This document shows positions 1 to 64,000 of a stretch of DNA of 64,000 nt, piece after piece. The first letter of the stretch is position 1. Every line of letters starts with the position of its first letter. The notes beneath the pieces are model-generated. The model was not told the DNA's origin, ran no database searches, and saw only the letters and a program-made list of their open reading frames with translations. The stretch comes from Sulfitobacter sp. W027 (GTDB taxonomy: Bacteria; Pseudomonadota; Alphaproteobacteria; Rhodobacterales; Rhodobacteraceae), in assembly GCF_025143985.1 (NCBI RefSeq), contig NZ_CP083564.1, positions 745,501 through 809,500 on the forward strand, given 5' to 3'. Both the position numbers and the translations under genes were made by a program.

Positions 1-365
1 TCGCAGATTTTGCGGGGGTCTTCGTGGATCGCGGTGTCGATATAGGCGGCGCCGGTCTGGATGCAGGCCTCAAGCACCGTCATGTTCACGAAGGGCGAGC
101 CCACGTTGATAACGATCTGGCAGCCGGTCTCTTTGATGAGGGCGGCGACGGCTTCTGTGTCCATCCCGTCGACGGCATGCGCCTTGAACACACCGTCCTG
201 CTTCATCGCGCCTTTCTCATGCACGCCGGCGATGATCGCCTCGCATTTCGAAACCGTGCGGCTGGCGATGTGAAGATCACCGAGTTTGTCATTATTCTGC
301 GCGCATTTATGCGCCACAACCTGTGCGACGCCGCCCGCGCCGATGATAAGAACATTGCGTTTCAT
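1..365 (-). CDS. Carboxynorspermidine synthase-type saccharopine dehydrogenase family protein (partial)
   Basis: Only the N-terminal 121 residues are present; the gene runs off the left edge of the window. The protein opens with a Rossmann dinucleotide-binding motif, GAGGVAQV at residues 9-16, followed by a SRTVSKC segment and INVGSPF, the pattern of the saccharopine dehydrogenase family member that reductively condenses an aspartate semialdehyde-derived imine with a diamine. The ATG at 365 has AAAGAGG about 8 bases upstream. It starts 19 bases after the nspC stop and on the same strand, so the two enzymes (dehydrogenase, then decarboxylase) very probably form one operon of the alternative spermidine/norspermidine route. 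Whether the substrate is putrescine or diaminopropane cannot be read here. Confidence 0.85.
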   Translation of the reverse strand, partial: MKRNVLIIGAGGVAQVVAHKCAQNNDKLGDLHIASRTVSKCEAIIAGVHEKGAMKQDGVFKAHAVDGMDTEAVAALIKETGCQIVINVGSPFVNMTVLEACIQTGAAYIDTAIHEDPRKIC

Positions 366-384
366 AGTGTGGACCTCTTTCTTG

Positions 385-1479
385 TCACGACAGGGCGGCG
401 GCGAAATCGTCATAGTCGAAATCGCGCACCAATCGGGTGGTTCCGTCCAGCTCGCGGATGGCGATGCTGGGCATTTTGACGCCGTTGAACCAGTTTTTCT
501 TGACCATCGTGTAGCCAGCGGCGTCTTGGAACGAGAGCCGGTCACCGGCTTTCAGCGGCGCATCAAAGCGGAACTCGCCAAAGATATCGCCCGCAAGGCA
601 GGACTTGCCGCAGATCATCCACTCGTGGTCGCCGGTGTTGGGCGCGATCTTGGCCGGTTCGCGGTAGATCAGCAGGTCGAGCATATGCGCCTCGATGGAA
701 CTGTCGACGATGGCGAGGTTCTTGCCATTGTGCATCGTGTCGAGCACGGTGACCTCCAGCGTCGCGGCACTGGTGATCGCGGCCTCGCCGGGCTCAAGAT
801 AAACCTGCACGCCGAAGCGCTCGGCAAAGGCTTTGAGGCGCAGCGCCAGATCATCAAGCGGGTAGTTTGCGCCCGTGAAATGGATGCCGCCACCGAGGCT
901 GATCCACTGCATCTTGTCGAGCACCGCGCCGAAGCGGTCTTCGATCAGGGTAAGCATCTCGTCGAACCGCTCGAAACTATCGTTCTCGCAATTGTTGTGG
1001 AACATCAGCCCGGTGATCCGGTCTGCCACGGCGTCAATCGCCGCCGGGTCATGCTCGCCCAGACGGCTGAAAGGGCGGGCGGGGTCGGCAAGGTCAAACT
1101 CCGAGGTCGAGACGCCGGGGTTCGCCCGCAGGCCGCGGATGTGGCCCGAAGACTGCGTGTCGAACTTGTCGAGCTGGCCGATGGAATTGAAGATGATCTT
1201 GTCAGCGTGGCCCAGCACCTCGTCGATCTCATGATCGGCATAGGCCACCGAATAGGCATGCGTCTCCCCGGGGAATTTCTCGGCCCCGAGCCGCACTTCG
1301 TAGAGCGAAGAAGAGGTCGAGCCGTCCATATACTCTGACATGAAGTCGAAGACCGACCATGTGGCGAAACATTTCAGCGCCAGCAGGCAGCGCGCACCGG
1401 AGAGGGCGCGGAGGCGGGCAATCTTCTCCATATTGTCGCGGAGATTGGCCTTGTCGATCAGGTAATAGGGTGTTTGCAC
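385..1479 (-). CDS. nspC: Carboxynorspermidine/carboxyspermidine decarboxylase
   Basis: A 364-residue fold-III PLP enzyme that decarboxylates carboxy(nor)spermidine to (nor)spermidine in the cytoplasm. The PLP-binding lysine is expected at K36 in LLALKCFATWS, and the C-terminal half carries GKSCLAGD, the segment that supplies the catalytic cysteine and substrate-binding aspartate in this family. A longer reading frame exists upstream, but I take the GTG at 1479: family members begin with QTPYYLID, and an AGAAAGG Shine-Dalgarno lies about 8 bases before this codon. It is the first gene of a two-gene operon with the dehydrogenase downstream. Family assignment is secure; norspermidine versus spermidine as product is not. 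Confidence 0.93.
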   Translation of the reverse strand: MQTPYYLIDKANLRDNMEKIARLRALSGARCLLALKCFATWSVFDFMSEYMDGSTSSSLYEVRLGAEKFPGETHAYSVAYADHEIDEVLGHADKIIFNSIGQLDKFDTQSSGHIRGLRANPGVSTSEFDLADPARPFSRLGEHDPAAIDAVADRITGLMFHNNCENDSFERFDEMLTLIEDRFGAVLDKMQWISLGGGIHFTGANYPLDDLALRLKAFAERFGVQVYLEPGEAAITSAATLEVTVLDTMHNGKNLAIVDSSIEAHMLDLLIYREPAKIAPNTGDHEWMICGKSCLAGDIFGEFRFDAPLKAGDRLSFQDAAGYTMVKKNWFNGVKMPSIAIRELDGTTRLVRDFDYDDFAAALS

Positions 1480-1614
1480 GTCGAAAACCTTTCTGCGCGG
1501 CCGGAGGGCTAGCTCCGGGAGGGAAAAGACCCACTGAATGTGCTGTCGTGGCTGGCCCCGGATGCGGGGCATTTCCGGGGGCGCTTCGCATATTTCGCGC
1601 AAGCAACGCAATTG

Positions 1615-1648
1615 TAAAAAACGCGCGAGCTGGTCTGCGCGCGCGTTT
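1615..1648 (-). terminator. Intrinsic terminator of prpE
   Basis: The stem AAACGCGCG (1619-1627) pairs perfectly with CGCGCGTTT (1640-1648) across a 12-base loop. On the minus strand the hairpin is followed by a run of six T. It lies about 60 bases beyond the prpE stop. Confidence 0.75.
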
Positions 1649-1706
1649 CTGTGGGTCTGAGTTTAGCGCCAGACCTGCAAAGGTCCACCGCCATGCGCCT
1701 GATGGT

Positions 1707-3599
1707 TTAGCTCTTCGGGTAGCCGATGCCCTTCAGCGCCTCGCGGATCTCGTCCAAAATCGCCGGGTCGTCGATGGTCGCGGGCGGTTTGAAATCTTCT
1801 CCATCCGCGATTTTTATAATCGTCGCGCGGAGGATTTTGCCCGAGCGGGTCTTGGGAAGCCGGTCCACTACAACCGCCTGCTTGAACGCCGCCACAGGGC
1901 CGATCTGCTCGCGCATCCGGGTCACGCATTCCGCAACGATTTCCTCATGCGGGCGGTCGACGCCTTTGGTGAGGCATAAGAAACCAACGGGCGACTGGCC
2001 CTTAAGGTCATCGCTCACCCCCACCACGGCGCATTCGGCCACATCGGGGTGGCCCGCCAAAACCTCTTCCATCGCGCCGGTCGAGAGACGGTGGCCTGCC
2101 ACGTTGATCACGTCATCGGTGCGCGCCATGATCCAGACATAACCGTCCTCATCAATCCGCCCCGCATCGCCGGTCTCATAATAGCCGGGGAAGGTGGTGA
2201 GATAGGATTTGCGAAAGCGGTCTTCGGCGTTCCACAGGCCGGGCAAGGTGCCGGGGGGCAAGGGCAGCTTGATGGCAATCGCGCCCAACTCTCCGGCAGG
2301 CAGCGGTTCGCCGCGCTCATCCAAAATTTGCACGTCATAGCCCGGCATCGGCACGGTAGGCGAGCCGACCTTGACCGGCAGCGCCTCAAGCCCCGCCGGG
2401 TTGCCGACGATGGTATAGCCGGTTTCCGTCTGCCACCAATGATCGTAGACCGGCTTGCCCAGCTTTTCCTGCGCCCATTCCACGGTATCCGGATCGGCCC
2501 GTTCCCCCGCGAGATAGAGCGCACGTAGGCTCGACAGGTCGTATTTCTTGATCTCCTCGCCATCCGGGTCTTCGCGTTTGACGGCGCGGATCGCGGTGGG
2601 GGCGGTAAAGAAGCTCGACACGCCATGCTCTTCGATCACCCGCCAGAAGGTGCCCGCATCAGGGGTGCCGACGGGCTTGCCTTCGAACACAACGGTGGTG
2701 TTGCCCGCAATCAGCGGCGCGTAGCAGATGTAGCTGTGGCCCACGACCCAGCCCACGTCTGATGCGGCCCAGAACACCTCCCCGGGTTCGACGTTATAGA
2801 TGTTTTTCATCGTCCAGTTCAGCGCCACCAGATGTCCCGCGGTGGGCCGCACCACGCCTTTGGGCGCGCCGGTGGTGCCAGAGGTATAGAGGATATAGGC
2901 CGGGTGGTTCCCCTCCACGGGCACGCATGGGGCCGGGCGCACGCCGTCTTGGGAGGCGTACCAGTCGATGTCCCGCTCGGGGTTCAACTCACAGGGTTTC
3001 TGGCCGCGCTGCAGGATGATGCAGGTGTCGGGCTTGTGTGTGGCCTGTTCTATGGCCCCGTCCAGCAAGGGTTTGTAATCGACCACGCGCGATGGCTCGA
3101 CCCCGCAAGAGGCGGCGATGATCGCCTTTGGTTTGCAATCGTCGATCCGTACCGCCAGTTCGCTGGAGGCAAAGCCGCCGAACACCACCGAATGTATCGC
3201 GCCGATACGGGCACAGGCCAGCATCGCCTCTACCGCCTCGGGGACCATGGGCATGTAGATCACCACGCGGTCGCCTTTCTCCACCCCGTGGGCCACCAGC
3301 GCCCCGGCGAGCGAGGCCACATGGGCCTGCAACTCGCTATAGGTCAGGGTCGATTTGTTGCCGGTAATCGGGCTATCATAGATGATCGCCACGCGCTTGC
3401 CGTTGCCCTGTTCCACATGGCGGTCCACAGCGTTGTAGCAGGTGTTCACGCGCGCATCCGCGAACCACTCATAGATGTCCTCACCCCGGTCAAAGAGCGC
3501 CTTTTGCGGCGCGATGTCCCAGTCGATCGCCTCTGCCTGCTCCAGCCAATAGGCTTCCGGATCGGCCTTCCAGCGGTCATAGGTGTCGCGGTATCCCAT
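1707..3599 (-). CDS. prpE: Propionyl-CoA synthetase
   Basis: A 630-residue acyl-adenylate-forming enzyme that activates propionate (and probably acetate) with ATP and CoA. The adenylate motif YTSGTTGAPKG is at about residues 238-248, and the C-terminal TRSGKILR carries the acetylatable catalytic lysine. The N-terminus (YRDTYDRW...PEAYW) and the ACGVEP-like segment are of the PrpE rather than the Acs subgroup. The ATG at 3599 is preceded by AGGAGGAGGAAC; a longer frame upstream has no comparable site. It is a single gene with its own terminator, divergent from the MipA-family gene. It fits the propionate/odd-chain metabolism also implied by meaB at 48 kb. Acetyl- versus propionyl-CoA preference is inferred from similarity only. 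Confidence 0.9.
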   Translation of the reverse strand: MGYRDTYDRWKADPEAYWLEQAEAIDWDIAPQKALFDRGEDIYEWFADARVNTCYNAVDRHVEQGNGKRVAIIYDSPITGNKSTLTYSELQAHVASLAGALVAHGVEKGDRVVIYMPMVPEAVEAMLACARIGAIHSVVFGGFASSELAVRIDDCKPKAIIAASCGVEPSRVVDYKPLLDGAIEQATHKPDTCIILQRGQKPCELNPERDIDWYASQDGVRPAPCVPVEGNHPAYILYTSGTTGAPKGVVRPTAGHLVALNWTMKNIYNVEPGEVFWAASDVGWVVGHSYICYAPLIAGNTTVVFEGKPVGTPDAGTFWRVIEEHGVSSFFTAPTAIRAVKREDPDGEEIKKYDLSSLRALYLAGERADPDTVEWAQEKLGKPVYDHWWQTETGYTIVGNPAGLEALPVKVGSPTVPMPGYDVQILDERGEPLPAGELGAIAIKLPLPPGTLPGLWNAEDRFRKSYLTTFPGYYETGDAGRIDEDGYVWIMARTDDVINVAGHRLSTGAMEEVLAGHPDVAECAVVGVSDDLKGQSPVGFLCLTKGVDRPHEEIVAECVTRMREQIGPVAAFKQAVVVDRLPKTRSGKILRATIIKIADGEDFKPPATIDDPAILDEIREALKGIGYPKS

Positions 3600-3789
3600 G
3601 GTGTTCCTCCTCCTGCTGCGCGGGCGGGGCAAACCCGCGGGCCGGGTATAGCTGTACTGACGCGCAAATATTTCCAGACACTCTGGCCGCTTAGAAAGAA
3701 TTCGGCAAGCGGATCGCTATTGTTCCTGTCAGTTGCAGCGCGTCATGCTAAGTTGGCCGGAAACCCTGTTACCATTGGAGCCTGCCCAC

Positions 3790-4551
3790 ATGCGCCTCGC
3801 CCTTTCTCTGCCCCTTGCTTCCTGCCTCGCTCTGGTTGCCGCGCTGCCAGCGGTGGCGCAGGACCGTTCGTTCAACTTCGCCCTGCGCGGCGGGGTGGGG
3901 GCGGCACCGGATTATCCGGGTTCCAGCAGCTACCGCGCGACGCCGGATTTGGCCTTCACCTTCGGCTCACTGGAATGGGGCGGGCGCAAAATCGGTACCA
4001 ACATCGGCGAAGCGCCCAAGACCGGTTTCGGCTTTACCGGTGCATTCCGCTATCTGGGCGAGCGTGACAGTTCCGATCACCCCGAACTGGCGGGGCTTGA
4101 GGACATCGACGCCGCGGTCGAACTTGGTTTCGGCGTGGTCTACCGCGAGGTGAACTGGCAGGTCTTCGGCAAAGTGCGCCAAGGGTTTGGCGGGCATGAA
4201 GGCGTGACCGGCGACATCGGCGCTGACGTGATCTTTCGCCCCGATGAGCGTTGGACCATCACCGCAGGCCCGCGTTTCAGCCTTGGCAATGACACCTATG
4301 CCGACACCTACTTCGGTGTCGACACGGCCACGCCGACCTTGGCGGCCTATGAGGCCGAAGGCGGACTGCTGGGCGCGGGCGTCGAAGTGCAGGCGACCTA
4401 CCGACTGGATGACGCATGGGCGTTGGAAGGGGCCGTGGCCTATCAGCGCTTGTTGAATGACGCCGCCGACAGCCCGATCACCCAAGCCGGTTCGGACGAT
4501 CAGTGGACCATGCGCCTCGGCGTCAGTCGCGCGTTCAACTGGCGGTTCTAA
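3790..4551 (+). CDS. MipA/OmpV family outer-membrane protein
   Basis: A 253-residue protein with a Sec signal peptide (cleavage expected after AVA, about residue 23). The mature part has alternating amphipathic strands, with the family's GxGAAPDYPGS opening and a terminal phenylalanine (NWRF) typical of beta-barrel proteins. MipA/OmpV members are outer-membrane barrels; some scaffold murein enzymes, but no specific role can be assigned. I start at 3790 because the signal peptide begins there and GGAG sits 10 bases upstream; an ATG 57 bases earlier would spoil the signal sequence. It is divergent from prpE and ends in its own terminator. Confidence 0.85.
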   Translation: MRLALSLPLASCLALVAALPAVAQDRSFNFALRGGVGAAPDYPGSSSYRATPDLAFTFGSLEWGGRKIGTNIGEAPKTGFGFTGAFRYLGERDSSDHPELAGLEDIDAAVELGFGVVYREVNWQVFGKVRQGFGGHEGVTGDIGADVIFRPDERWTITAGPRFSLGNDTYADTYFGVDTATPTLAAYEAEGGLLGAGVEVQATYRLDDAWALEGAVAYQRLLNDAADSPITQAGSDDQWTMRLGVSRAFNWRF

Positions 4552-4559
4552 GCGGCATT

Positions 4560-4588
4560 GCGCCGCCTCTCGGGGCGGCGCGCCTTTT
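4560..4588 (+). terminator. Terminator after the MipA/OmpV gene
   Basis: GCGCCGCC (4560-4567) pairs perfectly with GGCGGCGC (4574-4581) across a 6-base loop and is followed by CC then four T. It starts 8 bases after the stop codon. Confidence 0.75.
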
Positions 4589-4693
4589 GCGACATCTCGG
4601 TCGAAAACGGATCAGCTTGAGACGCGCATTTTGTCATGATGAGCACAGGCGCGGCATGATGCCAGCGCCCTTCGCATGACAAAGGGCCCGACC

Positions 4694-4804
4694 ATGGGTG
4701 ACAAAATCAGCAATAAGAAGAAGCAGGCCAAGGCCGCGGCAAAGCCCGCCGCTAAGGCCCCGTCCTCCGTCGCGGACATCAAGCCCGCCACGCCCCGTAA
4801 ATAA
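4694..4804 (+). CDS. 36-residue Lys/Ala-rich microprotein
   Basis: A short frame encoding MGDKISNKKK, then an Ala/Lys/Pro-rich stretch, ending TPRK. Ten of 36 residues are lysine or arginine, and there are no aromatic or membrane-spanning segments. AAAGGG lies 7 bases before the ATG and a clear terminator follows 18 bases after the stop, so it has the anatomy of a complete small gene. It sits between the mipA-like gene terminator and convergent maeB. I do not recognise the family. The composition suggests an intrinsically disordered nucleic-acid-associated or ribosome-associated peptide, but that is a guess. Confidence 0.6.
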   Translation: MGDKISNKKKQAKAAAKPAAKAPSSVADIKPATPRK

Positions 4805-4822
4805 ACCTTTACCCGACCACGT

Positions 4823-4850
4823 AACGCCGTCCCCTAAGGGGCGGCGTTTT
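4823..4850. terminator. Terminator between microprotein and maeB
   Basis: AACGCC plus CCCC (4823-4828, 4831-4834) pairs with GGGG plus GGCGTT (4838-4841, 4843-4848), with a small internal loop and a TAA loop; TTTT follows on the plus strand. It lies 10 bases from the maeB stop, so it may serve both convergent genes. Confidence 0.7.
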
Positions 4851-4859
4851 GCTTGAGGT

Positions 4860-7133
4860 TTAGCCGTAATGCGCAACAGGAGTGCCCGCGATGGCACCGA
4901 CGTTGAGCAGCCCGCGCGCGGTGATCGAAGGCGACACGATATGCGCCCTGTTGCCCATGCCCATCAGGATCGGTCCAACCTCAAGCCCGCCGCCTTTCAT
5001 TTTCAGAATGTTGCGCACGCCCGAGGCTGCATCCGCATGGGCGAAGACCAGCACATTGGCGGCCCCTTCCATCCGGTTGCAGGGCAAGAGCCGTTCGCGC
5101 AGTTCCGCGTCGAGCGCGGTGTCGATATTCATCTCGCCTTCATAGCAGAAATCATGATTGCCAGCGTCGAGGATTTGCAGCGCCGCGCGCAGACGTTTGC
5201 CTGACCCTTCGCCCTGATTGCCAAACTGGCTTTGCGAACACAGTGCCACTTTCGGCTCAATACCGAAACGCCTCACATGACGCGCGGCCCCGATTGCGAT
5301 CTCTGCGATCTGCTCAGGGGTGGGGTGCAGGTTTACTTGGGTGTCGGCGATGAACAGCGGCCCGTCCTCGAGGATCATCATGCTTAGCGCGCCATGCGGC
5401 CGCAGGCCGTCGCGACCCAGCACCTGATTGACGTAGTTGAGGTGCCAGCCAAATTCGCCAAAGGTGCCGCAGATCAGGCTGTCGGCCTCTCCGCGATGCA
5501 CCATGACCGCGCCGATGGCGGTGGTATTGGTGCGCATGATCGCCCGCGCGATGTCAGGGCTGACGCCGCGGCGGCACATCAGGCTGTGATAGGTCTCCCA
5601 ATAGTCGCGGTATCGGGGGTCGTTCTCGGGGTTCACCAGATCGACGTTCTGACCCAGTTGCAGGTTCAACCCGGCCTTTTCGATGCGCCGTTCGATCACC
5701 TCGGGGCGGCCAATCAGAATGGGCCGTTCGACGGTTTCTTCGATGATCGCCTGTGCAGCCCGCAGCACCCGCTCGTCTTCACCTTCGGCAAAGACCAGAC
5801 GGCGGGGGGAGGTGCGGGCGGATTCGAACACCGGGCGCATGATCAGCGCGGATTTGAAGACCGACCCGTCGAGTTTGCGCTTATAGGCGTCGAGGTCTTC
5901 GATGGGCCGCGCGGCCACGCCCGTCTCCATCGCGGCCTTGGCCACCGCCGAAGAGACCACCCCGATGAGGCGTGGATCGAAGGGTTTCGGAATCAGGTAA
6001 TCGGCGCCGAAAGTGAGCTGCTCACCTTGATAGGCAGCTGCCGCCTCGGCGCTGGTCGTGGCGCGGGCGAGGGCGGCAATACCGTCGATACAGGCGATCT
6101 TCATCTCGTCGTTGATCGTGGTCGCACCCACGTCGAGCGCGCCCCGGAAGATGAAGGGGAAACAGAGGACATTGTTGACCTGATTGGGAAAATCACTGCG
6201 ACCTGTGGCGATGATCGCGTCGGGAGCAACCTCGCGGGCCAAATCAGGCAAGATTTCAGGCGTGGGGTTTGCCAGCGCAAAGATGATCGGGCGCTTGGCC
6301 ATTTTCGCGACCATCTCGGGCAAGAGCACGCCGGGGCCGGAGAGCCCAAGGAAGAGGTCGGCATCGTCAATCACATCGTCCAGCGTGCGCAGATCGGACT
6401 GTTGGGCATATTCCGCCTTGATCGGGTTCATATCCTCGGTGCGGCCCTCATAGACCAGCCCGTTGATGTCACACAGCCAGACGTTTTCGCGCTTTACACC
6501 CAGTTTCAGCAGCATGTTCAGGCAAGCAATCCCCGCCGCACCGCCGCCGGTGGAGACGATCTTGATGTCCTCAAACCGTTTGCCTGCGACATGCAAAGCG
6601 TTCTTCACAGCAGCACCCACGACAATGGCAGTGCCGTGCTGGTCATCGTGGAAGACGGGGATGTTCATCCGTTCGCGGCAGATACGCTCCACTGTGAAAC
6701 AATCGGGGGCCTTGATGTCCTCAAGGTTGATCGCGCCGAAACTCGGCTCCATCGCGCAGACGATCTCGGCCAGTTTCTCGGGGTCGGCTTGGTCAAGTTC
6801 GATGTCAAAGCAGTCGATATTGGCGAACTTTTTGAAGAGCACTGCTTTGCCCTCCATCACCGGCTTGGAGGCCAGCGCGCCGATGTTGCCAAGCCCCAGA
6901 ACTGCGGTGCCGTTGGTGACCACGGCCACGAGATTGCCGCGCGAAGTGTAGCGGGCGGCGGTGTCGGGGTCTTTTTGAATTTCGATACAGGCCTCTGCCA
7001 CGCCGGGCGAATAGGCCCGCGCCAGATCGCGACCATTGGCCAGCGGTTTGGTCGCGCGGACCTCCAGCTTACCGGGCCGAGGGTGTTCGTGGTAGTCCAA
7101 TGCTGCTTGGCGCAAGTTGGGGGTGTCGGACAT
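4860..7133 (-). CDS. maeB: NADP-dependent malic enzyme with C-terminal phosphotransacetylase-like domain
   Basis: A 757-residue fusion. Residues 1 to about 430 are a malic enzyme (SPGVAEAC at 42-49, VVTNGTAVLGLGNIG at 71-85, Rossmann STGGGAAG) that oxidatively decarboxylates malate to pyruvate. The remaining ~320 residues resemble phosphate acetyltransferase; in studied MaeB enzymes this part binds acetyl-CoA as a regulatory domain and is not known to be a catalyst. Length is normal for MaeB. The ATG at 7133 has GGGAGGAG 10-12 bases upstream. It is monocistronic. A CG-centred palindrome sits 24 bases upstream of the start (see 7158). With prpE and transaldolase it belongs to central carbon metabolism. 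Confidence 0.95.
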   Translation of the reverse strand: MSDTPNLRQAALDYHEHPRPGKLEVRATKPLANGRDLARAYSPGVAEACIEIQKDPDTAARYTSRGNLVAVVTNGTAVLGLGNIGALASKPVMEGKAVLFKKFANIDCFDIELDQADPEKLAEIVCAMEPSFGAINLEDIKAPDCFTVERICRERMNIPVFHDDQHGTAIVVGAAVKNALHVAGKRFEDIKIVSTGGGAAGIACLNMLLKLGVKRENVWLCDINGLVYEGRTEDMNPIKAEYAQQSDLRTLDDVIDDADLFLGLSGPGVLLPEMVAKMAKRPIIFALANPTPEILPDLAREVAPDAIIATGRSDFPNQVNNVLCFPFIFRGALDVGATTINDEMKIACIDGIAALARATTSAEAAAAYQGEQLTFGADYLIPKPFDPRLIGVVSSAVAKAAMETGVAARPIEDLDAYKRKLDGSVFKSALIMRPVFESARTSPRRLVFAEGEDERVLRAAQAIIEETVERPILIGRPEVIERRIEKAGLNLQLGQNVDLVNPENDPRYRDYWETYHSLMCRRGVSPDIARAIMRTNTTAIGAVMVHRGEADSLICGTFGEFGWHLNYVNQVLGRDGLRPHGALSMMILEDGPLFIADTQVNLHPTPEQIAEIAIGAARHVRRFGIEPKVALCSQSQFGNQGEGSGKRLRAALQILDAGNHDFCYEGEMNIDTALDAELRERLLPCNRMEGAANVLVFAHADAASGVRNILKMKGGGLEVGPILMGMGNRAHIVSPSITARGLLNVGAIAGTPVAHYG

Positions 7134-7157
7134 CGTTCATGCTCCTCCCGAATAATG

Positions 7158-7171
7158 GTTTAGCGTTAAAC
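7158..7171. promoter_or_regulatory. CG-centred dyad operator candidate upstream of maeB
   Basis: GTTTAGCGTTAAAC: five-base arms GTTTA/TAAAC are perfect inverted repeats with CG at the exact centre, the geometry of LacI-family operators. It is 24 bases upstream of the maeB start. From memory it resembles the TTAGCGCTAA-type site reported for the carbon-metabolism regulator CceR of Rhodobacter; the binding protein is not in this window. Confidence 0.5.
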
Positions 7172-7344
7172 TATTTTTTGCGCGCAAGCAAAGCGGCATT
7201 TGGTGCCCCGGTTGAAGGGGGGTGACTTGGCGTCGTTCTTGCAGGCAATTCCGCTAGCGATATGAGTGACGGCTGGAATGACGCGCGGTTTTGCATCGCA
7301 CAGGGCGGGGCAATTTTCTATAGTCCGAGAAAAGGGAGAGCCTA

Positions 7345-7737
7345 ATGACTGATTTGCGCGAAGCAGCTGTGAAGGTGCGGGAAAATGCCCATGCGCCCTA
7401 TTCCAATTTCAAGGTCGGGGCGGCGATCCGTACCGCGTCGGGCGCGGTGTTCAGCGGGTGTAACGTCGAAAACGTCGCCTATCCGCAGGGCACCTGTGCC
7501 GAGGCCGGGGCGATTGCCGCCATGGTCGCGGCGGGCGAGCGTGAGATTGCCGAAGTCTATGTCGTTGCGGGCAGCGATCTGCCGGTGACCCCCTGCGGCG
7601 GCTGCCGTCAGAAACTGGCTGAGTTCTCAGATGACACGGTGTCGGTGACCATGGCGACGGTCGCGGGCAAAGAGCAACAGATGACCATGGGCGACTTGCT
7701 GCCGGGGGCCTTTGGTGCTGCCCATATGCAGGGTTAA
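7345..7737 (+). CDS. cdd: Cytidine deaminase
   Basis: A 130-residue homotetrameric-type cytidine deaminase converting (deoxy)cytidine to (deoxy)uridine. The catalytic CAEAGA motif (Cys51 zinc ligand, Glu53 proton shuttle) and PCGGCRQ (Cys84 and Cys87 zinc ligands) are intact, giving the three-cysteine zinc site. The ATG follows AAAGGGAG by 6 bases. It is first in the salvage operon cdd-deoA-deoB-upp: deoA starts 4 bases after its stop. The products feed the phosphorylase and mutase downstream, so the operon strips ribose from pyrimidine nucleosides and recovers uracil. A TATAGT -10-like hexamer lies at 7319, without a good -35. Confidence 0.96.
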   Translation: MTDLREAAVKVRENAHAPYSNFKVGAAIRTASGAVFSGCNVENVAYPQGTCAEAGAIAAMVAAGEREIAEVYVVAGSDLPVTPCGGCRQKLAEFSDDTVSVTMATVAGKEQQMTMGDLLPGAFGAAHMQG

Positions 7738-7741
7738 CGAT

Positions 7742-9046
7742 ATGAGCGCGCGGGATATTCTGGCGCGGCTGCGTCATGGCGAGGCGTTGGACGCCAATGC
7801 GCTGTCTTGGATGGCGGGGGCATTGGCAGATGGCCGGGCCAGCGACGCGCAGGCCGGGGCTTTTGCCATGGGCATCTGCCTCAATGGGTTGGATGAGCAG
7901 GGCCGCGTGGCGCTGACACTGGCGATGCGCGATTCGGGGCAGGTGTTGGACTGGGACTTGGGTGGTCCCGTACTTGATAAACATTCCACCGGGGGGGTTG
8001 GTGATTGCGTGTCGCTGGTCCTTGCCCCGGCGCTGGCGGCTTGTGGGGCCTATGTGCCGATGATCTCGGGCCGGGGCTTGGGGCATACGGGCGGTACGCT
8101 GGATAAGCTAGAGGCGATCCCCGGCGTTAGCACGCAGTTGGAGGAACCGCAGTTTCGCGACGTCGTGAGGACGGTGGGCTGCGCCATCGTCAGCGCGAGC
8201 GGCGACATCGCCCCGGCGGACCGGCGCCTCTACGCGGTGCGCGATGTAACCTCGACAGTGGATTCGCTTGATCTGATCACGGCATCAATCCTGTCGAAAA
8301 AACTCGCGGCGGGGCTGGATGGCTTGGTGCTGGACGTCAAAGTCGGCTCGGGCGCATTCATGAAGGAACTGACGCAGGCGCGCGCATTGGCCCAAGCACT
8401 GAGCAGCACCGCCACGGCGGCGGGCTGCCCGACCACAGCGGTGATCAGCGACATGAACCAGCCGCTGGTGCCGAGCCTTGGCAACGCGCTGGAGGTGGCC
8501 GAGGTGATGCGGGTGCTGACCGGGGCGGTGACGGGGCCGATCCTTGATGTGGCGGCTGAATTGGGCGGCGGGCTTCTTGCCAATGGCGGTCTGGCCGCGA
8601 CGGCCAAGGCGGGGGCCGACGCCCTGCGCGCGGCGGTCGCCGATGGCCGCGCGTTGGAGCGTTTCACCCGGATGCTCAGCGCCATGGGCGCGCCCGCCGA
8701 TTTCGCCGAAAACTGGGAGCGCATTCTGCCCAAAGCCCATGTGATCCGAACGGTCCCCGCGCCGCGCGGCGGCTACGTGAGCACGATCGACGGCGCGGCG
8801 CTTGGCATGGCGGTCGTCAATCTCGGCGGGGGACGGGTGGTCGAGGCGGACCAGATCGACCCGGCGGTGGGCCTGTCGCAGGTGCGGCGCTTGGGCGAAG
8901 AGATCTGCGCGGGCGCGCCTTTGGCCACGATCCACGCGGCGGGAGACGCGGCTGCGGATGCGGCAGAGGCGGCGGTTCTGGCGGCGATCACGCTTGGGGA
9001 CAGGGCGGTTGAAGCGCCGGATTTGATCTTGGAAAGGATCGGCTGA
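7742..9046 (+). CDS. deoA: Thymidine phosphorylase
   Basis: A 434-residue enzyme cleaving thymidine and deoxyuridine to base plus deoxyribose-1-phosphate. The family signature [16 protein letters not shown] lies at residues 109-124 and the phosphate-binding [10 protein letters not shown] at 79-88. I chose the ATG at 7742, because [12 protein letters not shown] is the usual N-terminus and because only 4 bases separate it from the cdd stop; an in-frame codon 30 bases earlier lies inside cdd. The Shine-Dalgarno AGGG is weak, which suggests translational coupling. Its stop overlaps the deoB start by one base (TGATG). Confidence 0.95.
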
Positions 9047-10236
9047 TGGGACGTGCATTCTTGGTCGTGATCGACTCCGTGGGCATCGGCGGCGCGCCGG
9101 ACGCGGGGGAGTTCTTTAACGGCAATCTGCCCGATACCGGGGCCAACACGCTGGGCCATATCGCTCAGGCCTGTGCCGCGGGAGAGGCCGAACAGGGGCG
9201 GAGCGGACCGCTTGCGCTGCCCAATCTTGACCGGTTGGGTCTGGGCTCTGCCCTGAAGCTTGCCAGCGGTATGGAGGCGCCGGGTTTGAGTGCTGCGCCC
9301 GAAGGCCTCTGGGGGGCTGCGACGGAGGTTTCGCAGGGCAAAGACACCCCCTCGGGCCATTGGGAATTGTCCGGGCTGCCGGTGCCATGGGCTTGGCATT
9401 ACTTCCCCGATGAGACTCCCGCCTTTCCCGCAGACCTGACCGCAGAGGTCGCGCGGCTGGCGGGCACCGATGGCATCTTGGGCAATTGTCATGCCTCCGG
9501 TACGGCGATCATTGAGCGGCTGGGGGCAGCGCATTGCGAAAGCGACTGGCCGATCTGCTATACCTCCGCCGACAGTGTTTTTCAGATCGCCGCGCATGAA
9601 GAGACCTTTGGCCTCGACCGCTTGCTGAAGCTTTGCGAAGACATCGCGCCGCGCCTGCATGAGATGAAAGTGGGCCGTGTCATCGCGCGGCCCTTCACCG
9701 GAGAACCCGGCGCATTCGCACGTACTGCGAACCGCCATGACTACGCCATCATGCCGCCCAAACCGGTGCTGACCAATTGGGTGCAGAGCGCCGGGGGGCG
9801 GGTCTATGCGGTGGGCAAGATCGGCGACATCTTTACCATGCAGGGTATTGATGAGTTGCGCAAAGGGCCGGATGCCAAGCTGATGAAACATCTGCATGAT
9901 CTGGTGGATGACGCCGAAGACGGCAGCCTGACCTTCGCCAATTTCGTGGAGTTTGACAGCCTTTATGGTCACCGCCGCGATGTGTCGGGCTATGCCCGCG
10001 CGCTGGAGTGGTTCGACGGTGAGATCGGCAAGGTCATCGACGCGCTGCGGGAGGGCGATATGCTGATCGTCACAGCGGATCACGGCAATGATCCCACTTG
10101 GGCAGGCAGCGATCACACGCGCGAAAGGGTGCCGGTGCTGGTCGCCGGGACTGGGGCGGGGGAACTGGGGCAGATCGGCTTTACCGATGTCGCAGCGCTC
10201 GTCGCCGGGCATCTGGGGCTAGGGGTGCCAGCCTAG
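9046..10236 (+). CDS. deoB: Phosphopentomutase
   Basis: A 396-residue alkaline-phosphatase-superfamily mutase that turns (deoxy)ribose-1-phosphate into the 5-phosphate. It shows the metal-binding [11 protein letters not shown] near the N-terminus, the conserved [10 protein letters not shown] segment that carries the phosphorylated threonine, and the C-terminal ADHGNDPTW...DHTRE metal-site motifs. Length matches the family (about 390-410). Start overlaps the deoA stop by one base, so the two are coupled. The downstream deoxyribose-phosphate aldolase (deoC) is not in this operon and must lie elsewhere. Confidence 0.95.
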
Positions 10237-10306
10237 CCGCGCAGCCTTTGCTTGCGAGCGGGGCGCTTGTGCGGCTAGAAGCGAGGCAAATAAAGGAGCC
10301 TGCCGC

Positions 10307-10948
10307 ATGACCGATACCCCCAATCATCTGACGATCGTTGACCATCCGCTGGTGCAGCACAAGCTGACCATCATGCGCGACAAGGACACGCCCACGGCGG
10401 TGTTCCGGCAATTGCTGCGCGAGATCAGCCAGTTGCTGGCCTATGAGGTCACGCGCGGCCTGCCGATGACCACCAAACGCATCGAAACCCCAATGCAAGA
10501 GATGGACGCGCCAACGCTCGACGGTAAGAAACTGGCGCTGATCTCGATCCTGCGGGCGGGCAATGGCTTGATGGACGGTGTGCTGGAACTGATCCCCTCG
10601 GCGCGGGTCGGTTTTGTCGGTCTGTATCGTGACGAAGAGACGCTGCAGCCGGTGCAGTATTACTTCAAAGTGCCTGAAGGGCTGGATGATCGTCTGGTGA
10701 TTGCCGTCGATCCGATGCTCGCCACCGGCAACTCCTCAGTCGCCGCCATTAATCTGCTGAAACAGGCAGGCGCCACCAATATCATCTTCCTCTGCCTGCT
10801 GGCTTCGCCCGAAGGCGTGGCCACCATGAAGAAAGCCCATCCCGACGTGCGCATCGTCACAGCTTCGCTGGACGAAGCGTTGAACGAGAAGGGCTATATC
10901 ATTCCGGGACTCGGCGACGCGGGCGACCGGATGTTTGGCACCAAGTGA
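10307..10948 (+). CDS. upp: Uracil phosphoribosyltransferase
   Basis: A 213-residue enzyme making UMP from uracil and PRPP. The PRPP-binding segment [10 protein letters not shown] is intact, as are the N-terminal DHPLVQHKL and the C-terminal [11 protein letters not shown] that binds the uracil. AAAGGAG sits 9 bases upstream of the ATG. It lies 70 bases after deoB on the same strand and closes the salvage operon logic: phosphorylase-released uracil is captured as UMP. The gap before it could hold a separate promoter, but I see no convincing hexamers. Confidence 0.96.
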
Positions 10949-10968
10949 TCGGGTAAAATCAGCAATTT

Positions 10969-10999
10969 AGCGCGCGGTGCTTTACTCAGACCGCGCGCT
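10969..10999. repeat. Perfect 10-bp inverted repeat downstream of upp
   Basis: AGCGCGCGGT (10969-10978) and ACCGCGCGCT (10990-10999) are exact inverted repeats separated by 11 bases, 20 bases after the upp stop. No T tract follows, so it is an mRNA-end hairpin or Rho-linked stop rather than a classic intrinsic terminator. Confidence 0.6.
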
Positions 11000-11035
11000 G
11001 ATGCATCGTTCTACCAGATAGTGTGGGGGCATTAG

Positions 11036-12475
11036 ATGACACTTACCAAAAGTATTGCCATGGCAGTGATTGTGGTCGCTTTGGGCGTCGGCGGATCGCA
11101 GACCCAAGCGCAAAACAGCCGCAGCCAGCCAGCCGAATTTCCGCCGTCCTCCTACAAAGGCAAGCAATATGTCGACAGCGCGGGATGTGTGTTCATCCGT
11201 GCGGGCATCGACGGCAATGTGTCATGGGTGCCCCGTATGAGCCGGGCGCGCGAACAGGTCTGTGGCTTCCAGCCGACCGGCGGCGTGCCGGTTGCAGCGG
11301 CCCCAGCGGCCAAAGTCGCGGCAGCGGAGAATATCACGGTCGAAGCCGCGCCGGCCAAGAGACCCCCGTCCCGCGTTGCCGAGGTGCCTGCGGCGAAGGC
11401 AAAAGCCCCCGTGGCCCGGCCCGCACCGCAAAAAGTAGTGCGCCGCGTGGCGCCGGCCCCGGTTCGCACATCCGCGCCCAAAGTCGTGCGCGAGACCGCT
11501 CCGCGCCCTGTCCCCGTCGTGCCAAGCAGACCCGTCGCCTTGGCCGCTCCGGCACCGGCTGGTTTTGCCACCGCTTGTCCCGGCGCTTCGCCTCTGTCGC
11601 AGCGCTACATGCGGCGCAGCGATGGCTATAGCGTGCGCTGTGGCCCGCAGGCCGAACCGATCGTGACGGGCCGTCTTGCCCCTTCAAGCCCGCAGCGTGG
11701 TACGGCACCGCAGCCCTACCGCAGCGCAGGCGTAATGCCCGGCGTAGCTGCAGCGCCCGTACGGATCGTGGCACCTGTCGCGGTTGCCGCCCCGGTGGTC
11801 AGCGCGCCACCTGCCCGGGCCGTGGGCACCCAAACGCGCATCGTGCCGAAACATGTGGCGATCAACCGTCTGAACACGACCAACGTCAAAGTTCCCCACG
11901 GCTATCGTAAGGTTTGGGAGGACGACCGTCTGAACCCGCACCGGGTCGAGCAGACCTTGGAAGGCCGCGCCGATATGCTGCTGGTCTGGACCCAGACCGT
12001 ACCGCGTCGTTTGGTGAACAAGGCCACCGGCGAAGACGTGACCGCCAAAGTGCCGCTGATCTACCCCTATCTTGATATCGAAACACAGAGTCGCAAACTG
12101 GGTCTGGTTAAGATTGTTGAGCGGGACGGCCAAGTAGTGAAACGCGTTGTGCGCTACCGCAATGCCGCGCCGGTCCACCGCGACGCGCGCCCGATCAAAG
12201 CAGAGCCGGTCTATTCCAGCCGGTCGACCCTTGCACCACAGCCAACCGCAAACGCGGGTTACGTTCAGGTTGGTGTCTTTGGCAGCCCGGCCAATGCGCA
12301 ACGTGCGGCGCGTCAGATCGCGTCCATGGGCCTGCCCGCCCGCATCGGCAAACAGACCCGCGGCGGCAAGACCTATCACAGCGTTCAGGCTGGTCCCATC
12401 GCGGGCGGATCTGTTCAAGCGGCGGTCGGCCAGTTGCGCCGGGCGGGATACCGGGATGCCTACCTGCGCCGCTGA
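11036..12475 (+). CDS. Exported SPOR-domain protein
   Basis: A 479-residue protein with a Sec signal peptide (MTLTKSIAMA..., cleavage near AQAQ, residue ~26). A short cysteine-containing region follows (SAGCVFIRAG ... EQVCGFQ), then a long Ala/Pro/Val-rich low-complexity linker (about 85-270), a second folded region with ACPGAS and HGYRKVWED, and a C-terminal SPOR domain (YVQVGVFGSPANAQRAARQI, about 405-479). SPOR domains bind denuded peptidoglycan at division sites, so a periplasmic, septum-associated role is likely, though unproven here. The gene is monocistronic with GGGGG 9 bases before its ATG and a strong terminator downstream. Confidence 0.85.
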   Translation: MTLTKSIAMAVIVVALGVGGSQTQAQNSRSQPAEFPPSSYKGKQYVDSAGCVFIRAGIDGNVSWVPRMSRAREQVCGFQPTGGVPVAAAPAAKVAAAENITVEAAPAKRPPSRVAEVPAAKAKAPVARPAPQKVVRRVAPAPVRTSAPKVVRETAPRPVPVVPSRPVALAAPAPAGFATACPGASPLSQRYMRRSDGYSVRCGPQAEPIVTGRLAPSSPQRGTAPQPYRSAGVMPGVAAAPVRIVAPVAVAAPVVSAPPARAVGTQTRIVPKHVAINRLNTTNVKVPHGYRKVWEDDRLNPHRVEQTLEGRADMLLVWTQTVPRRLVNKATGEDVTAKVPLIYPYLDIETQSRKLGLVKIVERDGQVVKRVVRYRNAAPVHRDARPIKAEPVYSSRSTLAPQPTANAGYVQVGVFGSPANAQRAARQIASMGLPARIGKQTRGGKTYHSVQAGPIAGGSVQAAVGQLRRAGYRDAYLRR

Positions 12476-12492
12476 ATGTGGTGAGTTTACGC

Positions 12493-12530
12493 AAAAGGCC
12501 AGCCGCGGTTTCGCCCGGCTGGCCTTTTTT
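12493..12530 (+). terminator. Strong intrinsic terminator of the SPOR gene
   Basis: AAAAGGCCAGCCG (12493-12505) pairs over 13 bp with CGGCTGGCCTTTT (12516-12528) and a T run continues to 12530. On the other strand it also provides an A/T-flanked stem, so it could act on the convergent gene at 12547. Confidence 0.92.
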
Positions 12531-12546
12531 TAATGATGCAGGGTGG

Positions 12547-13560
12547 TCAACCGCCGCAGATGTTTTGCAATCTCAGCCAATCGGCATCCGACAGTAGCGG
12601 CGCGGTCAGTTTGCCGCTCATCGGATCGCCTTCAATCAAGGGCAGGGTGGTTTCGCCCGTGATGTCGCGGGCATAGGCGTAGGGGCTGCTGCGCAGTTCA
12701 GCCTTGGCAAAACGGGCCAATTGCGCCTCGATTGATGGTTTTGCAGCGGGGCGCATGAGCAGGTTCTCGGCATAGGCGTCGAGCGCCTCCGAGGAGACAT
12801 CGCCCGTGGTCAGCAAGCGGAAGTTCTCGCGCAGGCCAACCGCTTCGAGCAGCGCACGCAGGGGGTCATTCTCTGTCCGCACAACATCTTCGGTCAGCAC
12901 ATATCCTGCAGCGACGTCAGGTTCTTCATGATCCTCTAGCACAGCGCGGTCCAGAACAATGAGACGTCCGGGCAAATGCAGGCTGGGGCGGGTCATGTCG
13001 GGCAGGATCGCCACACGCCCCACCTCTAACCGCTTGGAAAGGCGCGTCAATGCAACGCTGCCCCCGGCGCTATCGCAGGCCGGACCGGAGACACGTTCGA
13101 GCCGTTTCAGCAACGCAGTGCCCAAGGAAGCGCGTTTCACGTCCGGAACCACTTTGATGGCGTGATCGCGCAGCGCGCCGGGCATCCAAAAGACCGCCAG
13201 TGCCGCCACAACGGCCACGGATGCCGCCATGCCCATCCATCGCAAGCGTCCGGGCTTTGGACGGCTGCGGTTGATCGCGCGGCGCAGCTTTTCGATGGCC
13301 TCGATCATCTCGGTTTCGTTGTCAGGCAGTTCCAGCGTTTCGCCCGGATCACCGTCCGGATGATAGAGCGCGGGGGTCTGGCCCGTGTTGGCCCGTTCAA
13401 TCGCCGCCAGCGACCAATGGGTGAGCGCTTGGTCCTTGAGATCACTGATCACCAGCGTCGCATCGCCGATAGATACGATCACCTCGCGCCGCTGCGCATC
13501 GGGCGTGGCGCGCCAGAGGCCCGTCGCTTCGAGCCGGGCGTATTTTGTCAAGGCGGTCAT
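12547..13560 (-). CDS. Conserved single-pass membrane protein of unknown function
   Basis: A 337-residue protein that I do not recognise. Residues 1 to ~105 are cytoplasmic-type and mention-worthy for an ISDLKDQALTHWSLAAI segment. An Arg/Lys-rich stretch precedes one transmembrane helix (MGMAASVAVVAALAVFWMPG, ~109-128), and the remaining ~205 residues, presumably periplasmic, contain GPACDS and a final cysteine (NICGG). The ATG at 13560 is preferred over an in-frame TTG 60 bases upstream, although neither has a strong Shine-Dalgarno. It is downstream of, and co-oriented with nothing closer than, the acyl-CoA synthetase stop at 13647, but that gene reads toward it with an 86-base gap, so co-transcription is possible. 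Confidence 0.65.
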   Translation of the reverse strand: MTALTKYARLEATGLWRATPDAQRREVIVSIGDATLVISDLKDQALTHWSLAAIERANTGQTPALYHPDGDPGETLELPDNETEMIEAIEKLRRAINRSRPKPGRLRWMGMAASVAVVAALAVFWMPGALRDHAIKVVPDVKRASLGTALLKRLERVSGPACDSAGGSVALTRLSKRLEVGRVAILPDMTRPSLHLPGRLIVLDRAVLEDHEEPDVAAGYVLTEDVVRTENDPLRALLEAVGLRENFRLLTTGDVSSEALDAYAENLLMRPAAKPSIEAQLARFAKAELRSSPYAYARDITGETTLPLIEGDPMSGKLTAPLLSDADWLRLQNICGG

Positions 13561-13646
13561 GGGGTTCTGCTGCGGGCCTGTCAATTTTCGCCACTCTACC
13601 ACGCGCTGCGGGATCAGCAATGGGAGGTGACATAATGCGCCCCGTC

Positions 13647-15272
13647 TTACAGCGCTGCAGCCCGTTTTCGGAGTTCAAATTTCTGTATCTTCCCCGTGGA
13701 GGTCTTGGGTAATTCGCCGAAAACCACCCGTTTGGGCGTTTTGAACCCGGCAAGGCGTTCGCGGGTAAAGGCAATCAACACGTCTTCGGTGGTGTCAGCC
13801 CCCGGTTTTAGCTCGACAAAGGCGCAGGGCACTTCGCCCCATTTCTCGTGCGGTTGGGCCACCACGGCAGCCAGATTGACCGCTTCATGGCCCATCAGCA
13901 CGCCCTCAACCTCGACACTTGAGATATTCTCTCCGCCCGAGATGATGATGTCCTTGGCGCGGTCGGAAATCTGGATATAGCCGTCAGGATGCTGCACCGC
14001 GATGTCGCCGGAGTGGAAGTAACCGCCGGCGAAGGCTTCGGCGGTGGCCGCGGGGTTCTTGAGGTAGCCTTTCATCACCGAATTGCCGCGGATCATGATT
14101 TCGCCCTGTGCGGTGCCGTCGCGCGGGGTCTGGGCCATCTCGGCGTCCATGACCGTGATCTCTTCCATCATCGGCATGGCGATGCCTTGGCGGGCTTTGA
14201 TCCCGGCGCGCTCGGCCTCCGGCAACCGGTCCCACTCGCCTTGCCAGAGGCATTCGGTGACATGACCAAAGGTCTCGGTCAGCCCGTAGACCTGTGTGAC
14301 GTTGAAGCCCAGTTTCTCAATCTTTGACAGGGTTGCGGGGGCCGGCGGCGCGCCTGCGGTGAAGACTTCGACCCGGTGATCGAAGGCGCGGCGATCTTGT
14401 GCAGCGGCATTGACCAGCATGTTCAGCACGATGGGCGCGCCGCCGAAATGGGTGACGCCGTGCTCCGCGATAGCGTCGTAGATCGCACCCGCGGTGATGT
14501 CGCGGCAGCAGACCAGCGTGCCACCCAAAAGCGGCATCATCCATGTGTGATTCCAGCCGTTGCAGTGAAACAGCGGCACGATCTGCATGAAGACCGGGCG
14601 CAACACCATCTGCCAGCTTACCACCGTGCCCATCGTCATCAGGTAGGCCCCGCGATGGTGATAGACCACGCCCTTGGGCCGCCCGGTGGTGCCGGAGGTA
14701 TAGTTCAGCGCGAGGCTTTCCCATTCGTCATCGGGCATGATCCAGTGAAAGTTCGGATTGGCCTCGGCCAACAGGTCTTCGTATTGCGGATGCCGGCCGC
14801 TGGCCGGAAAGCCGGCGTCGGCGTCGGCCACTTCGATGATCGCGGGGCAGGTGCCCTCCATCCGCGCGCAGGCGTCTTCGGCCAGCGGCAGAAACTCAGT
14901 ATCGACCAGCAGCACCTTGGCGCCCCCGTGGTCGAGGATGTAAGCCACCGTCCCAGCATCAAGGCGGATGTTGATGGTGTTGAGCACGGCGCCGCAGGCC
15001 GGCACGCCGAAATGCGCCTCGGCCTGCGCGGGGAGGTTGGGGATCAAGGTCGCGACCACGTCGCCGGGGGCCACGCCGATTTCGGACAGAAGGGCGGCGA
15101 GGCGCGTGCAACGGTCATGGTACTGGGTATAGGTGACGCGGTGGTCCCCGTAGATCACCGCGGTCTGTCCGGCAAAAACCTCTGCCGCCCGGCGCAGATG
15201 CGACAAGGGCGTCAGCGCCACAAAGTTCGCTGCACATTTCTCAAGCCCGCGCTCGTCCGACATCCACCCCAT
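13647..15272 (-). CDS. AMP-dependent acyl-CoA synthetase
   Basis: A 541-residue ANL-superfamily ligase that would activate a short-, medium- or branched-chain carboxylate to its CoA ester. The P-loop-like YTSGTTGRPKG lies at ~190-200, the adenine-binding YGLTETFG at ~309-316, the hinge SDRAKDIIISGGENIS at ~426-441 and the catalytic lysine in STGKIQKFELR near the end. The N-terminus (NFVALTPLSHLRRAAEVF) belongs to the broad fatty-acyl/AAE-like subgroup, not to the DmdB (methylmercaptopropionate-CoA ligase) type I remember. The ATG at 15272 has GGGAGGGG 6 bases upstream. It is divergent from the DMT transporter. The substrate is not readable from sequence. Confidence 0.88.
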   Translation of the reverse strand: MGWMSDERGLEKCAANFVALTPLSHLRRAAEVFAGQTAVIYGDHRVTYTQYHDRCTRLAALLSEIGVAPGDVVATLIPNLPAQAEAHFGVPACGAVLNTINIRLDAGTVAYILDHGGAKVLLVDTEFLPLAEDACARMEGTCPAIIEVADADAGFPASGRHPQYEDLLAEANPNFHWIMPDDEWESLALNYTSGTTGRPKGVVYHHRGAYLMTMGTVVSWQMVLRPVFMQIVPLFHCNGWNHTWMMPLLGGTLVCCRDITAGAIYDAIAEHGVTHFGGAPIVLNMLVNAAAQDRRAFDHRVEVFTAGAPPAPATLSKIEKLGFNVTQVYGLTETFGHVTECLWQGEWDRLPEAERAGIKARQGIAMPMMEEITVMDAEMAQTPRDGTAQGEIMIRGNSVMKGYLKNPAATAEAFAGGYFHSGDIAVQHPDGYIQISDRAKDIIISGGENISSVEVEGVLMGHEAVNLAAVVAQPHEKWGEVPCAFVELKPGADTTEDVLIAFTRERLAGFKTPKRVVFGELPKTSTGKIQKFELRKRAAAL

Positions 15273-15366
15273 GCGACCCCTCCCAAGGCATTGGTTGCGA
15301 TTTGGGGTTGAGTATTGCTGTCGGGACGTGACTTTGAAAAGAGGGCAGGAGCGAAAAGGAGGGCAG

Positions 15367-16299
15367 ATGCAAGACGCAGCAGTGAAATCGGGGCTGGCGG
15401 CGCTTTGCGCGGTGGGCGGTATGGCGGCTCTGGGCCTGACGGATAACTTCGTTCCCTTTATTACCGAGCGCGGCTCGCTCTGGCAGTTTCATTTTGTGCG
15501 CGGGCTCATGGCCGTGGCCATTCTAGTGGTGCTGGCGGCCTTTGGTTTCGGCATCTTGCGCCCGCGGCGGTTCTGGGCCGTGGCGGGGCGCAGTCTGTTT
15601 CAGGCCGGTGCCATGCTGATCTATTTCGGCTGTCTGGCTTTCCTGCCCATTGGCGTGGTTGTGGCAGGGCTCTTCACATCGCCGCTTTTCGTGCTGATGA
15701 TCTCGGCCCTGTTTCAGGGCAAGCATGTCGGACCATCGCGGTGGGGCGCTGTGGTGGTGGGCTTTGCCGGGGCGTTGATGGTGATCCGGCCTAATCCGAA
15801 TGATCTGGACCTCGTGGCCTTCCTGCCGCTGCTGGCGGGTGTGCTCTATGCCATCGGCGCCGTGGCGACGCGGGCGTGGTGCGAGGGCGAGAGCACGATG
15901 GTCATGACTGCGGGGTTTTTCGCCATGTTGTCGGTGATGGGCGGTATTGGCATGTTAATTTTGCCGGGGGCCGAGGTGACAGGGGCCGAAGGTTTCGTGA
16001 GCCGCACTTGGGGGCCGCTGGATGCCGCCATGTGGTTCTGGATCGCGGTGCAGGCGGTTGGCTCGCTGGTGGGCATCGGCTTGTTGGTGCGCGGCTATCA
16101 GTTGGGCGAGGCGGGGCATGTGGCGATCTTCGAGTATTCGCTGCTGATCTTTGCCAGCTTCTGGGCTTGGGTGCTTTGGGGGCAGACAGTCTCACCGCTC
16201 GGCTTTGTCGGCATGGCGATGATCGCGGGCGCGGGGGCGGTGATCGCCCTGCGCAGCGACGCGCCCTCGCCGCTGCGCGCACCGGAGGCGGCGGAGTGA
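15367..16299 (+). CDS. EamA/DMT-superfamily transporter
   Basis: A 310-residue inner-membrane protein with about ten hydrophobic segments arranged as two EamA repeats (the AALCAVGGMAALG opening, and LPLLAGVLYAIGAVATRAW beginning the second half). DMT members usually export metabolites such as amino acids; no substrate can be assigned. AGGAGGG lies 5 bases before the chosen ATG at 15367, which gives the usual short cytoplasmic N-terminus. The frame is open further upstream, but those codons overlap the divergent synthetase promoter. The stop overlaps the next gene's GTG start by 3-4 bases, so the pair is translationally coupled. Confidence 0.87.
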   Translation: MQDAAVKSGLAALCAVGGMAALGLTDNFVPFITERGSLWQFHFVRGLMAVAILVVLAAFGFGILRPRRFWAVAGRSLFQAGAMLIYFGCLAFLPIGVVVAGLFTSPLFVLMISALFQGKHVGPSRWGAVVVGFAGALMVIRPNPNDLDLVAFLPLLAGVLYAIGAVATRAWCEGESTMVMTAGFFAMLSVMGGIGMLILPGAEVTGAEGFVSRTWGPLDAAMWFWIAVQAVGSLVGIGLLVRGYQLGEAGHVAIFEYSLLIFASFWAWVLWGQTVSPLGFVGMAMIAGAGAVIALRSDAPSPLRAPEAAE

Positions 16300-16940
16300 T
16301 CATCAGCCGAGGCCGCCGCTATATCTTCGTGCATATCCCCAAGACCGGGGGCACCTCGCTGGCGCTGGCGTTGGAGGGGCGGGCGATGAAGGATGACCTG
16401 ATGCTGGGGGATACGCCCAAGGCGCTGAAGCGGCGGCGGCGGTTGCAGGGGGCGCAGGCGGCGGGGCGGTTGTGGAAACATTCGACGCTGGCGGATGTGG
16501 ATGGGCTGGTCTCGGCGGAGGAATTGGGCGGGCTGTTCTGCTTCACACTGGTGCGCAATCCTTGGGACCGGGTGGCGAGCTATTATCGCTGGCTGCGTGG
16601 GCAGGGGTTTGCCCATCCGGCGGTGCATCTGGCCAAGGCGGAAAGTTTCGCGGGGTTCTTGCGGCACCCGCAGACGCAGACGAGTTTGCGGGCTTGGCCA
16701 GCGCGGCGGTATATGCAGGATGCCGCGGGTCGGGAGTGGTGCGATCTATATATCCGGTTGGAGCATTTCGCGGCGGATGCGCAGCCGTTGTTTGCGCATT
16801 TGGGGTTTGAATTAGAACTGCTGCAAGAGAACGTTTCGGCACAGGGCGGTGCGGACTATACACCAGAGTTGCGCGATATTGTGGCCCAGGTCTGCGCCGA
16901 GGACATCGCGCGTTTTGGCTACGCTGACGACGGCCCCTAG
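16296..16940 (+). CDS. Sulfotransferase family protein
   Basis: A 214-residue protein with the PAPS-binding motifs of sulfotransferases: FVHIPKTGGTS near residues 11-21 (5'-phosphosulfate loop) and LVRNPWDRVASYYRW (3'-phosphate loop, ~85-99). It would transfer sulfate from PAPS to a carbohydrate or other hydroxyl acceptor. GTG at 16296 is the start: GGAGG lies 7-11 bases upstream and the codon overlaps the transporter stop (GTGA). Its acceptor is unknown. Coupling to a DMT exporter hints at export of a sulfated or related small molecule, but this is inference only. The stop codon abuts the first palindromic element. Confidence 0.82.
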   Translation: MIISRGRRYIFVHIPKTGGTSLALALEGRAMKDDLMLGDTPKALKRRRRLQGAQAAGRLWKHSTLADVDGLVSAEELGGLFCFTLVRNPWDRVASYYRWLRGQGFAHPAVHLAKAESFAGFLRHPQTQTSLRAWPARRYMQDAAGREWCDLYIRLEHFAADAQPLFAHLGFELELLQENVSAQGGADYTPELRDIVAQVCAEDIARFGYADDGP

Positions 16941-17100
16941 GCCCGGAATGAAGCCGCAGGCGCCGGGCCATCGCCTGCCCGCCCCCCGGGTAGGCGATTT
17001 GGTGAGGCTGGATGGTACTTCGCGAGCGCACATCACAGCTGAGAGATAAAGTGGCAAAAGCCTACGTAGGATCGCCGACCCGCGGGCAGGCGATGACCCT
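16940..17100. repeat. Palindromic intergenic element, copy 1
   Basis: A 161-bp element directly after the sulfotransferase stop. It contains hairpin H1 (GGCCCGG ... CCGGGCC), hairpin H2 (ATCGCCTGCCCG 16970-16981 with CGGGTAGGCGAT 16987-16998, 12 pairs including one G-U), a 72-base spacer, and palindrome H3 (ATCGCCGACCCG 17071-17082, CGGGCAGGCGAT 17083-17094). The right arm of H3 is the exact reverse complement of the left arm of H2. Copy 2 (38399) matches it at 67 of the first 71 bases and 30 of the last 32, counted by eye. Not a family I can name. Confidence 0.85.
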
Positions 17101-17110
17101 TGCGGTCCCA

Positions 17111-17135
17111 ATAAAAAGGGGCGCCGAAGCGCCCC
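17111..17135 (-). terminator. Terminator of the beta-oxidation operon
   Basis: GGGGCGC (17118-17124) and GCGCCCC (17129-17135) close a TTCG tetraloop when read on the minus strand, followed by five T and AT. It lies 7 bases beyond the fadJ stop. Confidence 0.9.
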
Positions 17136-17141
17136 GATCTA

Positions 17142-19346
17142 TCATGCTGCCTTGCTGGCGTCCGGGTTGAACCGCCCGTAGAAAGTCTGGTTCTTCTGGG
17201 CCATCTCGCGCAGCAGGTCCGGGCAGGCGAAACGCTCGCCATACTTCTCGGTCAACTGGTCACACCGCTCCGCCGCATAGGGCGCGCCGATCATGTCGAG
17301 CCAGCTCAACGGGCCGCCGGACCAAGGCGCAAAGCCCCAGCCAAGGATCGCGCCCACGTCACCCTCGCGGATGTCCATCAGCACGCCTTCCTCCAGCGCT
17401 CGCACAGCTTCCAAAACCTGTGAGAAGAGCAACCGGTGCTGTACCTCGATCAACTCAGGCTGGTCCTCGGCCACGGGATACTTATCACCCATGCCCTTCC
17501 AAAGCCCCTCGCGCTTGCCCTTGGCGTCATAGCTGTAGAACCCGGCATTCGCCTTGCGGCCCAGACGTCCCTCTTTCTCCATCCAAAACACCAGCGGGTC
17601 GAGGTCGTCGTTCGGATAGGCATCGCCCATCGCCGCCTTGGTGGCGCGGGCAATCTTGGCACCGAGATCGATCGAGGTTTCATCCATCAACTGCAACGGC
17701 CCCAGCGGCATACCAACCAGCTTGGCCGCGTTCTCGATCAGCGCAGGCTCAACGCCCTCCTGCACCATCCGCACACCCTCGTTGATATAGGGAATGATAC
17801 AGCGGTTGGCATAGAAGAAGCGCGCGTCGTTGACCACGATCGGCGTCTTGCGGATCTGGCGCACGTAGTCGAGCGCCTTGGCCACGGCCCGGTCGCCGGT
17901 CTGCTGACCCTTGATGATCTCCACCAGCAGCATCTTCTCAACGGGCGAGAAGAAGTGGATGCCGATGAACTGCTCCTGACGGCTCGACGCCTTGGCCAAA
18001 TCGGTGATCGGCAGGGTCGAGGTGTTGGAGGCAAAGATGCAGTCCTCGGGGATCACCGCTTCGACCTTCTGGGTCATCTCGGCCTTGACCTTGGGGTCCT
18101 CAAACACCGCTTCGATAATCAGGTCACAGCCCTTCAACGCATCGAGATCGGTGGTCGCGGTGATGAGGTCCAGCGCCTTGGTCTTCTTCTCCTCGGTCGA
18201 TTTTTTGCGGGCGATGCCCTTGTCAAAATAGCTCGCGGAATAGGCTTTGCCTTTATCGGCCGCTTCCTGAGTTTGGTCGATCAGCACGACCTCAATGCCC
18301 GCCTGAACCGACACCAGCGTGATGCCAGCACCCATCATGCCTGCACCCAGAACGCCCAGCTTCTTGACGCGCTGGTCCGGCACACCCTCGGGCCGCACGG
18401 CACCCTTCTCAAGCGCTTCCTTGTTGAGGAAAAGCGAGCGGATCATATTGCCCGAGGAAGGGTTCATCAGCACATTGGTGAACCAGCGCGCCTCGATCTT
18501 CAGCGCCGTGTCGAAAGGCACCAGCGCGCCTTCGTAGACCGCCGACAAAAGCGCCTTGGCCGCCGGGTAGACGCCCTGGGTCTTGCCGTTGACCATCGCA
18601 TTCGCGCCGACGAAGGTCATAAAACCCGCTGGGTGATAGGGCGCGCCGCCGGGCATCTTGTAGCCCTTGGCATCCCAAGGCTTGACCAGATCGGCATCCT
18701 TGGCGTTCAGCACCCAGTCGCGGGCAGCGGCCATCGGGTCCTCGCTGACCTCATCAATGATCCCAGCCTTCACGGCGGCAGCAGGCGCAACCATCTTGCC
18801 TTCCAGCAAGAAAGGCGAGGCCGCCATGGCACCCAGCTTGCGCACCATCCGTGTGGTGCCGCCAGCACCTGGGAAAATGCCAACGAGGATCTCCGGCAGG
18901 CCAATCCGCGCCTTGGGATTGTCGGCAGCAAAGGTGCGATGCGTGGCCAGCGGCAGTTCCAGCCCGATGCCCGCAGCGGTGCCGGGGATCACACAGGCGA
19001 CGGGCTTGCCGCCCTTGTTGGTCTTGGGGTCCATGCCCGCGCGCTCGATCTTGCGCAGCAGGGCATGCATCTGCATCGTGCCCTCGAACAGGCCCTTGGC
19101 CGGATCGTCGCCCGCGTCGTCTTTCATCTTTGCCAGTAGGTTCAGGTCCATGCCGCCGGCAAAGGAGCCTTCCTTGCCGGAGGTGATGATGATGCCTTTG
19201 ACGGCCTCATCGGCCAGCGCATCGTCGATGTGCGTTTCCAGATCGCGCAGGCCCTCAAAGGACATCACGTTCATGCTCTTGCCCGGCACGTCCCATGTGA
19301 TGGTGGCGATGCCCTCGGCGTCTTTGTTCATAGTGAAATCGGTCAT
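17142..19346 (-). CDS. fadJ: Fatty acid oxidation multifunctional protein: enoyl-CoA hydratase / 3-hydroxyacyl-CoA dehydrogenase
   Basis: A 734-residue bifunctional enzyme. Residues 1 to ~300 are a crotonase domain with the oxyanion-hole segment SFAGGMDLNLL and the catalytic glutamates in GLELPLATH and GLPEILVG. The second half is 3-hydroxyacyl-CoA dehydrogenase with NAD-binding LGVLGAGMMGAGI and the catalytic histidine in GIHFFSPVEKM. It carries out steps two and three of beta-oxidation and partners the thiolase upstream as the alpha subunit. The ATG at 19346 follows GAGGGAGAG; an upstream in-frame TTG overlaps that ribosome-binding site and is rejected. Last gene of the MerR-headed operon. 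FadB versus FadJ naming is arbitrary here. Confidence 0.93.
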   Translation of the reverse strand: MTDFTMNKDAEGIATITWDVPGKSMNVMSFEGLRDLETHIDDALADEAVKGIIITSGKEGSFAGGMDLNLLAKMKDDAGDDPAKGLFEGTMQMHALLRKIERAGMDPKTNKGGKPVACVIPGTAAGIGLELPLATHRTFAADNPKARIGLPEILVGIFPGAGGTTRMVRKLGAMAASPFLLEGKMVAPAAAVKAGIIDEVSEDPMAAARDWVLNAKDADLVKPWDAKGYKMPGGAPYHPAGFMTFVGANAMVNGKTQGVYPAAKALLSAVYEGALVPFDTALKIEARWFTNVLMNPSSGNMIRSLFLNKEALEKGAVRPEGVPDQRVKKLGVLGAGMMGAGITLVSVQAGIEVVLIDQTQEAADKGKAYSASYFDKGIARKKSTEEKKTKALDLITATTDLDALKGCDLIIEAVFEDPKVKAEMTQKVEAVIPEDCIFASNTSTLPITDLAKASSRQEQFIGIHFFSPVEKMLLVEIIKGQQTGDRAVAKALDYVRQIRKTPIVVNDARFFYANRCIIPYINEGVRMVQEGVEPALIENAAKLVGMPLGPLQLMDETSIDLGAKIARATKAAMGDAYPNDDLDPLVFWMEKEGRLGRKANAGFYSYDAKGKREGLWKGMGDKYPVAEDQPELIEVQHRLLFSQVLEAVRALEEGVLMDIREGDVGAILGWGFAPWSGGPLSWLDMIGAPYAAERCDQLTEKYGERFACPDLLREMAQKNQTFYGRFNPDASKAA

Positions 19347-19366
19347 GTGTCTCTCCCTCAAATGGG

Positions 19367-19663
19367 TTAGGGGCGCTGAAACGTGTAGTCAGCGAATTTT
19401 TCTAGCAGCGTCTCGATCAAGGCCAGCGTGGCTTCGGGCCCCGCGTCACAGTCGTCTGCGCTGAGCAGGATGCGTTTGGACTGGCCAAAAGCTTCGCGGT
19501 CAAAGCTGTCGCTGGGATCGTCGCGGTGTTTGAAGAACAGAGCAGGATCGGTGCTATAGAGCCGCACATAATCGCCACCGCGTTCAACCTTGATCTGTAG
19601 ATCTGGCGTGCCACGGGCTGCGGCAAGCGCCGCAACCGCGTGGAAAGGATGGTCAGAGGCCAT
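19367..19663 (-). CDS. Small conserved protein of the beta-oxidation operon
   Basis: A 98-residue protein (MASDHPFHAV...) of unknown family, soluble, without signal peptide or membrane segment. A notable stretch is RILLSADDCDAGPEATLALI. Its ATG overlaps the fadA stop by one base (TGATG), and fadJ begins 20 bases after its stop, so it is locked inside the operon between the two subunits of the trifunctional complex. I cannot assign a role; position suggests something acting on, or made together with, the thiolase/hydratase complex. Confidence 0.75.
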   Translation of the reverse strand: MASDHPFHAVAALAAARGTPDLQIKVERGGDYVRLYSTDPALFFKHRDDPSDSFDREAFGQSKRILLSADDCDAGPEATLALIETLLEKFADYTFQRP

Positions 19664-20877
19664 CAGACGCGCTCGATGATCGTAGCAGCACCCATACCCG
19701 AGGCGATGCAAAGCGTGGCAAGGCCCACTTCCTTATCGGCCCGCTCCATCTCATCGAGCAGAATGCCGATGATCATGGCACCCGTGGCACCCAGCGGGTG
19801 GCCCATGGCGATGCCGCCGCCGTTCACGTTCACCTTGCTGTCGTCCACATCAAAGGCCTGCATGAAGCGCATGACCACAGCGGCAAAGGCTTCGTTGACC
19901 TCGAACAGATCAATGTCGCCGATGGTCATGCCGTTGTCTTTGAGGATTTTCTCGGTCACCGGCACCGGACCGGTCAGCATGATGGTGGGATCGGTGCCGA
20001 TCTTGGCCGTGGCGCGGATACGGGCGCGGGGCTTCAGCCCGTGCTGCTCGCCGAACTCCTTGTTGCCGATCAAGACAGCCGCGGCCCCGTCGACGATGCC
20101 AGACGAGTTGCCCGCGTGGTGAATGTGGTTGATCCGCTCCAGATGCGGGTATTTCATCAGCGCGATTTTATCAAAGCCGGGCATCACTTCACCCATCTGC
20201 TGGAACGCAGGGTTCAAGCCACCAAGGCTCTGCATATCGGTCTGTGGGCGCATGTATTCGTCACGATCCAGGATCGCGAGGCCGTTCTGATCACGCACGG
20301 TGATAACAGATTTGTCAAAGCGCCCCTCCTCCCAAGCCCGCGCCGCGCGCTGCTGGGATTGCATGGCCAGCTGGTCCGCGTCATCGCGGCTAAAGCCGTA
20401 TTCGGTAGCAATGATGTCCGCCGAAATACCCTGCGGGACGAAGTACTTTTCCATCGCCAGCGTCGGGTCCACGGCAATCGCAGCGCCATCGGCCCCCATC
20501 GCCACACGGCCCATCATCTCGACACCGCCGGCGATATAGCCATTGCCCGCGCCGCCTTTGACTTGGTTGGCGGCCAAGTTCACGGCCTCCATTCCGCTCG
20601 CACAGAAACGGTTGATCGCAAGGCCGGGGATGCGCTCGTCCAGGTCGGACGCCAGCACCGCCGAGCGCGCCAGACAGCCGCCCTGTTCCATGACTTGGGT
20701 CACGTTGCCCCAAATCACATCCTCAACGGCGTGACCTTCCAGATTGTTGCGCTCTTTCAGGGCATTCAGGGTCAATGCCGACAGCCGCAGCGAGGTGACC
20801 TCGTGCAAAGCGCCGTCCTTGCGGCCCTTGCCGCGGGGGGTGCGCAGGGCGTCGTAAATGTAAACGTCTTGGGTCAT
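19663..20877 (-). CDS. fadA: Acetyl-CoA C-acyltransferase (3-ketoacyl-CoA thiolase)
   Basis: A 404-residue thiolase carrying out the last step of beta-oxidation. The acyl-accepting cysteine is in NRFCASGMEAV (~residue 91), the histidine in NGGGIAMGHPLGATG and the second cysteine in LCIASGMGAA, so the active site is complete. I start at MTQDVYIYDALRTPRGK (20877): GAGGAC then sits 8 bases upstream, whereas the ATG two codons earlier would leave a 2-base spacing. It lies between GST and the 98-residue protein in the operon. Confidence 0.93.
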   Translation of the reverse strand: MTQDVYIYDALRTPRGKGRKDGALHEVTSLRLSALTLNALKERNNLEGHAVEDVIWGNVTQVMEQGGCLARSAVLASDLDERIPGLAINRFCASGMEAVNLAANQVKGGAGNGYIAGGVEMMGRVAMGADGAAIAVDPTLAMEKYFVPQGISADIIATEYGFSRDDADQLAMQSQQRAARAWEEGRFDKSVITVRDQNGLAILDRDEYMRPQTDMQSLGGLNPAFQQMGEVMPGFDKIALMKYPHLERINHIHHAGNSSGIVDGAAAVLIGNKEFGEQHGLKPRARIRATAKIGTDPTIMLTGPVPVTEKILKDNGMTIGDIDLFEVNEAFAAVVMRFMQAFDVDDSKVNVNGGGIAMGHPLGATGAMIIGILLDEMERADKEVGLATLCIASGMGAATIIERV

Positions 20878-20894
20878 GTTCATGTCCTCTGGGA

Positions 20895-21533
20895 TCAAGC
20901 GCGGTCAGCAGGGCTGCCGGGCATCAGGTCGTATGGGGCTTTCCAGCCCGGTGTTTCGCTCAGACGCGTGAGCCACGCGTCGATATGGGGCCAGTCGCTG
21001 CGGTCAAAGCCAAAGGGCTCGGGGTAATAGAGATACCCACAGCAGCTTAGGTCCGCGTTTGTAAGGTCGTCGCCCACAATCCAATCGCGGCTGTCGAGAT
21101 GGTTGTTCAGCACGGCGTAGGCCGCTTTGAGCCGGCCTTGGTTGAACCCAATGACTTCGGCGGGCCGTTTGTCTTCGGGCAAGAAGTTCATCAAGAAACG
21201 GGTCATCCCGGCAACGGAGCTGAGCTTGTGGTTATCCCATAGCACCCACCGCAGGATTTCACGGCGTTCCGTCGCGTCGCGGCCGCCGAATTTGCCTGAC
21301 TTTTCCGCCACGTAATCCTGAATGACACCCGATTGCGTGAGCCGCAGATCACCGTCGATCATCACCGGCGCTTCGCCCATATTGTTGATCTGTTCGCGGT
21401 AGTCCGGCTGCCGCGTCTGGCCGCCGAAGAAGTCGACCTTCACCGGCTCCCAGTCCAGACCCGAAAGTTCAAGCGCAAGCGCCGCCTTATAGGCGTTGCC
21501 GGATTCGCCAAAGCAATAAAGTTGAATGGTCAC
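20895..21533 (-). CDS. Glutathione S-transferase family protein
   Basis: A 212-residue protein with an N-terminal thioredoxin-like domain (IQLYCFGESGNAYKAALAL) containing the cis-proline segment EAPVMIDGDLRLTQS, and an all-helical C-terminal domain ending with NADLSCCGYLYY. It would conjugate or reduce a substrate with glutathione, perhaps an aldehyde or peroxide formed during lipid catabolism. The start is GTG at 21533, with AGGAGGAG 8 bases upstream. Only 17 bases separate its stop from the fadA start, so it is in the operon. Serine in the GESGNAYK position is the likely thiolate-stabilising residue. Confidence 0.88.
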   Translation of the reverse strand: MTIQLYCFGESGNAYKAALALELSGLDWEPVKVDFFGGQTRQPDYREQINNMGEAPVMIDGDLRLTQSGVIQDYVAEKSGKFGGRDATERREILRWVLWDNHKLSSVAGMTRFLMNFLPEDKRPAEVIGFNQGRLKAAYAVLNNHLDSRDWIVGDDLTNADLSCCGYLYYPEPFGFDRSDWPHIDAWLTRLSETPGWKAPYDLMPGSPADRA

Positions 21534-21579
21534 GTGTCACTCCTCCTCAAATGTCATCGCCCGCTGCACCTTCGGACGG

Positions 21580-21637
21580 TATTTGTAAAAGGATGAAGGG
21601 GGGCAGAGTGGGCCTTATCTTCATCCTTTCTTAAATA
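21580..21637. repeat. 19-bp inverted repeat inside the beta-oxidation operon
   Basis: TATTTGTAAAAGGATGAAG (21580-21598) and CTTCATCCTTTCTTAAATA (21619-21637) are inverted repeats matching at 17 of 19 positions with a 20-base loop. It sits between the acyl-CoA dehydrogenase stop and the GST start. No T tract follows directly; it may be a processing or stability hairpin separating the two halves of the operon. Confidence 0.65.
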
Positions 21638-21668
21638 CCTCTGCGCTGCGCTTTCGGCACGCGCGCGG

Positions 21669-22817
21669 TCAAAGGCTGCGCGCGATCAGTTCCTTCATGA
21701 TTTCATTGGTGCCACCATAGATCCGTTGCACCCGCGCGTCGGCCCACATTTCACCGACGGCATATTCTTGCATGAAGCCGTAGCCGCCGTGCAGTTGCAA
21801 ACAGGCATCGAGCACTTCGCCTTGGGTGTCGGTGAGCCAGTATTTCTGCATCGCGGCCTTATCGACGGTCAACTCGCCGCGCAGGTGCTCGCTGATGCAT
21901 TCGTCGAGGAAGGCGCGGGACACGGCGGTTTTGGTTTTCACTTCGGCCAGTTGGAAGCGGGTGTTTTGGAACTGGGTGAGCGGGCCGCCGAAGGCTTCGC
22001 GTTCCTTGCAATAGGCCACGGTGCGCGCCACGGCGCCTTCCATCGCGCCGACTGCGCCGCAGCCGATGATGAGGCGCTCTTGGGGAAGTTGCTGCATCAT
22101 TTGGTAGAAGCCTTGGCCTTCGTCTTGGCCGAGGACGTTTTCGGGCGGGATTTCGACGTTGTCGAAGAAGAGCTCCGAAGTGTCGGCGGCGTGCAGGCCG
22201 ATTTTGTCAAGGTTGCGGCCGCGTTGGAAACCTTGGGCGCCGTCCGTTTCCACCACGACAAGGGAGACGCCTTTGGAGCCTTCCTTGGGGTCGGTCTTGG
22301 CGGCGACGATGATCAGGTTGGCGTGCTGGCCGTTGGTGATGAAGGTCTTTTGGCCCGATAGCTTATAGGCGTTGCCGTCGCGGATCGCCTTGGTTTTGAT
22401 CCGCTGCACGTCCGAGCCGGTGGAGGGTTCGGTCATCGCCAGTGCGCCGACCAGCTCGCCCGACACCATCTTGGGCAGCCAGCGTTTCTTCTGGTCTTCG
22501 GTGCCGTAGGCGAGGATGTAATGCGCGACGATGCCGGAGTGGATGCCGTGGCCCCAGGACGCGAGATTGGCGCGGGAGCCTTCGATCAAGATCGCGGCCT
22601 CGTGGCCGAAATCGCCGCCGGCGCCGCCGTATTCTTCGGGCACCGAGGGGCAGAGCAGGCCGAGCTCACCGGCTTGCGCCCATGTCTCGCGGTCCATCTG
22701 GCCCTGCTTGCGCCATTTCTCGAACTTGGGCGCCCATTCGGTGTTGATGAACTGCGCCGTCATGTCGGCGATCATCTGGTGTTCGTCGGTCATCCATGTG
22801 GATGTTTTGTTCTGCAT
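21669..22817 (-). CDS. Acyl-CoA dehydrogenase (LCAD/isovaleryl-CoA dehydrogenase-type active site)
   Basis: A 382-residue flavoenzyme introducing the 2,3 double bond in acyl-CoA, passing electrons to ETF. Signatures are [12 protein letters not shown] (~126-135) and [12 protein letters not shown] near the C-terminus. The usual C-terminal catalytic YEGT reads YGGT, and instead a glutamate (E247) occupies LPQERLII, the position used by long-chain and isovaleryl-CoA dehydrogenases. So chemistry should be intact with the alternative base. Second acyl-CoA dehydrogenase of the operon; chain-length preference is unknown. Confidence 0.9.
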
Positions 22818-22840
22818 TATCTGGCCCCCTCCCCAAGGGT

Positions 22841-23053
22841 TCAGCGTTTGCGGCTTTCCAGTTCGGCGTTGAACAGGCGCAGCCGCGCGGTCAGGTTTTC
22901 TTCGTTCATGACCGAGTTGAAATTCTCGAACAGGAACGACAGTGCTTCGCCTTCATCAAGACCGGCATCCGTGCTGAACTTCTTGAGCCTGCGGTAGCCC
23001 TCTTCGGTCATGGCGACGGGAAAGCGGCGGGTCAGGCGGAAGCGTTTGGGCAT
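22841..23053 (-). CDS. Small basic protein between two acyl-CoA dehydrogenase genes
   Basis: A 70-residue protein beginning [19 protein letters not shown] and ending in a charged helix ([16 protein letters not shown]). The pattern, a short beta-like segment rich in Arg followed by two helices ([28 protein letters not shown]), is reminiscent of ribbon-helix-helix DNA-binding proteins, but I cannot confirm the fold. CGGAGAG precedes the ATG at 23053; an upstream GTG frame is rejected because it would cover that site. It is 50 bases from one neighbour and 23 from the other, clearly in the operon. Confidence 0.75.
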
Positions 23054-23103
23054 GGTCTCTCCGGGTGTTGGGCAGGGTGGGGGACAGGCCCCCACCACCC
23101 GTT

Positions 23104-24885
23104 TTAGAAGTTTGCGGCCTCCAATGCCATGACCGTGTCCGCGCCGGATTGGATGCGGGTCAGGTGCAGGGCCGTGGCGGGCAGCTGCCGTGCCATATAG
23201 TAGCGCCCGGTGGCGAGCTTGGTCTCGTAGAACGCGGCGTCACCGCTGCCGTTCTTCAAGGCTTCTTTTGCCGCCAGACCCATTTTGGCCCACATCAGGC
23301 CAAGGCAGACATGGCCGAACATATGCATGAAGTCATTCGACCCTGCGAGCGCGTGGTTGGGGTTCTTCATGCCGTTTTGCATGAAGTACATGCCCGCTGA
23401 TTGCAGGTCCTTGCTGGCTGCTTTCAGCGGGTCGAGGAAGGCCGCGTCGAACTCGGCGTCTTGGCCCGCGTTCTCCTTGATGAAGCCTTTGACCAGATCG
23501 AAGAAGGCCATGACGTGTTTGCCGCCGTCTTGCGCCAGTTTGCGGCCCACGAGGTCGAGCGCCTGCACACCGTTAGCGCCTTCGTAGATCTGGGCGATCC
23601 GGGCGTCGCGGGTGAATTGGGACATGCCCCATTCTTCGATATAGCCGTGGCCGCCATAGACCTGCTGGGCCTTCACGGTCATGTCGTAGCCTTGGTCGGT
23701 CAGGAAGCCTTTGATGACCGGGGTCAGCAGCGACACAAGGCCGTCGGCGTCCTTGTCGTCGGCGCGGTGGGCGGCGTCGATCATCGTCGCACCCCAAAGG
23801 ATGAAGGCGCGGGCGGCTTCGACAAAGCTTTTCTGATCCATCAGCGAGCGGCGGATGTCGGGGTGCACGATCAGCGGGTCAGCCGCTTTTTCGGGCGCCA
23901 CGGCACCGGTCACGGCGCGGCCTTGCAGGCGATCGTTGGCGTAGATCACGGCGTTTTGGTAGGCGACTTCGGCCTGTGCTAGGCCCTGCATGCCAACGCC
24001 GACGCGGGCTTCGTTCATCATGGTGAACATGGCGCGCATGCCCTTATGCTCGGTGCCCAGCAGATAGCCGGTGGCGCCGTCGTAGTTCATCACGCAGGTG
24101 GAGTTGCCGTGGATGCCCATCTTCTCTTCGATGGAGCCGACGGAGACGCCGTTGCGCTCACCCAAGGAACCGTCTTCGTTCACCATGAACTTGGGCACGA
24201 TGAAGAGCGACACGCCTTTGATGCCTTCGGGGCCGCCTTCGATCTTGGCCAGCACCAGATGGATGATGTTGTCTGCCATGTCATGTTCACCGGAGGAGAT
24301 GAAAATTTTCTGGCCGGAGATTTTGTAGCTGCCGTCGTCTTGTGGGGCCGCTTTGGTGCGCATCAGGCCCAGATCGGTGCCGCAATGCGGCTCGGTCAGG
24401 TTCATGGTGCCGGTCCATTCGCAGGAGACCATCTTGGGTAGGTAGGTGTCCTTCTGCGCGTCAGTGCCATGGGCAAGGATCGCCGAGGCCGCGCCATGCG
24501 TCAGACCTTGGTACATGGTGAAGGCTTGGTTCGCCGCCGAGAACATTTCGCCCACGGCGGTGCCGAGGACATAGGGCATGTTTTGCCCGCCGTATTCTTC
24601 GGGCATATCAAGACCGGTCCAGCCGCCTTCTTTCACCTTTTCAAAGGCTTCCTTGAACCCCTTGGGCGTATAGACAACGCCATTCTCCAGACGGCAGCCT
24701 TCCTTGTCGCCCACGGCATTGAGCGGGGCGAGGACTTCGGAGGTCAGTTTGCCTGCTTCTTCAAGGATGGCGGCGGTGAAGTCAGGCTCCAGCTCATCAT
24801 AGCCGGGAGTCTTGCTTTCGGTCACCTTCAGCACGTCGTGCAGAACGAATTGCAGGTCTTTGGTGGGGGCTGTGTAGCTGGGCAT
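23104..24885 (-). CDS. Acyl-CoA dehydrogenase with C-terminal extension (DmdC-like)
   Basis: A 593-residue member of the long acyl-CoA dehydrogenase group to which the 3-methylmercaptopropionyl-CoA dehydrogenase DmdC of Roseobacters belongs. [13 protein letters not shown] (161-173) and [14 protein letters not shown] (189-202) are diagnostic, and the catalytic glutamate falls at E435 in [12 protein letters not shown], the same number as I recall for the structurally studied DmdC. The extra ~150 residues at the C-terminus are typical. Because Roseobacters carry several paralogues and no dmdB/dmdD lies nearby, I call it a general acyl-CoA dehydrogenase of the fatty-acid operon rather than DmdC itself. 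It follows the MerR gene by 56 bases. Confidence 0.85.
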
Positions 24886-24941
24886 CTATGCTCTCCGGGT
24901 GGTCTTTTTTTGAAAATGGGCACGGCGCGGGGCCGCTTAGG

Positions 24942-25343
24942 CTATTCGGCGGCGCGGCGGGGTTGGTTCATGGAGGCGATCATCTTCTCCCCCCATTTTA
25001 ATTGGTCTTTAAGATCATCAATGGCTTCATTCAGCTCCTCGCGGCGCGATTCGAGGTCGGCCAGACGCGCGCGGGCAATCTCGTAGGCAGCGGCGATCTG
25101 CGTCTGCTGCTGGTCACCCATATGATAGAGGTCGAGCAATTGGCGAATTTCTTCGAGGCTGAACCCAAAGCGCTTGCCGCGCAGGATCAGCTTGAGCCGG
25201 GCGCGGTCGCTTTTGGTGAACAGGCGTTTTTGACCTTCCCGCAGTGGGAAAAGCAGCTCTTTCGCTTCGTAGAACCGCAGGGTGCGCGGGGTCACTTCAA
25301 AAGCGTCGCACATCTGGCGAATGGTCAGCGTGTCAGCGGTCAT
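24942..25343 (-). CDS. MerR-family regulator of the beta-oxidation operon (LiuR/PsrA-like)
   Basis: A 133-residue regulator: winged HTH at ~7-75 (IRQMCDAFEVTPRTLRFYEAKELL ends the recognition region) and a C-terminal coiled coil (ARLADLESRREELNEAIDDLKDQL). No metal-binding cysteine cluster, so not a metal sensor; this subgroup senses acyl-CoAs in branched-chain and fatty-acid catabolism. The ATG at 25343 has GGAGAG 11 bases upstream; the open frame further upstream runs through the operator region and is rejected. It heads the operon and a LiuR-type palindrome lies 66 bases upstream, in the region shared with the divergent luxR-type gene. Confidence 0.85.
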   Translation of the reverse strand: MTADTLTIRQMCDAFEVTPRTLRFYEAKELLFPLREGQKRLFTKSDRARLKLILRGKRFGFSLEEIRQLLDLYHMGDQQQTQIAAAYEIARARLADLESRREELNEAIDDLKDQLKWGEKMIASMNQPRRAAE

Positions 25344-25409
25344 TTCATCACTCTCCGATCGTCGTTTCGAGACTTCAGGTGGGGACTGGCATGGCTGATA
25401 CAACAGAAG

Positions 25410-25425
25410 CTGACGTTGACGTAAG
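25410..25425. promoter_or_regulatory. LiuR-like MerR operator candidate
   Basis: CTGACGTTGACGTAAG: halves CTGACGT and ACGTAAG are inverted repeats at 6 of 7 positions around TG. This is the ACGT-N2-ACGT core geometry described for LiuR-type MerR regulators. It lies between the MerR gene (start 25343) and the LuxR-type gene (25533). A degenerate second copy (ACGTTGCGTCA) follows at 25430. Confidence 0.5.
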
Positions 25426-25532
25426 CGGTACGTTGCGTCACTTTATGCTTGAGGGAATTACCTTTGGGTTTGACGAGCTTTTTGGGGGCGGGGTTAGCCG
25501 CGCTCGATGCTGGACATCGGAGTGGACGCGAG

Positions 25533-26294
25533 ATGATAGACCTCAGTCAGCACAGTCCCAAAACGCTGGATGAATTGGCCCAGTGCTGTCAGGAAGCCGA
25601 AACTGCAGCGACCCTCTTGGCCTGTGGCTTGGCCTATTACCAACTGTTTGGGATCGACTTGGTCAGCTATCATGGCGATAGCCCGGGCGCGCCTGCGATC
25701 CTCTACCACCTTGATTCTACAGGGGTGGAAGAGCCCGAATGGCATTCGCAGTTTCTGGATGTGGAAAAGCTGCGCGAAAGCCCGGTGGAAGCCATGGCCC
25801 GTCAACAGGTGCTGCCGCTCTATTGGTCAGAAGTGGCCGAAGCGGGGCGTCTGACCCGCGCGGAGAGTGCCTATATGCAGGGGTTGCTGCGGCGTTATCC
25901 GAACGACGGCATTTCGCTAGAGGTCCACGGACCGGGCGGCGATTCTGCGGTGGTGGGGCTGGGGTTTGCGGCCAAACAGGCGCGGCTGTCGCCGGGCGGG
26001 CTATACCGGCTTCTCTGCGCGGCCCAGATCGCCCATCTGCGTTATTGCGCTTTAGCCGAAAGCCAATCCCCCCGGGATTTCGGTCTTTCCCCGCGCGAGG
26101 TCGAGGTGTTGGAATGGATCGCCACCGGCAAGAGCAATGGCGTCATTGCTGAGATACTTGGGATCTCACCCCATACGGTCGATACGATTGTGCGCCGCCT
26201 CTTCTCTAAGCTCGACGTGAATGACCGCACCACTGCTGCGATCCGCGGCTTAGGGGCAGGGTTGCTGCGCCGCCCGAAGGACAGTGCGCCTTAG
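25533..26294 (+). CDS. LuxR-family transcriptional regulator (solo)
   Basis: A 253-residue protein with an N-terminal autoinducer-binding-like domain (to ~165) and a C-terminal LuxR HTH (LSPREVEVLEWIATGKSNGVIA at ~184-205, then SPHTVDTIVRRLFSKL). The ATG at 25533 with GGAGTGG upstream gives the usual LuxR length; an in-frame TTG at 25449 would add an atypical extension. The canonical Asp-Pro ligand pair is not evident where expected (the local sequence reads EWHSQF...RESPV), and no luxI lies nearby, so the ligand may not be an acyl-homoserine lactone. Divergent from the MerR gene, sharing its 190-base promoter region. Confidence 0.82.
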   Translation: MIDLSQHSPKTLDELAQCCQEAETAATLLACGLAYYQLFGIDLVSYHGDSPGAPAILYHLDSTGVEEPEWHSQFLDVEKLRESPVEAMARQQVLPLYWSEVAEAGRLTRAESAYMQGLLRRYPNDGISLEVHGPGGDSAVVGLGFAAKQARLSPGGLYRLLCAAQIAHLRYCALAESQSPRDFGLSPREVEVLEWIATGKSNGVIAEILGISPHTVDTIVRRLFSKLDVNDRTTAAIRGLGAGLLRRPKDSAP

Positions 26295-26389
26295 GGAGCG
26301 TTGATACCGCTTTGTCGCGTGACTGCGTGACGTGACCCCGATTGGCGCCCGCTGTAGGTCAGGGCGCTTGACCTAAAAAGGTATGAGGC

Positions 26390-26620
26390 ATGTCAAATAA
26401 CCAAAATAAGACAGGCACAGGGAACGGGATCGAGAACGGCTCTGATGAGGAGACGCGGACGCGCGTGGTGGCGGATTTGAAAGCCGCGTCGGAAATTATT
26501 GAGAACAGCGCATTTGATCTGGCCGGGGATGCAAGCCCCGATGCGGTGTCAGATCTCATCCGACTTGCGGCCGATCTGCAATTGCTCATCGCGCAGCTGT
26601 CGAAACGTAGCAGTCACTGA
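26390..26620 (+). CDS. Small acidic hypothetical protein
   Basis: A 76-residue protein with a Asn/Gly/Thr-rich disordered start (MSNNQNKTGTGNG) and two predicted helices (RVVADLKAASEIIENSAF, DAVSDLIRLAADLQLLIAQL). There is no recognisable family. AAAAGG lies about 8 bases before the ATG. Three GTGAC repeats (26320-26336) occur upstream. It is convergent with the second MerR gene, whose stop lies 21 bases away. Coding status rests on the Shine-Dalgarno, amphipathic helices and lack of any alternative gene here. Confidence 0.6.
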   Translation: MSNNQNKTGTGNGIENGSDEETRTRVVADLKAASEIIENSAFDLAGDASPDAVSDLIRLAADLQLLIAQLSKRSSH

Positions 26621-26641
26621 GCCCGGACGGGCAGGGACGGG

Positions 26642-27022
26642 TTAGCCCGTGCCTTGCCCAATCGCAACAGCGGTGTCGTCGCGCAGCTTTTGCAGTTCCG
26701 CCATCGCTTCGTCCAGTTGAGCCCGCTGCTCGGCCAGTTCATCCAGCTGACCATCGGCCATGGTGACCCAAGCCCGCATCTGCGCCTCTGTCCCCTCTTT
26801 CTCGTAGATCAACAACCACTGACGGATGTCCTCTAACGCAAAGCCGAACTTGCGGCCCCGCAGGATTAGCTTCATCCGGGCGCGTTCGCGCGGGCCATAG
26901 AACCGAGAGCGCCCTTCGCGGTGCGGTTGCAGCAATTCGATATATTCGTAATAGCGCAACGTTCGAGGCGTCACGTCAAATGCCGCGCACATCTCTTTGA
27001 ATGTCAGGCGTTCATCGTCCAA
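26642..27022 (-). CDS. MerR-family transcriptional regulator
   Basis: A 126-residue regulator with HTH (FKEMCAAFDVTPRTLRYYEYIELL) and C-terminal coiled coil (QLDELAEQRAQLDEAMAELQKL). Very similar in plan to the MerR regulator at 24942; likewise without sensor cysteines in the C-terminus. The best start is TTG at 27022 (MDDERLTFKEMC), because GGGAG sits 9 bases upstream and family members begin at this point; the ATG-like triplet between them is out of frame. Divergent from the two thioesterase genes, which it may regulate. Confidence 0.82.
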   Translation of the reverse strand: MDDERLTFKEMCAAFDVTPRTLRYYEYIELLQPHREGRSRFYGPRERARMKLILRGRKFGFALEDIRQWLLIYEKEGTEAQMRAWVTMADGQLDELAEQRAQLDEAMAELQKLRDDTAVAIGQGTG

Positions 27023-27140
27023 AGCATCTACTCCCTTTCTGCAAACTATGGTCACGCGCGGGGATGCGCAACAGGTGGTCTTGCCCTTTCGCCATCCCCC
27101 CATGATAAAGGTCGAAACCAGACACGAAGGGGTGGGCTGC

Positions 27141-27563
27141 ATGTCAGACAAGTTGAAAATGGCGCGACAGTTCATTCAGGCGCTGCCGCATTCCATGGCT
27201 CTTGGAATGGAGTTGCAGGAGCTGGGAGATGGCTCTGCCGAGATTACGATGCCCTATGATGACAAGCTGGTGGGCGACCCTAAAACCGGGGTGATCAGCG
27301 GCGGGGCAGTCTCGGCCCTGATGGACACTTGTTGTGGGGCGGCGGTGATGAGCCACCCCAGCAATCCATCGGCCACCGCCACCATGGACCTGCGGATCGA
27401 ATATCTGCGCGCGGCCACGCCGGGCCAAACGATCACCACCCGCGCGACCTGTTATCACGTGACACGCTCGGTCGCCTTTGTCCGCGCCACGGCGACAGAT
27501 GAGGACGCCGAGAACCTTGTCGCCACCGCCACCGGAACCTTCACCGTGGAGGGCCACAAATGA
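27141..27563 (+). CDS. PaaI-family hotdog thioesterase (first of a pair)
   Basis: A 140-residue hotdog-fold protein that would hydrolyse an acyl-CoA thioester. It shows the family pattern: DPKTGVISGGAVSALMDTCCGAAV (core helix with the catalytic region; 20-residue span broken here as GVISGGAVSALMDTC then CGAAV) and a DLRIEYLRAATPG strand. ATG at 27141; a longer frame upstream overlaps the divergent MerR gene and is rejected. Its stop overlaps the next start (ATGA). Two adjacent hotdog genes suggest either a heteromer or two specificities. Confidence 0.85.
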   Translation: MSDKLKMARQFIQALPHSMALGMELQELGDGSAEITMPYDDKLVGDPKTGVISGGAVSALMDTCCGAAVMSHPSNPSATATMDLRIEYLRAATPGQTITTRATCYHVTRSVAFVRATATDEDAENLVATATGTFTVEGHK

Positions 27564-28072
27564 CCAAACATCGCAAGCCAGAGCCGGTTCAGGTCGTCAA
27601 ACAACGCCGTGACGGGGTGCTGCGCGCCATGGTCGAAGGCGTCCCCTATATCCGCTTTCTGGGCATTGAATTCGAGCGCCGGGGCGACGAGTTGACTGGG
27701 GTCATGCCCTTTTCCGAGCAGTTGATCGGCAACCCGATCCTGCCTGCGCTGCATGGCGGGGCGACTGCGGCGTTTCTTGAGGTCACGGCGATCATCACTC
27801 TGAGTTGGGGGTTGATCTGGGAAGACATGGAGAACGGTGCGCTTGATTTGGACAACCTAGACCGTGATCACTTGCCGCGGCTGCCGAAAACGATTGATTT
27901 CACGGTGGATTACCTGCGCACCGGCCTGCCGCGCGATGCCTATGCGCGGGCGCGGATCAACCGCTCGGGGCGGCGCTATGCCAGCGTGCATGTCGAGGCG
28001 TGGCAGGACAACCGCGCCCGTATCTTCGCGCAGGCCACAGGCCACTTCCTGATGCCGCAACGGCGTGGCTGA
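27560..28072 (+). CDS. PaaI-family hotdog thioesterase (second of a pair)
   Basis: A 170-residue hotdog protein with the core ALHGGATAAFLEVTA and the strand DFTVDYLRTGLPR, plus a ~30-residue N-terminal extension and an acidic insertion (WEDMENGALDLDNLDRDH) absent from its neighbour. Presumed acyl-CoA thioesterase. Starts on the ATGA overlap with the preceding gene and ends inside the first codons of the MATE gene, so the three are one transcript. Confidence 0.85.
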   Translation: MTKHRKPEPVQVVKQRRDGVLRAMVEGVPYIRFLGIEFERRGDELTGVMPFSEQLIGNPILPALHGGATAAFLEVTAIITLSWGLIWEDMENGALDLDNLDRDHLPRLPKTIDFTVDYLRTGLPRDAYARARINRSGRRYASVHVEAWQDNRARIFAQATGHFLMPQRRG

Positions 28073-29447
28073 AGCGGGCGCAGAGACAGAGCCGCTGACC
28101 GAGGCAGAGGTGCGCGCGGTAAAGCGCGGCACGCTGGCCGCACGCGATGTGGTGACACACCGCCGGGTGCTGAAGATTGCCCTGCCGATCGTGATTTCCA
28201 ACGCCACCGTGCCCATCCTCGGCGCGGTTGATACCGGCGTTGTGGGGCAGCTAGGGGCAGCGGCACCAATCGGCGCTGTTGGGCTGGGTGCGATCATCAT
28301 CTCGGCGCTCTACTGGATTTTCGGCTTTCTGCGGATGGGCACCGTTGGGCTGACCGCGCAGGCGGCGGGCAATGGCGAAGAGGGCGAGGTCGCAGCGCTC
28401 CTCACGCGCGGTCTGCTGATCGGCGCAGGCGCGGGGCTGGTGCTCATGGCACTGCAATGGCCGCTCTTCTGGGCTTCCTTTCAGGTTGCCCCTGCCTCTG
28501 CCGAAGTTGAAGGGTTGGCACGGCAGTACATGGCGATCCGCATCTGGTCCGCCCCTGCCGCCATCTCGATCTATGCAATCACTGGCTGGCTCATTGCGCA
28601 GGAACGTAGCCGCGCTGTGCTGGTGCTGCAAATCTGGATGAACGGGCTGAACATTTTGCTGGACCTGTGGTTCGTGCTGGGCCTTGGCTGGGGTGTCGAG
28701 GGCGTGGCGATTGCCACCTTCCTCGCGGAATGGAGCGGGGCGGCCTTGGGGCTGTGGTTCTGCCGCGCCGCCTTTGCGCAAACTGCCTGGCGCGATTGGG
28801 TGCAGGTCTTTGACGGACCGCGCTGGACGCGCATGATGCGGGTGAATACCGACATCCTGATCCGCTCACTGCTGTTGCAGGCGATCTTTGTCTCCTTCCT
28901 CTTCATGGGGTCAGGCTTGGGCGATGTGACCTTGGCCGCCAATCAGGTGCTGCTGCAATTCCTGATGATCACTTCCTACGGACTGGACGGTTTTGCCTTT
29001 GCGGCCGAGGCCATCATCGGCCGGGCCTACGGTGCGGGCCAGCGCGAAGTGTTGCGGCGCGGGGCAGTGCTGACCTCGGGCTGGGCACTTCTTGTCAGCC
29101 TACTGCTGGCCGTGGCCTTTGCCGCTTCCGGCGGGGCGATCATTGATCTGATGGCCAAAGCGCCGGAGGTCCAAGACCTCGCGCGGGTCTATCTGCCCTA
29201 TATGGTCGCGGCCCCGATCTTAGGCTGCGCGGCCTATATGCTGGATGGAATTTTTATCGGGGCCACCCGGTCGCGCGATATGCGCAATATGATGCTGGTC
29301 TCGTTTCTGTTCTATGTCGCCGTGGCGCTGCTGCTGGTGCCGAGTTTGGGCAATCACGGGCTGTGGATTTCGCTCTTGGTGTCCTTCGTGGTGCGGGGCA
29401 TCACACTCGGGCTGCGCTATCCGGCCTTGGAGCGCGCGGCGGGTTAG
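28065..29447 (+). CDS. MATE-family efflux protein (DinF-like)
   Basis: A 460-residue inner-membrane transporter with about 12 hydrophobic segments in two homologous halves, beginning after a 35-residue cytoplasmic tail. ALPIVISNATVPILGAVDT is the characteristic first helix of MATE proteins and GLDGFAFAAEAIIGRAYGAG marks the start of the second-half equivalent in the DinF subgroup. It exports organic cations or drugs using Na+ or H+. Start is GTG at 28065, 8 bases inside the preceding thioesterase. It ends tail-to-tail with arsC, overlapping by 4 bases. Confidence 0.9.
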   Translation: MAEAGAETEPLTEAEVRAVKRGTLAARDVVTHRRVLKIALPIVISNATVPILGAVDTGVVGQLGAAAPIGAVGLGAIIISALYWIFGFLRMGTVGLTAQAAGNGEEGEVAALLTRGLLIGAGAGLVLMALQWPLFWASFQVAPASAEVEGLARQYMAIRIWSAPAAISIYAITGWLIAQERSRAVLVLQIWMNGLNILLDLWFVLGLGWGVEGVAIATFLAEWSGAALGLWFCRAAFAQTAWRDWVQVFDGPRWTRMMRVNTDILIRSLLLQAIFVSFLFMGSGLGDVTLAANQVLLQFLMITSYGLDGFAFAAEAIIGRAYGAGQREVLRRGAVLTSGWALLVSLLLAVAFAASGGAIIDLMAKAPEVQDLARVYLPYMVAAPILGCAAYMLDGIFIGATRSRDMRNMMLVSFLFYVAVALLLVPSLGNHGLWISLLVSFVVRGITLGLRYPALERAAG

Positions 29448-29785
29448 AGCAGCGCCTTCACCGCTTCTGGTGGGCGGCCAATCACGGCGCGGCTTTGGGT
29501 AAAGGCGATGGGGCGTTCGATCAGGATGGGATGAACGGCCATTGCGTCAATCAGTGCGTCTTCGGGGCTGTCACTGGTGAGGTTCAGCTCTTTAAAAACC
29601 TTCTCGCCGGTCCGCATCATTTCAATCGCCGTCAGGCCAAGCGCATCGCGGGCGGCAATGATTTCCTCCCGCGTCGGCCCGTCTTCGAGGTAGCGACGGA
29701 GGCTCACCGTCACGCCAGCCTCTTCGATCAAAGCCAAGATCTTGCGGGACTTTGAGCAGCGAGGATTATGCCAAAGGGTAATCAC
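29444..29785 (-). CDS. arsC: ArsC-family reductase (glutaredoxin-dependent arsenate reductase type)
   Basis: A 113-residue thioredoxin-fold protein. [10 protein letters not shown] at residues 5-14 carries the catalytic cysteine, and the downstream arginine in LIERPIAF is the usual anion-binding residue, so glutathione/glutaredoxin-linked arsenate reduction is plausible. I start at GTG 29785, which overlaps the pyrD stop (GTGA); a TTG two codons earlier is possible. No arsB/arsR is nearby, and the ArsC family includes proteins with no role in arsenic, so the physiological role is open. Confidence 0.85.
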
Positions 29786-30825
29786 AGCCAATCCTCGCGC
29801 TTGCTGCCCACCGCGTCGGCCACAGTGGCAAAACCATCGCGGGCCAAAAGTGTCTCCAACCCGCCGGTGATCTCGCGCACCAGCCCAAGGCCACCGAACA
29901 CCAGAGCCGTATAGAGTTGCACCGCCGAGGCACCTGCGCAGATCTTGGCGTAAGCGGTTTCGGCGTCCGACACGCCACCAACACCGATCAGCGGAATGTC
30001 AGTCAGCCCGGCGAGCCGCGCCAGAACGCGGGTCGAGCGCTCAAACAATGGCGCCCCGGAAAGGCCACCCGCCTCGCCCGCATGTGCGCTGGCGAGGCCG
30101 GTTCGGTCGAGCGTGGTATTGGTCGCGATAATGGCAGCGACGCCCGAATTTTGGGCGACCTCGGCCACGTCCTCAATTTCGGCGGGGCTGAGATCGGGGG
30201 CGATTTTCAGGAACACGGGCGTGGCACCGCGCACTTCCATCACCCCTTCGAGCAAGGCCGAGAGTGCCGCTTTGCCCTGAAGATCGCGCAGCTTTTCGGT
30301 ATTGGGAGAAGAGACATTCACCGTGGCGAAATCGACGTGATTGCGCGCGGCGGTCATCACCCGGGCGAAGTCGGCAGCGCGGTCGGGGCTGGTCTTGTTC
30401 GCGCCGAGGTTCAGCCCCACCGGAACGCCAGTGCCGCGCTGTGACAGGCGGGCGCAGATCGCCTCCATCCCATCGTTGTTAAATCCAAAGCGGTTGATCG
30501 CCGCGCGATCCTCGGTCAGGCGAAACAGGCGCGGGCGCGGATTGCCGGGTTGGGGCAAGGGCGTGGCGGCGCCCACTTCGATAAAGCCAAATCCAGCCCG
30601 GCTCAGCGGAGCCACAGCGGTCGCGTTCTTGTCAAATCCCGCCGCGAGCCCGACGGGGTTCGGCAGGTCCAGCCCCGCGAGCGTCGTATGCAGACGGGGC
30701 GAGGTTTGCGGACCGGGGGCCGGGGCCAGACCCGCCCGCAAGGCGCGGATTGCCAGACCATGCGCCGCTTCGGGATCAATCCGGTGCAGCGCGCTGAGGC
30801 CCAATTTTTCAAGCAGCGCCATCAT
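29782..30825 (-). CDS. pyrD: Dihydroorotate dehydrogenase (quinone), class 2
   Basis: A 347-residue membrane-associated flavoprotein oxidising dihydroorotate to orotate with quinone, step four of pyrimidine synthesis. The N-terminal amphipathic helix pair ([17 protein letters not shown]) for membrane/quinone contact, FMN-binding [12 protein letters not shown], the catalytic serine in NVSSPNT and the C-terminal [10 protein letters not shown] are all present. Start at 30825 gives an ATGA overlap with the DUF952 gene upstream; the second codon is also ATG. Middle gene of DUF952-pyrD-arsC. Confidence 0.95.
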
Positions 30826-31172
30826 GCGCTTGCTTCGCCCAGACCGGCAGGAAACTCATGCGTGCCATCCACCAAGGGCAGGGGCTGCGCCCAGACCACG
30901 TCTTCGAGTTTCAGCTGGCGATAGAGATGCGGAAACAGTGCACCCCCGCGCGAGGGTTCCCATTTCAGCGCATCGCCCAGCGTTTCGGCCTCGACGGCGA
31001 GCAGGAACAGCCCCTCGACCCCGGCGAAATGTTTGGCGGCAGTCTCTTGGGCCTGTTCGGCGGTGGAGAAATGCACATAGCCATCGGTCACATCAATCGG
31101 TGCCCCATCAGTGGCTCCGTTCTTGCGCAGCGCCGCCCATTCGTCGGCGCGGAATATCTTGAAAATCAGCAT
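30822..31172 (-). CDS. DUF952 domain protein
   Basis: A 116-residue cytoplasmic protein of the DUF952 family: [10 protein letters not shown] start, [15 protein letters not shown] (conserved His-Phe-Ser), and [13 protein letters not shown] near the C-terminus. Function unknown; the fold is related to ADP-ribosyl-processing enzymes in some classifications, which I cannot verify here. It starts the operon with pyrD and is divergent from the 5'-nucleotidase gene across 129 bases. Confidence 0.85.
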
Positions 31173-31301
31173 AACTTCTGATGCCCGCCGGGCGGGGCGG
31201 GGTCAAGACCCACAGGTGACCATAGGGCAGGCGACATGGCCTTTGACACGGGCCGAACCCCACGCCACGATACCGGCATAATAACCAACAGGGGAACTAT
31301 C

Positions 31302-32858
31302 ATGAAACGATTCCTGACCGCGACCGCAGCGCTGGCTTTGACCAGTGGCATGGCGGCGGCTGAGTATAACCTCACCATTTTGCACACCAATGATTTCCAC
31401 GCTCGGTTTGAGCCGATCAGCAAATATGACGGTCCTTGCGGTGCCGAAGACAATACCGCTGGCGAATGTTTCGGCGGTTCTGCCCGTCTGATGACGGCGA
31501 TCGCCGAGGCGCGCGAACGGGCGGGCAACAGCATCCTTGTGGATGGCGGTGACCAGTTTCAGGGCACGCTGTTTTACACCCAGTACAAGGGTACACTCGC
31601 CGCTGAGATGATGAACCAGATGGGCTATGACGCGATGACCGTGGGCAACCATGAATTCGACGATGGCCCCGAAGTGCTGCGCGGCTTTATGGATGCAGTG
31701 GAATTTCCGGTGCTTATGTCCAACGCCGATGTCTCGGGCGAACCGCTTCTGGCCGATAAGCTGGCCAAATCCACCGTGATCGAGAAGGGGGGCGAGAAAA
31801 TCGGCCTGATTGGCCTGACCCCGGAAGATACTCACGAACTCGCCAGCCCCGGCGACAAGATCACCTTTTCTGATCCGGTCGCAGCGGTGCAGGGGGAGGT
31901 CGATAAACTGACCGCCGAAGGTGTCAATAAGATCATCGTGCTCAGCCACTCGGGCTATGGCGTCGACCAAAAGGTTGCGGCAGAAACAACGGGCGTCGAT
32001 GTGATCGTGGGCGGCCATACCAACACACTGCTCAGCAACACGGATGAGCGCGCGGAGGGCCCCTATCCGACGATGGTGGGTGAGACCGCGATCGTGCAGG
32101 CCTATGCCTACGGCAAATTCTTGGGTGAGCTGAATGTGACCTTCGATGATGAGGGTAATATCACCAAGGCCGAGGGCGAGCCGCTGATCATGGACGCAGC
32201 CGTGACCGAGGATCAGCCCACCGTTGACCGTATCGCCGAAGCCGCCAAACCGCTTGAGGAAATTCGCAATCGCGTCGTCGCTGAAACCGCCGAGGCGATT
32301 GATGGTGAACGCGGCAACTGCCGCGCACAGGAATGCTCAATGGGCAACCTTGTGGCTGATGCGATGCTCGACCGGGTGAAGGATCAGGGCATCGACGTGG
32401 CGATTGCCAATTCGGGCGGGCTGCGTGCCTCCATCGACGCGGGTGAGGTGACCATGGGCGAAGTCCTCACCGTGCTGCCGTTCCAAAACACGCTATCGAC
32501 CTTCCAGGTCACAGGGGCGCAACTGATCGAGGCGTTGGAGAACGGCGTGAGCCAGCATGAAGAGGGGGCCGGCCGTTTCCCGCAAGTGGCGGGCATGTCC
32601 TTTGCCTTTGACCCCAAGGCCGAAGCCGGCAGCCGGATCAGCGATGTGATGGTGGCAGGTGAGCCGATTGACCTTGAAAAGACTTATGGCGCCGTCTCAA
32701 ACAACTACGTTCGCAACGGCGGCGATGGCTACGCGATGTTCAAAGATGCCGCTAATGCCTATGACTATGGCCCCGATCTGGCGGATGTCACGGCTGAGTA
32801 TCTGGCCAAGGATGGCACCTATAAGCCCTATACCGACGGTCGTATCACCATGAAGTAA
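31302..32858 (+). CDS. Periplasmic 5'-nucleotidase / 2',3'-cyclic phosphodiesterase family protein
   Basis: A 518-residue exported enzyme. Signal peptide MKRFLTATAALALTSGMAAA is followed by a metallophosphatase domain (ILHTNDFHARFEP, VDGGDQFQGT, VGNHEFDDGP, SHSGYG, GGHTNT) and a C-terminal 5'-nucleotidase domain (SMGNLVADAM, NSGGLRASIDAG, FPQVAGMSF). It liberates phosphate and nucleosides from external nucleotides; the salvage operon at 7.3 kb could use these. AGGGG precedes the ATG at 31302. Upstream in-frame codons are not plausible because they precede the signal peptide. Monocistronic with a terminator. Confidence 0.93.
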   Translation: MKRFLTATAALALTSGMAAAEYNLTILHTNDFHARFEPISKYDGPCGAEDNTAGECFGGSARLMTAIAEARERAGNSILVDGGDQFQGTLFYTQYKGTLAAEMMNQMGYDAMTVGNHEFDDGPEVLRGFMDAVEFPVLMSNADVSGEPLLADKLAKSTVIEKGGEKIGLIGLTPEDTHELASPGDKITFSDPVAAVQGEVDKLTAEGVNKIIVLSHSGYGVDQKVAAETTGVDVIVGGHTNTLLSNTDERAEGPYPTMVGETAIVQAYAYGKFLGELNVTFDDEGNITKAEGEPLIMDAAVTEDQPTVDRIAEAAKPLEEIRNRVVAETAEAIDGERGNCRAQECSMGNLVADAMLDRVKDQGIDVAIANSGGLRASIDAGEVTMGEVLTVLPFQNTLSTFQVTGAQLIEALENGVSQHEEGAGRFPQVAGMSFAFDPKAEAGSRISDVMVAGEPIDLEKTYGAVSNNYVRNGGDGYAMFKDAANAYDYGPDLADVTAEYLAKDGTYKPYTDGRITMK

Positions 32859-32880
32859 CGATAGGTTACGACCTGATCGG

Positions 32881-32918
32881 AAAGGGCGCGTCCTGCAAGG
32901 GGCGCGCCCTTTTGTTTT
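32881..32918 (+). terminator. Terminator of the 5'-nucleotidase gene
   Basis: AAAGGGCGCG (32881-32890) pairs with CGCGCCCTTT (32903-32912), followed by TGTTTT. It starts 23 bases after the stop. Confidence 0.85.
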
Positions 32919-32999
32919 GGTGATCCGAGAGGAACGTAGCACCCTTGCACCTTACACCGGGCAGGCTACACAGGGCAGCAGATAGATAGGAGACGACCC

Positions 33000-33413
33000 A
33001 TGCTCACCCCCTTTCACCTTGCCTATAACGTCCGCGACCTTGATGAGACCCGTGCCTTTTATGGCGATGTGCTGGGCTGCACCGAGGGCCGCTCGACCGA
33101 GACTTGGGTCGATTATTCCTTTTTCGGCCACCAAATCTCGATGCATCTGGGGGAGCCTTTTGCCACACAGGCAACCGGAAAAGTGGGCGAGCATATGGTG
33201 CCGATGCCGCATCTGGGCGTGGTCTTGCAGATGGACGATTGGAAGGCGCTTGCCGAACGGCTGAAGGGCTCAGAGGTCGATTTCGTGATCGAGCCTTCGC
33301 TGCGTTTCGAGGGAGAGCCCGGCGAGCAGGCAACGATGTTTTTCCGCGATCCCTCGGGCAACCCGATTGAGGTCAAGGGCTTTGCCGATATGGAGCGCGT
33401 CTTTGCCCAATAG
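33000..33413 (+). CDS. VOC-superfamily (glyoxalase/dioxygenase-like) protein
   Basis: A 137-residue single-domain VOC protein: FHLAYNVRDLDETRAFY at the N-terminus supplies the first metal-ligand histidine (His6), ISMHLGEPF and the C-terminal FRDPSGNPIEVKGF the others (the glutamate of NPIEVKG). Two beta-alpha-beta-beta-beta modules fit the length. Such proteins are metal-dependent lyases, isomerases or dioxygenases; the substrate is unknown. The ATG at 33000 has GGAGACGACCC upstream. Confidence 0.83.
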   Translation: MLTPFHLAYNVRDLDETRAFYGDVLGCTEGRSTETWVDYSFFGHQISMHLGEPFATQATGKVGEHMVPMPHLGVVLQMDDWKALAERLKGSEVDFVIEPSLRFEGEPGEQATMFFRDPSGNPIEVKGFADMERVFAQ

Positions 33414-33419
33414 GGCCGC

Positions 33420-33465
33420 ATCTTAAAACCCTAAAGCCCCGCAGTAGAGTGCAGGGCTTTAGGGT
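33420..33465 (-). terminator. Terminator of the cupredoxin-like gene
   Basis: ACCCTAAAGCCC (33428-33439) and GGGCTTTAGGGT (33454-33465) form a perfect 12-bp stem. On the minus strand it is followed by TTTTAAGAT. It lies 17 bases past the stop at 33482 and could also stop plus-strand transcription from the VOC gene. Confidence 0.8.
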
Positions 33466-33481
33466 GTCTAAGGCCTATGCG

Positions 33482-33829
33482 TTACTGCGTGACAGGCACG
33501 TCGAAACTGATAAAGCCTTCAAAAACGGGCTCTTCCATGGTTTGCCCGCTGAAGCTCGTGGGGGTCTCTGCGGTGATGTCGAGCGTATAGCTGCCGTTCA
33601 CGGGGATCGCGCCGCTGGTCCAAGCCTCCCCCTCGCCGGTGACCGTATGGCTGCCGGTGGCATTATTGGTAAAGATCACCTGATCGCCCGGCTGCACATG
33701 CGACTGCGAAGGGAAATAGGCGCCGTCAACGATCAGCACATTGCGGGTTTCGGCGAGCGCGCCGGAGACCGCGAAAACGCTCATGGCAAGGGCCAGAGCG
33801 CCAGCGCTTTTGCGGTATGAAGTTAGCAT
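33482..33829 (-). CDS. Exported cupredoxin-like protein without a full copper site
   Basis: A 115-residue protein with a Sec signal peptide (about 26 residues, cleavage after ALA) and an ~89-residue beta-rich mature part. DGAYFPSQSHVQPGDQVIFTN followed by GSHTVTGEG mirrors the start of small cupredoxins (ligand His in SHTV). However there is no cysteine and no C-terminal Cys-X-His-X-Met loop, so a blue-copper centre cannot form. It may be a scaffold-only relative or use a different metal set. AAAGGAG lies 6 bases before the second of two adjacent ATGs, which I choose. Monocistronic, divergent from nothing close (LysR gene lies 90 bases upstream, same strand). Confidence 0.7.
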   Translation of the reverse strand: MLTSYRKSAGALALAMSVFAVSGALAETRNVLIVDGAYFPSQSHVQPGDQVIFTNNATGSHTVTGEGEAWTSGAIPVNGSYTLDITAETPTSFSGQTMEEPVFEGFISFDVPVTQ

Positions 33830-33919
33830 CATCTGCTCCTTTAGATTGCCCCGATGCGGGCGGATTGGCTGGTGTTGTACAGGGTGAATGCGGCATAACT
33901 TTGGCCGCTATGGACTGGT

Positions 33920-34819
33920 TCAATCGGTCGCCACCGGCTCCGCCTGCTGCGCGAGCCAGCCGCGAAAGGACGCGAGCGCTGCGGTTTCGTCCCGGTCTTC
34001 TGGCCAGACGAGGTAGTAATTGCCGATGCTTTGGGTGGTCTGTGAGGCCGCCAGCACTAATTGCCCATCGCGCAGATAGGGGCGGGCGAAAAAGGTCGGC
34101 AGCAATGCCACGCCCAACCCGTGGATCGCCGCCTGCGCCATGGTCGAGAATTGGTCGAACATCATGCCGCCCGGCGGCTCTTCGGTCACGCTTAGCGACG
34201 ACAGCCACCGCGCCCATCCGCGCGGGCGGGTCTCCAGATGCAGCAGCGGCAGGTGCCGCACATCGCGCGCGTCTTCCAACGGTTCGGCCAGCAGGTCAGG
34301 CGCACAGACCGCCACGACCGTTTCAGGCAGCAGCGGCAGGTAGCGCACGCCGGGCCAGTCTTCATGACCAAAATGAATGGCGGCGTCAAAGCGGCTGCCC
34401 GCAAAGGCAAAGGGGTGCAGCCGGGTCGAAAGGTTCACCGTCACCTCAGGATGCGCGCGCGCGAAATCGCGCAGCCGAGGCGCGAGCCAATGCATTCCGA
34501 AAGCGGGGAGGATCGCCAGATCTAGCGTGCCGCCGGTAGGGTTGGTCCGGGCCGAGACCGAGGCCTGGGCCAAACGGTTCAGGATATCGCGCACCTGCGT
34601 CACATAGTCCAAACCCGCTTGGGTCGGGGTCAGCCGTCGCCCTTGCCGGATCATCAGCGACACGCCCAGTTGCTCTTCGAGCGTCTTGATCTGGCGGCTT
34701 ACCGCGCTCTGCGTCAGGTTCAATTCCTGCGCCGCCGCCGTGGCGGTGCCAAGCCTTGTGACCGCCTCAAACGACAGCAAGGCTGAGATCGAGGGCAAGA
34801 AACGACGCGGCGCAATCAT
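33920..34819 (-). CDS. LysR-family regulator adjacent to gcdH
   Basis: A 299-residue LysR protein: HTH at ~10-65 (ALLSFEAVTRLGTATAAAQELNLTQ split over the recognition helix, QSAVSRQIKTLEEQLGV) and a type-2 periplasmic-binding-like effector domain. The N-terminus RRFLPSISALLSFEAV places it in the GcvA-like subgroup. I choose ATG 34819; an ATG 15 bases upstream would put the dyad ATGAG-N5-CTCAT inside the gene, while this start places it as an operator just upstream. Divergent from gcdH, so it is the likely glutarate/lysine-catabolism regulator (GcdR analogue). Confidence 0.85.
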   Translation of the reverse strand: MIAPRRFLPSISALLSFEAVTRLGTATAAAQELNLTQSAVSRQIKTLEEQLGVSLMIRQGRRLTPTQAGLDYVTQVRDILNRLAQASVSARTNPTGGTLDLAILPAFGMHWLAPRLRDFARAHPEVTVNLSTRLHPFAFAGSRFDAAIHFGHEDWPGVRYLPLLPETVVAVCAPDLLAEPLEDARDVRHLPLLHLETRPRGWARWLSSLSVTEEPPGGMMFDQFSTMAQAAIHGLGVALLPTFFARPYLRDGQLVLAASQTTQSIGNYYLVWPEDRDETAALASFRGWLAQQAEPVATD

Positions 34820-34834
34820 ATGAGTTTTTCTCAT
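34820..34834. promoter_or_regulatory. LysR-type T-N11-A operator candidate
   Basis: ATGAGTTTTTCTCAT is a perfect 5-5-5 dyad that contains T-N11-A (TGAG...CTCA). It touches the LysR start codon and lies 83 bases upstream of the gcdH ATG, the usual place for an autoregulatory and activating LysR site. Confidence 0.55.
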
Positions 34835-34916
34835 GAACACAGGACAAAGCAGCGATAGAGTTCCCCGGCGCAATTTGCAATACTGCGCCAAATCACATCA
34901 CCCGAAAGGATGCCTC

Positions 34917-36140
34917 ATGACTGCCGAAGCCCCCAAGCTGCGCGCCAAAGACAAACCCGATCTTGGAACCTTTGACTGGACCGACCCCTTCCGCCTCGAC
35001 AGCCAGCTGACCGAAGACGAACGCATGATCCGCGATTCTGCCCACGCCTATGCGCAAGAAAAACTACAGCCCCGCGTCATCGACGCCTTCGCCAATGAAG
35101 AAACCGACGCAGGCATCTTCCGCGAGATGGGCGATATGGGCCTTCTGGGCGTCACCATCCCCGAGGAATACGGCGGCTTGGGCGGCAACTATGTCTCCTA
35201 CGGACTGGTTGCGCGTGAAGTGGAGCGGGTCGACAGTGGCTACCGTTCGATGATGTCGGTACAGGCGAGCCTCGTCATGTATCCGATCTATGCCTACGGC
35301 TCCGAAGAGCAGCGTCAGAAGTACCTGCCGAAACTTTGCTCGGGCGAATGGATTGGCTGCTTTGGCCTGACCGAGCCTGATGCGGGTTCTGACCCTGCCG
35401 GCATGAAAACCCGCGCAGTGAAGACCGAGAACGGCTATAAGCTGACCGGCTCCAAGATGTGGATCTCGAACTCCCCCATCGCCGATGTTTTCGTAGTCTG
35501 GGCCAAGTCCGAAGCGCATGACGGCAAGATCCGTGGCTTCGTGCTGGAAAAAGGCATGAAGGGTCTGAGCGCGCCGAAGATCGGCAACAAGCTGTCTTTG
35601 CGGGCCTCCATCACCGGTGAAATCGTCATGGACGGTGTCGAAGTCGGTGAAGACGCGTTGCTGCCAAATGTGCAGGGTCTGAAAGGGCCGTTCGGCTGTC
35701 TGAACCGTGCGCGCTACGGTATCTCTTGGGGTGCGATGGGCGCCGCCGAATTCTGCTGGCACGCCTCGCGCCAATACGGTTTGGACCGCAAGCAGTTCAA
35801 CAAGCCGCTGGCGCAGACTCAATTGTTCCAGAAGAAACTGGCCGACATGATGACCGAAATCTCGCTGGGCCTGCAAGGCTCGCTGCAAGTAGGTCGTCTG
35901 ATGGATGCCGCCAATGCCGCGCCTGAGATGATCTCGATCGTCAAGCGTAACAACTGCGGCAAGGCGCTGGACGTGGCGCGCATGTCGCGGGACATGCATG
36001 GCGGCAACGGTATTTCCGGTGAATTCCAAGTGATCCGCCACATGATGAACCTTGAGACGGTGAATACCTATGAAGGCACCCATGACGTCCACGCGCTGAT
36101 CCTGGGCCGTGCCCAGACCGGCCTGCAGGCGTTCTTTTAA
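34917..36140 (+). CDS. gcdH: Glutaryl-CoA dehydrogenase
   Basis: A 407-residue flavoenzyme that oxidises and decarboxylates glutaryl-CoA to crotonyl-CoA in lysine, hydroxylysine and tryptophan catabolism. The match to the mitochondrial enzyme is close throughout: [10 protein letters not shown] (Arg110, the residue that recognises the gamma-carboxylate), [12 protein letters not shown] and the catalytic glutamate in [12 protein letters not shown] (E386). GAAAGGA sits 8 bases upstream of the ATG at 34917. Divergent LysR regulator upstream; the fused E1 gene follows by 73 bases and could be co-transcribed. Confidence 0.97.
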
Positions 36141-36213
36141 GAAACGGTTTGGGGGGATCACCTCCCCCCAACGCGCCTCCCTTGAGGCAAAATTTCAAAT
36201 ACCAAGAGGCCCC

Positions 36214-38388
36214 ATGGACCGCGTTGCAATCGTTCATGAGAACTTCCTCCGTCGCGTTGCGGCGGGGGATTTTCCCGTTTCCACCTCTGATGAAAAGGCG
36301 CTTGATCGTGCCGAGTTAGAGCAGCTGTACCGCGCACAAGTGCTGAGCCGCGCACTCGATTTGCAAAGCCGTGTCATGCAGAAAGAAGGGCAGGGGTTTT
36401 ATACCATCGGCTCGTCGGGCCATGAAGGCATGGCGGCAGTGGCGGCAGCGCTGCGCGTCGATGACATCGCGTTTTTGCACTACCGCGATGCGGCGTTCCA
36501 GATCGCCCGGGCCGATCAGGCCGAAGGGCAGGACATGCTGCGCGATATGCTCCTGAGTTTCGCTTGCTCTGCCGACGATCCGATCAGCGGCGGGCGGCAC
36601 AAAGTGCTGGGCTCGCGCCCGCTGATGATCCCGCCGCAAACCTCAACCATCGCCAGCCACCTACCCAAGGCCGTGGGGGCCGCGCATTCCATCGGCATGG
36701 CGCGGCGCAACCGGCCTGAGCATGCGATCTTGCCGCGCGATGCGATTGCCATGTGCAGTTTTGGCGATGCCTCGGCCAACCACTCCACTGCCCAAGGCGC
36801 GATCAATGCGGCTTGCTGGACCGCGGTGCAGGGCGTGCCGCTGCCGCTGCTTTTCGTCTGTGAGGACAATGGCATCGGAATTTCGACCAAGACACCGACG
36901 GGATGGATCAAGGCCTCCATGTCTGCCCGACCGGGCTTGAAGTATTTCGAGGGCGACGGGCTGGACCTTCATGCGGCTTTCTCGGCAGCAAAAGAGGCGG
37001 CGGATTATGTTCGGGTCCACCGTAAGCCCGCCTTCCTGCATCTGCGCACCGTGCGGCTCTATGGTCATGCGGGGGCGGATGTGGCGACGTCCTATCTGCC
37101 GCGTGCAGAGGTTGAGGCTGATGAGGCGAATGATCCGCTGCTGCATTCCGCGCGGCTGTTGGTGGAGGCTGGAATGAACGCCGATGAGGCGCTGGCGATT
37201 TACCGCGATACGCAGGACGCGGTGGCCAAGGCTGCGGAGGAAGTGGTGAAACGGCCTCGGCTCAAGACAGCGTCGGACGTAATGGCAAGCCTTGTGCCGC
37301 CCAAGCGTAATTGCGCGTCCAGCAACGGGCCGAGTGCCGAGGTCCGTGCCGAGACATTCGGCAGCGATATGGCGCAGATGGACAACCCACAGCCGATGTC
37401 GCGGCTGATCAACTGGGCGCTGCACGACCTGATGCTGGCGCATCCTGAGACCATGCTGATGGGCGAGGATGTGGGCCGCAAGGGCGGGGTCTATGGCGTT
37501 ACACAGAAGTTGCAGGGCCGGTTCGGGCCGGGGCGTGTGATCGACACGCTGTTGGATGAACAGAGCATCCTGGGTCTCGCCATCGGTATGGCGCATAACG
37601 GTTTCGTGCCGATGCCTGAGATCCAGTTCCTCGCCTATCTGCACAACGCCGAAGACCAGTTGCGCGGCGAAGCGGCGTCGTTGCCCTTCTTCTCGGACGG
37701 GCAATGGACCAATCCGATGGTGCTGCGCATCGCAGGGCTGGGCTATCAGAAGGGCTTTGGCGGGCATTTTCACAATGACAATTCGCTGGCCGTGTTGCGT
37801 GACATTCCGGGGATCATCATTGCTTGCCCCTCGGCGGGGGATGATGCGGCGATGATGTTGCGCGAAGCGCACCGTTTGGCGCGTGAGGAACAGCGGGTGG
37901 TGGTCTTTATCGAGCCGATTGCACTTTATCCGATGCGCGATCTGGTGGATGCCGGAGATGGCGGCTGGATGCGGCACTACCCGGCGCCGGATCGGCGGAT
38001 TGGCCTGGGCGAGGTTGGTGTCTCGGGCAAGGGCGCGGATTTGGCGATCGTAAGCTATGGCAACGGGCATTACCTCAGCCAGCAGGCGGCGCGGGATCTG
38101 GCGGAGGCGGGCGTGGATGCGCGGGTGATTGATCTGCGCTGGTTAGCGCCGTTGCCGGAAGCAGCGTTGATGGAGGCAATTGGGGATCGGCCTGTGTTGA
38201 TCGTTGATGAATGTCGCCGCACAGGTGGGCAGGCCGAGGGGCTGATGGCGCTGATGGCGGAGCAGGGCGTTGAGCGCTTTGCGCGGCTGACGGCGGAGGA
38301 CAGCTTTATCGCGACGGGTCCGGCCTATGCGGCGACGCTGCCCTCGCGGGAGGGGATCGTGGCGGCGGCGCGGGATTTGCTTGGGTAA
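36214..38388 (+). CDS. 2-Oxoacid dehydrogenase E1, fused alpha and beta subunits
   Basis: A 724-residue TPP enzyme. The N-terminal ~330 residues are E1-alpha (substrate loop SSGHEGMAAVAAAL, TPP site GDASANHSTAQGAIN...EDN), followed by a ~60-residue linker and E1-beta plus transketolase C-domain (MGEDVGRKGGVYG, PEIQFLAY, GFGGHFHNDNS, VIDLRWLAPL). It would decarboxylate a branched-chain or long 2-oxoacid and load an E2 lipoyl arm. No E2 or E3 gene is adjacent, so it must borrow them from elsewhere. Neighbouring gcdH invites 2-oxoadipate as substrate; branched-chain acids are equally possible. AAGAGG lies before the ATG at 36214. It ends 10 bases before the second palindromic element. Confidence 0.85.
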   Translation: MDRVAIVHENFLRRVAAGDFPVSTSDEKALDRAELEQLYRAQVLSRALDLQSRVMQKEGQGFYTIGSSGHEGMAAVAAALRVDDIAFLHYRDAAFQIARADQAEGQDMLRDMLLSFACSADDPISGGRHKVLGSRPLMIPPQTSTIASHLPKAVGAAHSIGMARRNRPEHAILPRDAIAMCSFGDASANHSTAQGAINAACWTAVQGVPLPLLFVCEDNGIGISTKTPTGWIKASMSARPGLKYFEGDGLDLHAAFSAAKEAADYVRVHRKPAFLHLRTVRLYGHAGADVATSYLPRAEVEADEANDPLLHSARLLVEAGMNADEALAIYRDTQDAVAKAAEEVVKRPRLKTASDVMASLVPPKRNCASSNGPSAEVRAETFGSDMAQMDNPQPMSRLINWALHDLMLAHPETMLMGEDVGRKGGVYGVTQKLQGRFGPGRVIDTLLDEQSILGLAIGMAHNGFVPMPEIQFLAYLHNAEDQLRGEAASLPFFSDGQWTNPMVLRIAGLGYQKGFGGHFHNDNSLAVLRDIPGIIIACPSAGDDAAMMLREAHRLAREEQRVVVFIEPIALYPMRDLVDAGDGGWMRHYPAPDRRIGLGEVGVSGKGADLAIVSYGNGHYLSQQAARDLAEAGVDARVIDLRWLAPLPEAALMEAIGDRPVLIVDECRRTGGQAEGLMALMAEQGVERFARLTAEDSFIATGPAYAATLPSREGIVAAARDLLG

Positions 38389-38398
38389 AAGGAGCGCA

Positions 38399-38560
38399 GG
38401 CCCGGAAGCAAGCCGCAGGCGCCGGGCTATCGCCTGCCCGCCCCCCGGGTAGGCGATTGGGTGAGGCTGGGTGCAACTCTGCGAAGGCACACCTTGGTTG
38501 AACCATAAAGTGGCAAGGGTCACCGTCGGGATCGCCGACCCGCGGGCAGGCGCTGGCCCT
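38399..38560. repeat. Palindromic intergenic element, copy 2
   Basis: A 162-bp relative of the element at 16940, in the same orientation. H1 is GGCCCGG...CCGGGC, H2 is 38429-38440 with 38446-38457, H3 is 38531-38542 with 38543-38554. It fills the gap between two convergent genes and its last two bases overlap the stop codon of the enolase-superfamily gene. The spacer has diverged from copy 1 except for islands such as ATAAAGTGGCAA. Confidence 0.85.
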
Positions 38561-39791
38561 AGTCGTTTTTGCTTGGCGCGCCGCCTTGGAAGTTGTTACC
38601 GTTCGCATAGTCACAGGGCGCTTCTTGCATTTCCAGATGCAGCCCGTCTTCCGTATAGGGATGCGCTCGGGCGAGATTTTCATCCACCTCAATCCCCAGA
38701 CCGGGCGCGTCGGGGGCTGCGATAAACCCCTCCTCGACCCGGATCGCCCCCTTAATCAACTGATCATGAAACGGTGTCTCAATGCACTCGCACATCAGAA
38801 TATTCGGGATCGCTGTGGCCAGCTGCACATTTGCCGCCCATTCCACCGGTCCGGCGTAGAGATGCGGGGCGATCTGCGCGTTGTAAACCTCGGCCATGGC
38901 GGCGATCTTCTTGGCCTCGTTAATGCCCCCCACACGGCCAAGCGCCGGTTGCAGGATTTCCGCAGCCCCGGAGCGCAGCAGCGGCGCGAACTCGGCCTTG
39001 GTGGTAAGTCGTTCGCCGGTTGCGACCGGAATGCGCACCCCGCGCGCGACCTTGGCCATCTGCTCGGGCGCGTCGGGCGGGATCGGCTCCTCAAACCAAA
39101 GCGGATCGTAAGGCTCCAAAGCCTTGCCCAAACGGATCGCGCCCGCAGTTGTAAACTGCCCATGGGTGCCGAACAGCAAATCGGCCTTATCGCCCACCGC
39201 CTCGCGGATGGCTCTGCAAAAGGCTACGGAGGTGGTGATGTCGGACCTCGCAGGCATATGCCCGCCGCGCAGCGTGTAGGGGCCAGCGGGGTCGAACTTC
39301 ACCGCCGTATAGCCCCGCGCCACGCAGTCTGCCGCCGATTCCGCCGCCATCTCGGGCGAGGTCCAAAACGCCGCCACATCGTGATGCGGCAGCGGGTAGA
39401 GGTAGGTATAAGCGCGCACCCGATCATTGGTGCGCCCACCGATCAACGCATGCACCGGGCGGTCGCGGTCTTTGCCGAGAATATCCCAGCAGGCGATCTC
39501 AAGGCCGGAAAACGCGCCCATGACGGTCAGGTCTGGCCGCTGGGTGAAGCCCGACGAATAGGCGCGGCGGAACATCAACTCGATATTCTCGGGGCTCTCG
39601 CCCTGCATATGCCGGACAAAAACGTCTTCGATAATCGCGCGCATCGCCTCAGGCCCGACGCTGGCGGCATAGCATTCGCCCCAGCCGATCACGCCGGTGT
39701 CGGTCGTCACTTTGACCAATATCCAGTAGCGACCGCCCCAGCCGGGGGCAGGCGGGGCCGTCACGATCACTTCAAGGTCTTGCAGTTTCAT
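38559..39791 (-). CDS. Enolase-superfamily (mandelate racemase/muconate lactonising) sugar-acid enzyme
   Basis: A 410-residue TIM-barrel enzyme. Barrel residues visible are AVKFDPAG (strand-2 Lys), LLFGTHGQFT (strand 3), WFEEPIPPD (strand-4 metal-ligand Glu), VATGERLTTK (strand-5 Glu) and IAPHLYAGPV (strand-8 His). The gene follows uronate dehydrogenase, so a galactarolactone cycloisomerase or aldarate dehydratase is the likely role; exact chemistry cannot be read. The strand-3 position is G-T-H where dehydratases often have D-x-H or D-x-N. GAGGAGGGACC precedes the ATG at 39791. Last gene of the operon; its stop touches palindromic element 2. Confidence 0.82.
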   Translation of the reverse strand: MKLQDLEVIVTAPPAPGWGGRYWILVKVTTDTGVIGWGECYAASVGPEAMRAIIEDVFVRHMQGESPENIELMFRRAYSSGFTQRPDLTVMGAFSGLEIACWDILGKDRDRPVHALIGGRTNDRVRAYTYLYPLPHHDVAAFWTSPEMAAESAADCVARGYTAVKFDPAGPYTLRGGHMPARSDITTSVAFCRAIREAVGDKADLLFGTHGQFTTAGAIRLGKALEPYDPLWFEEPIPPDAPEQMAKVARGVRIPVATGERLTTKAEFAPLLRSGAAEILQPALGRVGGINEAKKIAAMAEVYNAQIAPHLYAGPVEWAANVQLATAIPNILMCECIETPFHDQLIKGAIRVEEGFIAAPDAPGLGIEVDENLARAHPYTEDGLHLEMQEAPCDYANGNNFQGGAPSKND

Positions 39792-39814
39792 GACGGTCCC
39801 TCCTCGGAGCCTGA

Positions 39815-40657
39815 TCAGGTTTCTTTCTTGTCGTTGACGATGGTCATCTGCGCCAACCCGCTCTCGCCCAGATCGACCTTGGCGAAGGGGCCGCCGTGGC
39901 ACATCTGACCGGGGTCGGTGATGTCGACGGGGCCTTCCTCGGCCAGCACTTTTTCGGCGAATTGCTCGGCGTTGTCTTTCGGGCGGTAGCCTAAGAATGA
40001 TGCCTTGGCGTTGTCCACCGGCGCCCGGTCGTTGTTCGACACGCCGTAGATGACCGAGAAACCGACCGAAGGCGTGTCGACGGCGCGGGTCACCAGTTGG
40101 ATCAGGTCGTCATAGGACAGCCACGAGCCGAGCGCGCGGGAGTTGTTGACCTGCGCGGCGCTGAGGATGCGTAGGTGCACGGATTCCAACTGGCGCTTGT
40201 CCCAATACATGGAGCCGAGGTCTTCGGTGAAGCATTTGGCGAGGCCGTAGAACGTGTCAGGCTTGTGCGGGGCGTCGATGCCGATGAAGTCGGATTTCTT
40301 GTGCATGCCCACGGCGTGGATCGAGGAGGCATAGACCACACGCCGCACCCCGGCCTGATAGGCCGATTCCCAAACGTTGTAGGAGCCGACGAAGTTCGGG
40401 CCGAGCAGTTCCATGAAAGGCTTCTCGTCCACGATGGCACCGAAATGCACCACCATGTCGGCGCCTTCCATCAGGGCTGCAACCTCATCGTATTCCGCCA
40501 GATCGGCCTTCTGAAAGCGCTCGCCGTCGTAAAGTTTGCCAATGTCCTCGGCGATGTCAGAGCTGACCAGTTCTTCGCACATCGCGGCCAGCGGCTCGCG
40601 CAGGTAGGAGCCAAGCCGACCGGCAGCACCTGTCAGGACCAGTTTCTTAAATTTCAT
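39815..40657 (-). CDS. udh: Uronate dehydrogenase-type short-chain NAD-dependent oxidoreductase
   Basis: A 280-residue extended SDR: TGAAGRLGSYLR (9-20) binds NAD, and the triad is Ser111/112 (ASSIHAVG), Tyr137 and Lys141 (YGLAK). The closeness of its motifs to Agrobacterium/Pseudomonas uronate dehydrogenases suggests oxidation of galacturonate or glucuronate to the aldarolactone. Third of four genes in the operon, 12 bases from the aldolase stop and 23 bases before the enolase-superfamily gene. The function is supported by the two sugar-acid neighbours; other nucleoside-sugar SDR activities cannot be excluded. Confidence 0.82.
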   Translation of the reverse strand: MKFKKLVLTGAAGRLGSYLREPLAAMCEELVSSDIAEDIGKLYDGERFQKADLAEYDEVAALMEGADMVVHFGAIVDEKPFMELLGPNFVGSYNVWESAYQAGVRRVVYASSIHAVGMHKKSDFIGIDAPHKPDTFYGLAKCFTEDLGSMYWDKRQLESVHLRILSAAQVNNSRALGSWLSYDDLIQLVTRAVDTPSVGFSVIYGVSNNDRAPVDNAKASFLGYRPKDNAEQFAEKVLAEEGPVDITDPGQMCHGGPFAKVDLGESGLAQMTIVNDKKET

Positions 40658-40669
40658 AATATCTTCCTT

Positions 40670-41449
40670 TCACGTCTCAGAAATCTTGCCGCGCACTTGG
40701 GCGCGCAGGGCATCGGCCCCTTTGGCCAAAAGGCCCACGTCGGTGCCGCAGGCGACAAAGGTGAAGCCTTCGTTCAGCAATTGGGCGGCGAAATCGGGGT
40801 CGGTAACCAGCGTGCCGACGGGAATGCCCTTGTCCATCAACAGCTTCGCAGCCGGGCGGATCACCTCCCACACCTCGGGGTGCAGGGTCTGGCCGAGATG
40901 GCCCAAGTCTGCGGCGATGTCGGCGGGGCCAAAGAAGATGCCGTCGATCCCCTCAACCTCAGCAAAGGCGGCGGCGTTTTCGACGGCGGCGCGGGTTTCA
41001 AGCTGGATCAGGATGGCGGTCTGGTTTTCAACCTCGGTGTTGTAATCCTCGACCCGGCCAAACTGGTTGGCGCGGTTCAGCCCGGCCACGCCCCGGATAC
41101 CGCGCGGCGGGTAGCGGCAGGCGGCGACGGCAGCGCGGGCCTCGTCAGGCGATTGCACCATCGGAAACAGCAGCCCCGGTGCGCCGAGGTCCATCAGGCG
41201 TTTGACCTTGACCGCGTCGTTCCAATCGGGCCGCACCATCGCCGTGGTGTCACTGCCCGAGAACGCCTGAAGCTGCCCAAGCACGGACTTCATATCGCTC
41301 GGCGCATGCTCCATATCCAGCATCACCCAGTCATAGCCGGCATGGGCCACCACCTCGGCGGCATAGCCATCCGAGAGGGAGACCCAAAGCCCCAACTGCT
41401 TTTTCCCGGCGCGAATGGCCGTGAGGAATGTGTTTTCGCGCTGTTTCAT
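40670..41449 (-). CDS. HpcH/HpaI-family class II aldolase
   Basis: A 259-residue metal-dependent aldolase of the HpaI/GarL family: GLWVSLSDGYAAEVVAHAGYD, MLDMEHAPSD (46-55 region with the catalytic His and metal Glu), IQLETRAAVENA (metal ligand Glu) and GPADIAADLG. It splits 4-hydroxy-2-oxoacids, here plausibly 5-keto-4-deoxyglucarate into pyruvate and tartronate semialdehyde. Start overlaps the preceding oxidoreductase stop by 4 bases (ATGA). Operon partner of uronate dehydrogenase. Confidence 0.87.
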   Translation of the reverse strand: MKQRENTFLTAIRAGKKQLGLWVSLSDGYAAEVVAHAGYDWVMLDMEHAPSDMKSVLGQLQAFSGSDTTAMVRPDWNDAVKVKRLMDLGAPGLLFPMVQSPDEARAAVAACRYPPRGIRGVAGLNRANQFGRVEDYNTEVENQTAILIQLETRAAVENAAAFAEVEGIDGIFFGPADIAADLGHLGQTLHPEVWEVIRPAAKLLMDKGIPVGTLVTDPDFAAQLLNEGFTFVACGTDVGLLAKGADALRAQVRGKISET

Positions 41450-42648
41450 ATTACGGCCTTTTCAACAAATTTCTCTGCGCGGACGATCCGCGCGTAATCC
41501 AGCGGGGTCAGGTCAAGCGAACGATAGGCTCCATGGGTGATCAACTCAGCCGTGCCGCGCCCGATGGCGGGGGCCTGCTGCAACCCATGGCCGGAAAAGC
41601 CGTTCATGAAGACGAAGTTCTCAACCTTGTCGTGCCGCCCGACAATTGCGTTCTGATCTACAGTGTTAAAGGCGTAGTGGCCGACCCATTCATTGATCAC
41701 CTTGACCCGTTCAAAGGCCGGAACGCGGGTGGCGATGATGGGCCAGACCTTCTCCTCCCAAATCGAATGGTCAAAGGCAAAGTCATCATAGGCCGCGTCA
41801 TAGTCATCTTCGGGCGGGCAACCGGCCATATAGTATTTGCCCTCTTGGCGCATATGCACGCCGCTGGGGTCGATGGTCAGCGGCAGGTCCATCTCAAGCG
41901 GCTCGGCAGCGTCAAAGATGAAGGTGTAGCGTTTGCGCGGCACCACGGGCAGGGTGATCCCCGCCATCTGGGCCGTCGCCGCCGCGCGGGGCCCGGAGGC
42001 ATTTACAACCGTGCCGCAGGAGACCTGTGCGCCCGATTTCAACGTCACCGCATCCACGGCGCTGCCAGCCGCGTTCAGCGTCATGCCCGTCACCTCGTCA
42101 TGGATAAAGGTCACGCCCCGACGCTTGGCCATACGCTTGAACCAGTCAAACATAGTGCCGCCGTCGAAGTAGCCTTCGTTCACTGTGTTGTGGTTGCCCG
42201 CGATCACATCGTCGAGCATGTAGAACGGATAGCGCGCGGCAATCTCGTCCTTGGTCATATGCTGGGTATGCGCCCCCATGGAGGCCTGAATGCTCTGCGC
42301 CTCGCGCAGGGTCTGGGCAAACTCCGGCGTGTCGGCAAGGTAGAGGTAGCCAAAGCTTTGCAGCGCCAGGTCCGGCACCTCGGGATCGTCATGCATGAAG
42401 TGGCGGAAGTTCTTAATAAACTCGGCCCCGAACTGCGAAATCTGGATGTTTACCGGCGCGGTGAACTGCTGGCGGATGCAGGAATTTGTGTGGCTGGTTG
42501 AGGCAAACTCATAGGTGGGGTCACGCTCCACCACCAGCACTTCGCCGTCAAACCCCGGCGTGTTGGTCAACCACCAAGCCAAGGCCGAGCCATAGATGGC
42601 CCCGCCCACGATCACCACGTCATAAGACGTCTCAAGCGCGTTTTGCAT
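41446..42648 (-). CDS. FAD-dependent oxidoreductase (DAO family)
   Basis: A 400-residue flavoprotein: ADP-binding VVIVGGAIYGSALAWWL near the start, FAD-contact SHTNSCIRQQF, and the C-terminal GFSGHGLQQAPAIGRG. It belongs to the D-amino-acid oxidase/sarcosine oxidase family and would oxidise an amine or hydroxy acid. First gene of the uronate/aldarate operon; substrate unknown. Start chosen at ATG 42648 (AAAGGGAGAC upstream); the open frame further upstream enters the sigma-factor promoter region. Divergent from the ECF sigma gene. Confidence 0.85.
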   Translation of the reverse strand: MQNALETSYDVVIVGGAIYGSALAWWLTNTPGFDGEVLVVERDPTYEFASTSHTNSCIRQQFTAPVNIQISQFGAEFIKNFRHFMHDDPEVPDLALQSFGYLYLADTPEFAQTLREAQSIQASMGAHTQHMTKDEIAARYPFYMLDDVIAGNHNTVNEGYFDGGTMFDWFKRMAKRRGVTFIHDEVTGMTLNAAGSAVDAVTLKSGAQVSCGTVVNASGPRAAATAQMAGITLPVVPRKRYTFIFDAAEPLEMDLPLTIDPSGVHMRQEGKYYMAGCPPEDDYDAAYDDFAFDHSIWEEKVWPIIATRVPAFERVKVINEWVGHYAFNTVDQNAIVGRHDKVENFVFMNGFSGHGLQQAPAIGRGTAELITHGAYRSLDLTPLDYARIVRAEKFVEKAVI

Positions 42649-42791
42649 GCACAGTCTCCCTTTGCGCATTCCCCTCTGAATTGTGGGTAGCCTAAGCATC
42701 CAGAGCCTGCAATCTTTGTGAACGGCAGGGCGATTTTTCGTTTTCCCGCGACGGGTTGCGCGACGGCCCAAGGATGGGGCAGGGTGGCATT

Positions 42792-42820
42792 TGAAAGATG
42801 CGGTTCTATTGCATCGTTGA
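42792..42820 (+). promoter_or_regulatory. Candidate ECF-sigma promoter of the sigma gene
   Basis: TGAAAG (42792-42797), 17 bases, CGTTGA (42815-42820). The same -35/-10 pair with identical spacing precedes the fasciclin gene (44221). It lies about 70 bases upstream of the sigma start, fitting autoregulation. A GATGC-N9-GCATC dyad overlaps the spacer. Confidence 0.55.
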
Positions 42821-42888
42821 CTTTTGTAGCGGCTGTCGCACCATGATTGCTGTGCCGAAAAAGACATCAACGCCCAAAGGAGTGGCCA

Positions 42889-43437
42889 TTGGACAGCGAC
42901 CGTGAAGAGATTGAACGTCTGATTGCACAGGTTGCATTGGGGGATCGTGCCGCCTTTGAGGCGCTTTATGATCGGGTGTCTGCGAAACTATTCGGGGTCT
43001 GCCTGCGTGTGTTGGATACACGGGCCGCAGCAGAGGACGCCATGCAGGACAGTTTCGTCAAAATCTGGAACAATTCCGACCGCTATCAGGCCAATGGTCT
43101 GTCGCCGATGACGTGGCTGATTACCATTGCGCGCAATACTTCGATTGACCGACTGCGTGCGATCCGAAAGGGCCATCAGGATATCGACACGCCGGGGTTG
43201 GAGCTGGCCGCGCCCGGACCGAACCCGGAGCAATCCGCCGTTGCCGCGTCAGAGGCGAAACGCCTGACCAGTTGTCTGGATGATCTCGATGCGGATCGCG
43301 GCGCTGCGGTGCGCGGGGCCTACCTTGACGGCGATAGCTATGCCGATCTTGCTGCGCGGTTTAACGTTCCCCTTAATACAATGCGCACATGGCTGCGACG
43401 CGGGCTGATGAGCCTGCGGGAGTGTATGAGCGCATGA
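42889..43437 (+). CDS. ECF RNA polymerase sigma factor (SigK-like)
   Basis: A 182-residue group-4 sigma factor: region 2 includes FEALYDRVSAKLFGVCLRVL and EDAMQDSFVKIWNN with PMTWLITIARNTSIDRLR; region 4 has RGAYLDGDSYADLAARFNVPLNTMRTWLRRGL. A weakly conserved linker separates them. The start is TTG at 42889: AAAGGAG lies 6 bases upstream and the sequence LDSDREEIERLI begins there; no in-frame ATG exists close by. Its stop overlaps the anti-sigma ATG (ATGA). The RskA-type anti-sigma and fasciclin target are as in the SigK group. Confidence 0.9.
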   Translation: MDSDREEIERLIAQVALGDRAAFEALYDRVSAKLFGVCLRVLDTRAAAEDAMQDSFVKIWNNSDRYQANGLSPMTWLITIARNTSIDRLRAIRKGHQDIDTPGLELAAPGPNPEQSAVAASEAKRLTSCLDDLDADRGAAVRGAYLDGDSYADLAARFNVPLNTMRTWLRRGLMSLRECMSA

Positions 43438-44126
43438 GTGACACCCCCATCATCCCACCCGAAGACGACGATCTGCTGGCCGCCGAGGTGGCCCTTAGTC
43501 TGCTCGAAGGCGAAGAACGCGTGGCCGCACGCGCGCGCCTTCTGGATGACCGCGCATTTGCCCGTGACGTGGCCGATTGGCAGGAGCGTTTCGTCGCGCT
43601 GACTGATGATATCGCACCTGTCGCCCCGCCCGCGAGACTGCGCAAATCGCTGATGTCGCGGCTTTTCCCCACGCGCCATGTGCCATTGTTACAGCGCCTC
43701 TGGCTCTGGCAGGGTATTTCGGTTGCAGCACTCGCCACCGTCGCCTTCCTTGCCTTGCCGATGCTGCGCGAAACGCCGGTACAAACCCCGGGCGACGTCT
43801 ATGCCGCCCGTATGGCCGCTGAAGACAGTGCGCTGGAAATGCTGGCCGTTATGGACATGTCGCGCGGCGATATCGCGCTGCGTCGGGTGTCTGGCACCGC
43901 CCCCGAGGGCCGCGTGCTGGAGCTTTGGGCGATCCTGCCCGACCGCGCTCCGATCTCCTTGGGCGTTCTGCCTGAAGGCGATGTAAACCGCGTGGCCTTG
44001 CCTGCCGATCTGGCACCCGAAGCGGCGCAGATCACACTGGCCATCACCGACGAGCCGCCGGGCGGCGCGCCGGAGGGTGCCCCTACGGGGTCCATCATGG
44101 CCGTCGGGGCCGTTGCCGAACTATAA
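43434..44126 (+). CDS. RskA-type membrane anti-sigma factor
   Basis: A 230-residue protein with a cytoplasmic N-terminal sigma-binding part (DDLLAAEVALSLLEGEERVAARARL), one transmembrane helix at about 85-110 (LWQGISVAALATVAFLALPML) and a ~120-residue periplasmic domain ending with the PF10099-like ITDEPPGGAPEGAPTGSIM. It should hold the ECF sigma at the membrane until a periplasmic signal triggers its proteolysis. No zinc-binding HxxxCxxC is visible, unlike ChrR-type anti-sigmas. Coupled to the sigma gene by an ATGA overlap. Confidence 0.88.
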   Translation: MSDTPIIPPEDDDLLAAEVALSLLEGEERVAARARLLDDRAFARDVADWQERFVALTDDIAPVAPPARLRKSLMSRLFPTRHVPLLQRLWLWQGISVAALATVAFLALPMLRETPVQTPGDVYAARMAAEDSALEMLAVMDMSRGDIALRRVSGTAPEGRVLELWAILPDRAPISLGVLPEGDVNRVALPADLAPEAAQITLAITDEPPGGAPEGAPTGSIMAVGAVAEL

Positions 44127-44136
44127 AAGCCAGAAC

Positions 44137-44162
44137 GCCCAGCTTGCCCCAAGCTGGGCTTT
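44137..44162 (+). terminator. Terminator after the sigma/anti-sigma pair
   Basis: GCCCAGCTT (44137-44145) pairs with AAGCTGGGC (44151-44159), then TTT. Its presence separates the regulators from the fasciclin transcript, so the latter needs its own promoter. Confidence 0.8.
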
Positions 44163-44220
44163 GTGACTTTATCCATTTAAAACAACGATCTCACCCTTCT
44201 GAAAGTTTTTTGGACCTTTT

Positions 44221-44249
44221 TGAAACTCCTCCCCATCCCGGCCCGTGGG
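44221..44249 (+). promoter_or_regulatory. Candidate ECF-sigma promoter of the fasciclin gene
   Basis: TGAAAC (44221-44226), 17 bases, CGTGGG (44244-44249), about 45 bases upstream of the fasciclin start. Same layout as at 42792. Confidence 0.55.
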
Positions 44250-44295
44250 TTCAGCATCGCCCCCCAAAACGGGAGGCTTCTGAGGAGGAAAACCA

Positions 44296-44850
44296 ATGAT
44301 CAATTTCAAAACACTCGCCGCCGCGACCGCAGCTGCCACTCTGCTGGCCACCGGTGCGATCGCCGCCAATCCTGAAGTGGGCGGTGCACCCATGTTCGAG
44401 GAAAAAAACATTGTCGAGAACGCTGTGAACTCCGCCGATCACACCACGCTGGTCGCCGCTGTGAAAGCTGCCGGTCTGGTCGACACGCTGGCTTCCGAAG
44501 GCCCGTTCACCGTTTTCGCCCCCGTTAACTCCGCCTTTGACGCGCTGCCCGCTGGCACCGTCGAGACGCTGCTGAAGCCCGAAAACAAAGAGATGCTGAC
44601 CAAAGTGCTGACCGCGCATGTTGTCGCGGGCAAATGGTCTGCCGCTGATATCGCCGCCAAGGCACGCGCCTCCAGCGATGGGTTCTACCATTTCGAAGCG
44701 GTATCGGGCGACGCTTTGTCGGCACAGGTAAAGGGCAAGAACGTCTATATCCTTGACGAAAACGGCAATGCCTCGCGCGTAACTATCGCAGATGTGAACC
44801 AGTCAAACGGCGTGATCCACGTTGTCAACAGCGTGCTGGTCCCCAAATAA
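44296..44850 (+). CDS. Exported fasciclin-domain protein
   Basis: A 184-residue protein with a signal peptide (~24 residues, ending AIAAN) and one FAS1 domain: NIVENAVNSADHTTLVAAVKA, the H1 motif FTVFAPVNSAFDAL, and the terminal NGVIHVVNSVLVPK (H2). FAS1 domains mediate adhesion; the mycobacterial MPT70/MPT83 proteins are the known SigK targets. Here the gene has its own putative ECF promoter and follows the sigma/anti-sigma pair. TGAGGAGG precedes the ATG. Confidence 0.92.
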   Translation: MINFKTLAAATAAATLLATGAIAANPEVGGAPMFEEKNIVENAVNSADHTTLVAAVKAAGLVDTLASEGPFTVFAPVNSAFDALPAGTVETLLKPENKEMLTKVLTAHVVAGKWSAADIAAKARASSDGFYHFEAVSGDALSAQVKGKNVYILDENGNASRVTIADVNQSNGVIHVVNSVLVPK

Positions 44851-44870
44851 AGGGCGTCCCGTACGATGTA

Positions 44871-44900
44871 GCCGGGCCAGTACCTCCATGCTGGTCCGGC
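44871..44900 (+). repeat. Hairpin between fasciclin and msrB
   Basis: GCCGGGCCAG (44871-44880) pairs with CTGGTCCGGC (44891-44900) with one G-U pair and no T tract. It may limit read-through or stabilise the upstream message rather than end it. Confidence 0.5.
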
Positions 44901-44931
44901 GCTATCTCACCCCACCGCGAGGAGTAACACC

Positions 44932-45414
44932 ATGAACAGACGTCATTTTCTGACATCGACCTTTCTGGGCGCCACCGCCATCGGGCTGGGCACACGCGGT
45001 GCATTGGCAGCCTATGTCGAGGGCGATTTTGAGATTACGCGCAGCGAGGCCGAATGGCGCGCCATGCTGAGCGATACCGAATATGCCGTGATGCGCGAAG
45101 GCGATACGGAACGTGCCTTTACCAGCCCGCTCAACGATGAGACGCGTCCCGGCACCTTTATTTGCAAGGGCTGTGACCAGCCGCTTTATGACGCTGCGAC
45201 CAAGTTCAAAAGCGGTACCGGCTGGCCGAGCTTTTACCAGCCGCTTGAAGATGCGGTCGAGACGATGCCGGACAACAGTTTCTTCATGCGCCGGACTGAG
45301 GTGCACTGCGACCGCTGCGGCAGCCACTTAGGTCATATTTTCGACGACGGGCCTGAGCCGACGGGCAAGCGGCATTGCCTCAATGGAGTCTCGCTGAAGT
45401 TCGTCGCGGCCTAA
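44932..45414 (+). CDS. msrB: Exported peptide-methionine (R)-S-oxide reductase
   Basis: A 160-residue MsrB with a 26-residue Tat-like signal (MNRRHFLTS, twin arginine). Zinc ligands are CKGC and CDRC, and the catalytic cysteine is in KRHCLNGVSLKF. The AAKFKSGTGWPSF and HIFDDGPEPTG segments are standard. It reduces methionine sulfoxide in the periplasm, so the module sigma/anti-sigma/fasciclin/MsrB points to envelope oxidative stress. GAGGAG is 8 bases upstream. Probably co-transcribed with the fasciclin gene 81 bases away. Confidence 0.92.
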   Translation: MNRRHFLTSTFLGATAIGLGTRGALAAYVEGDFEITRSEAEWRAMLSDTEYAVMREGDTERAFTSPLNDETRPGTFICKGCDQPLYDAATKFKSGTGWPSFYQPLEDAVETMPDNSFFMRRTEVHCDRCGSHLGHIFDDGPEPTGKRHCLNGVSLKFVAA

Positions 45415-45438
45415 TCACCACGGCATAACCGACCTGAC

Positions 45439-45460
45439 CGCGCGCCTTTTTCGGCGCGCG
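45439..45460. terminator. Hairpin between convergent msrB and hrpB
   Basis: CGCGCGCC (45439-45446) pairs perfectly with GGCGCGCG (45453-45460) around TTTTTC. There is no T tract after the stem on either strand, so termination is only probable. Confidence 0.5.
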
Positions 45461-45468
45461 TTGCCAGT

Positions 45469-47892
45469 TTAGGTGCCGCGCGGTTTGGCGCGCAGGGTAG
45501 GGTCTGCCACCGTGGGGTCTTCGGGCCAAGGGTGGCGGGGGTAGCGACCCCGCATGTCTTTGCGCACATCGGCATAGGAGCTGGCCCAGAACCCCGGAAT
45601 GTCCATCGTGACCTGCACGGGGCGCTGAGCGGGGGAGAGCAGGGTGACCTGTAGCGGCTGCCCGCCCACGGTAGGATGCCGGGTCACGCCGAACATCTCT
45701 TGCAGGCGCAGCGAGATGCCGGGGGTCTCACCGCTGTAGTCAATGGCCACGCGCCGCCCCAGCGGGGTTTCGAAATGCGCAGGCGCGGCGCGGTCCAACT
45801 CTTGCTGCTGTTCCCATGTCAGCGGCGCTTTCAGCGCCGGGGTGATGTCAAACCCCTTCCAATCGCCGGTGCTGCGTACACCTGCGAGATGCGGTAGCAG
45901 CCAGTCATCAAGCGTTTCCATCAGATGCGCTTCGCTGAAATCGGGGAAAGGCGCGGACATCAGCCGCGCACGGGCCAGAAACAGCGTTGCGGCCTTGCCG
46001 GGTTTCAACCCCAACTGTCGCACACCGTCGAGCATCGCCACGGCCACGGCCTCGGCAGGGGCATCTGGCCATGTGCGGTCTTCCAGAACCAATGCGCCAA
46101 AGACCTCTTGTTGCCGGGTCAGCACACGCCCCTCGCGGCGGGACCAGAGGCAGACGTCCTGCCATTGGATTTGATCGGCGAACGTGGCGCGTAATTCGGC
46201 ATCCGTGATCAGCGCCGCCTGCCGGATCCGGGCCTCGCGTGGGTCGCCGTCCAGATCGGTCGCCACCAGCAGCCGTGCGCCCGCCATTGGGTCAGCCTCA
46301 GGCAGAACTGCGCCTTTACCACCCGACAGAACATAGCGCGGCGCATCGCCTTTGCGGCGCAGGCCAAGGCGGTCCGGATAGGCAAGGGCGGCGAGAACGC
46401 CCAAAGCGTCCGGCCCATCGGCTTTCGTCATCCGACTTAGCCGTTTGGCCTCGGCCTTGATCCGCGCCAGCGTCGGGGCATGGGGCGCGGCGACGGTGCG
46501 TTTCCCGGCCAGCGCATCCATCCGCAGCGACAGGTCCACCGGCGCGCCGCGCATCGGGTCACGCTCGGCTAAAAGGGCGGCGAGCAGCGGCGCACGCGGA
46601 CCGCCGCGCGCGACCATATGCGCCAGACGCGGGTGCAGGGGCAGCTTGGCCAATTTGCGGCCATGGTCGGTGATGCGGCCCGTGTCGTCCAACGCACCGA
46701 GCATGCGCAAGACCGCCTGCGCTTCGGCCAAACGGCCCGCATGGGGCGGGGTGACAAAGCTTAATTCTTCGGCCTGCGCGCCCCATAGCGCCAGTTCCAG
46801 CGCAAAGCCGGTGAGGTCTCCCGCCTCAATCTCCGCCGGGGGGAAGGCGGCCAGCGCGCCTTCTTCGCCGCGCGTCCAGAGTTTGTAGGCCACGCCCGCC
46901 TCAACCCGCCCGGCCCGGCCCGCGCGTTGCGTGGCCTCGGCGCGGGTCACACGTTCGGTCACCAGCCGCGACATGCCTGATGCGGGGTCGAACAGCGCCC
47001 GGCGCGAGCGGCCAGCGTCGACGACGATGCGGATGCCTTCGATGGTGAGCGAGGTTTCGGCAATGGAAGTCGCCAGCACGACCTTCCGCCCCGACCGCAC
47101 GGGCGCAATGGCGGCCTGCTGCGTCTTGAAGTCCAGCGCACCGAAGAGCGGGGCCAAGGTGCAGTCGCTTGGCAGAGTAGAGCGCAAAAGCGCTTCCACC
47201 CGCCTGATCTCGCCCTCACCGGGAAGGAAGACCAGTGCCGAACCGGGGGCCTCCGCAAGCGCCTTGAGCGTCAGGTCGGCCACTGCATTCTCCAGCCGTT
47301 GCTTGCCCATGGGCTTGTCGAGCCAGCGCGGCTGCACCTCAAAACTGCGGCCTTCGGAGGTGACGATGGGGGCTTCCATCAACTCTGCCACCGGGGCGGC
47401 ATCGAGTGTGGCGGACATGGCGACGAGAAGCAGATCGTCCCGCAAGGCACCCGCGACTTCGAGGCAAAGCGCGAGGCCAAGATCGGCGTTGAGCGAGCGT
47501 TCGTGAAATTCGTCAAAGATCACCGCGCCGACGCCCGGCAGATCAGGGTTGTCTTGCAACATGCGGGTCAGGATCCCCTCGGTGACGACCTCAATGCGGG
47601 TGTTTTTCGACACCGCCGAAGCGCCGCGCACCCGAAAACCCACCGTCTGGCCGGTCTCTTCGCCAAGGCTTTCGGCCATGCGCGCGGCCGCGGCGCGGGC
47701 CGCAAGGCGGCGCGGCTCCAGCATCAGGATGCGATCCTTGGTCAGGCGAGCGTCGAGCATTGCCAGCGGCACGCGCGTCGTCTTGCCCGCACCGGGGGGC
47801 GCTTGCAGCACGACGCGGCCCGTGTCGCGCAGGGCAGAGATGACCTCAGGCAGGACGGCGTCGATGGGCAGGGCGAAATCAGCGTTGGACAT
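45469..47892 (-). CDS. hrpB: ATP-dependent RNA helicase HrpB
   Basis: An 807-residue DEAH-family helicase: Walker [11 protein letters not shown], motif [26 protein letters not shown], and QRAGRAGR with a C-terminal HrpB extension (from ~500) typical for the family. Role in bacteria is poorly defined; some affect mRNA processing. I choose ATG 47892 ([17 protein letters not shown], a usual start); a TTG 51 bases upstream would extend it toward the divergent meaB gene. No strong Shine-Dalgarno. Monocistronic. Confidence 0.92.
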
Positions 47893-47972
47893 GGCGCGGT
47901 TATCGGGCAAAGCCGCCGCCGCGCCAAGGGTGGGGATGGACAATTCCGCGCCGCCCCCGCAAAAGTTGGCGC

Positions 47973-48947
47973 ATGAATATCGACGATCTGGCCAAGGGCA
48001 TCATAGCAGGCGAGCGTCGCGCACTGGCGCGAGCGATTACGCTGGTGGAATCGGGCCGTGCGGATCACCGTGCGGCGGCTGCAGAATTGCTGGCAAAGCT
48101 GCCGACCGACCGACAGGCGCTGCGCATCGGGCTCTCGGGCACGCCGGGGGTGGGGAAGTCCACCTTCATCGAAAGCTTTGGCATGATGCTGACCGCGCAG
48201 GGCATGCGCGTGGCGGTGCTGGCGGTGGACCCCAGTTCGGCGCGTTCGGGCGGGTCGATCTTGGGCGACAAGACGCGGATGGACCGGCTCAGCCGCGACC
48301 CTAATGCCTTCATCCGGCCCTCTCCCAGCCAGACCCACCTCGGCGGTGTCGCGCGCCGCTCGCGGGAGGCGGTGCGGCTCTGTGAGGCGGCGGGTTTCGA
48401 CGTGGTGCTGATTGAGACTGTGGGCGTCGGCCAGTCTGAAACCGTGGTGGCCGAGATGTCGGACGCTTTTGTGCTGCTGCTGGCGCCAGCGGGCGGCGAC
48501 GAGTTGCAGGGCGTCAAACGCGGCATCATGGAGATTGCCGATCTGATTGTGATCAACAAGGCGGATGGTGATCTGAAATCTACCGCTGCCCGCACCCGCG
48601 CCGACTATGCCGGGGCACTGCGTCTGCTGCGCAAACGCCCGCAAGACCCCGAAGGTTACCCCCGCGCCACCGCTGTGTCGGCGCTTGAGGAAGACGGGCT
48701 GGACGAGACTTGGGCCGCGCTGCAGGAGCTAATCGAATGGCGGCGCGCAAATGGGTTTTGGGACCGAACACGGGCCGCGCAGGCGCGCTATTGGTTCGAG
48801 CAAGACGTGAAACAGAGGCTTTTGGCGCAGTTGGAGACACCGCAGGCGAAGGACGATCTGGCACGGCTCAGTGATGCCGTGGCCGAGGGCGCGCGCGATC
48901 CGGCAGAGGCGGCGGCTGAGTTCGTCAGCCGCCTGCGCGCTGATTAA
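47973..48947 (+). CDS. meaB: Methylmalonyl-CoA mutase-associated GTPase MeaB
   Basis: A 324-residue G3E-like GTPase that loads and protects adenosylcobalamin in methylmalonyl-CoA mutase. Walker [29 protein letters not shown] (metallochaperone-type switch), ETVGVGQSE and the base-recognition NKADGD are complete. It fits propionate metabolism with prpE at 1.7 kb. The mutase itself is not in this window. Tail-to-tail with the PACE protein, with 4 bases of overlap. Confidence 0.93.
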
Positions 48948-49372
48948 GATGGGCGGGCAGGCTCAGGCACCGGGGAGATCACGTCGTAGACCCAGTTAAA
49001 GACGAAGGCGTAGATCAGGTAGAACAGCGCGAAGCTCACGTCGATGAGGAAGGCCTCCATCAGCGAGATGCTCAGGTACCACGCGATGAAGGGCATCAGC
49101 ACAAACAGCAGGCCGATCTCGAAGGTCACGGCATGGAGCACGCGGATCGGCACCGTCTTGCGCACCGTGCCGCGCAGGCGGCGCAGGGCGTGGTCGAACC
49201 CGAGGTTGTAAAGGTAGTTCCATCCCGTTGCGATGCTGGCGCTGACGATGGTGACAACGCCGATCTCATGCAATGGCTTATCAAAAAGCCATGCGCCCAT
49301 GGGCGTGACGATCAAAAGGGCGAGAATTTCAAAGCTGATGGCGTGGCGGATGCGGTCTGCAGTACTGCGCAT
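48944..49372 (-). CDS. PACE-family small efflux protein
   Basis: A 142-residue four-helix membrane protein made of two similar halves, each beginning with HA(I/V)(S/T)[17 protein letters not shown] and [15 protein letters not shown]. This is the tandem arrangement of the PACE (proteobacterial antimicrobial compound efflux) family, whose conserved glutamate lies in this position. Export of biguanides or polyamines is known for some relatives. Polyamine synthesis genes in the same window are suggestive, not evidence. Start at ATG 49372. Confidence 0.85.
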
Positions 49373-49479
49373 GGGGGCGGTCCCGGTATTGGTCGGGTCG
49401 TCCCGAGTGTGTACCCATATGGGGGAGGTCGTCCTCGCTTGGCCCCAATATGGCGATCGGAGCGCAGGGCGCAAGAGGG

Positions 49480-50424
49480 TCAGCGACCCGCTTTGGGGTG
49501 GGCGTTGTTATAGACTTCCATCAGTCGCGCGGTGTCGACGGCGGTATAGGCCTGCGTGGTCGAGAGCGACGCATGGCCCAGCAGTTCCTGAATCGCGCGC
49601 AGATCGCCGCCTGCGTCGAGCAGATGGGTGGCAAAGCTGTGGCGCATGGCATGGGGCGTGGCGGTGGCGGGCAGCCCCAGTTGCATTCGTGCATCGGCCA
49701 TGACCTGCGCTACGGCGCGGGCACCCAAAGCTCCGCCGCGAATGGCACGGAACAGCGGCGCATGAGGCTCTTGCGGGTAGGGGCAGAGGGCGAGGTAATC
49801 TTCGACGGCAGCACGGGCGGCGGGCAGCACCGGTACGACCCGTTCCTTACCGCCTTTGCCGATGATGCGCAGACTATTTGGCAGGGGCGCATCGCCGCCT
49901 TTAAGGGCGAGCGCCTCGGAAATCCGCAAGCCGCAGCCCCACAGCATCGTCAGCACAGCCACATCGCGCGCCGCGACCCATGGGGCGCGGGCTTGGGTTT
50001 CGACGCAATCGATCAGCGCGCGGGCGGCGTCTTCGGCCAGCGGGCGGGGCAGCTTCTTTTGGAACTTGGGTGAGCGCGCGAGCAGAACGGCAGTGGGCTC
50101 GAACCCCTCCCGCTCGGCCAGCCAGCGGTAGAAGGCTTTTACCGCCGAGAGTTTGCGCGCGACAGAGCGCGAGCCTACACCGCCGCTGCGCGTGCTGGCC
50201 ATCCAAGCGCGCATGTCGCTGATGGTGATTTTTGCCAGCGCCCCCAAACCTTGGGTATCGCCTTTGTGCAGCGTCATGAAGGTGAGAAACTCGGTCACAT
50301 CACCACGATAAGCGGTGATGGTATTCTCTGCTGCGTCCTTCAACGCGCTTTGATGCGCCAGCCACGTTTGCAGCGCATCCCGCGCGGCGGGGCTGATCAG
50401 CAGCGGATTTGCCTTCTCGCTCAA
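49480..50424 (-). CDS. xerC: Tyrosine recombinase XerC
   Basis: A 314-residue recombinase that resolves chromosome dimers at dif with XerD. Catalytic residues are visible in order: Arg in GCGLRISEAL, Lys in GKGGKERVVP, His and Arg in HAMRHSFATHLL, His in LLGHASLSTTQ and the nucleophilic Tyr immediately after in AYT. The start is TTG at 50424, overlapping the DUF484 stop (TTGA). The DUF484-xerC pair is a conserved neighbourhood in alphaproteobacteria. No mobile element context, so it is the housekeeping enzyme. Confidence 0.94.
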   Translation of the reverse strand: MSEKANPLLISPAARDALQTWLAHQSALKDAAENTITAYRGDVTEFLTFMTLHKGDTQGLGALAKITISDMRAWMASTRSGGVGSRSVARKLSAVKAFYRWLAEREGFEPTAVLLARSPKFQKKLPRPLAEDAARALIDCVETQARAPWVAARDVAVLTMLWGCGLRISEALALKGGDAPLPNSLRIIGKGGKERVVPVLPAARAAVEDYLALCPYPQEPHAPLFRAIRGGALGARAVAQVMADARMQLGLPATATPHAMRHSFATHLLDAGGDLRAIQELLGHASLSTTQAYTAVDTARLMEVYNNAHPKAGR

Positions 50425-51128
50425 GACAGCCAGCGGCGCATGGTGCGTTCCAGCACGCCGGTAAAGAAGGTGAGCAAATCGGTCCCTTGCTGCGGGCCGA
50501 ACATATGCGGGTCTTCGGCCCCCATGACCAGAAGGCCGGGCAGGCGGCCTGTGCCGAAATCGAGTTTTAGGCAGGCCTCAGAACGGATCCAGCCCGCCTT
50601 GGTGCCATACAGCGCCTCAGAACCGTCTTGAAGTGCGCGCAGGGTCACCTGACGCACCATGCCGCCGCGCCCTTGAGACAGATAGTCGTCGATAAAGCCC
50701 GGCTCGGCCACGGTCAGTACATCGCCCAAACGTTGTACAGCCGGATCATTGTCGTTCTGGACCGACTCGAGCACCAGTTTCACCGCATCAACGCGCAGGA
50801 TGTCGGCCACTTCGCCACCCAGATTGCGCAGAAAGGTTTCAAACTCCACCGGGTCCAGCATTTGCAGGATCGCGCGGTGGATCTGATTGGTCCCGGCGAG
50901 GTTCTCATAGGCCGCCGCGATGACGCTGCGGTGGGTATCTTCCAGCCGATCAAGGCGGGTTTCCAAACGCTCCATCGCAATGCCGCGCAGATCGACGATG
51001 TTGCCGCCCATGGCCTTTTCATTGGCCGCAATCAGCGCCTGCATCACGTCGCTGTCGTCAAGGATGACGTCGGGCGCTGAGATGATCGCCTCGCGCAGGG
51101 CGTCGTCGATTTTGGGGCTGCTGCTCAT
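50421..51128 (-). CDS. DUF484 family protein
   Basis: A 235-residue cytoplasmic protein: an N-terminal helical region with DVILDDSDVMQALIAANEKAMGGNIVDLRG, then a GAF-like domain with DILRVDAVKLVLES and a final LLTFFTGVLERTMRRWL. DUF484 proteins are found upstream of xerC; a GAF-type sensor role is suspected but unproven. ATG at 51128 chosen; the open frame upstream has no support. Confidence 0.85.
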   Translation of the reverse strand: MSSSPKIDDALREAIISAPDVILDDSDVMQALIAANEKAMGGNIVDLRGIAMERLETRLDRLEDTHRSVIAAAYENLAGTNQIHRAILQMLDPVEFETFLRNLGGEVADILRVDAVKLVLESVQNDNDPAVQRLGDVLTVAEPGFIDDYLSQGRGGMVRQVTLRALQDGSEALYGTKAGWIRSEACLKLDFGTGRLPGLLVMGAEDPHMFGPQQGTDLLTFFTGVLERTMRRWLS

Positions 51129-51396
51129 GGGCGTCTCTTTTTTATTTGCGGTGTCATAACATGGTGGGGCACCAAGGTCTGCCCCAAATTGGTCACGGTC
51201 CTGCCGCCTGCGGTCTTTGTTGCCGCTCTGCGTCAGGCCGCTGATGTAGAACGAAGCCCTCGGGAACAAAAGCGGCCCGGGGGTGTTTGCTTCGGTCAAC
51301 GCGCGGATTTCAGCCGCAAAGCCGCGCGCGTGATCTAAGCCTGCCGCATATCCCCGGATGTGGTGAGATGGCCATTCCCGGGAGAGGAAATCTCAC

Positions 51397-52317
51397 ATGG
51401 AACATGTCTCTGTCGATCTTTGGGCGGCCAATCTTCAGGTTGCGCCGGATTCCCTGCCAAGCTGGCTCGCCAGTGTCGAGCTGCGTCTGCAACAATCTGC
51501 CGCGCGCGAGGCGCAATTGTTGGTGATGCCGGAATTCTGCTGCGCGCAATGGCTGAGTTTCGCCCCGGTGGACCTGCCCGCAGATCAACAATTGGGTTGG
51601 TTGGCGCAAACCGCCGTGATTGCACTCGATTCAATGCGCCGCATGGTTGAGGAGACCGGCGTGGCACTGTTGCCCGGCACCTTCCCAGTGGCTTTCCCCT
51701 CTGTCGATGCGCCCGAAGGCTACCTGAACCAAGCGTGGTTCCTGACGCCGGGCGGCGGCATGCAGGTGCAAAATAAATTGAGCCTGACCCCGCTGGAGGC
51801 GAATGGCGCCAGTGGCGTGACCATCGCGGGCACGGGGATCAACCTGTTTGAGTGGAACGGGCTGCGCTGCGTGATCGCGATCTGCCTTGATGCGGAATAC
51901 ACCGCGCTTTGGTCGAAGCTGGGGGAGCTAAACCTCGATCTGGTCATCATCCCCGCCAAGACCGATATGATCACCGGCTATAACCGCGTCTTTAGCTGTG
52001 CGCGGGCGCGGGCGATTGAATTGCAGACCGCCGTGTGCTGTGTCGGCGCGGTCGGCGCGCCGTTGACCCCGTGGCAAGAGGATACCGGCGTGGGCGGGGC
52101 GAGCGTCTATCTGCCCTGCGATGTGTCGGTGGCCTTGGACGGGATGCACGCGGCATTGCTGCCGCAGACGGCAGCGCATGGCATGGACCTGGTGTTGCAG
52201 GCTCCGGCGATTCCCGTGGGGCAGTGCCGTCGCATCCGGGCAGGCGCGGCCGAGGCCGAGGTGCGCCCCGGCCTGTGGTCGGGCGATCACCTGACCGTCG
52301 AAGGCAACGCCGCATAG
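51397..52317 (+). CDS. Carbon-nitrogen hydrolase (nitrilase superfamily) protein
   Basis: A 306-residue protein with the nitrilase triad in order: Glu in LLVMPEFC (~48), Lys in VQNKLSLTPLE (~128) and Cys in AICLDAEYT (~164). The typical GYNRVFSCARARAIEL segment follows. It would hydrolyse an amide or nitrile; substrate unknown. GAGAGG precedes the ATG. Monocistronic, with 268 bases upstream that carry no other gene. Confidence 0.88.
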   Translation: MEHVSVDLWAANLQVAPDSLPSWLASVELRLQQSAAREAQLLVMPEFCCAQWLSFAPVDLPADQQLGWLAQTAVIALDSMRRMVEETGVALLPGTFPVAFPSVDAPEGYLNQAWFLTPGGGMQVQNKLSLTPLEANGASGVTIAGTGINLFEWNGLRCVIAICLDAEYTALWSKLGELNLDLVIIPAKTDMITGYNRVFSCARARAIELQTAVCCVGAVGAPLTPWQEDTGVGGASVYLPCDVSVALDGMHAALLPQTAAHGMDLVLQAPAIPVGQCRRIRAGAAEAEVRPGLWSGDHLTVEGNAA

Positions 52318-52327
52318 GGCAAAGAAA

Positions 52328-52358
52328 AACCCCCTCCGCCAAGGGCGGAAGGGGTTTA
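52328..52358. terminator. Bidirectional terminator between nitrilase-family and transaldolase genes
   Basis: AAACCCC plus TCCGCC pairs with GGCGGA plus GGGGTTT (one C/A mismatch) around AAG. A T-rich tail follows on both strands (TTTATTGTTTT on plus, TTTTTC on minus). It lies between two convergent stops. Confidence 0.85.
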
Positions 52359-52380
52359 TTGTTTTGCCGTGTAGGCCGGA

Positions 52381-53034
52381 TCAGAGGATGTTCTGACCGG
52401 TCTTTTTCCAATCGGCCATGAACTGCTCCAGGCCTTTGTCGGTCAGCGGGTGCGCGGCCAGCTTCTTGATCACTTCTGGCGGCGCGGTCATCACGTCGGC
52501 ACCGATGCGCGCGGCGTCGAGGACGTGGTTCACGCTGCGGATGGAGGCCGCGAGGATCTGCGTCTCGAACCCGTAGTTGTCATAGACGGTGCGAATGTCT
52601 TGGATCAGGTCCATGCCATCAAGGTTGATGTCGTCCAGACGACCAATGAAGGGCGAGATGAAGGTCGCCCCAGCTTTGGCCGCAATCAGCGCTTGGTTGG
52701 CCGAGAAGCAGAGCGTCACGTTGATCATGTGACCTTCGCCCGAAAGAACCTTACAGGCTTTCAGCCCGTCCCATGTCAGCGGCAGCTTGATGGTGATGTT
52801 GTCGGCGATCTCCGCGAGCTTGCGGCCTTCGGCGATCATCGCGTCGGCTTCCAGCGCCACAACTTCGGCAGAGACGGGACCGTCGACGAGGTCACAGATT
52901 TCCTTGGTCACTTCGAGAATGTTGCGGCCCGATTTCAGGATCAGGGAGGGGTTGGTGGTCACGCCGTCGACCATGCCAAGGTCATTGAGTTCGGCAATGG
53001 CGTCGATCTCGGCTGTATCTACGAAGAATTTCAT
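52381..53034 (-). CDS. tal: Transaldolase (TalC/fructose-6-phosphate aldolase type)
   Basis: A 217-residue short transaldolase: [15 protein letters not shown] start, DGVTTNPSL, the Schiff-base lysine in [13 protein letters not shown] and [20 protein letters not shown]. It transfers dihydroxyacetone units in the non-oxidative pentose phosphate path. Length matches the short (subfamily 3B) group. A CG-centred dyad lies 22 bases upstream of its start (53057), nearly the same spacing as at maeB. TCCTTC-type Shine-Dalgarno complement GGAAGGAAAG precedes the ATG. Confidence 0.94.
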
Positions 53035-53056
53035 GGGCTTTCCTTCCGGGTTGGAA

Positions 53057-53070
53057 TGTGATCGCTAACA
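53057..53070. promoter_or_regulatory. CG-centred dyad operator candidate upstream of tal
   Basis: On the minus strand TGTTAGCGATCACA: TGT/ACA outer arms and a TTAGCG core. It shares the TTAGCG core, CG centre and distance to the start (22 versus 24 bases) with the maeB site at 7158. The right half is degenerate. Confidence 0.4.
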
Positions 53071-53156
53071 GGTCTATTGCTTGCCTTGGCTTTACCGCAT
53101 GATCTGCGATGCTTAAAGCCTCAATTCCCCCAAGCGACACGGAGCATGCGGCAGAC

Positions 53157-55346
53157 ATGGCTGAATTCTACCATCATGGCGAGTTGTTGTCGGTGATGAC
53201 CACCCAGCCTTTGGGCCGCGCGCTGGACTATCGCGCGCCCGAAGGTGGCTGCCATGCGGGGGCGTTCGTCGAGGTGCCATTGGGCCCGCGCAAGGTGATG
53301 GGCGTGGTCTGGGGGCCGGGGGCCGGGGATTACGACATCAATAAAGTGCGCCATGTCATCCGGGCGCTGGACGCCCCGCCGATGCGCGACGAGATGCGCG
53401 AGTTTTTGCTGCGCTCGGCCGCCTATACGCTGACCCCGCTGCCCGCGATGCTGCGGCTGGCGACCCGTGCGCCGGGCTTGGGCGATCCGCCGTCGATGCG
53501 CAAGATCTACCGGGCAGGGGATGGTGTGCCCGCCCGCATGACCGACGCGCGCCAGCGGGTGATGGCGGTGTTGGAGGAATACGGCGATCTGGCCTTCACG
53601 CTGAAGGAGCTATCGGAGATGGCCGGCGTGACCTCTTCGGTGGTCAAAGGCTTGGTCGATCAAGGTGCCGTGCGCGAAGAGGAAAGCCCCCGCGATCTGC
53701 CGTTCCGGCGGCTGGATCCATCGTTGCCCGGCAAGGCGCTGACCGAAGATCAGGCGACAGCGGCGGCGGTTTTGCGCGAAGGTATCAAGGCAGAGGCCTA
53801 TGGCACGACCCTTCTGCGTGGCGTCACCGGATCGGGCAAGACCGAGGTTTATCTCGAAGCCGTGGCGGCGGCGATTGAGTCCGGGCGGCAGGCATTGGTG
53901 CTGCTGCCTGAGATCGCCCTGACCGAACAGTTCTTGGACCGGGTCGAGGAGCGCTTTGGCGCGAAGCCCGCCGAGTGGCATTCCGGCGTCACCATGACCG
54001 AGCGCCGCCGCATCTGGCGCATGGTGGGCGAGGGCAATGCGCAATTGGTCATCGGCGCGCGGTCGGCGCTATTCCTGCCGTTTCAGAGCCTTGGGCTGAT
54101 CGTTGTCGATGAGGAGCACGATACGTCCTACAAGCAGGAAGACGGAGTTCTGTATAACGCCCGCGACATGGCGGTGCTGCGCGCGTCAATCTGCGGCGCG
54201 CAGGTGGTGCTGGCCAGTGCCACCCCAAGCCTTGAGACCTGGGCCAATGCCGAGGCGGGCAAGTATCGGCGGCTGGAATTGACCTCGCGCTTTGGCCCGG
54301 CGGTGATGCCGCAGATGGGGGCGATCGACATGCGGCAGGCGGGGCTGCCCGGCGACAAGTGGATCTCGGCCGAGATGAAACGCGAGGTCGATGCGCGGCT
54401 GGAGCGGGGCGAGCAGGCGATGCTGTTTATCAACCGGCGCGGCTATGCGCCGATCACGCTTTGTCGCGCCTGTGGCGAGCAGATTGGCTGTGATCAATGT
54501 GACGCGCGGATGGTGGAACATCGGTTTCTCAAGCGGCTCGTTTGCCACCAATGTGGCGAGACCAAGCCGATGCCCGAGGTCTGTCCGTCTTGTCAGGTCG
54601 AAGGCAAGCTCGCCCCCATCGGTCCCGGCGTGGAGCGGCTGGGAGAGGAGGCGGCTGCGCTCTGGCCCGAGGCGCGGATCGCGACCTTGAGTTCTGACAT
54701 GTACGGCTCGGCGCGGGCGTTGAAGGCCGAGATTGCGGGGATTGCCGAGGGGGCGGCGGATATCATCATCGGCACGCAACTGGTCGCCAAGGGGCATAAT
54801 TTTCCCAAGCTGACCTTGGTGGGGGTTATCGATGCGGATTTGGGGCTGACCGGGTCGGACCTGCGCGCGGCGGAGCGGACGTTTCAACTGATGCGGCAGG
54901 TGGCGGGGCGTGCGGGGCGGGCCGAGGCGCCCGGCGCAGCGCTGTTGCAGACCTATCAGCCCGAGCATCCGGTGATCCGGGCGATCTTGGCTGGCGAGGA
55001 AGAGAAGTTCTGGGCCGCCGAGGCTGGCGAGCGGCGGCAGGCCGGGGTGCCGCCTTATGGACGGATGGCGGGGATCATTCTGAGCGGTAGCGATGCGGCG
55101 GCGGTGTTTGATCTGGGTAACCATCTTGCGCGGCATGACGGGCCTTTGCGGGCCGTGGGGGCGCAGGTCTTTGGCCCGGCACCTGCGCCGATTGCGCGGG
55201 TGCGCGGGCGGCATCGGGTGCGGCTCTTGGTGAAGGCGGATAAGAGTGTGGCCTTGCAGGAGGCGCTGAGCCGCTGGATCGGTTCGGTGCGGCTGAAGGG
55301 CGATTTGCGGCTGGCTGTGGATATTGATCCGCAGAGTTTTCACTGA
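53157..55346 (+). CDS. priA: Primosomal replication helicase PriA
   Basis: A 729-residue superfamily-2 helicase that restarts stalled replication forks. Walker A GVTGSGKTEVYL, VDEEHDTSY (motif II), and the zinc-binding cysteine repeats CRACGEQIGCDQC and CHQCGETKPMPEVCPSC are intact, with IGTQLVAKGHNFP and MRQVAGRAGRA following. I start at ATG 53157; an ATG 48 bases upstream lacks a Shine-Dalgarno, while here GGAG is 13 bases upstream. It is followed by the third palindromic element. Confidence 0.95.
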   Translation: MAEFYHHGELLSVMTTQPLGRALDYRAPEGGCHAGAFVEVPLGPRKVMGVVWGPGAGDYDINKVRHVIRALDAPPMRDEMREFLLRSAAYTLTPLPAMLRLATRAPGLGDPPSMRKIYRAGDGVPARMTDARQRVMAVLEEYGDLAFTLKELSEMAGVTSSVVKGLVDQGAVREEESPRDLPFRRLDPSLPGKALTEDQATAAAVLREGIKAEAYGTTLLRGVTGSGKTEVYLEAVAAAIESGRQALVLLPEIALTEQFLDRVEERFGAKPAEWHSGVTMTERRRIWRMVGEGNAQLVIGARSALFLPFQSLGLIVVDEEHDTSYKQEDGVLYNARDMAVLRASICGAQVVLASATPSLETWANAEAGKYRRLELTSRFGPAVMPQMGAIDMRQAGLPGDKWISAEMKREVDARLERGEQAMLFINRRGYAPITLCRACGEQIGCDQCDARMVEHRFLKRLVCHQCGETKPMPEVCPSCQVEGKLAPIGPGVERLGEEAAALWPEARIATLSSDMYGSARALKAEIAGIAEGAADIIIGTQLVAKGHNFPKLTLVGVIDADLGLTGSDLRAAERTFQLMRQVAGRAGRAEAPGAALLQTYQPEHPVIRAILAGEEEKFWAAEAGERRQAGVPPYGRMAGIILSGSDAAAVFDLGNHLARHDGPLRAVGAQVFGPAPAPIARVRGRHRVRLLVKADKSVALQEALSRWIGSVRLKGDLRLAVDIDPQSFH

Positions 55347-55381
55347 GGCTGGCTGGCACGACGTCTGCCGGTAACACAACA

Positions 55382-55545
55382 GCCCGGAATCAAGGCCGAA
55401 GGCCGCCGGGCAGCGCCAGACCGGCCCCTGGCCTGGCGCTTTTGCAATCGGAGTGGCGGCTTGCGTATGTGCCACATGAGCTGCTGCAATAAACTGCCCA
55501 GCTGAGAGATCATATGCGCCAGCCCCCGGTCTGGCACTGCCCGGC
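55382..55545. repeat. Palindromic intergenic element, copy 3 (divergent stem sequence)
   Basis: A 164-bp element between priA and the MFS gene, with the same architecture as 16940 and 38399 but different stem sequence. H1 is GCCCGG...CCGGGC (55382-55411). H2 is AGCGCCAGACCGG (55412-55424) with CCTGGCCTGGCGCT (55427-55440). H3 is 55516-55538; its right arm CCGGTCTGGCACT is the reverse complement of the H2 left arm at 12 of 13 bases. It ends with GCCCGGC. Homology to the others is by structure, not sequence. Confidence 0.65.
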
Positions 55546-55599
55546 TCATCGTTTGCCTTTTCTCTCGCCATTCCCGCATGCCGGGCGTAATAAATCCGC

Positions 55600-56832
55600 A
55601 TGACCCGCTATATCACCCTCGAAGAAGCCAAAGGCCTGCCGTTCTGGCGCCGCCCCGTGGCTCTGCTGTTCCTCATGGCGCTGGCCATGCCCATCGCCTT
55701 CAACACATGGTCGGCGCTGCTAAACAACTTCGTCATCGAAGTGGCAGACTTCGACGGGTCCGACATTGGCCTGCTGCACACGGTTCGCGAAATCCCCGGC
55801 TTTCTGGCGATCGGCGTGATCGCCATTTTACTGTTCGTGCGTGAACAAGTGCTGGGATTGGTGTCGCTGACCCTTCTGGGGGCAGCCACGGCGATCACCG
55901 CCTATTTCCCCTCCATGGGCGGCATCCTGACGATCACCATGCTCAGCTCGATCGGGTTTCACTACTACGAGACGGTGAACCAATCGCTGCAACTTCAATG
56001 GCTGAAAATCGAGGATGCCCCGCGCATGATAGGCTGGCTCATGGCGGCCGGATCGCTGGCGACGCTGGTAGCCTATCTGGCGATCATGGCGCTGTGGGAA
56101 ACGCTGAACCTGAGCTATAGCATCGTCTACATGATCGGCGGCGGCGTTACCGTTGCCATCGCAATCATCGCCATGCTGGCCTATCCGCAGTTCGAAGCCC
56201 CCACGGTGCAGAACAAAAAGATGATCCTGCGCAAACGCTACTGGCTCTATTACGCGCTGCAATTCATGTCCGGTGCACGGCGGCAGATTTTCGTGGTCTT
56301 CGCGGGCTTTATGATGGTCGAACGCTTCGGTTTTGAAGTGCATGAGATCACCATGCTCTATCTCATCAACCTCGTGGCCAATATGATCTTTGCCCCACTG
56401 ATGGGTCGCGCGGTCGGCCATTTTGGCGAACGCCGGACGCTCACGGTCGAATATGTCGGGCTGATCCTTGTCTTTCTCGCTTACGGCGGTGTCTATTACC
56501 TCGGCTGGGGCGTGGTGATCGCGGCGACGCTCTATGTGTTGGATCACATGTTCTTTGCACTCGCATTAGCGCTGAAAACCTATTTTCAAAAGATAGCCGA
56601 CCCCGCAGATATCGCACCCACGGCGGCGGTCGCCTTCACCATCAATCACATCGCGGCGGTGTTCCTGCCGGTCGGGCTGGGCCTGCTATGGCTCATCTCG
56701 CCTGCAGCAGTGTTCTTCCTTGCCGCGGGGATGGCAGCGGTCTCGCTGATGCTGTCGCTGCTGATCCCGCGGCACCCGGCACCGGGGAATGAGACGATCT
56801 TTCAACGTGCCGTGCCCCAAGCCGCCGAGTAG
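55600..56832 (+). CDS. MFS transporter
   Basis: A 410-residue inner-membrane protein with about 11-12 hydrophobic segments and a central cytoplasmic loop (VQNKKMILRKRYW). A short cytoplasmic N-terminus precedes the first helix (RPVALLFLMALAMPIAFNTW), and GFHYYETVNQSLQLQ and GRAVGHFGERRTL resemble loop motifs of the superfamily. The substrate cannot be told from sequence. A Shine-Dalgarno is not obvious. It follows palindromic element 3 by 55 bases. Confidence 0.85.
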   Translation: MTRYITLEEAKGLPFWRRPVALLFLMALAMPIAFNTWSALLNNFVIEVADFDGSDIGLLHTVREIPGFLAIGVIAILLFVREQVLGLVSLTLLGAATAITAYFPSMGGILTITMLSSIGFHYYETVNQSLQLQWLKIEDAPRMIGWLMAAGSLATLVAYLAIMALWETLNLSYSIVYMIGGGVTVAIAIIAMLAYPQFEAPTVQNKKMILRKRYWLYYALQFMSGARRQIFVVFAGFMMVERFGFEVHEITMLYLINLVANMIFAPLMGRAVGHFGERRTLTVEYVGLILVFLAYGGVYYLGWGVVIAATLYVLDHMFFALALALKTYFQKIADPADIAPTAAVAFTINHIAAVFLPVGLGLLWLISPAAVFFLAAGMAAVSLMLSLLIPRHPAPGNETIFQRAVPQAAE

Positions 56833-56914
56833 CGCGCGAAAACCAGCATGGCTTGACCCGGCGCGCCCGCGGCCCTAGGCGAAGCGCAACCGCACCGTAG
56901 CAAAGGACCGCGCC

Positions 56915-57787
56915 ATGCCGACTTTCACCGCCCTGACGACTCTCACAGGCCGCGACCCCGCCTATGCCTTGGGCGAGGCAATGGAACGGCTGACGCCTGA
57001 ACCCACCGGCGTTGGCGTTTTTGAAATGGAAGATGGCTCGGGTCTGTGGGAAGTCGGCGGCTATTTCGAGGAGAAGCCTGACGCCGCCGCGCTGGCGGTG
57101 CTGGCCAAGGCGATGGGCGCGAAAGATTTCAGCGTCTCCGAACTGCCCGAAACAGATTGGGTCGCCCATGTGCGCCGTGAATTGGCCCCGGTCGAAGCGG
57201 GGCGCTTTTTCGTCTACGGCAGCCATGACGCTGACAAGGTGCCCGATGATTGCGAACCGCTACTGATCGAAGCGGCCATGGCCTTCGGCACCGGCCACCA
57301 CGGCACAACGCTGGGCTGCCTGCGTGCCTTGGACCGTCTGGCGGGCGAGGGGTTCCATGGCAGGAAAGTGGCCGACATCGGCTGCGGCACCGCGGTGCTG
57401 GCCATGGCCGCCGCGCGCATCTGGCCAGAGCCGGTGCTGGCCAGCGACATCGACGAAGTCGCGGTCGAAGTGGCGCAGGCCAATGTCGATGCCAACAACC
57501 TGTCGGGCCGCGTGACCTGCGTCGAGGCCGCAGGCTTTGACCACCCGCAATTGGCCGAGGCTGCGCCCTTTGATCTGGTCTTTGCCAATATCCTCAAAGG
57601 GCCGCTGGTCGCCTTGGCACCTGATATGGCCGAAGCGTTGCAGCCTGCGGGCTATGCGATTCTCTCCGGTATCCTGAATGAGCAGGCTGACGAGGTGATC
57701 GACGTTTATGCACGATCCGGCATCAATCTGGTGCATCGTGAGAGCATTGGTGACTGGACGACATTAACGCTGCAAACTAACGCATAA
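56915..57787 (+). CDS. prmA: Ribosomal protein L11 methyltransferase
   Basis: A 290-residue SAM-dependent methyltransferase that trimethylates ribosomal protein L11. The SAM-binding VADIGCGTAVLAMAAARIW, DIDEVAVEVAQANVDANN and the NPPY-like ANILKGPLVALAPDM are present, with the FGTGHHGTTLGCL motif typical of PrmA. Standard length. Preceded by a separate MFS gene on the same strand; likely transcribed independently. Confidence 0.93.
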   Translation: MPTFTALTTLTGRDPAYALGEAMERLTPEPTGVGVFEMEDGSGLWEVGGYFEEKPDAAALAVLAKAMGAKDFSVSELPETDWVAHVRRELAPVEAGRFFVYGSHDADKVPDDCEPLLIEAAMAFGTGHHGTTLGCLRALDRLAGEGFHGRKVADIGCGTAVLAMAAARIWPEPVLASDIDEVAVEVAQANVDANNLSGRVTCVEAAGFDHPQLAEAAPFDLVFANILKGPLVALAPDMAEALQPAGYAILSGILNEQADEVIDVYARSGINLVHRESIGDWTTLTLQTNA

Positions 57788-57897
57788 TTCACGCCTCATT
57801 TTCGTTGCATTTGGCCCTTTTGCCCCTTTGTTGCCACAATTTGTCTTTACTCAAATTGGCAGCAAACGGTGGGGGCCGAATTGCTACGGAGGCTGTG

Positions 57898-58242
57898 ATG
57901 GCTGAAGGACGCGCCCAATTCGCGAAACGGATCGAACTTCTGGGGCGCAAGCATCGGAAGTTGAAGCACGGTTATGTCACCCGTGACGGTCGCGACGGAT
58001 TGATCAGCATTTTGCCCAAACGCGCCCGGCGGGGCTTCTCGATGACCGGGCTCTACCTAATCGTTCTGGTATTTTTTGGCTTCAAAGCCTTCACTCTCGC
58101 CGCGATCGGCCCGGTGACCTATAACGAGCGGCTGTCGCGGTTGAACAATGGATCAAGCTTTGAGCAGATTGGCGCAAAGATGATGGCCATTGATCCGGTG
58201 ACTGATGCTTTGGCCGGGCTGACGAGGCCAGTCATGCGCTGA
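57898..58242 (+). CDS. Small single-pass membrane protein of unknown function
   Basis: A 114-residue protein with a basic cytoplasmic N-terminus (RAQFAKRIELLGRKHRKLKHGYVTRDGRDG), one transmembrane helix at ~62-83 (GLYLIVLVFFGFKAFTLAAIG) and a ~30-residue exterior tail. No family recognised. GGAGG lies 5 bases before the ATG at 57898 and a terminator follows, so it is a genuine unit. It lies 110 bases after prmA. Confidence 0.7.
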   Translation: MAEGRAQFAKRIELLGRKHRKLKHGYVTRDGRDGLISILPKRARRGFSMTGLYLIVLVFFGFKAFTLAAIGPVTYNERLSRLNNGSSFEQIGAKMMAIDPVTDALAGLTRPVMR

Positions 58243-58267
58243 GTTAAATTATCTAAATGCGAAAATG

Positions 58268-58303
58268 AAAAAGCCGTAGCGGGCGAACCAGCTACGGCTT
58301 TTG
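58268..58303 (+). terminator. Terminator after the small membrane protein gene
   Basis: AAAAGCCGTAGC pairs with GCTACGGCTTTT (12 bp, 10-base loop), followed by GTATT. It lies 26 bases after the stop and 41 before the convergent DUF1127 stop. Confidence 0.85.
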
Positions 58304-58343
58304 TATTCGGGCAAGCGCGGCGCCTTAGCGGCGCGCGCGGCAG

Positions 58344-58562
58344 TCAGCGAACGAAGTGGTTCTGCGCGACAAGGTCGATATCGCCCCGGATCAGGCCGAT
58401 GTCTTGCAATTCAAGGTCGGTCAGGTCCGACAGCGCCTTGCGGGTGGCGCGGCTGTCTTGCCACGCTTCGACCGCCGCAAAGAACGCGCCGAAAAAGCTG
58501 AAAATACGAGAGACGGCCGATGTTGAGCCGTAAGCGGTGCGGGTGGTATCGAAAGCTGCCAT
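58344..58562 (-). CDS. DUF1127 domain protein
   Basis: A 72-residue protein ending with the DUF1127 core: WQDSRATRKALSDLTDLELQDIGLIRGDI, broken here as SRATRKALSDL and LELQDIGLIRGDI. These small arginine-rich proteins act in stress adaptation and RNA turnover in alphaproteobacteria such as Rhodobacter (e.g. CcaF1-type). AAAGGAC precedes the ATG at 58562. It is divergent from ruvC across 354 bases. Confidence 0.88.
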   Translation of the reverse strand: MAAFDTTRTAYGSTSAVSRIFSFFGAFFAAVEAWQDSRATRKALSDLTDLELQDIGLIRGDIDLVAQNHFVR

Positions 58563-58811
58563 GGTGCCGTCCTTTGTTTGATCGTCGGTTGCGTCCTGCC
58601 CGGCGCGAGTGAAGCGCCATTTCCAAAACGGGATTTTCGGCAATTATGCCTGAATATCGCGCCGCGCAATCCCATAAAAACGACAGTGAGCTCTGCAATT
58701 TATGCATAGGTCGCAAATAGGGCTAACCTACTATCAATACGGGAAAAACTGTACCTGCACCTTGTCGGTTTCGAAATGTGGAGAGACGCAATTCGACACC
58801 GCAGTTTAAAA

Positions 58812-58839
58812 GCGACAGGCTCCGTGTCGCAAAGCGACA
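58812..58839. promoter_or_regulatory. GCGACA/TGTCGC palindrome cluster upstream of ruvC
   Basis: GCGACA (58812-58817), N7, TGTCGC (58825-58830), AAA, GCGACA (58834-58839). The right pair forms a perfect TGTCGC-AAA-GCGACA dyad. Operator for an unidentified regulator is the likely reading; the sites lie 77-105 bases upstream of ruvC. Confidence 0.5.
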
Positions 58840-58862
58840 GTCTTGCATCAGGGCTTTGCGAT

Positions 58863-58877
58863 GTTCGCGTTTCGTGC
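58863..58877 (+). promoter_or_regulatory. LexA-like box upstream of ruvC
   Basis: GTTC-N7-GTGC, one base from the alphaproteobacterial SOS box GTTC-N7-GTTC, 39 bases upstream of the ruvC start. ruvCAB is an SOS operon in several relatives. Confidence 0.45.
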
Positions 58878-58916
58878 TAGTGCACCAAAAAAGCAACAAT
58901 TTTATCGAGGGCAGAG

Positions 58917-59423
58917 ATGATACGGGTGATCGGCATAGATCCGGGGCTGCGCAATTTGGGTTGGGGGGTCATCGACGTCTCTGGCAGCCGAATCGCGCAT
59001 GTCGCCAATGGCATCTGCCACTCCGAAGGTGACGACCTTGCGGCGCGGCTGCTTTCCTTGCACGGGCAGTTAACGCGGGTGCTGGCCACCTACCGCCCCG
59101 GTGCTGCAGCGGTTGAGCAGACCTTTGTAAACAAAGACGGGGCTGGCACACTGAAACTGGGGCAGGCGCGGGGCATTGCGATGTTGGTGCCTGCGCAATT
59201 TGGCCTCGCGGTGGGTGAATATGCGCCCAACAAGGTCAAGAAAACCGTCGTCGGTGTTGGCCACGCGGACAAAGGACAGGTGGCGCATATGGTGCGGATG
59301 CAGATGCCGGGGATCGAGATTGCGGGGCCGGATGCGGCGGACGCGCTTGCCATCGCCATTTGCCACGCGCATCACGGCGGGGCCAGCACGCTGGCGCAGG
59401 CCGTGGCGAGGGCACAGGCATGA
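58917..59423 (+). CDS. ruvC: Crossover junction endodeoxyribonuclease RuvC
   Basis: A 168-residue Holliday-junction resolvase. Metal-binding acids are in [12 protein letters not shown] (Asp7), VEQTFVNKD (Glu66 region), and [14 protein letters not shown] (two Asp). GAGGG lies 6 bases before the ATG. Ends on an ATGA overlap with ruvA. First gene of ruvCAB, with a LexA-like box upstream. Confidence 0.96.
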
Positions 59424-60097
59424 TTGGTAAGCTTTCCGGCCGTATCGATTACCGTGCTGCCGATCATATTTTGATCGACGTACGCGGCGTTGGATACCTC
59501 GTTTATGTCTCTGACCGCACCATGGCCGCGCTGCCGGGCGTGGGTGAGGTTGTGGCGCTTTATACCGATTTGGTGGTGCGCGAAGACCTGATGCAACTGT
59601 TTGGTTTTCAGACGCTGGTGGAGAAGGAATGGCACCGTTTGCTGACCTCGGTTCAGGGGGTCGGAGCCAAGGCGTCTCTGGCGATCCTTGGCACGCTCGG
59701 GCCAGATGGCGTGAGCCGTGCGATTGCATTGGGTGACTGGAATGCGGTCAAGGCCGCTAAGGGCATCGGCCCCAAAATCGCGCAGCGTGTGGTGCTTGAT
59801 CTCAAGGACAAGGCCCCCGGCGTCATGGCGATGACCGGCACCGTGGCCGACGCTCTGGGCGAAGCGCAGGCCGCCGCCGATGAGACCGTAATCGAAGCCG
59901 CGACCCCACGCCCCGCGCCAAAAGCCGCCGCGCCCAATGCTTCGGCCCAGTCCGAGGCGCTTTCGGCGCTTGGCAACCTTGGCTACGGCCCCGGTGATGC
60001 GGCGGGCGCCGTGGCGCAGGCGGCGGGCGAGATGCCAGAGGCGGACACGCCGACGCTGATCCGCGCGGCGCTCAAGCTGTTGGCGCCCAAGGATTGA
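59420..60097 (+). CDS. ruvA: Holliday junction DNA helicase subunit RuvA
   Basis: A 225-residue protein: N-terminal OB-fold ([20 protein letters not shown]), tandem helix-hairpin-helix ([32 protein letters not shown]) and a C-terminal three-helix RuvB-binding domain ([13 protein letters not shown]) reached through an Ala-rich linker. Binds four-way junctions with RuvB. Start overlaps the ruvC stop (ATGA). Confidence 0.96.
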
Positions 60098-60143
60098 GCC
60101 CCCCTCTGGCAGAACCCACCGCCCTGCGGCATAACGAGACCCT

Positions 60144-61163
60144 ATGACCGACATTGACCCCACCGTTCGGCCCGAGCCGATGCCCGAAGACTTTGACCGC
60201 GCTTTGCGGCCTCAGATGTTGGCAGAATTTGTCGGGCAGGCCGAGGCGCGCGCGAACCTTGCCGTCTTCATCCAATCCGCCCGCCAGCGCGGTGAAGCGA
60301 TGGATCACACGCTGTTTCACGGGCCTCCGGGTCTAGGCAAAACCACACTGGCGCAGATCATGGCGCGGGAGTTGGGTGTGGGCTTTCGCATGACATCTGG
60401 TCCGGTGCTGGCCAAGGCGGGCGATCTGGCGGCGATCCTGACCAATCTCGAAGCCCGCGACGTGCTGTTTATCGACGAGATTCACCGTCTGAATCCGGCG
60501 GTGGAGGAGGTGCTTTACCCTGCATTGGAGGATTTCGAGCTTGATCTGGTGATCGGTGAAGGCCCCGCCGCGCGAACCGTACGGATCGAGTTGCAGCCCT
60601 TCACGCTCGTGGGGGCCACCACCCGCATGGGCCTGCTGACCACCCCGCTGCGTGACCGTTTCGGCATCCCGACGCGGCTGCAATTCTATACCGAGGATGA
60701 GCTCTACATCATCGTTGACCGCAACGCCCGCAAACTGGGTGCGCCCGCTGATGAGGGCGGTGCGCGCGAGATCGCCAAACGTGCACGCGGCACACCACGC
60801 ATCGCGGGCCGCCTGCTGCGGCGCGTGGTGGATTTTGCGGTGGTCGAAGGCGATGGCCGCGTGACCCGTGATTTGGCTGACATGGCCCTGACCCGGCTTG
60901 GGGTCGATCATCTGGGCCTTGATGGCGCTGACCGCCGTTACCTCAAGCTGATCGCGGAGAACTATCAGGGCGGTCCGGTGGGGATCGAAACCCTCTCCGC
61001 CGCGCTGTCGGAAAGCCGTGACGCACTGGAGGAGGTGATCGAGCCGTTCCTGTTGCAGCAAGGGCTGATCCAGCGTACCCCGCGCGGCAGAATGTTAGCG
61101 GCCAAGGCCTGGACCCACCTCGGCATGGCCGCGCCCAAGGGGCAGAACGACCTTTTTGGCTGA
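60144..61163 (+). CDS. ruvB: Holliday junction branch migration ATPase RuvB
   Basis: A 339-residue AAA+ motor. Walker [13 protein letters not shown], Walker [11 protein letters not shown], sensor ATTRMGLLT and the arginine-finger region PLRDRFGI are present, with the C-terminal winged helix [17 protein letters not shown]. The start at 60144 yields the usual [19 protein letters not shown] beginning. Downstream of ruvA by 46 bases. Confidence 0.97.
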
Positions 61164-61187
61164 CGCCCCGGAGCGAAGGTAAGACAG

Positions 61188-61817
61188 ATGACGATGACCG
61201 CAGAGCAGATCGAAACCCTTTTCACCCGCCGCGATGGGCAGTTTGCCTTTGCCCGCTGGGGCCGCCCCATCGCGCCGGTGGCCTTTGGGATCGAGGAAGA
61301 CGCGCTGCCGGTGGTGAAGGGCGCGTTGGAGGCCGTGGTGAAGCTCGCAGGCCATGAAATGGCCGAGACCGACACCGAGTTGGGCAGCAACCTGATGATG
61401 TTCTTCTTCGCGGATTGGGCGGAGTTGCTAGACGTGCCGGGCATGGACGGGCTAGTGCCGGATCTCGCAGGGCAGGTCGAGCGCTTGCAGGCGGCGGGGG
61501 CGAACCAATACCGCTTCTTCCGCTTTGAGGAGAACGGCGCGATCAAGGCGGCTTTCGTGTTCCTGCGCATGGACGAGAGCCTGCAAGAGATGTCCGCGCA
61601 AGTCTTGGCGCTGAGCCAAGCGGTGCAGGTCATCCTGCTCTGGTCCGAGGGCGCCTTTCAAGAGCAATCTCCGCTGGCACTGGCAGATGAAGCACTGGTG
61701 CTGCGGCCCGAGATCGCGGATGTAATCCGCGCCGCCTATGACCCGATCATGCCGCCCGCCGCCCATGACCCCAGCCACGCGCTGCGCCTTGCGGCACGGG
61801 TACAGGTCGCGTCATGA
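61188..61817 (+). CDS. Conserved hypothetical protein between ruvB and ybgC
   Basis: A 209-residue cytoplasmic protein, no signal or membrane segments, with a mixed alpha/beta pattern (GQFAFARWGRPIAPVAFGIEED split, DTELGSNLMMFFFADWAELLDVPGM, RFEENGAIKAAFVFLRMDE). I do not recognise the family, but its place between ruvB and ybgC is common in Rhodobacteraceae. GAAGG precedes the ATG; its stop overlaps the next start by 4 bases. Confidence 0.75.
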   Translation: MTMTAEQIETLFTRRDGQFAFARWGRPIAPVAFGIEEDALPVVKGALEAVVKLAGHEMAETDTELGSNLMMFFFADWAELLDVPGMDGLVPDLAGQVERLQAAGANQYRFFRFEENGAIKAAFVFLRMDESLQEMSAQVLALSQAVQVILLWSEGAFQEQSPLALADEALVLRPEIADVIRAAYDPIMPPAAHDPSHALRLAARVQVAS

Positions 61818-62212
61818 GCCATACCTTCCCGGTCCGCATTTTCTATGAAGACACCGACATGGCGGGCGTCGTCTATTACGCCAACTACCTGCGCTATATC
61901 GAACGGGCGCGGTCGGATATCGTCGAACAGATCGGTCTCGATCAACGCGCTATGCGCGACAAGGGGCTGGTCTTTGTCGTGACGCGGGTAGAGGCAGACT
62001 ACATCGGCGCTGCGCGGTTCGGGGATCGGTTGGAGGTGCATACCACCCATCAGGCCGAAGGGCCGGTGCGGTGGGTGTTCGATCAAGACGTGCTGCGCGA
62101 CGGCAAGGTCATCTTTCGCGCCAAAGTCACCGCCGTTTGCATGACCACCGCCGGAAAACCCACCCGTTTGCCAGCGAAACTCCGCCTGTCAGACGGCGAT
62201 CCAGCAGCGTGA
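61814..62212 (+). CDS. ybgC: Tol-Pal-associated acyl-CoA thioesterase YbgC
   Basis: A 132-residue hotdog thioesterase: IFYEDTDMAGVVYYANYLRY carries the catalytic aspartate (DTDMAGVVYYANYL, Asp in YEDTD), followed by RARSDIVEQIGLDQ and RVEADYIGAARFGD. It acts on acyl-CoA or acyl-ACP in the envelope-linked Tol operon. ATGA overlap with the preceding gene; tolQ follows after 117 bases. Confidence 0.93.
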   Translation: MSHTFPVRIFYEDTDMAGVVYYANYLRYIERARSDIVEQIGLDQRAMRDKGLVFVVTRVEADYIGAARFGDRLEVHTTHQAEGPVRWVFDQDVLRDGKVIFRAKVTAVCMTTAGKPTRLPAKLRLSDGDPAA

Positions 62213-62329
62213 TACCATAATTCTGGCAATCTCTGTTGCAGTTCGTTAGCTTTGCTCCAAATAGAGGCCGGAAAATAGGGCCCAGAGGCAGAATGCCCCA
62301 AAGGGGCGGCAGTAAAAGAGCATAGTTAA

Positions 62330-63025
62330 ATGGAAGCAGAGACGCTGGCATTGGCACAGGGGATGGATTTTTCCCTGTGGGGTCTGTTCGCGAAGGCGAC
62401 AGTCACGGTTAAACTTGTAATGATCATGCTGATCGGGGCCTCTTTTTGGTCTTGGTCGATCATCGTTCAAAAGACCATCCAGTACCGCAAAGCCCGCGCT
62501 GAGGCGGCGCAGTTTGATCAGGCGTTCTGGTCGGGCGAACCGCTGGACGGGTTGTTTGATAACATTGGCGCAGACCCGGATGGGCCGTCGGAGAAGATCT
62601 TTGCCTCTGGCATGTCCGAATGGCGCCGCTCGCACCGCGAAGATGGCGCGCTGATTCCCGGCGCCACCGCACGGATTGACCGCTCCATGGATGTGGCAAT
62701 TTCCAAAGAGGCTGAGCGTCTGCAAAAGGGTCTGCCGGTGCTGGCGACCGTGGGCTCCACCGCGCCTTTCGTCGGTCTGTTCGGAACGGTCTTCGGCATC
62801 ATGAACTCGTTCATCGAGATTGCGGCCCAGCAGAACACCAATCTCGCCGTCGTCGCCCCCGGTATTGCCGAGGCGCTTTTGGCAACGGGCATCGGCCTAT
62901 TGGCTGCGATCCCGGCGGTTGTGTTCTATAACAAGCTCAGTGCCGACAGCGACCGCATCTTGGGCAACTACGAAGCCTTCTCGGACGAATTCGCCACCAT
63001 CCTCAGCCGCCAGTTGGACAGCTAA
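62330..63025 (+). CDS. tolQ: TolQ, Tol-Pal proton channel subunit
   Basis: A 231-residue inner-membrane protein with three hydrophobic segments: WGLFAKATVTVKLVMIMLIGASFWS, TVGSTAPFVGLFGTVFGIM, and GIAEALLATGIGLLAAIPAVVFYN. The LATVGSTAPFVGLFGTV motif is the ExbB/TolQ proton-channel signature. With TolR it powers outer-membrane constriction at division. The ATG at 62330 is preceded only by weak AGTTAA. Confidence 0.94.
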   Translation: MEAETLALAQGMDFSLWGLFAKATVTVKLVMIMLIGASFWSWSIIVQKTIQYRKARAEAAQFDQAFWSGEPLDGLFDNIGADPDGPSEKIFASGMSEWRRSHREDGALIPGATARIDRSMDVAISKEAERLQKGLPVLATVGSTAPFVGLFGTVFGIMNSFIEIAAQQNTNLAVVAPGIAEALLATGIGLLAAIPAVVFYNKLSADSDRILGNYEAFSDEFATILSRQLDS

Positions 63026-63028
63026 GCC

Positions 63029-63502
63029 ATGGGCGCAGGTGTCATGAAAAAACCAGGCGGCAAGGGGCGGCGTCGCGGCCGCGCGCAGCCGATGGCCGAG
63101 ATCAACGTCACGCCCTTTGTTGACGTTATGCTGGTGCTGCTGATCATCTTCATGGTCGCGGCCCCGCTCTTGACCGTTGGTGTGCCGGTGGAATTGCCCA
63201 AGACCGCCGCCACGGCCCTGCCATCCGAGCAGGAAGAGCCGCTGACCGTAACACTCACCGCCGAGGGGGCCGTGCAAATCCAAACCACCGAGACGCCCCG
63301 CGACCAACTGATCACCAAACTGCGGGCGATTGCCTCTGAACGGGCCAGCGACCGGGTGTTCTTGCGCGCGGATGGCAAAGTGTCTTATGCGCAGGTGATG
63401 GAAGTCATGGGCGCGCTCAACGCAGGCGGCTTTTCCAACATCGGTCTGGTGACCGACATCGGTGGCCCGGCGTTGGACGGCAGCGACACGTCGGGTGGCT
63501 GA
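63029..63502 (+). CDS. tolR: TolR, Tol-Pal proton channel subunit
   Basis: A 157-residue single-pass protein: basic N-terminus with RGRAQPMAEINVTPFVDVMLVLLI, the proton-carrying Asp in FVDVMLVLLIIFMV, then a periplasmic domain ending VMGALNAGGFSNIGLVTD. Starts 3 bases after the tolQ stop. Confidence 0.95.
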   Translation: MGAGVMKKPGGKGRRRGRAQPMAEINVTPFVDVMLVLLIIFMVAAPLLTVGVPVELPKTAATALPSEQEEPLTVTLTAEGAVQIQTTETPRDQLITKLRAIASERASDRVFLRADGKVSYAQVMEVMGALNAGGFSNIGLVTDIGGPALDGSDTSGG

Positions 63503-63505
63503 GCC

Positions 63506-64000
63506 GTGCATACCGGGCATTACATATCAGGTGCCGGGCATCTGGGTCTTATCGGCTGGCTGTTGTTTGGCGGGATCTTCACGCCCGAGCCTGAGCCCGT
63601 TGAGATGACCGAGGTCTCGGTGATTTCAGCTGCTGAATATGACGCGCTGGTGGCCGCGCAACAGCCACCATCCTCGGCCACCGAGGTTGCGCAGCCAGCC
63701 CCGCCAGAAGTGAGCGAGCAAACCCCCGAGGTAACGGCAGAGCCGGACACTCAGATCGAGCAACCCGAACCGGTTCAGACCGAAACCCCTCCCGAGGACC
63801 TCCCCCCCGAGGTGACGGAGTTGGAGTTGCCACCGCAGACCCAAGTGGATGACACGCCGCCCGAAATGAACGAGCCGGTGGGCGATACCGCCGTGCTGGT
63901 GCCCGAGATCGCGCCAGAGGCCCGCCCGCGCGAAGCGCCGCGTGTGGCCCCAGAACCGGTTGAGCAGCCCGACCCCGAACTGCGCCCCGATCTGGACGAG
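63506..64000 (+). CDS. tolA: TolA-like protein, partial
   Basis: The first 165 residues of a gene that continues past the window. It starts at GTG 63506, three bases after the tolR stop. One N-terminal transmembrane helix (AGHLGLIGWLLFGGIF) is followed by a Pro/Glu-rich linker (PEPEPVEMTEV, QPAPPEVSEQTPEV, PETPPEDLPPEV). The C-terminal domain is off the edge. Context and topology support TolA; the linker is Pro/Glu-rich rather than the Ala-rich helix of enterobacterial TolA. Confidence 0.85.
   Translation, partial: MHTGHYISGAGHLGLIGWLLFGGIFTPEPEPVEMTEVSVISAAEYDALVAAQQPPSSATEVAQPAPPEVSEQTPEVTAEPDTQIEQPEPVQTETPPEDLPPEVTELELPPQTQVDDTPPEMNEPVGDTAVLVPEIAPEARPREAPRVAPEPVEQPDPELRPDLDE

Follow-up and report, generated by a model that had tools for sequence, protein, structure and literature searches.

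A folded intergenic repeat of the Rhodobacteraceae: probable non-autonomous mobile hairpin DNA resembling REPINs and BIMEs

The 64-kb stretch of the Sulfitobacter sp. W027 genome analysed here (the window) contains three copies of a short intergenic element whose relatives are scattered through the Rhodobacteraceae. The element keeps one conserved fold, with its ends paired over a distance, by compensatory changes. As argued below, the family is probably one of non-autonomous, REPIN/BIME-like putative mobile hairpin DNA repeats that have spread without target duplication. The copies in the window, located with a covariance model, and their parts are as follows.

16940..17100, plus strand: copy 1, 161 bp, short-arm type (model match 16941-17101; 143 bits, E 3e-27)
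16941..16968, plus strand: hairpin H1 of copy 1, with outer stem GCCCGG/CCGGGC, internal loop and inner stem GCC/GGC
16970..16981, plus strand: arm a1 of copy 1, long-distance partner of a4' (17083-17094)
16982..16986, plus strand: short loop of copy 1, the position of a ~46-bp side arm in other copies
16987..16998, plus strand: arm a2' of copy 1, partner of a3 (long-range fold) or of a1 (local)
17046..17056, plus strand: middle block of copy 1, ATAAAGTGGCA, conserved and mostly unpaired, ATAAA nearly invariant (60 sequences)
17071..17082, plus strand: arm a3 of copy 1
17083..17094, plus strand: arm a4' of copy 1
17113..17135, minus strand: terminator-like hairpin, separate from copy 1, seen directly; belongs to the neighbouring minus-strand gene
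38399..38560, plus strand: copy 2, 162 bp, short-arm type (model match 38400-38561; 141.4 bits, E 6.4e-27)
38429-38440 (a1), 38446-38457 (a2'), 38531-38542 (a3) and 38543-38554 (a4'), plus strand: arms of copy 2
55382..55544, plus strand: copy 3, older-looking type (93.1 bits, E 2.8e-17)

The first-pass annotation had described copies 1 and 2, both at the ends of convergent genes. Both are present at those positions, and its by-eye identities (67 of 71 bases at the left end, 30 of 32 at the right) are reproduced exactly. The GCCCGG-stem hairpin and the ATCGCCTGCCCG/CGGGTAGGCGAT hairpin are found in each, and the right arm is the first arm in reverse complement; a search of the whole genome with copy 1 recovers copy 2 far beyond chance (E 5.7e-41). 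Copy 1 overlaps the stop codon TAG at 16938-16940 and copy 2 the stop of a minus-strand ORF at 38559-38561, the flanking ORFs being convergent at both. That much of the description stands, but it is too narrow in both the number of copies and their setting: copy 3, whose right end (GCCCGGCTC) is the same as in other genera, lies behind priA (stop at 55346), between it and a co-directional MFS gene, and copies occupy at least 33 places in the genome.

The evidence for the fold comes from an alignment of 60 sequences (A1, which omits five of 60 other-genera loci, L298, L315, L329, L337 and L345, each a second copy, partial or broken, and adds five Sulfitobacter copies; in alignment A2 further rows are omitted, 58 in all). 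The distant ends pair in 90.2% of cells, and 16 of 33 pairs have changed on both sides. Covariation, which the first-pass annotation had proposed as a check, is strong: 0.219 compared with 0.062 (sd 0.005) in shuffles, which do not correct for relatedness, none of 500 being as high. Slid versions of the long-range fold score 0.014-0.037, and a fold of two local hairpins does less well (85.3% paired, covariation 0.170), with a3 and a4' pairing locally in only 72.2% of cells. RNAalifold run on the genus set yielded no useful consensus. On the strand as drawn, G.U pairs do not outnumber A.C, the two counting 2 and 12 in the outer stem and 8 and 8 in H1. Two unpaired motifs, AATCAA and ATAAA, are conserved, and one genome has a stem of its own, ATCGACAGACCG paired with CGGTCTGTCGAT, in 9 of the 11 copies examined. 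The element is ~160 bp long, or ~207 bp where one loop bears the side arm of ~46 bp. The side arm was considered as an independent nested repeat and rejected as such: 67 matches to its motif lie inside elements and two outside, both adjoining a truncated copy (the 64-kb window has none).

The W027 genome gives 43 model rows at E ≤ 0.1, ten of them antisense echoes of the palindrome; the resulting figure of at least 33 places rests on the best 150 of 4723 candidates and may be incomplete. All 33 are on the largest contig; this contig makes up 81% of the genome, and even placement would give such an outcome with a probability of 0.001. (By eye, and with the origin assumed at base 1, the copies show no replication-strand bias, an impression that is not counted as a result.) The repeat is multi-copy elsewhere too, and its copies do not trace to one segmental duplication, an origin that the first-pass annotation had held up against its own reading: when 23 genome copies were compared with their flanks, none of the listed alignments (at least 215 bases) exceeded 225 bases, which is the element alone, and segmental duplication is rejected. 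Among the 23 copies that were compared first, pairwise identity peaks at 84%; since no pair is near-identical, amplification in this genome is old.

Among relatives the element is widespread and unevenly distributed. With one genome sampled per genus and the best two candidates taken per genome, at least 55 of 394 family genomes match, and each of the 60 loci retrieved from 54 other genera has a profile match, which in 58 of them extends to model position 151 or beyond (of 184). A set of 27 genomes, chosen from earlier matches and near relatives, has 25 that match at E ≤ 1e-4. Six close Sulfitobacter genomes have 17 to 46 rows each, the richest genome beyond them at least 108, and 22 of 35 same-genus relatives were without a match in one search. 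Plasmid-borne copies exist. Outside the Rhodobacteraceae, the matches listed in two samples include no element. Carriage by phages was considered and rejected: 50,697 phage records contain no match, and viral contigs no exact match to a 24-letter pattern of the element.

Gene context was assigned with a home-made gene caller that misses some genes. Setting aside copies lacking genes on both sides (12 of 123 in the genus, 26 of 60 in other genera), 53 of 111 classed copies in the genus are convergent, 53 co-directional and 5 divergent, and the 34 classed copies of other genera divide 16, 15 and 3; the gene pairs of the window divide 11, 33 and 12. Few copies lie between divergent genes. The p-values of these comparisons are too small, since copies that occupy a shared site are not independent of one another. 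Between co-directional genes the element shows no preferred orientation, with 29 copies in the genus pointing the same way as the genes and 24 the opposite way (7 and 8 in other genera). Hairpins resembling intrinsic terminators, separate from the element, adjoin copies; the one at 17113..17135 is present in all five other genomes compared at the copy 1 site, regardless of the resident element.

Comparison of sites between genomes finds both filled and empty ones, as the first-pass annotation had suggested looking for. A plasmid site is filled in three S. faviae strains and empty in S. dubius DSM 109990 and Sulfitobacter sp. DSM 110093; the site behind priA is filled in six genomes, with no model match in ten others. 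The earlier description of a multi-copy, mobile-miniature-like element with conserved ends and a variable middle is supported. Element positions differ between species, and different element types can occupy a shared site. Two sites show transition states: behind priA, one genome carries an old-type element with a newer, inverted one next to it, and another site retains a remnant end of an opposite element. Orientations are opposite at 5 of 23 shared sites and unchanged at 18, in a table that omits the G007 row of site V and the second, opposite element of site T and counts the tandem loci at sites G and H as one element each. Tandem runs include three in a row in S. delicatus and others in S. 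maritimus. Identity of same-site pairs had been taken as proof of replacement, and that argument is withdrawn in part: median identity is slightly higher for same-site pairs (76.2) than for pairs from different sites (72.8), so that apparent replacement may partly be slow divergence of true orthologues. Fourteen of 137 same-site pairs reach 93% identity or more, with flanks at ~90-93%; host constraint or exchange between species could account for them.

The first-pass annotation had also raised target duplication, and none was found: for k = 2-9, flanking repeats of 82 copies do not rise above shuffles. A Y1 domain exceeds the cut-off in 2 of 24 carrier genomes (a third has a weak one), and no Y1 transposase does so in the other 22. 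The W027 genome yielded no Y1 transposase (RAYT), and a resident RAYT is rejected. A candidate autonomous parent in the same genome, a 4.2-kb pair of end-like matches, proved to be a remnant adjoining ordinary genes.

How such repeats might move can be outlined. The folded single strand, a DNA hairpin perhaps exposed during replication, would be recognized by an enzyme acting in trans. New copies would insert without target duplication, often at or beside an old copy behind genes, and subsequent loss of the old copy would then appear as replacement or inversion in place. Copies would persist behind genes through selection against insertions in promoters and genes. A fuller version, offered tentatively and as a whole rather doubtful, is of a family-wide putative mobile repeat that copies via its folded single strand by non-Y1 machinery and seeks out older copies of itself behind genes, replacing or inverting them in place (the sites being fixed while their occupants turn over), with selection acting on the element and not on the host to hold the fold, through compensatory change, in some fifty genera.

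The principal competing view is that the element is a structured RNA in message 3' ends, acting in stability, processing or termination and spread because it is useful to the host. A covarying fold and an excess of copies behind genes are what that view would lead one to see, and it has a precedent in Yersinia ERIC, which is reported to affect expression of neighbouring genes through RNA hairpins (PMC2267715). The structured RNA end, which the first-pass annotation had entertained as an alternative, is nevertheless a poor fit, because copies lie in both orientations relative to genes, sister species differing in this at one and the same 3' end, and have separate terminator-like hairpins beside them; nor does Rfam offer a match. 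We regard it as unlikely. A role in host DNA architecture, as a binding site for gyrase, a nucleoid protein or a repair factor that is kept for chromosome organization (as has been proposed for BIMEs), seems more improbable still: it would suit the conserved unpaired motifs, the symmetrical use of both orientations and the confinement to the main contig, and is hard to reconcile with copies on plasmids, with positions that vary between species and with dispensability in the 22 relatives that lack a match.

The remaining alternatives invoke named transposases. A strict REPIN moved by a RAYT that has been lost from most carriers, or that acts from another replicon, would explain the two inverted hairpins around a spacer, the tandem BIME-like runs, the absent target duplication and the Y1 domains of two carriers; the 22 carriers with no Y1 over the cut-off, and a conserved stem that is the long-range one instead of two local hairpins, make it decidedly improbable. 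A classical MITE of a DDE transposase, already disfavoured, is the least credible of all. Short, non-coding and multi-copy with inverted-repeat ends, the element looks the part, but target duplication is absent, H1 lies beyond the repeats, which are therefore not terminal, and the element covaries as a fold, while a DDE enzyme acts on duplex ends and has no need of a folded element.

The preferred reading, of non-autonomous hairpin DNA repeats, places the family beside several known systems without merging it with any. With REPINs and BIMEs it shares inverted hairpins (a1/a2' and a3/a4') around a spacer, intergenic location, tandem runs, high copy number and lack of target duplication; it differs from RAYT-associated ones in that most carriers have no resident Y1 over the cut-off, and from REPINs and BIMEs generally in its ~160 bp with the extra hairpin H1, its long-range conserved stem and the single fold common to the 50 other genera aligned. 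(A GTAG- or CGTC-type tag adjoining the hairpin is a feature of RAYT-linked REPINs and BIMEs.) ERIC and YPAL of enterobacteria and Yersinia are likewise intergenic, folding and of similar length (about 127-169 bp), and we know of no moving enzyme for them; the present element probably differs in sequence and fold, belongs to a different phylum branch and gains or loses a 46-bp side arm at one loop. Like candidate structured RNAs in Rfam it has covariation and conserved unpaired motifs, and unlike them it is neutral in orientation. The first-pass annotation recognized no named family, and we have come upon none: neither the window nor 20 further loci match an Rfam family at gathering score (only weak, chance-level rows appear), and the literature searched contains no description of the element.

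The repeat, strictly folded and numbering tens of copies in a genome, seems to be nameless in a marine family that is large and well sequenced. It is a natural test case for how short repeats spread when no REP transposase is resident, and for whether self-targeted insertion or recombination gives rise to fixed sites whose occupants change and flip. Annotation would benefit as well, since conserved intergenic sequence at its sites would otherwise be taken for regulatory RNA.

The two intergenic stretches picked out in the first-pass annotation are genuine, and its by-eye match counts (67 of 71 positions on the left, 30 of 32 on the right) proved exact on recomputation. In the window, the covariance model matches at three places:

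16941-17101, plus strand: copy 1
38400-38561, plus strand: copy 2
55382-55544, plus strand: copy 3, of an older-looking type, behind priA

Searching the whole genome with copy 1 yields many additional copies, every one on its largest contig. The covariance model returns at least 43 rows at E <= 0.1, 10 of them antisense echoes of the palindrome; with the best 150 of 4723 candidates scored, at least 33 element places remain after removal of the echoes, all on the same contig. Of 23 copies first aligned, 20 are full or nearly full and three are short or decayed; the flanks of the genome copies share no sequence outside the element. The ORF whose stop codon is overlapped by copy 1 ends at 16940; it has no Pfam match, and from its looks we presume it to be sulfotransferase-like. 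On the other side of copy 1 is a facing 3-hydroxyacyl-CoA dehydrogenase gene, whose own terminator-like hairpin lies between. Copy 2 overlaps the stop of an ORF of the enolase superfamily and has an ORF of dehydrogenase E1/transketolase type on its other side; priA precedes copy 3 and an MFS gene comes after. The window also holds a Guanidine-II riboswitch match (49393-49440, minus strand; 37.8 bits, gathering score 32).

From left to right, the element consists of a hairpin (GCCCGG, AATCAA, GCC, GCA, GGC, G, CCGGGC), arm a1, a short loop, arm a2', a variable middle containing the conserved ATAAAGTGGCA, and arms a3 and a4'. The arms can pair over long range (a1 with a4', a2' with a3) or as two local hairpins (a1/a2', a3/a4'). 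In 60 aligned sequences (55 from 50 other genera and five from Sulfitobacter), the long-range fold has 90.2% of cells paired and changes on both sides in 16 of 33 pairs. Its covariation score is 0.219, compared with 0.062 when shuffled and at most 0.037 for slid versions. The local fold scores lower; its right hairpin is paired in 72.2% of cells, the long-range outer stem in 94.3%. Part of the covariation, such as a four-way T-A/G-C exchange across all four arms, is compatible with both folds. Predicted folding energies of six single copies of the short type are -84 to -93 kcal/mol. One compensated stem is common to nine of 11 copies looked at in one genome, as expected if the copies descend from a few active ones. 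In the outer stem (alignment columns 50-61 with 172-183), A.C mismatches exceed G.U, by 12 to 2 in the 60 family sequences and by 32 to 13 in the genus set, which hints faintly that it may be the other strand that folds.

A second type of element carries ~46 bp extra within the a1-a2' loop, forming two small hairpins. The motif of this side arm occurs 67 times within elements and only twice outside them in 229 kb of loci, both times beside a truncated copy; the arm is therefore a module of the element. It is present in sister genomes G000 and G003 and absent from G024 at one shared site, despite agreeing middles. In loci from two other genera (L434-L453), likeness between copies seems by eye to extend past the modelled ends, and the full element there may be longer than modelled.

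Twelve of 35 relatives in the genus matched in the first search, and 13 of 60 were tallied, with the source genome listed besides. In the family (Rhodobacteraceae of GTDB; NCBI assigns Sulfitobacter to Roseobacteraceae), at least 55 of 394 genomes, each from a different genus, matched with the best two candidates scored per genome, most BLAST matches being confined to the left third. Each of 60 loci retrieved from 54 other genera gave a profile match, which covered most of the model in 58, and the covariance model matches 25 of 27 chosen genomes, with up to at least 108 rows per genome. With few candidates scored per genome, no match was listed in 24 genomes of other families, and the four genomes with a listed match in a 289-genome class sample all belong to the family. 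The named carriers in an exact 31-letter scan are Sulfitobacter species; plasmids of Salipiger and Leisingera bear partial matches.

A plasmid site is found both filled and empty. Three S. faviae strains have a copy between an ABC-transporter gene and dctP, in flanks ~95-97% alike; two of the three elements differ from each other at three positions, while comparing each of them with that of OXR-9 gives 23 and 26 differences over 160-161 positions. The same gene pair lacks the element in S. dubius DSM 109990 and Sulfitobacter sp. DSM 110093, and a parA-like gene occupies the spacer in two further species (L432, L433; 1075-1714). In six sister genomes (G000, G003, G009, G024, G026 and G062), 23 shared sites with both flanks matched vary in length type at 16 and in orientation at five. 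Behind priA, the older type is present in G000 and G009, the newer type, inverted, in G003, G024 and G026, and both side by side in G062; the model finds no match at this site in ten further genomes. At the site of copy 2, the element is inverted in G009 and G062, and an apparent remnant lies in G003, G024 and G026, detected by the model in one of the three. Among 137 same-site pairs, identity is at least 93% in 14, 85-93% in eight and below 85% in 115, the flanks being ~89-93% alike in all three groups. The median is 76.2 for same-site against 72.8 for different-site pairs, so that identity by itself is no proof of replacement; better evidence comes from flips, double occupancy and remnants. 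In S. delicatus and S. maritimus, two or three copies occur head to tail (L247, L232, L284, L267), and the neighbours in these runs rank among the most alike pairs. Two 1.56-kb stretches of G062 (L211 and L212, at G062:C2:208139 and 9305) carry one element each in flanks 99.9% alike; both lie on one 215-kb contig and represent either a true duplication or an overlap in the assembly.

Classed by gene context, 111 copies in the genus are 53 convergent, 53 co-directional and five divergent; 34 in other genera are 16, 15 and three, and the 23 of the source genome 11, 10 and two, against a baseline from the window of 11, 33 and 12. A strand-specific RNA role for the element appears unlikely: copies are evenly split in orientation relative to co-directional genes, and G.U pairs show no excess on the strand as drawn. 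A hairpin element of the REPIN/BIME type, which would be moved in trans, suits the data and is the reading towards which we lean. The usual enzyme of REPIN/BIME is a Y1 (RAYT-type) transposase, whereas carriers of this element mostly lack the domain (none in the source genome; over the cut-off in two of 24 carrier genomes). No flanking duplication was seen around 82 copies. Rfam has no match to the element, and no description was found in the open-access journal full texts searched. We rate the element as a new version within the known intergenic palindromic repeats.
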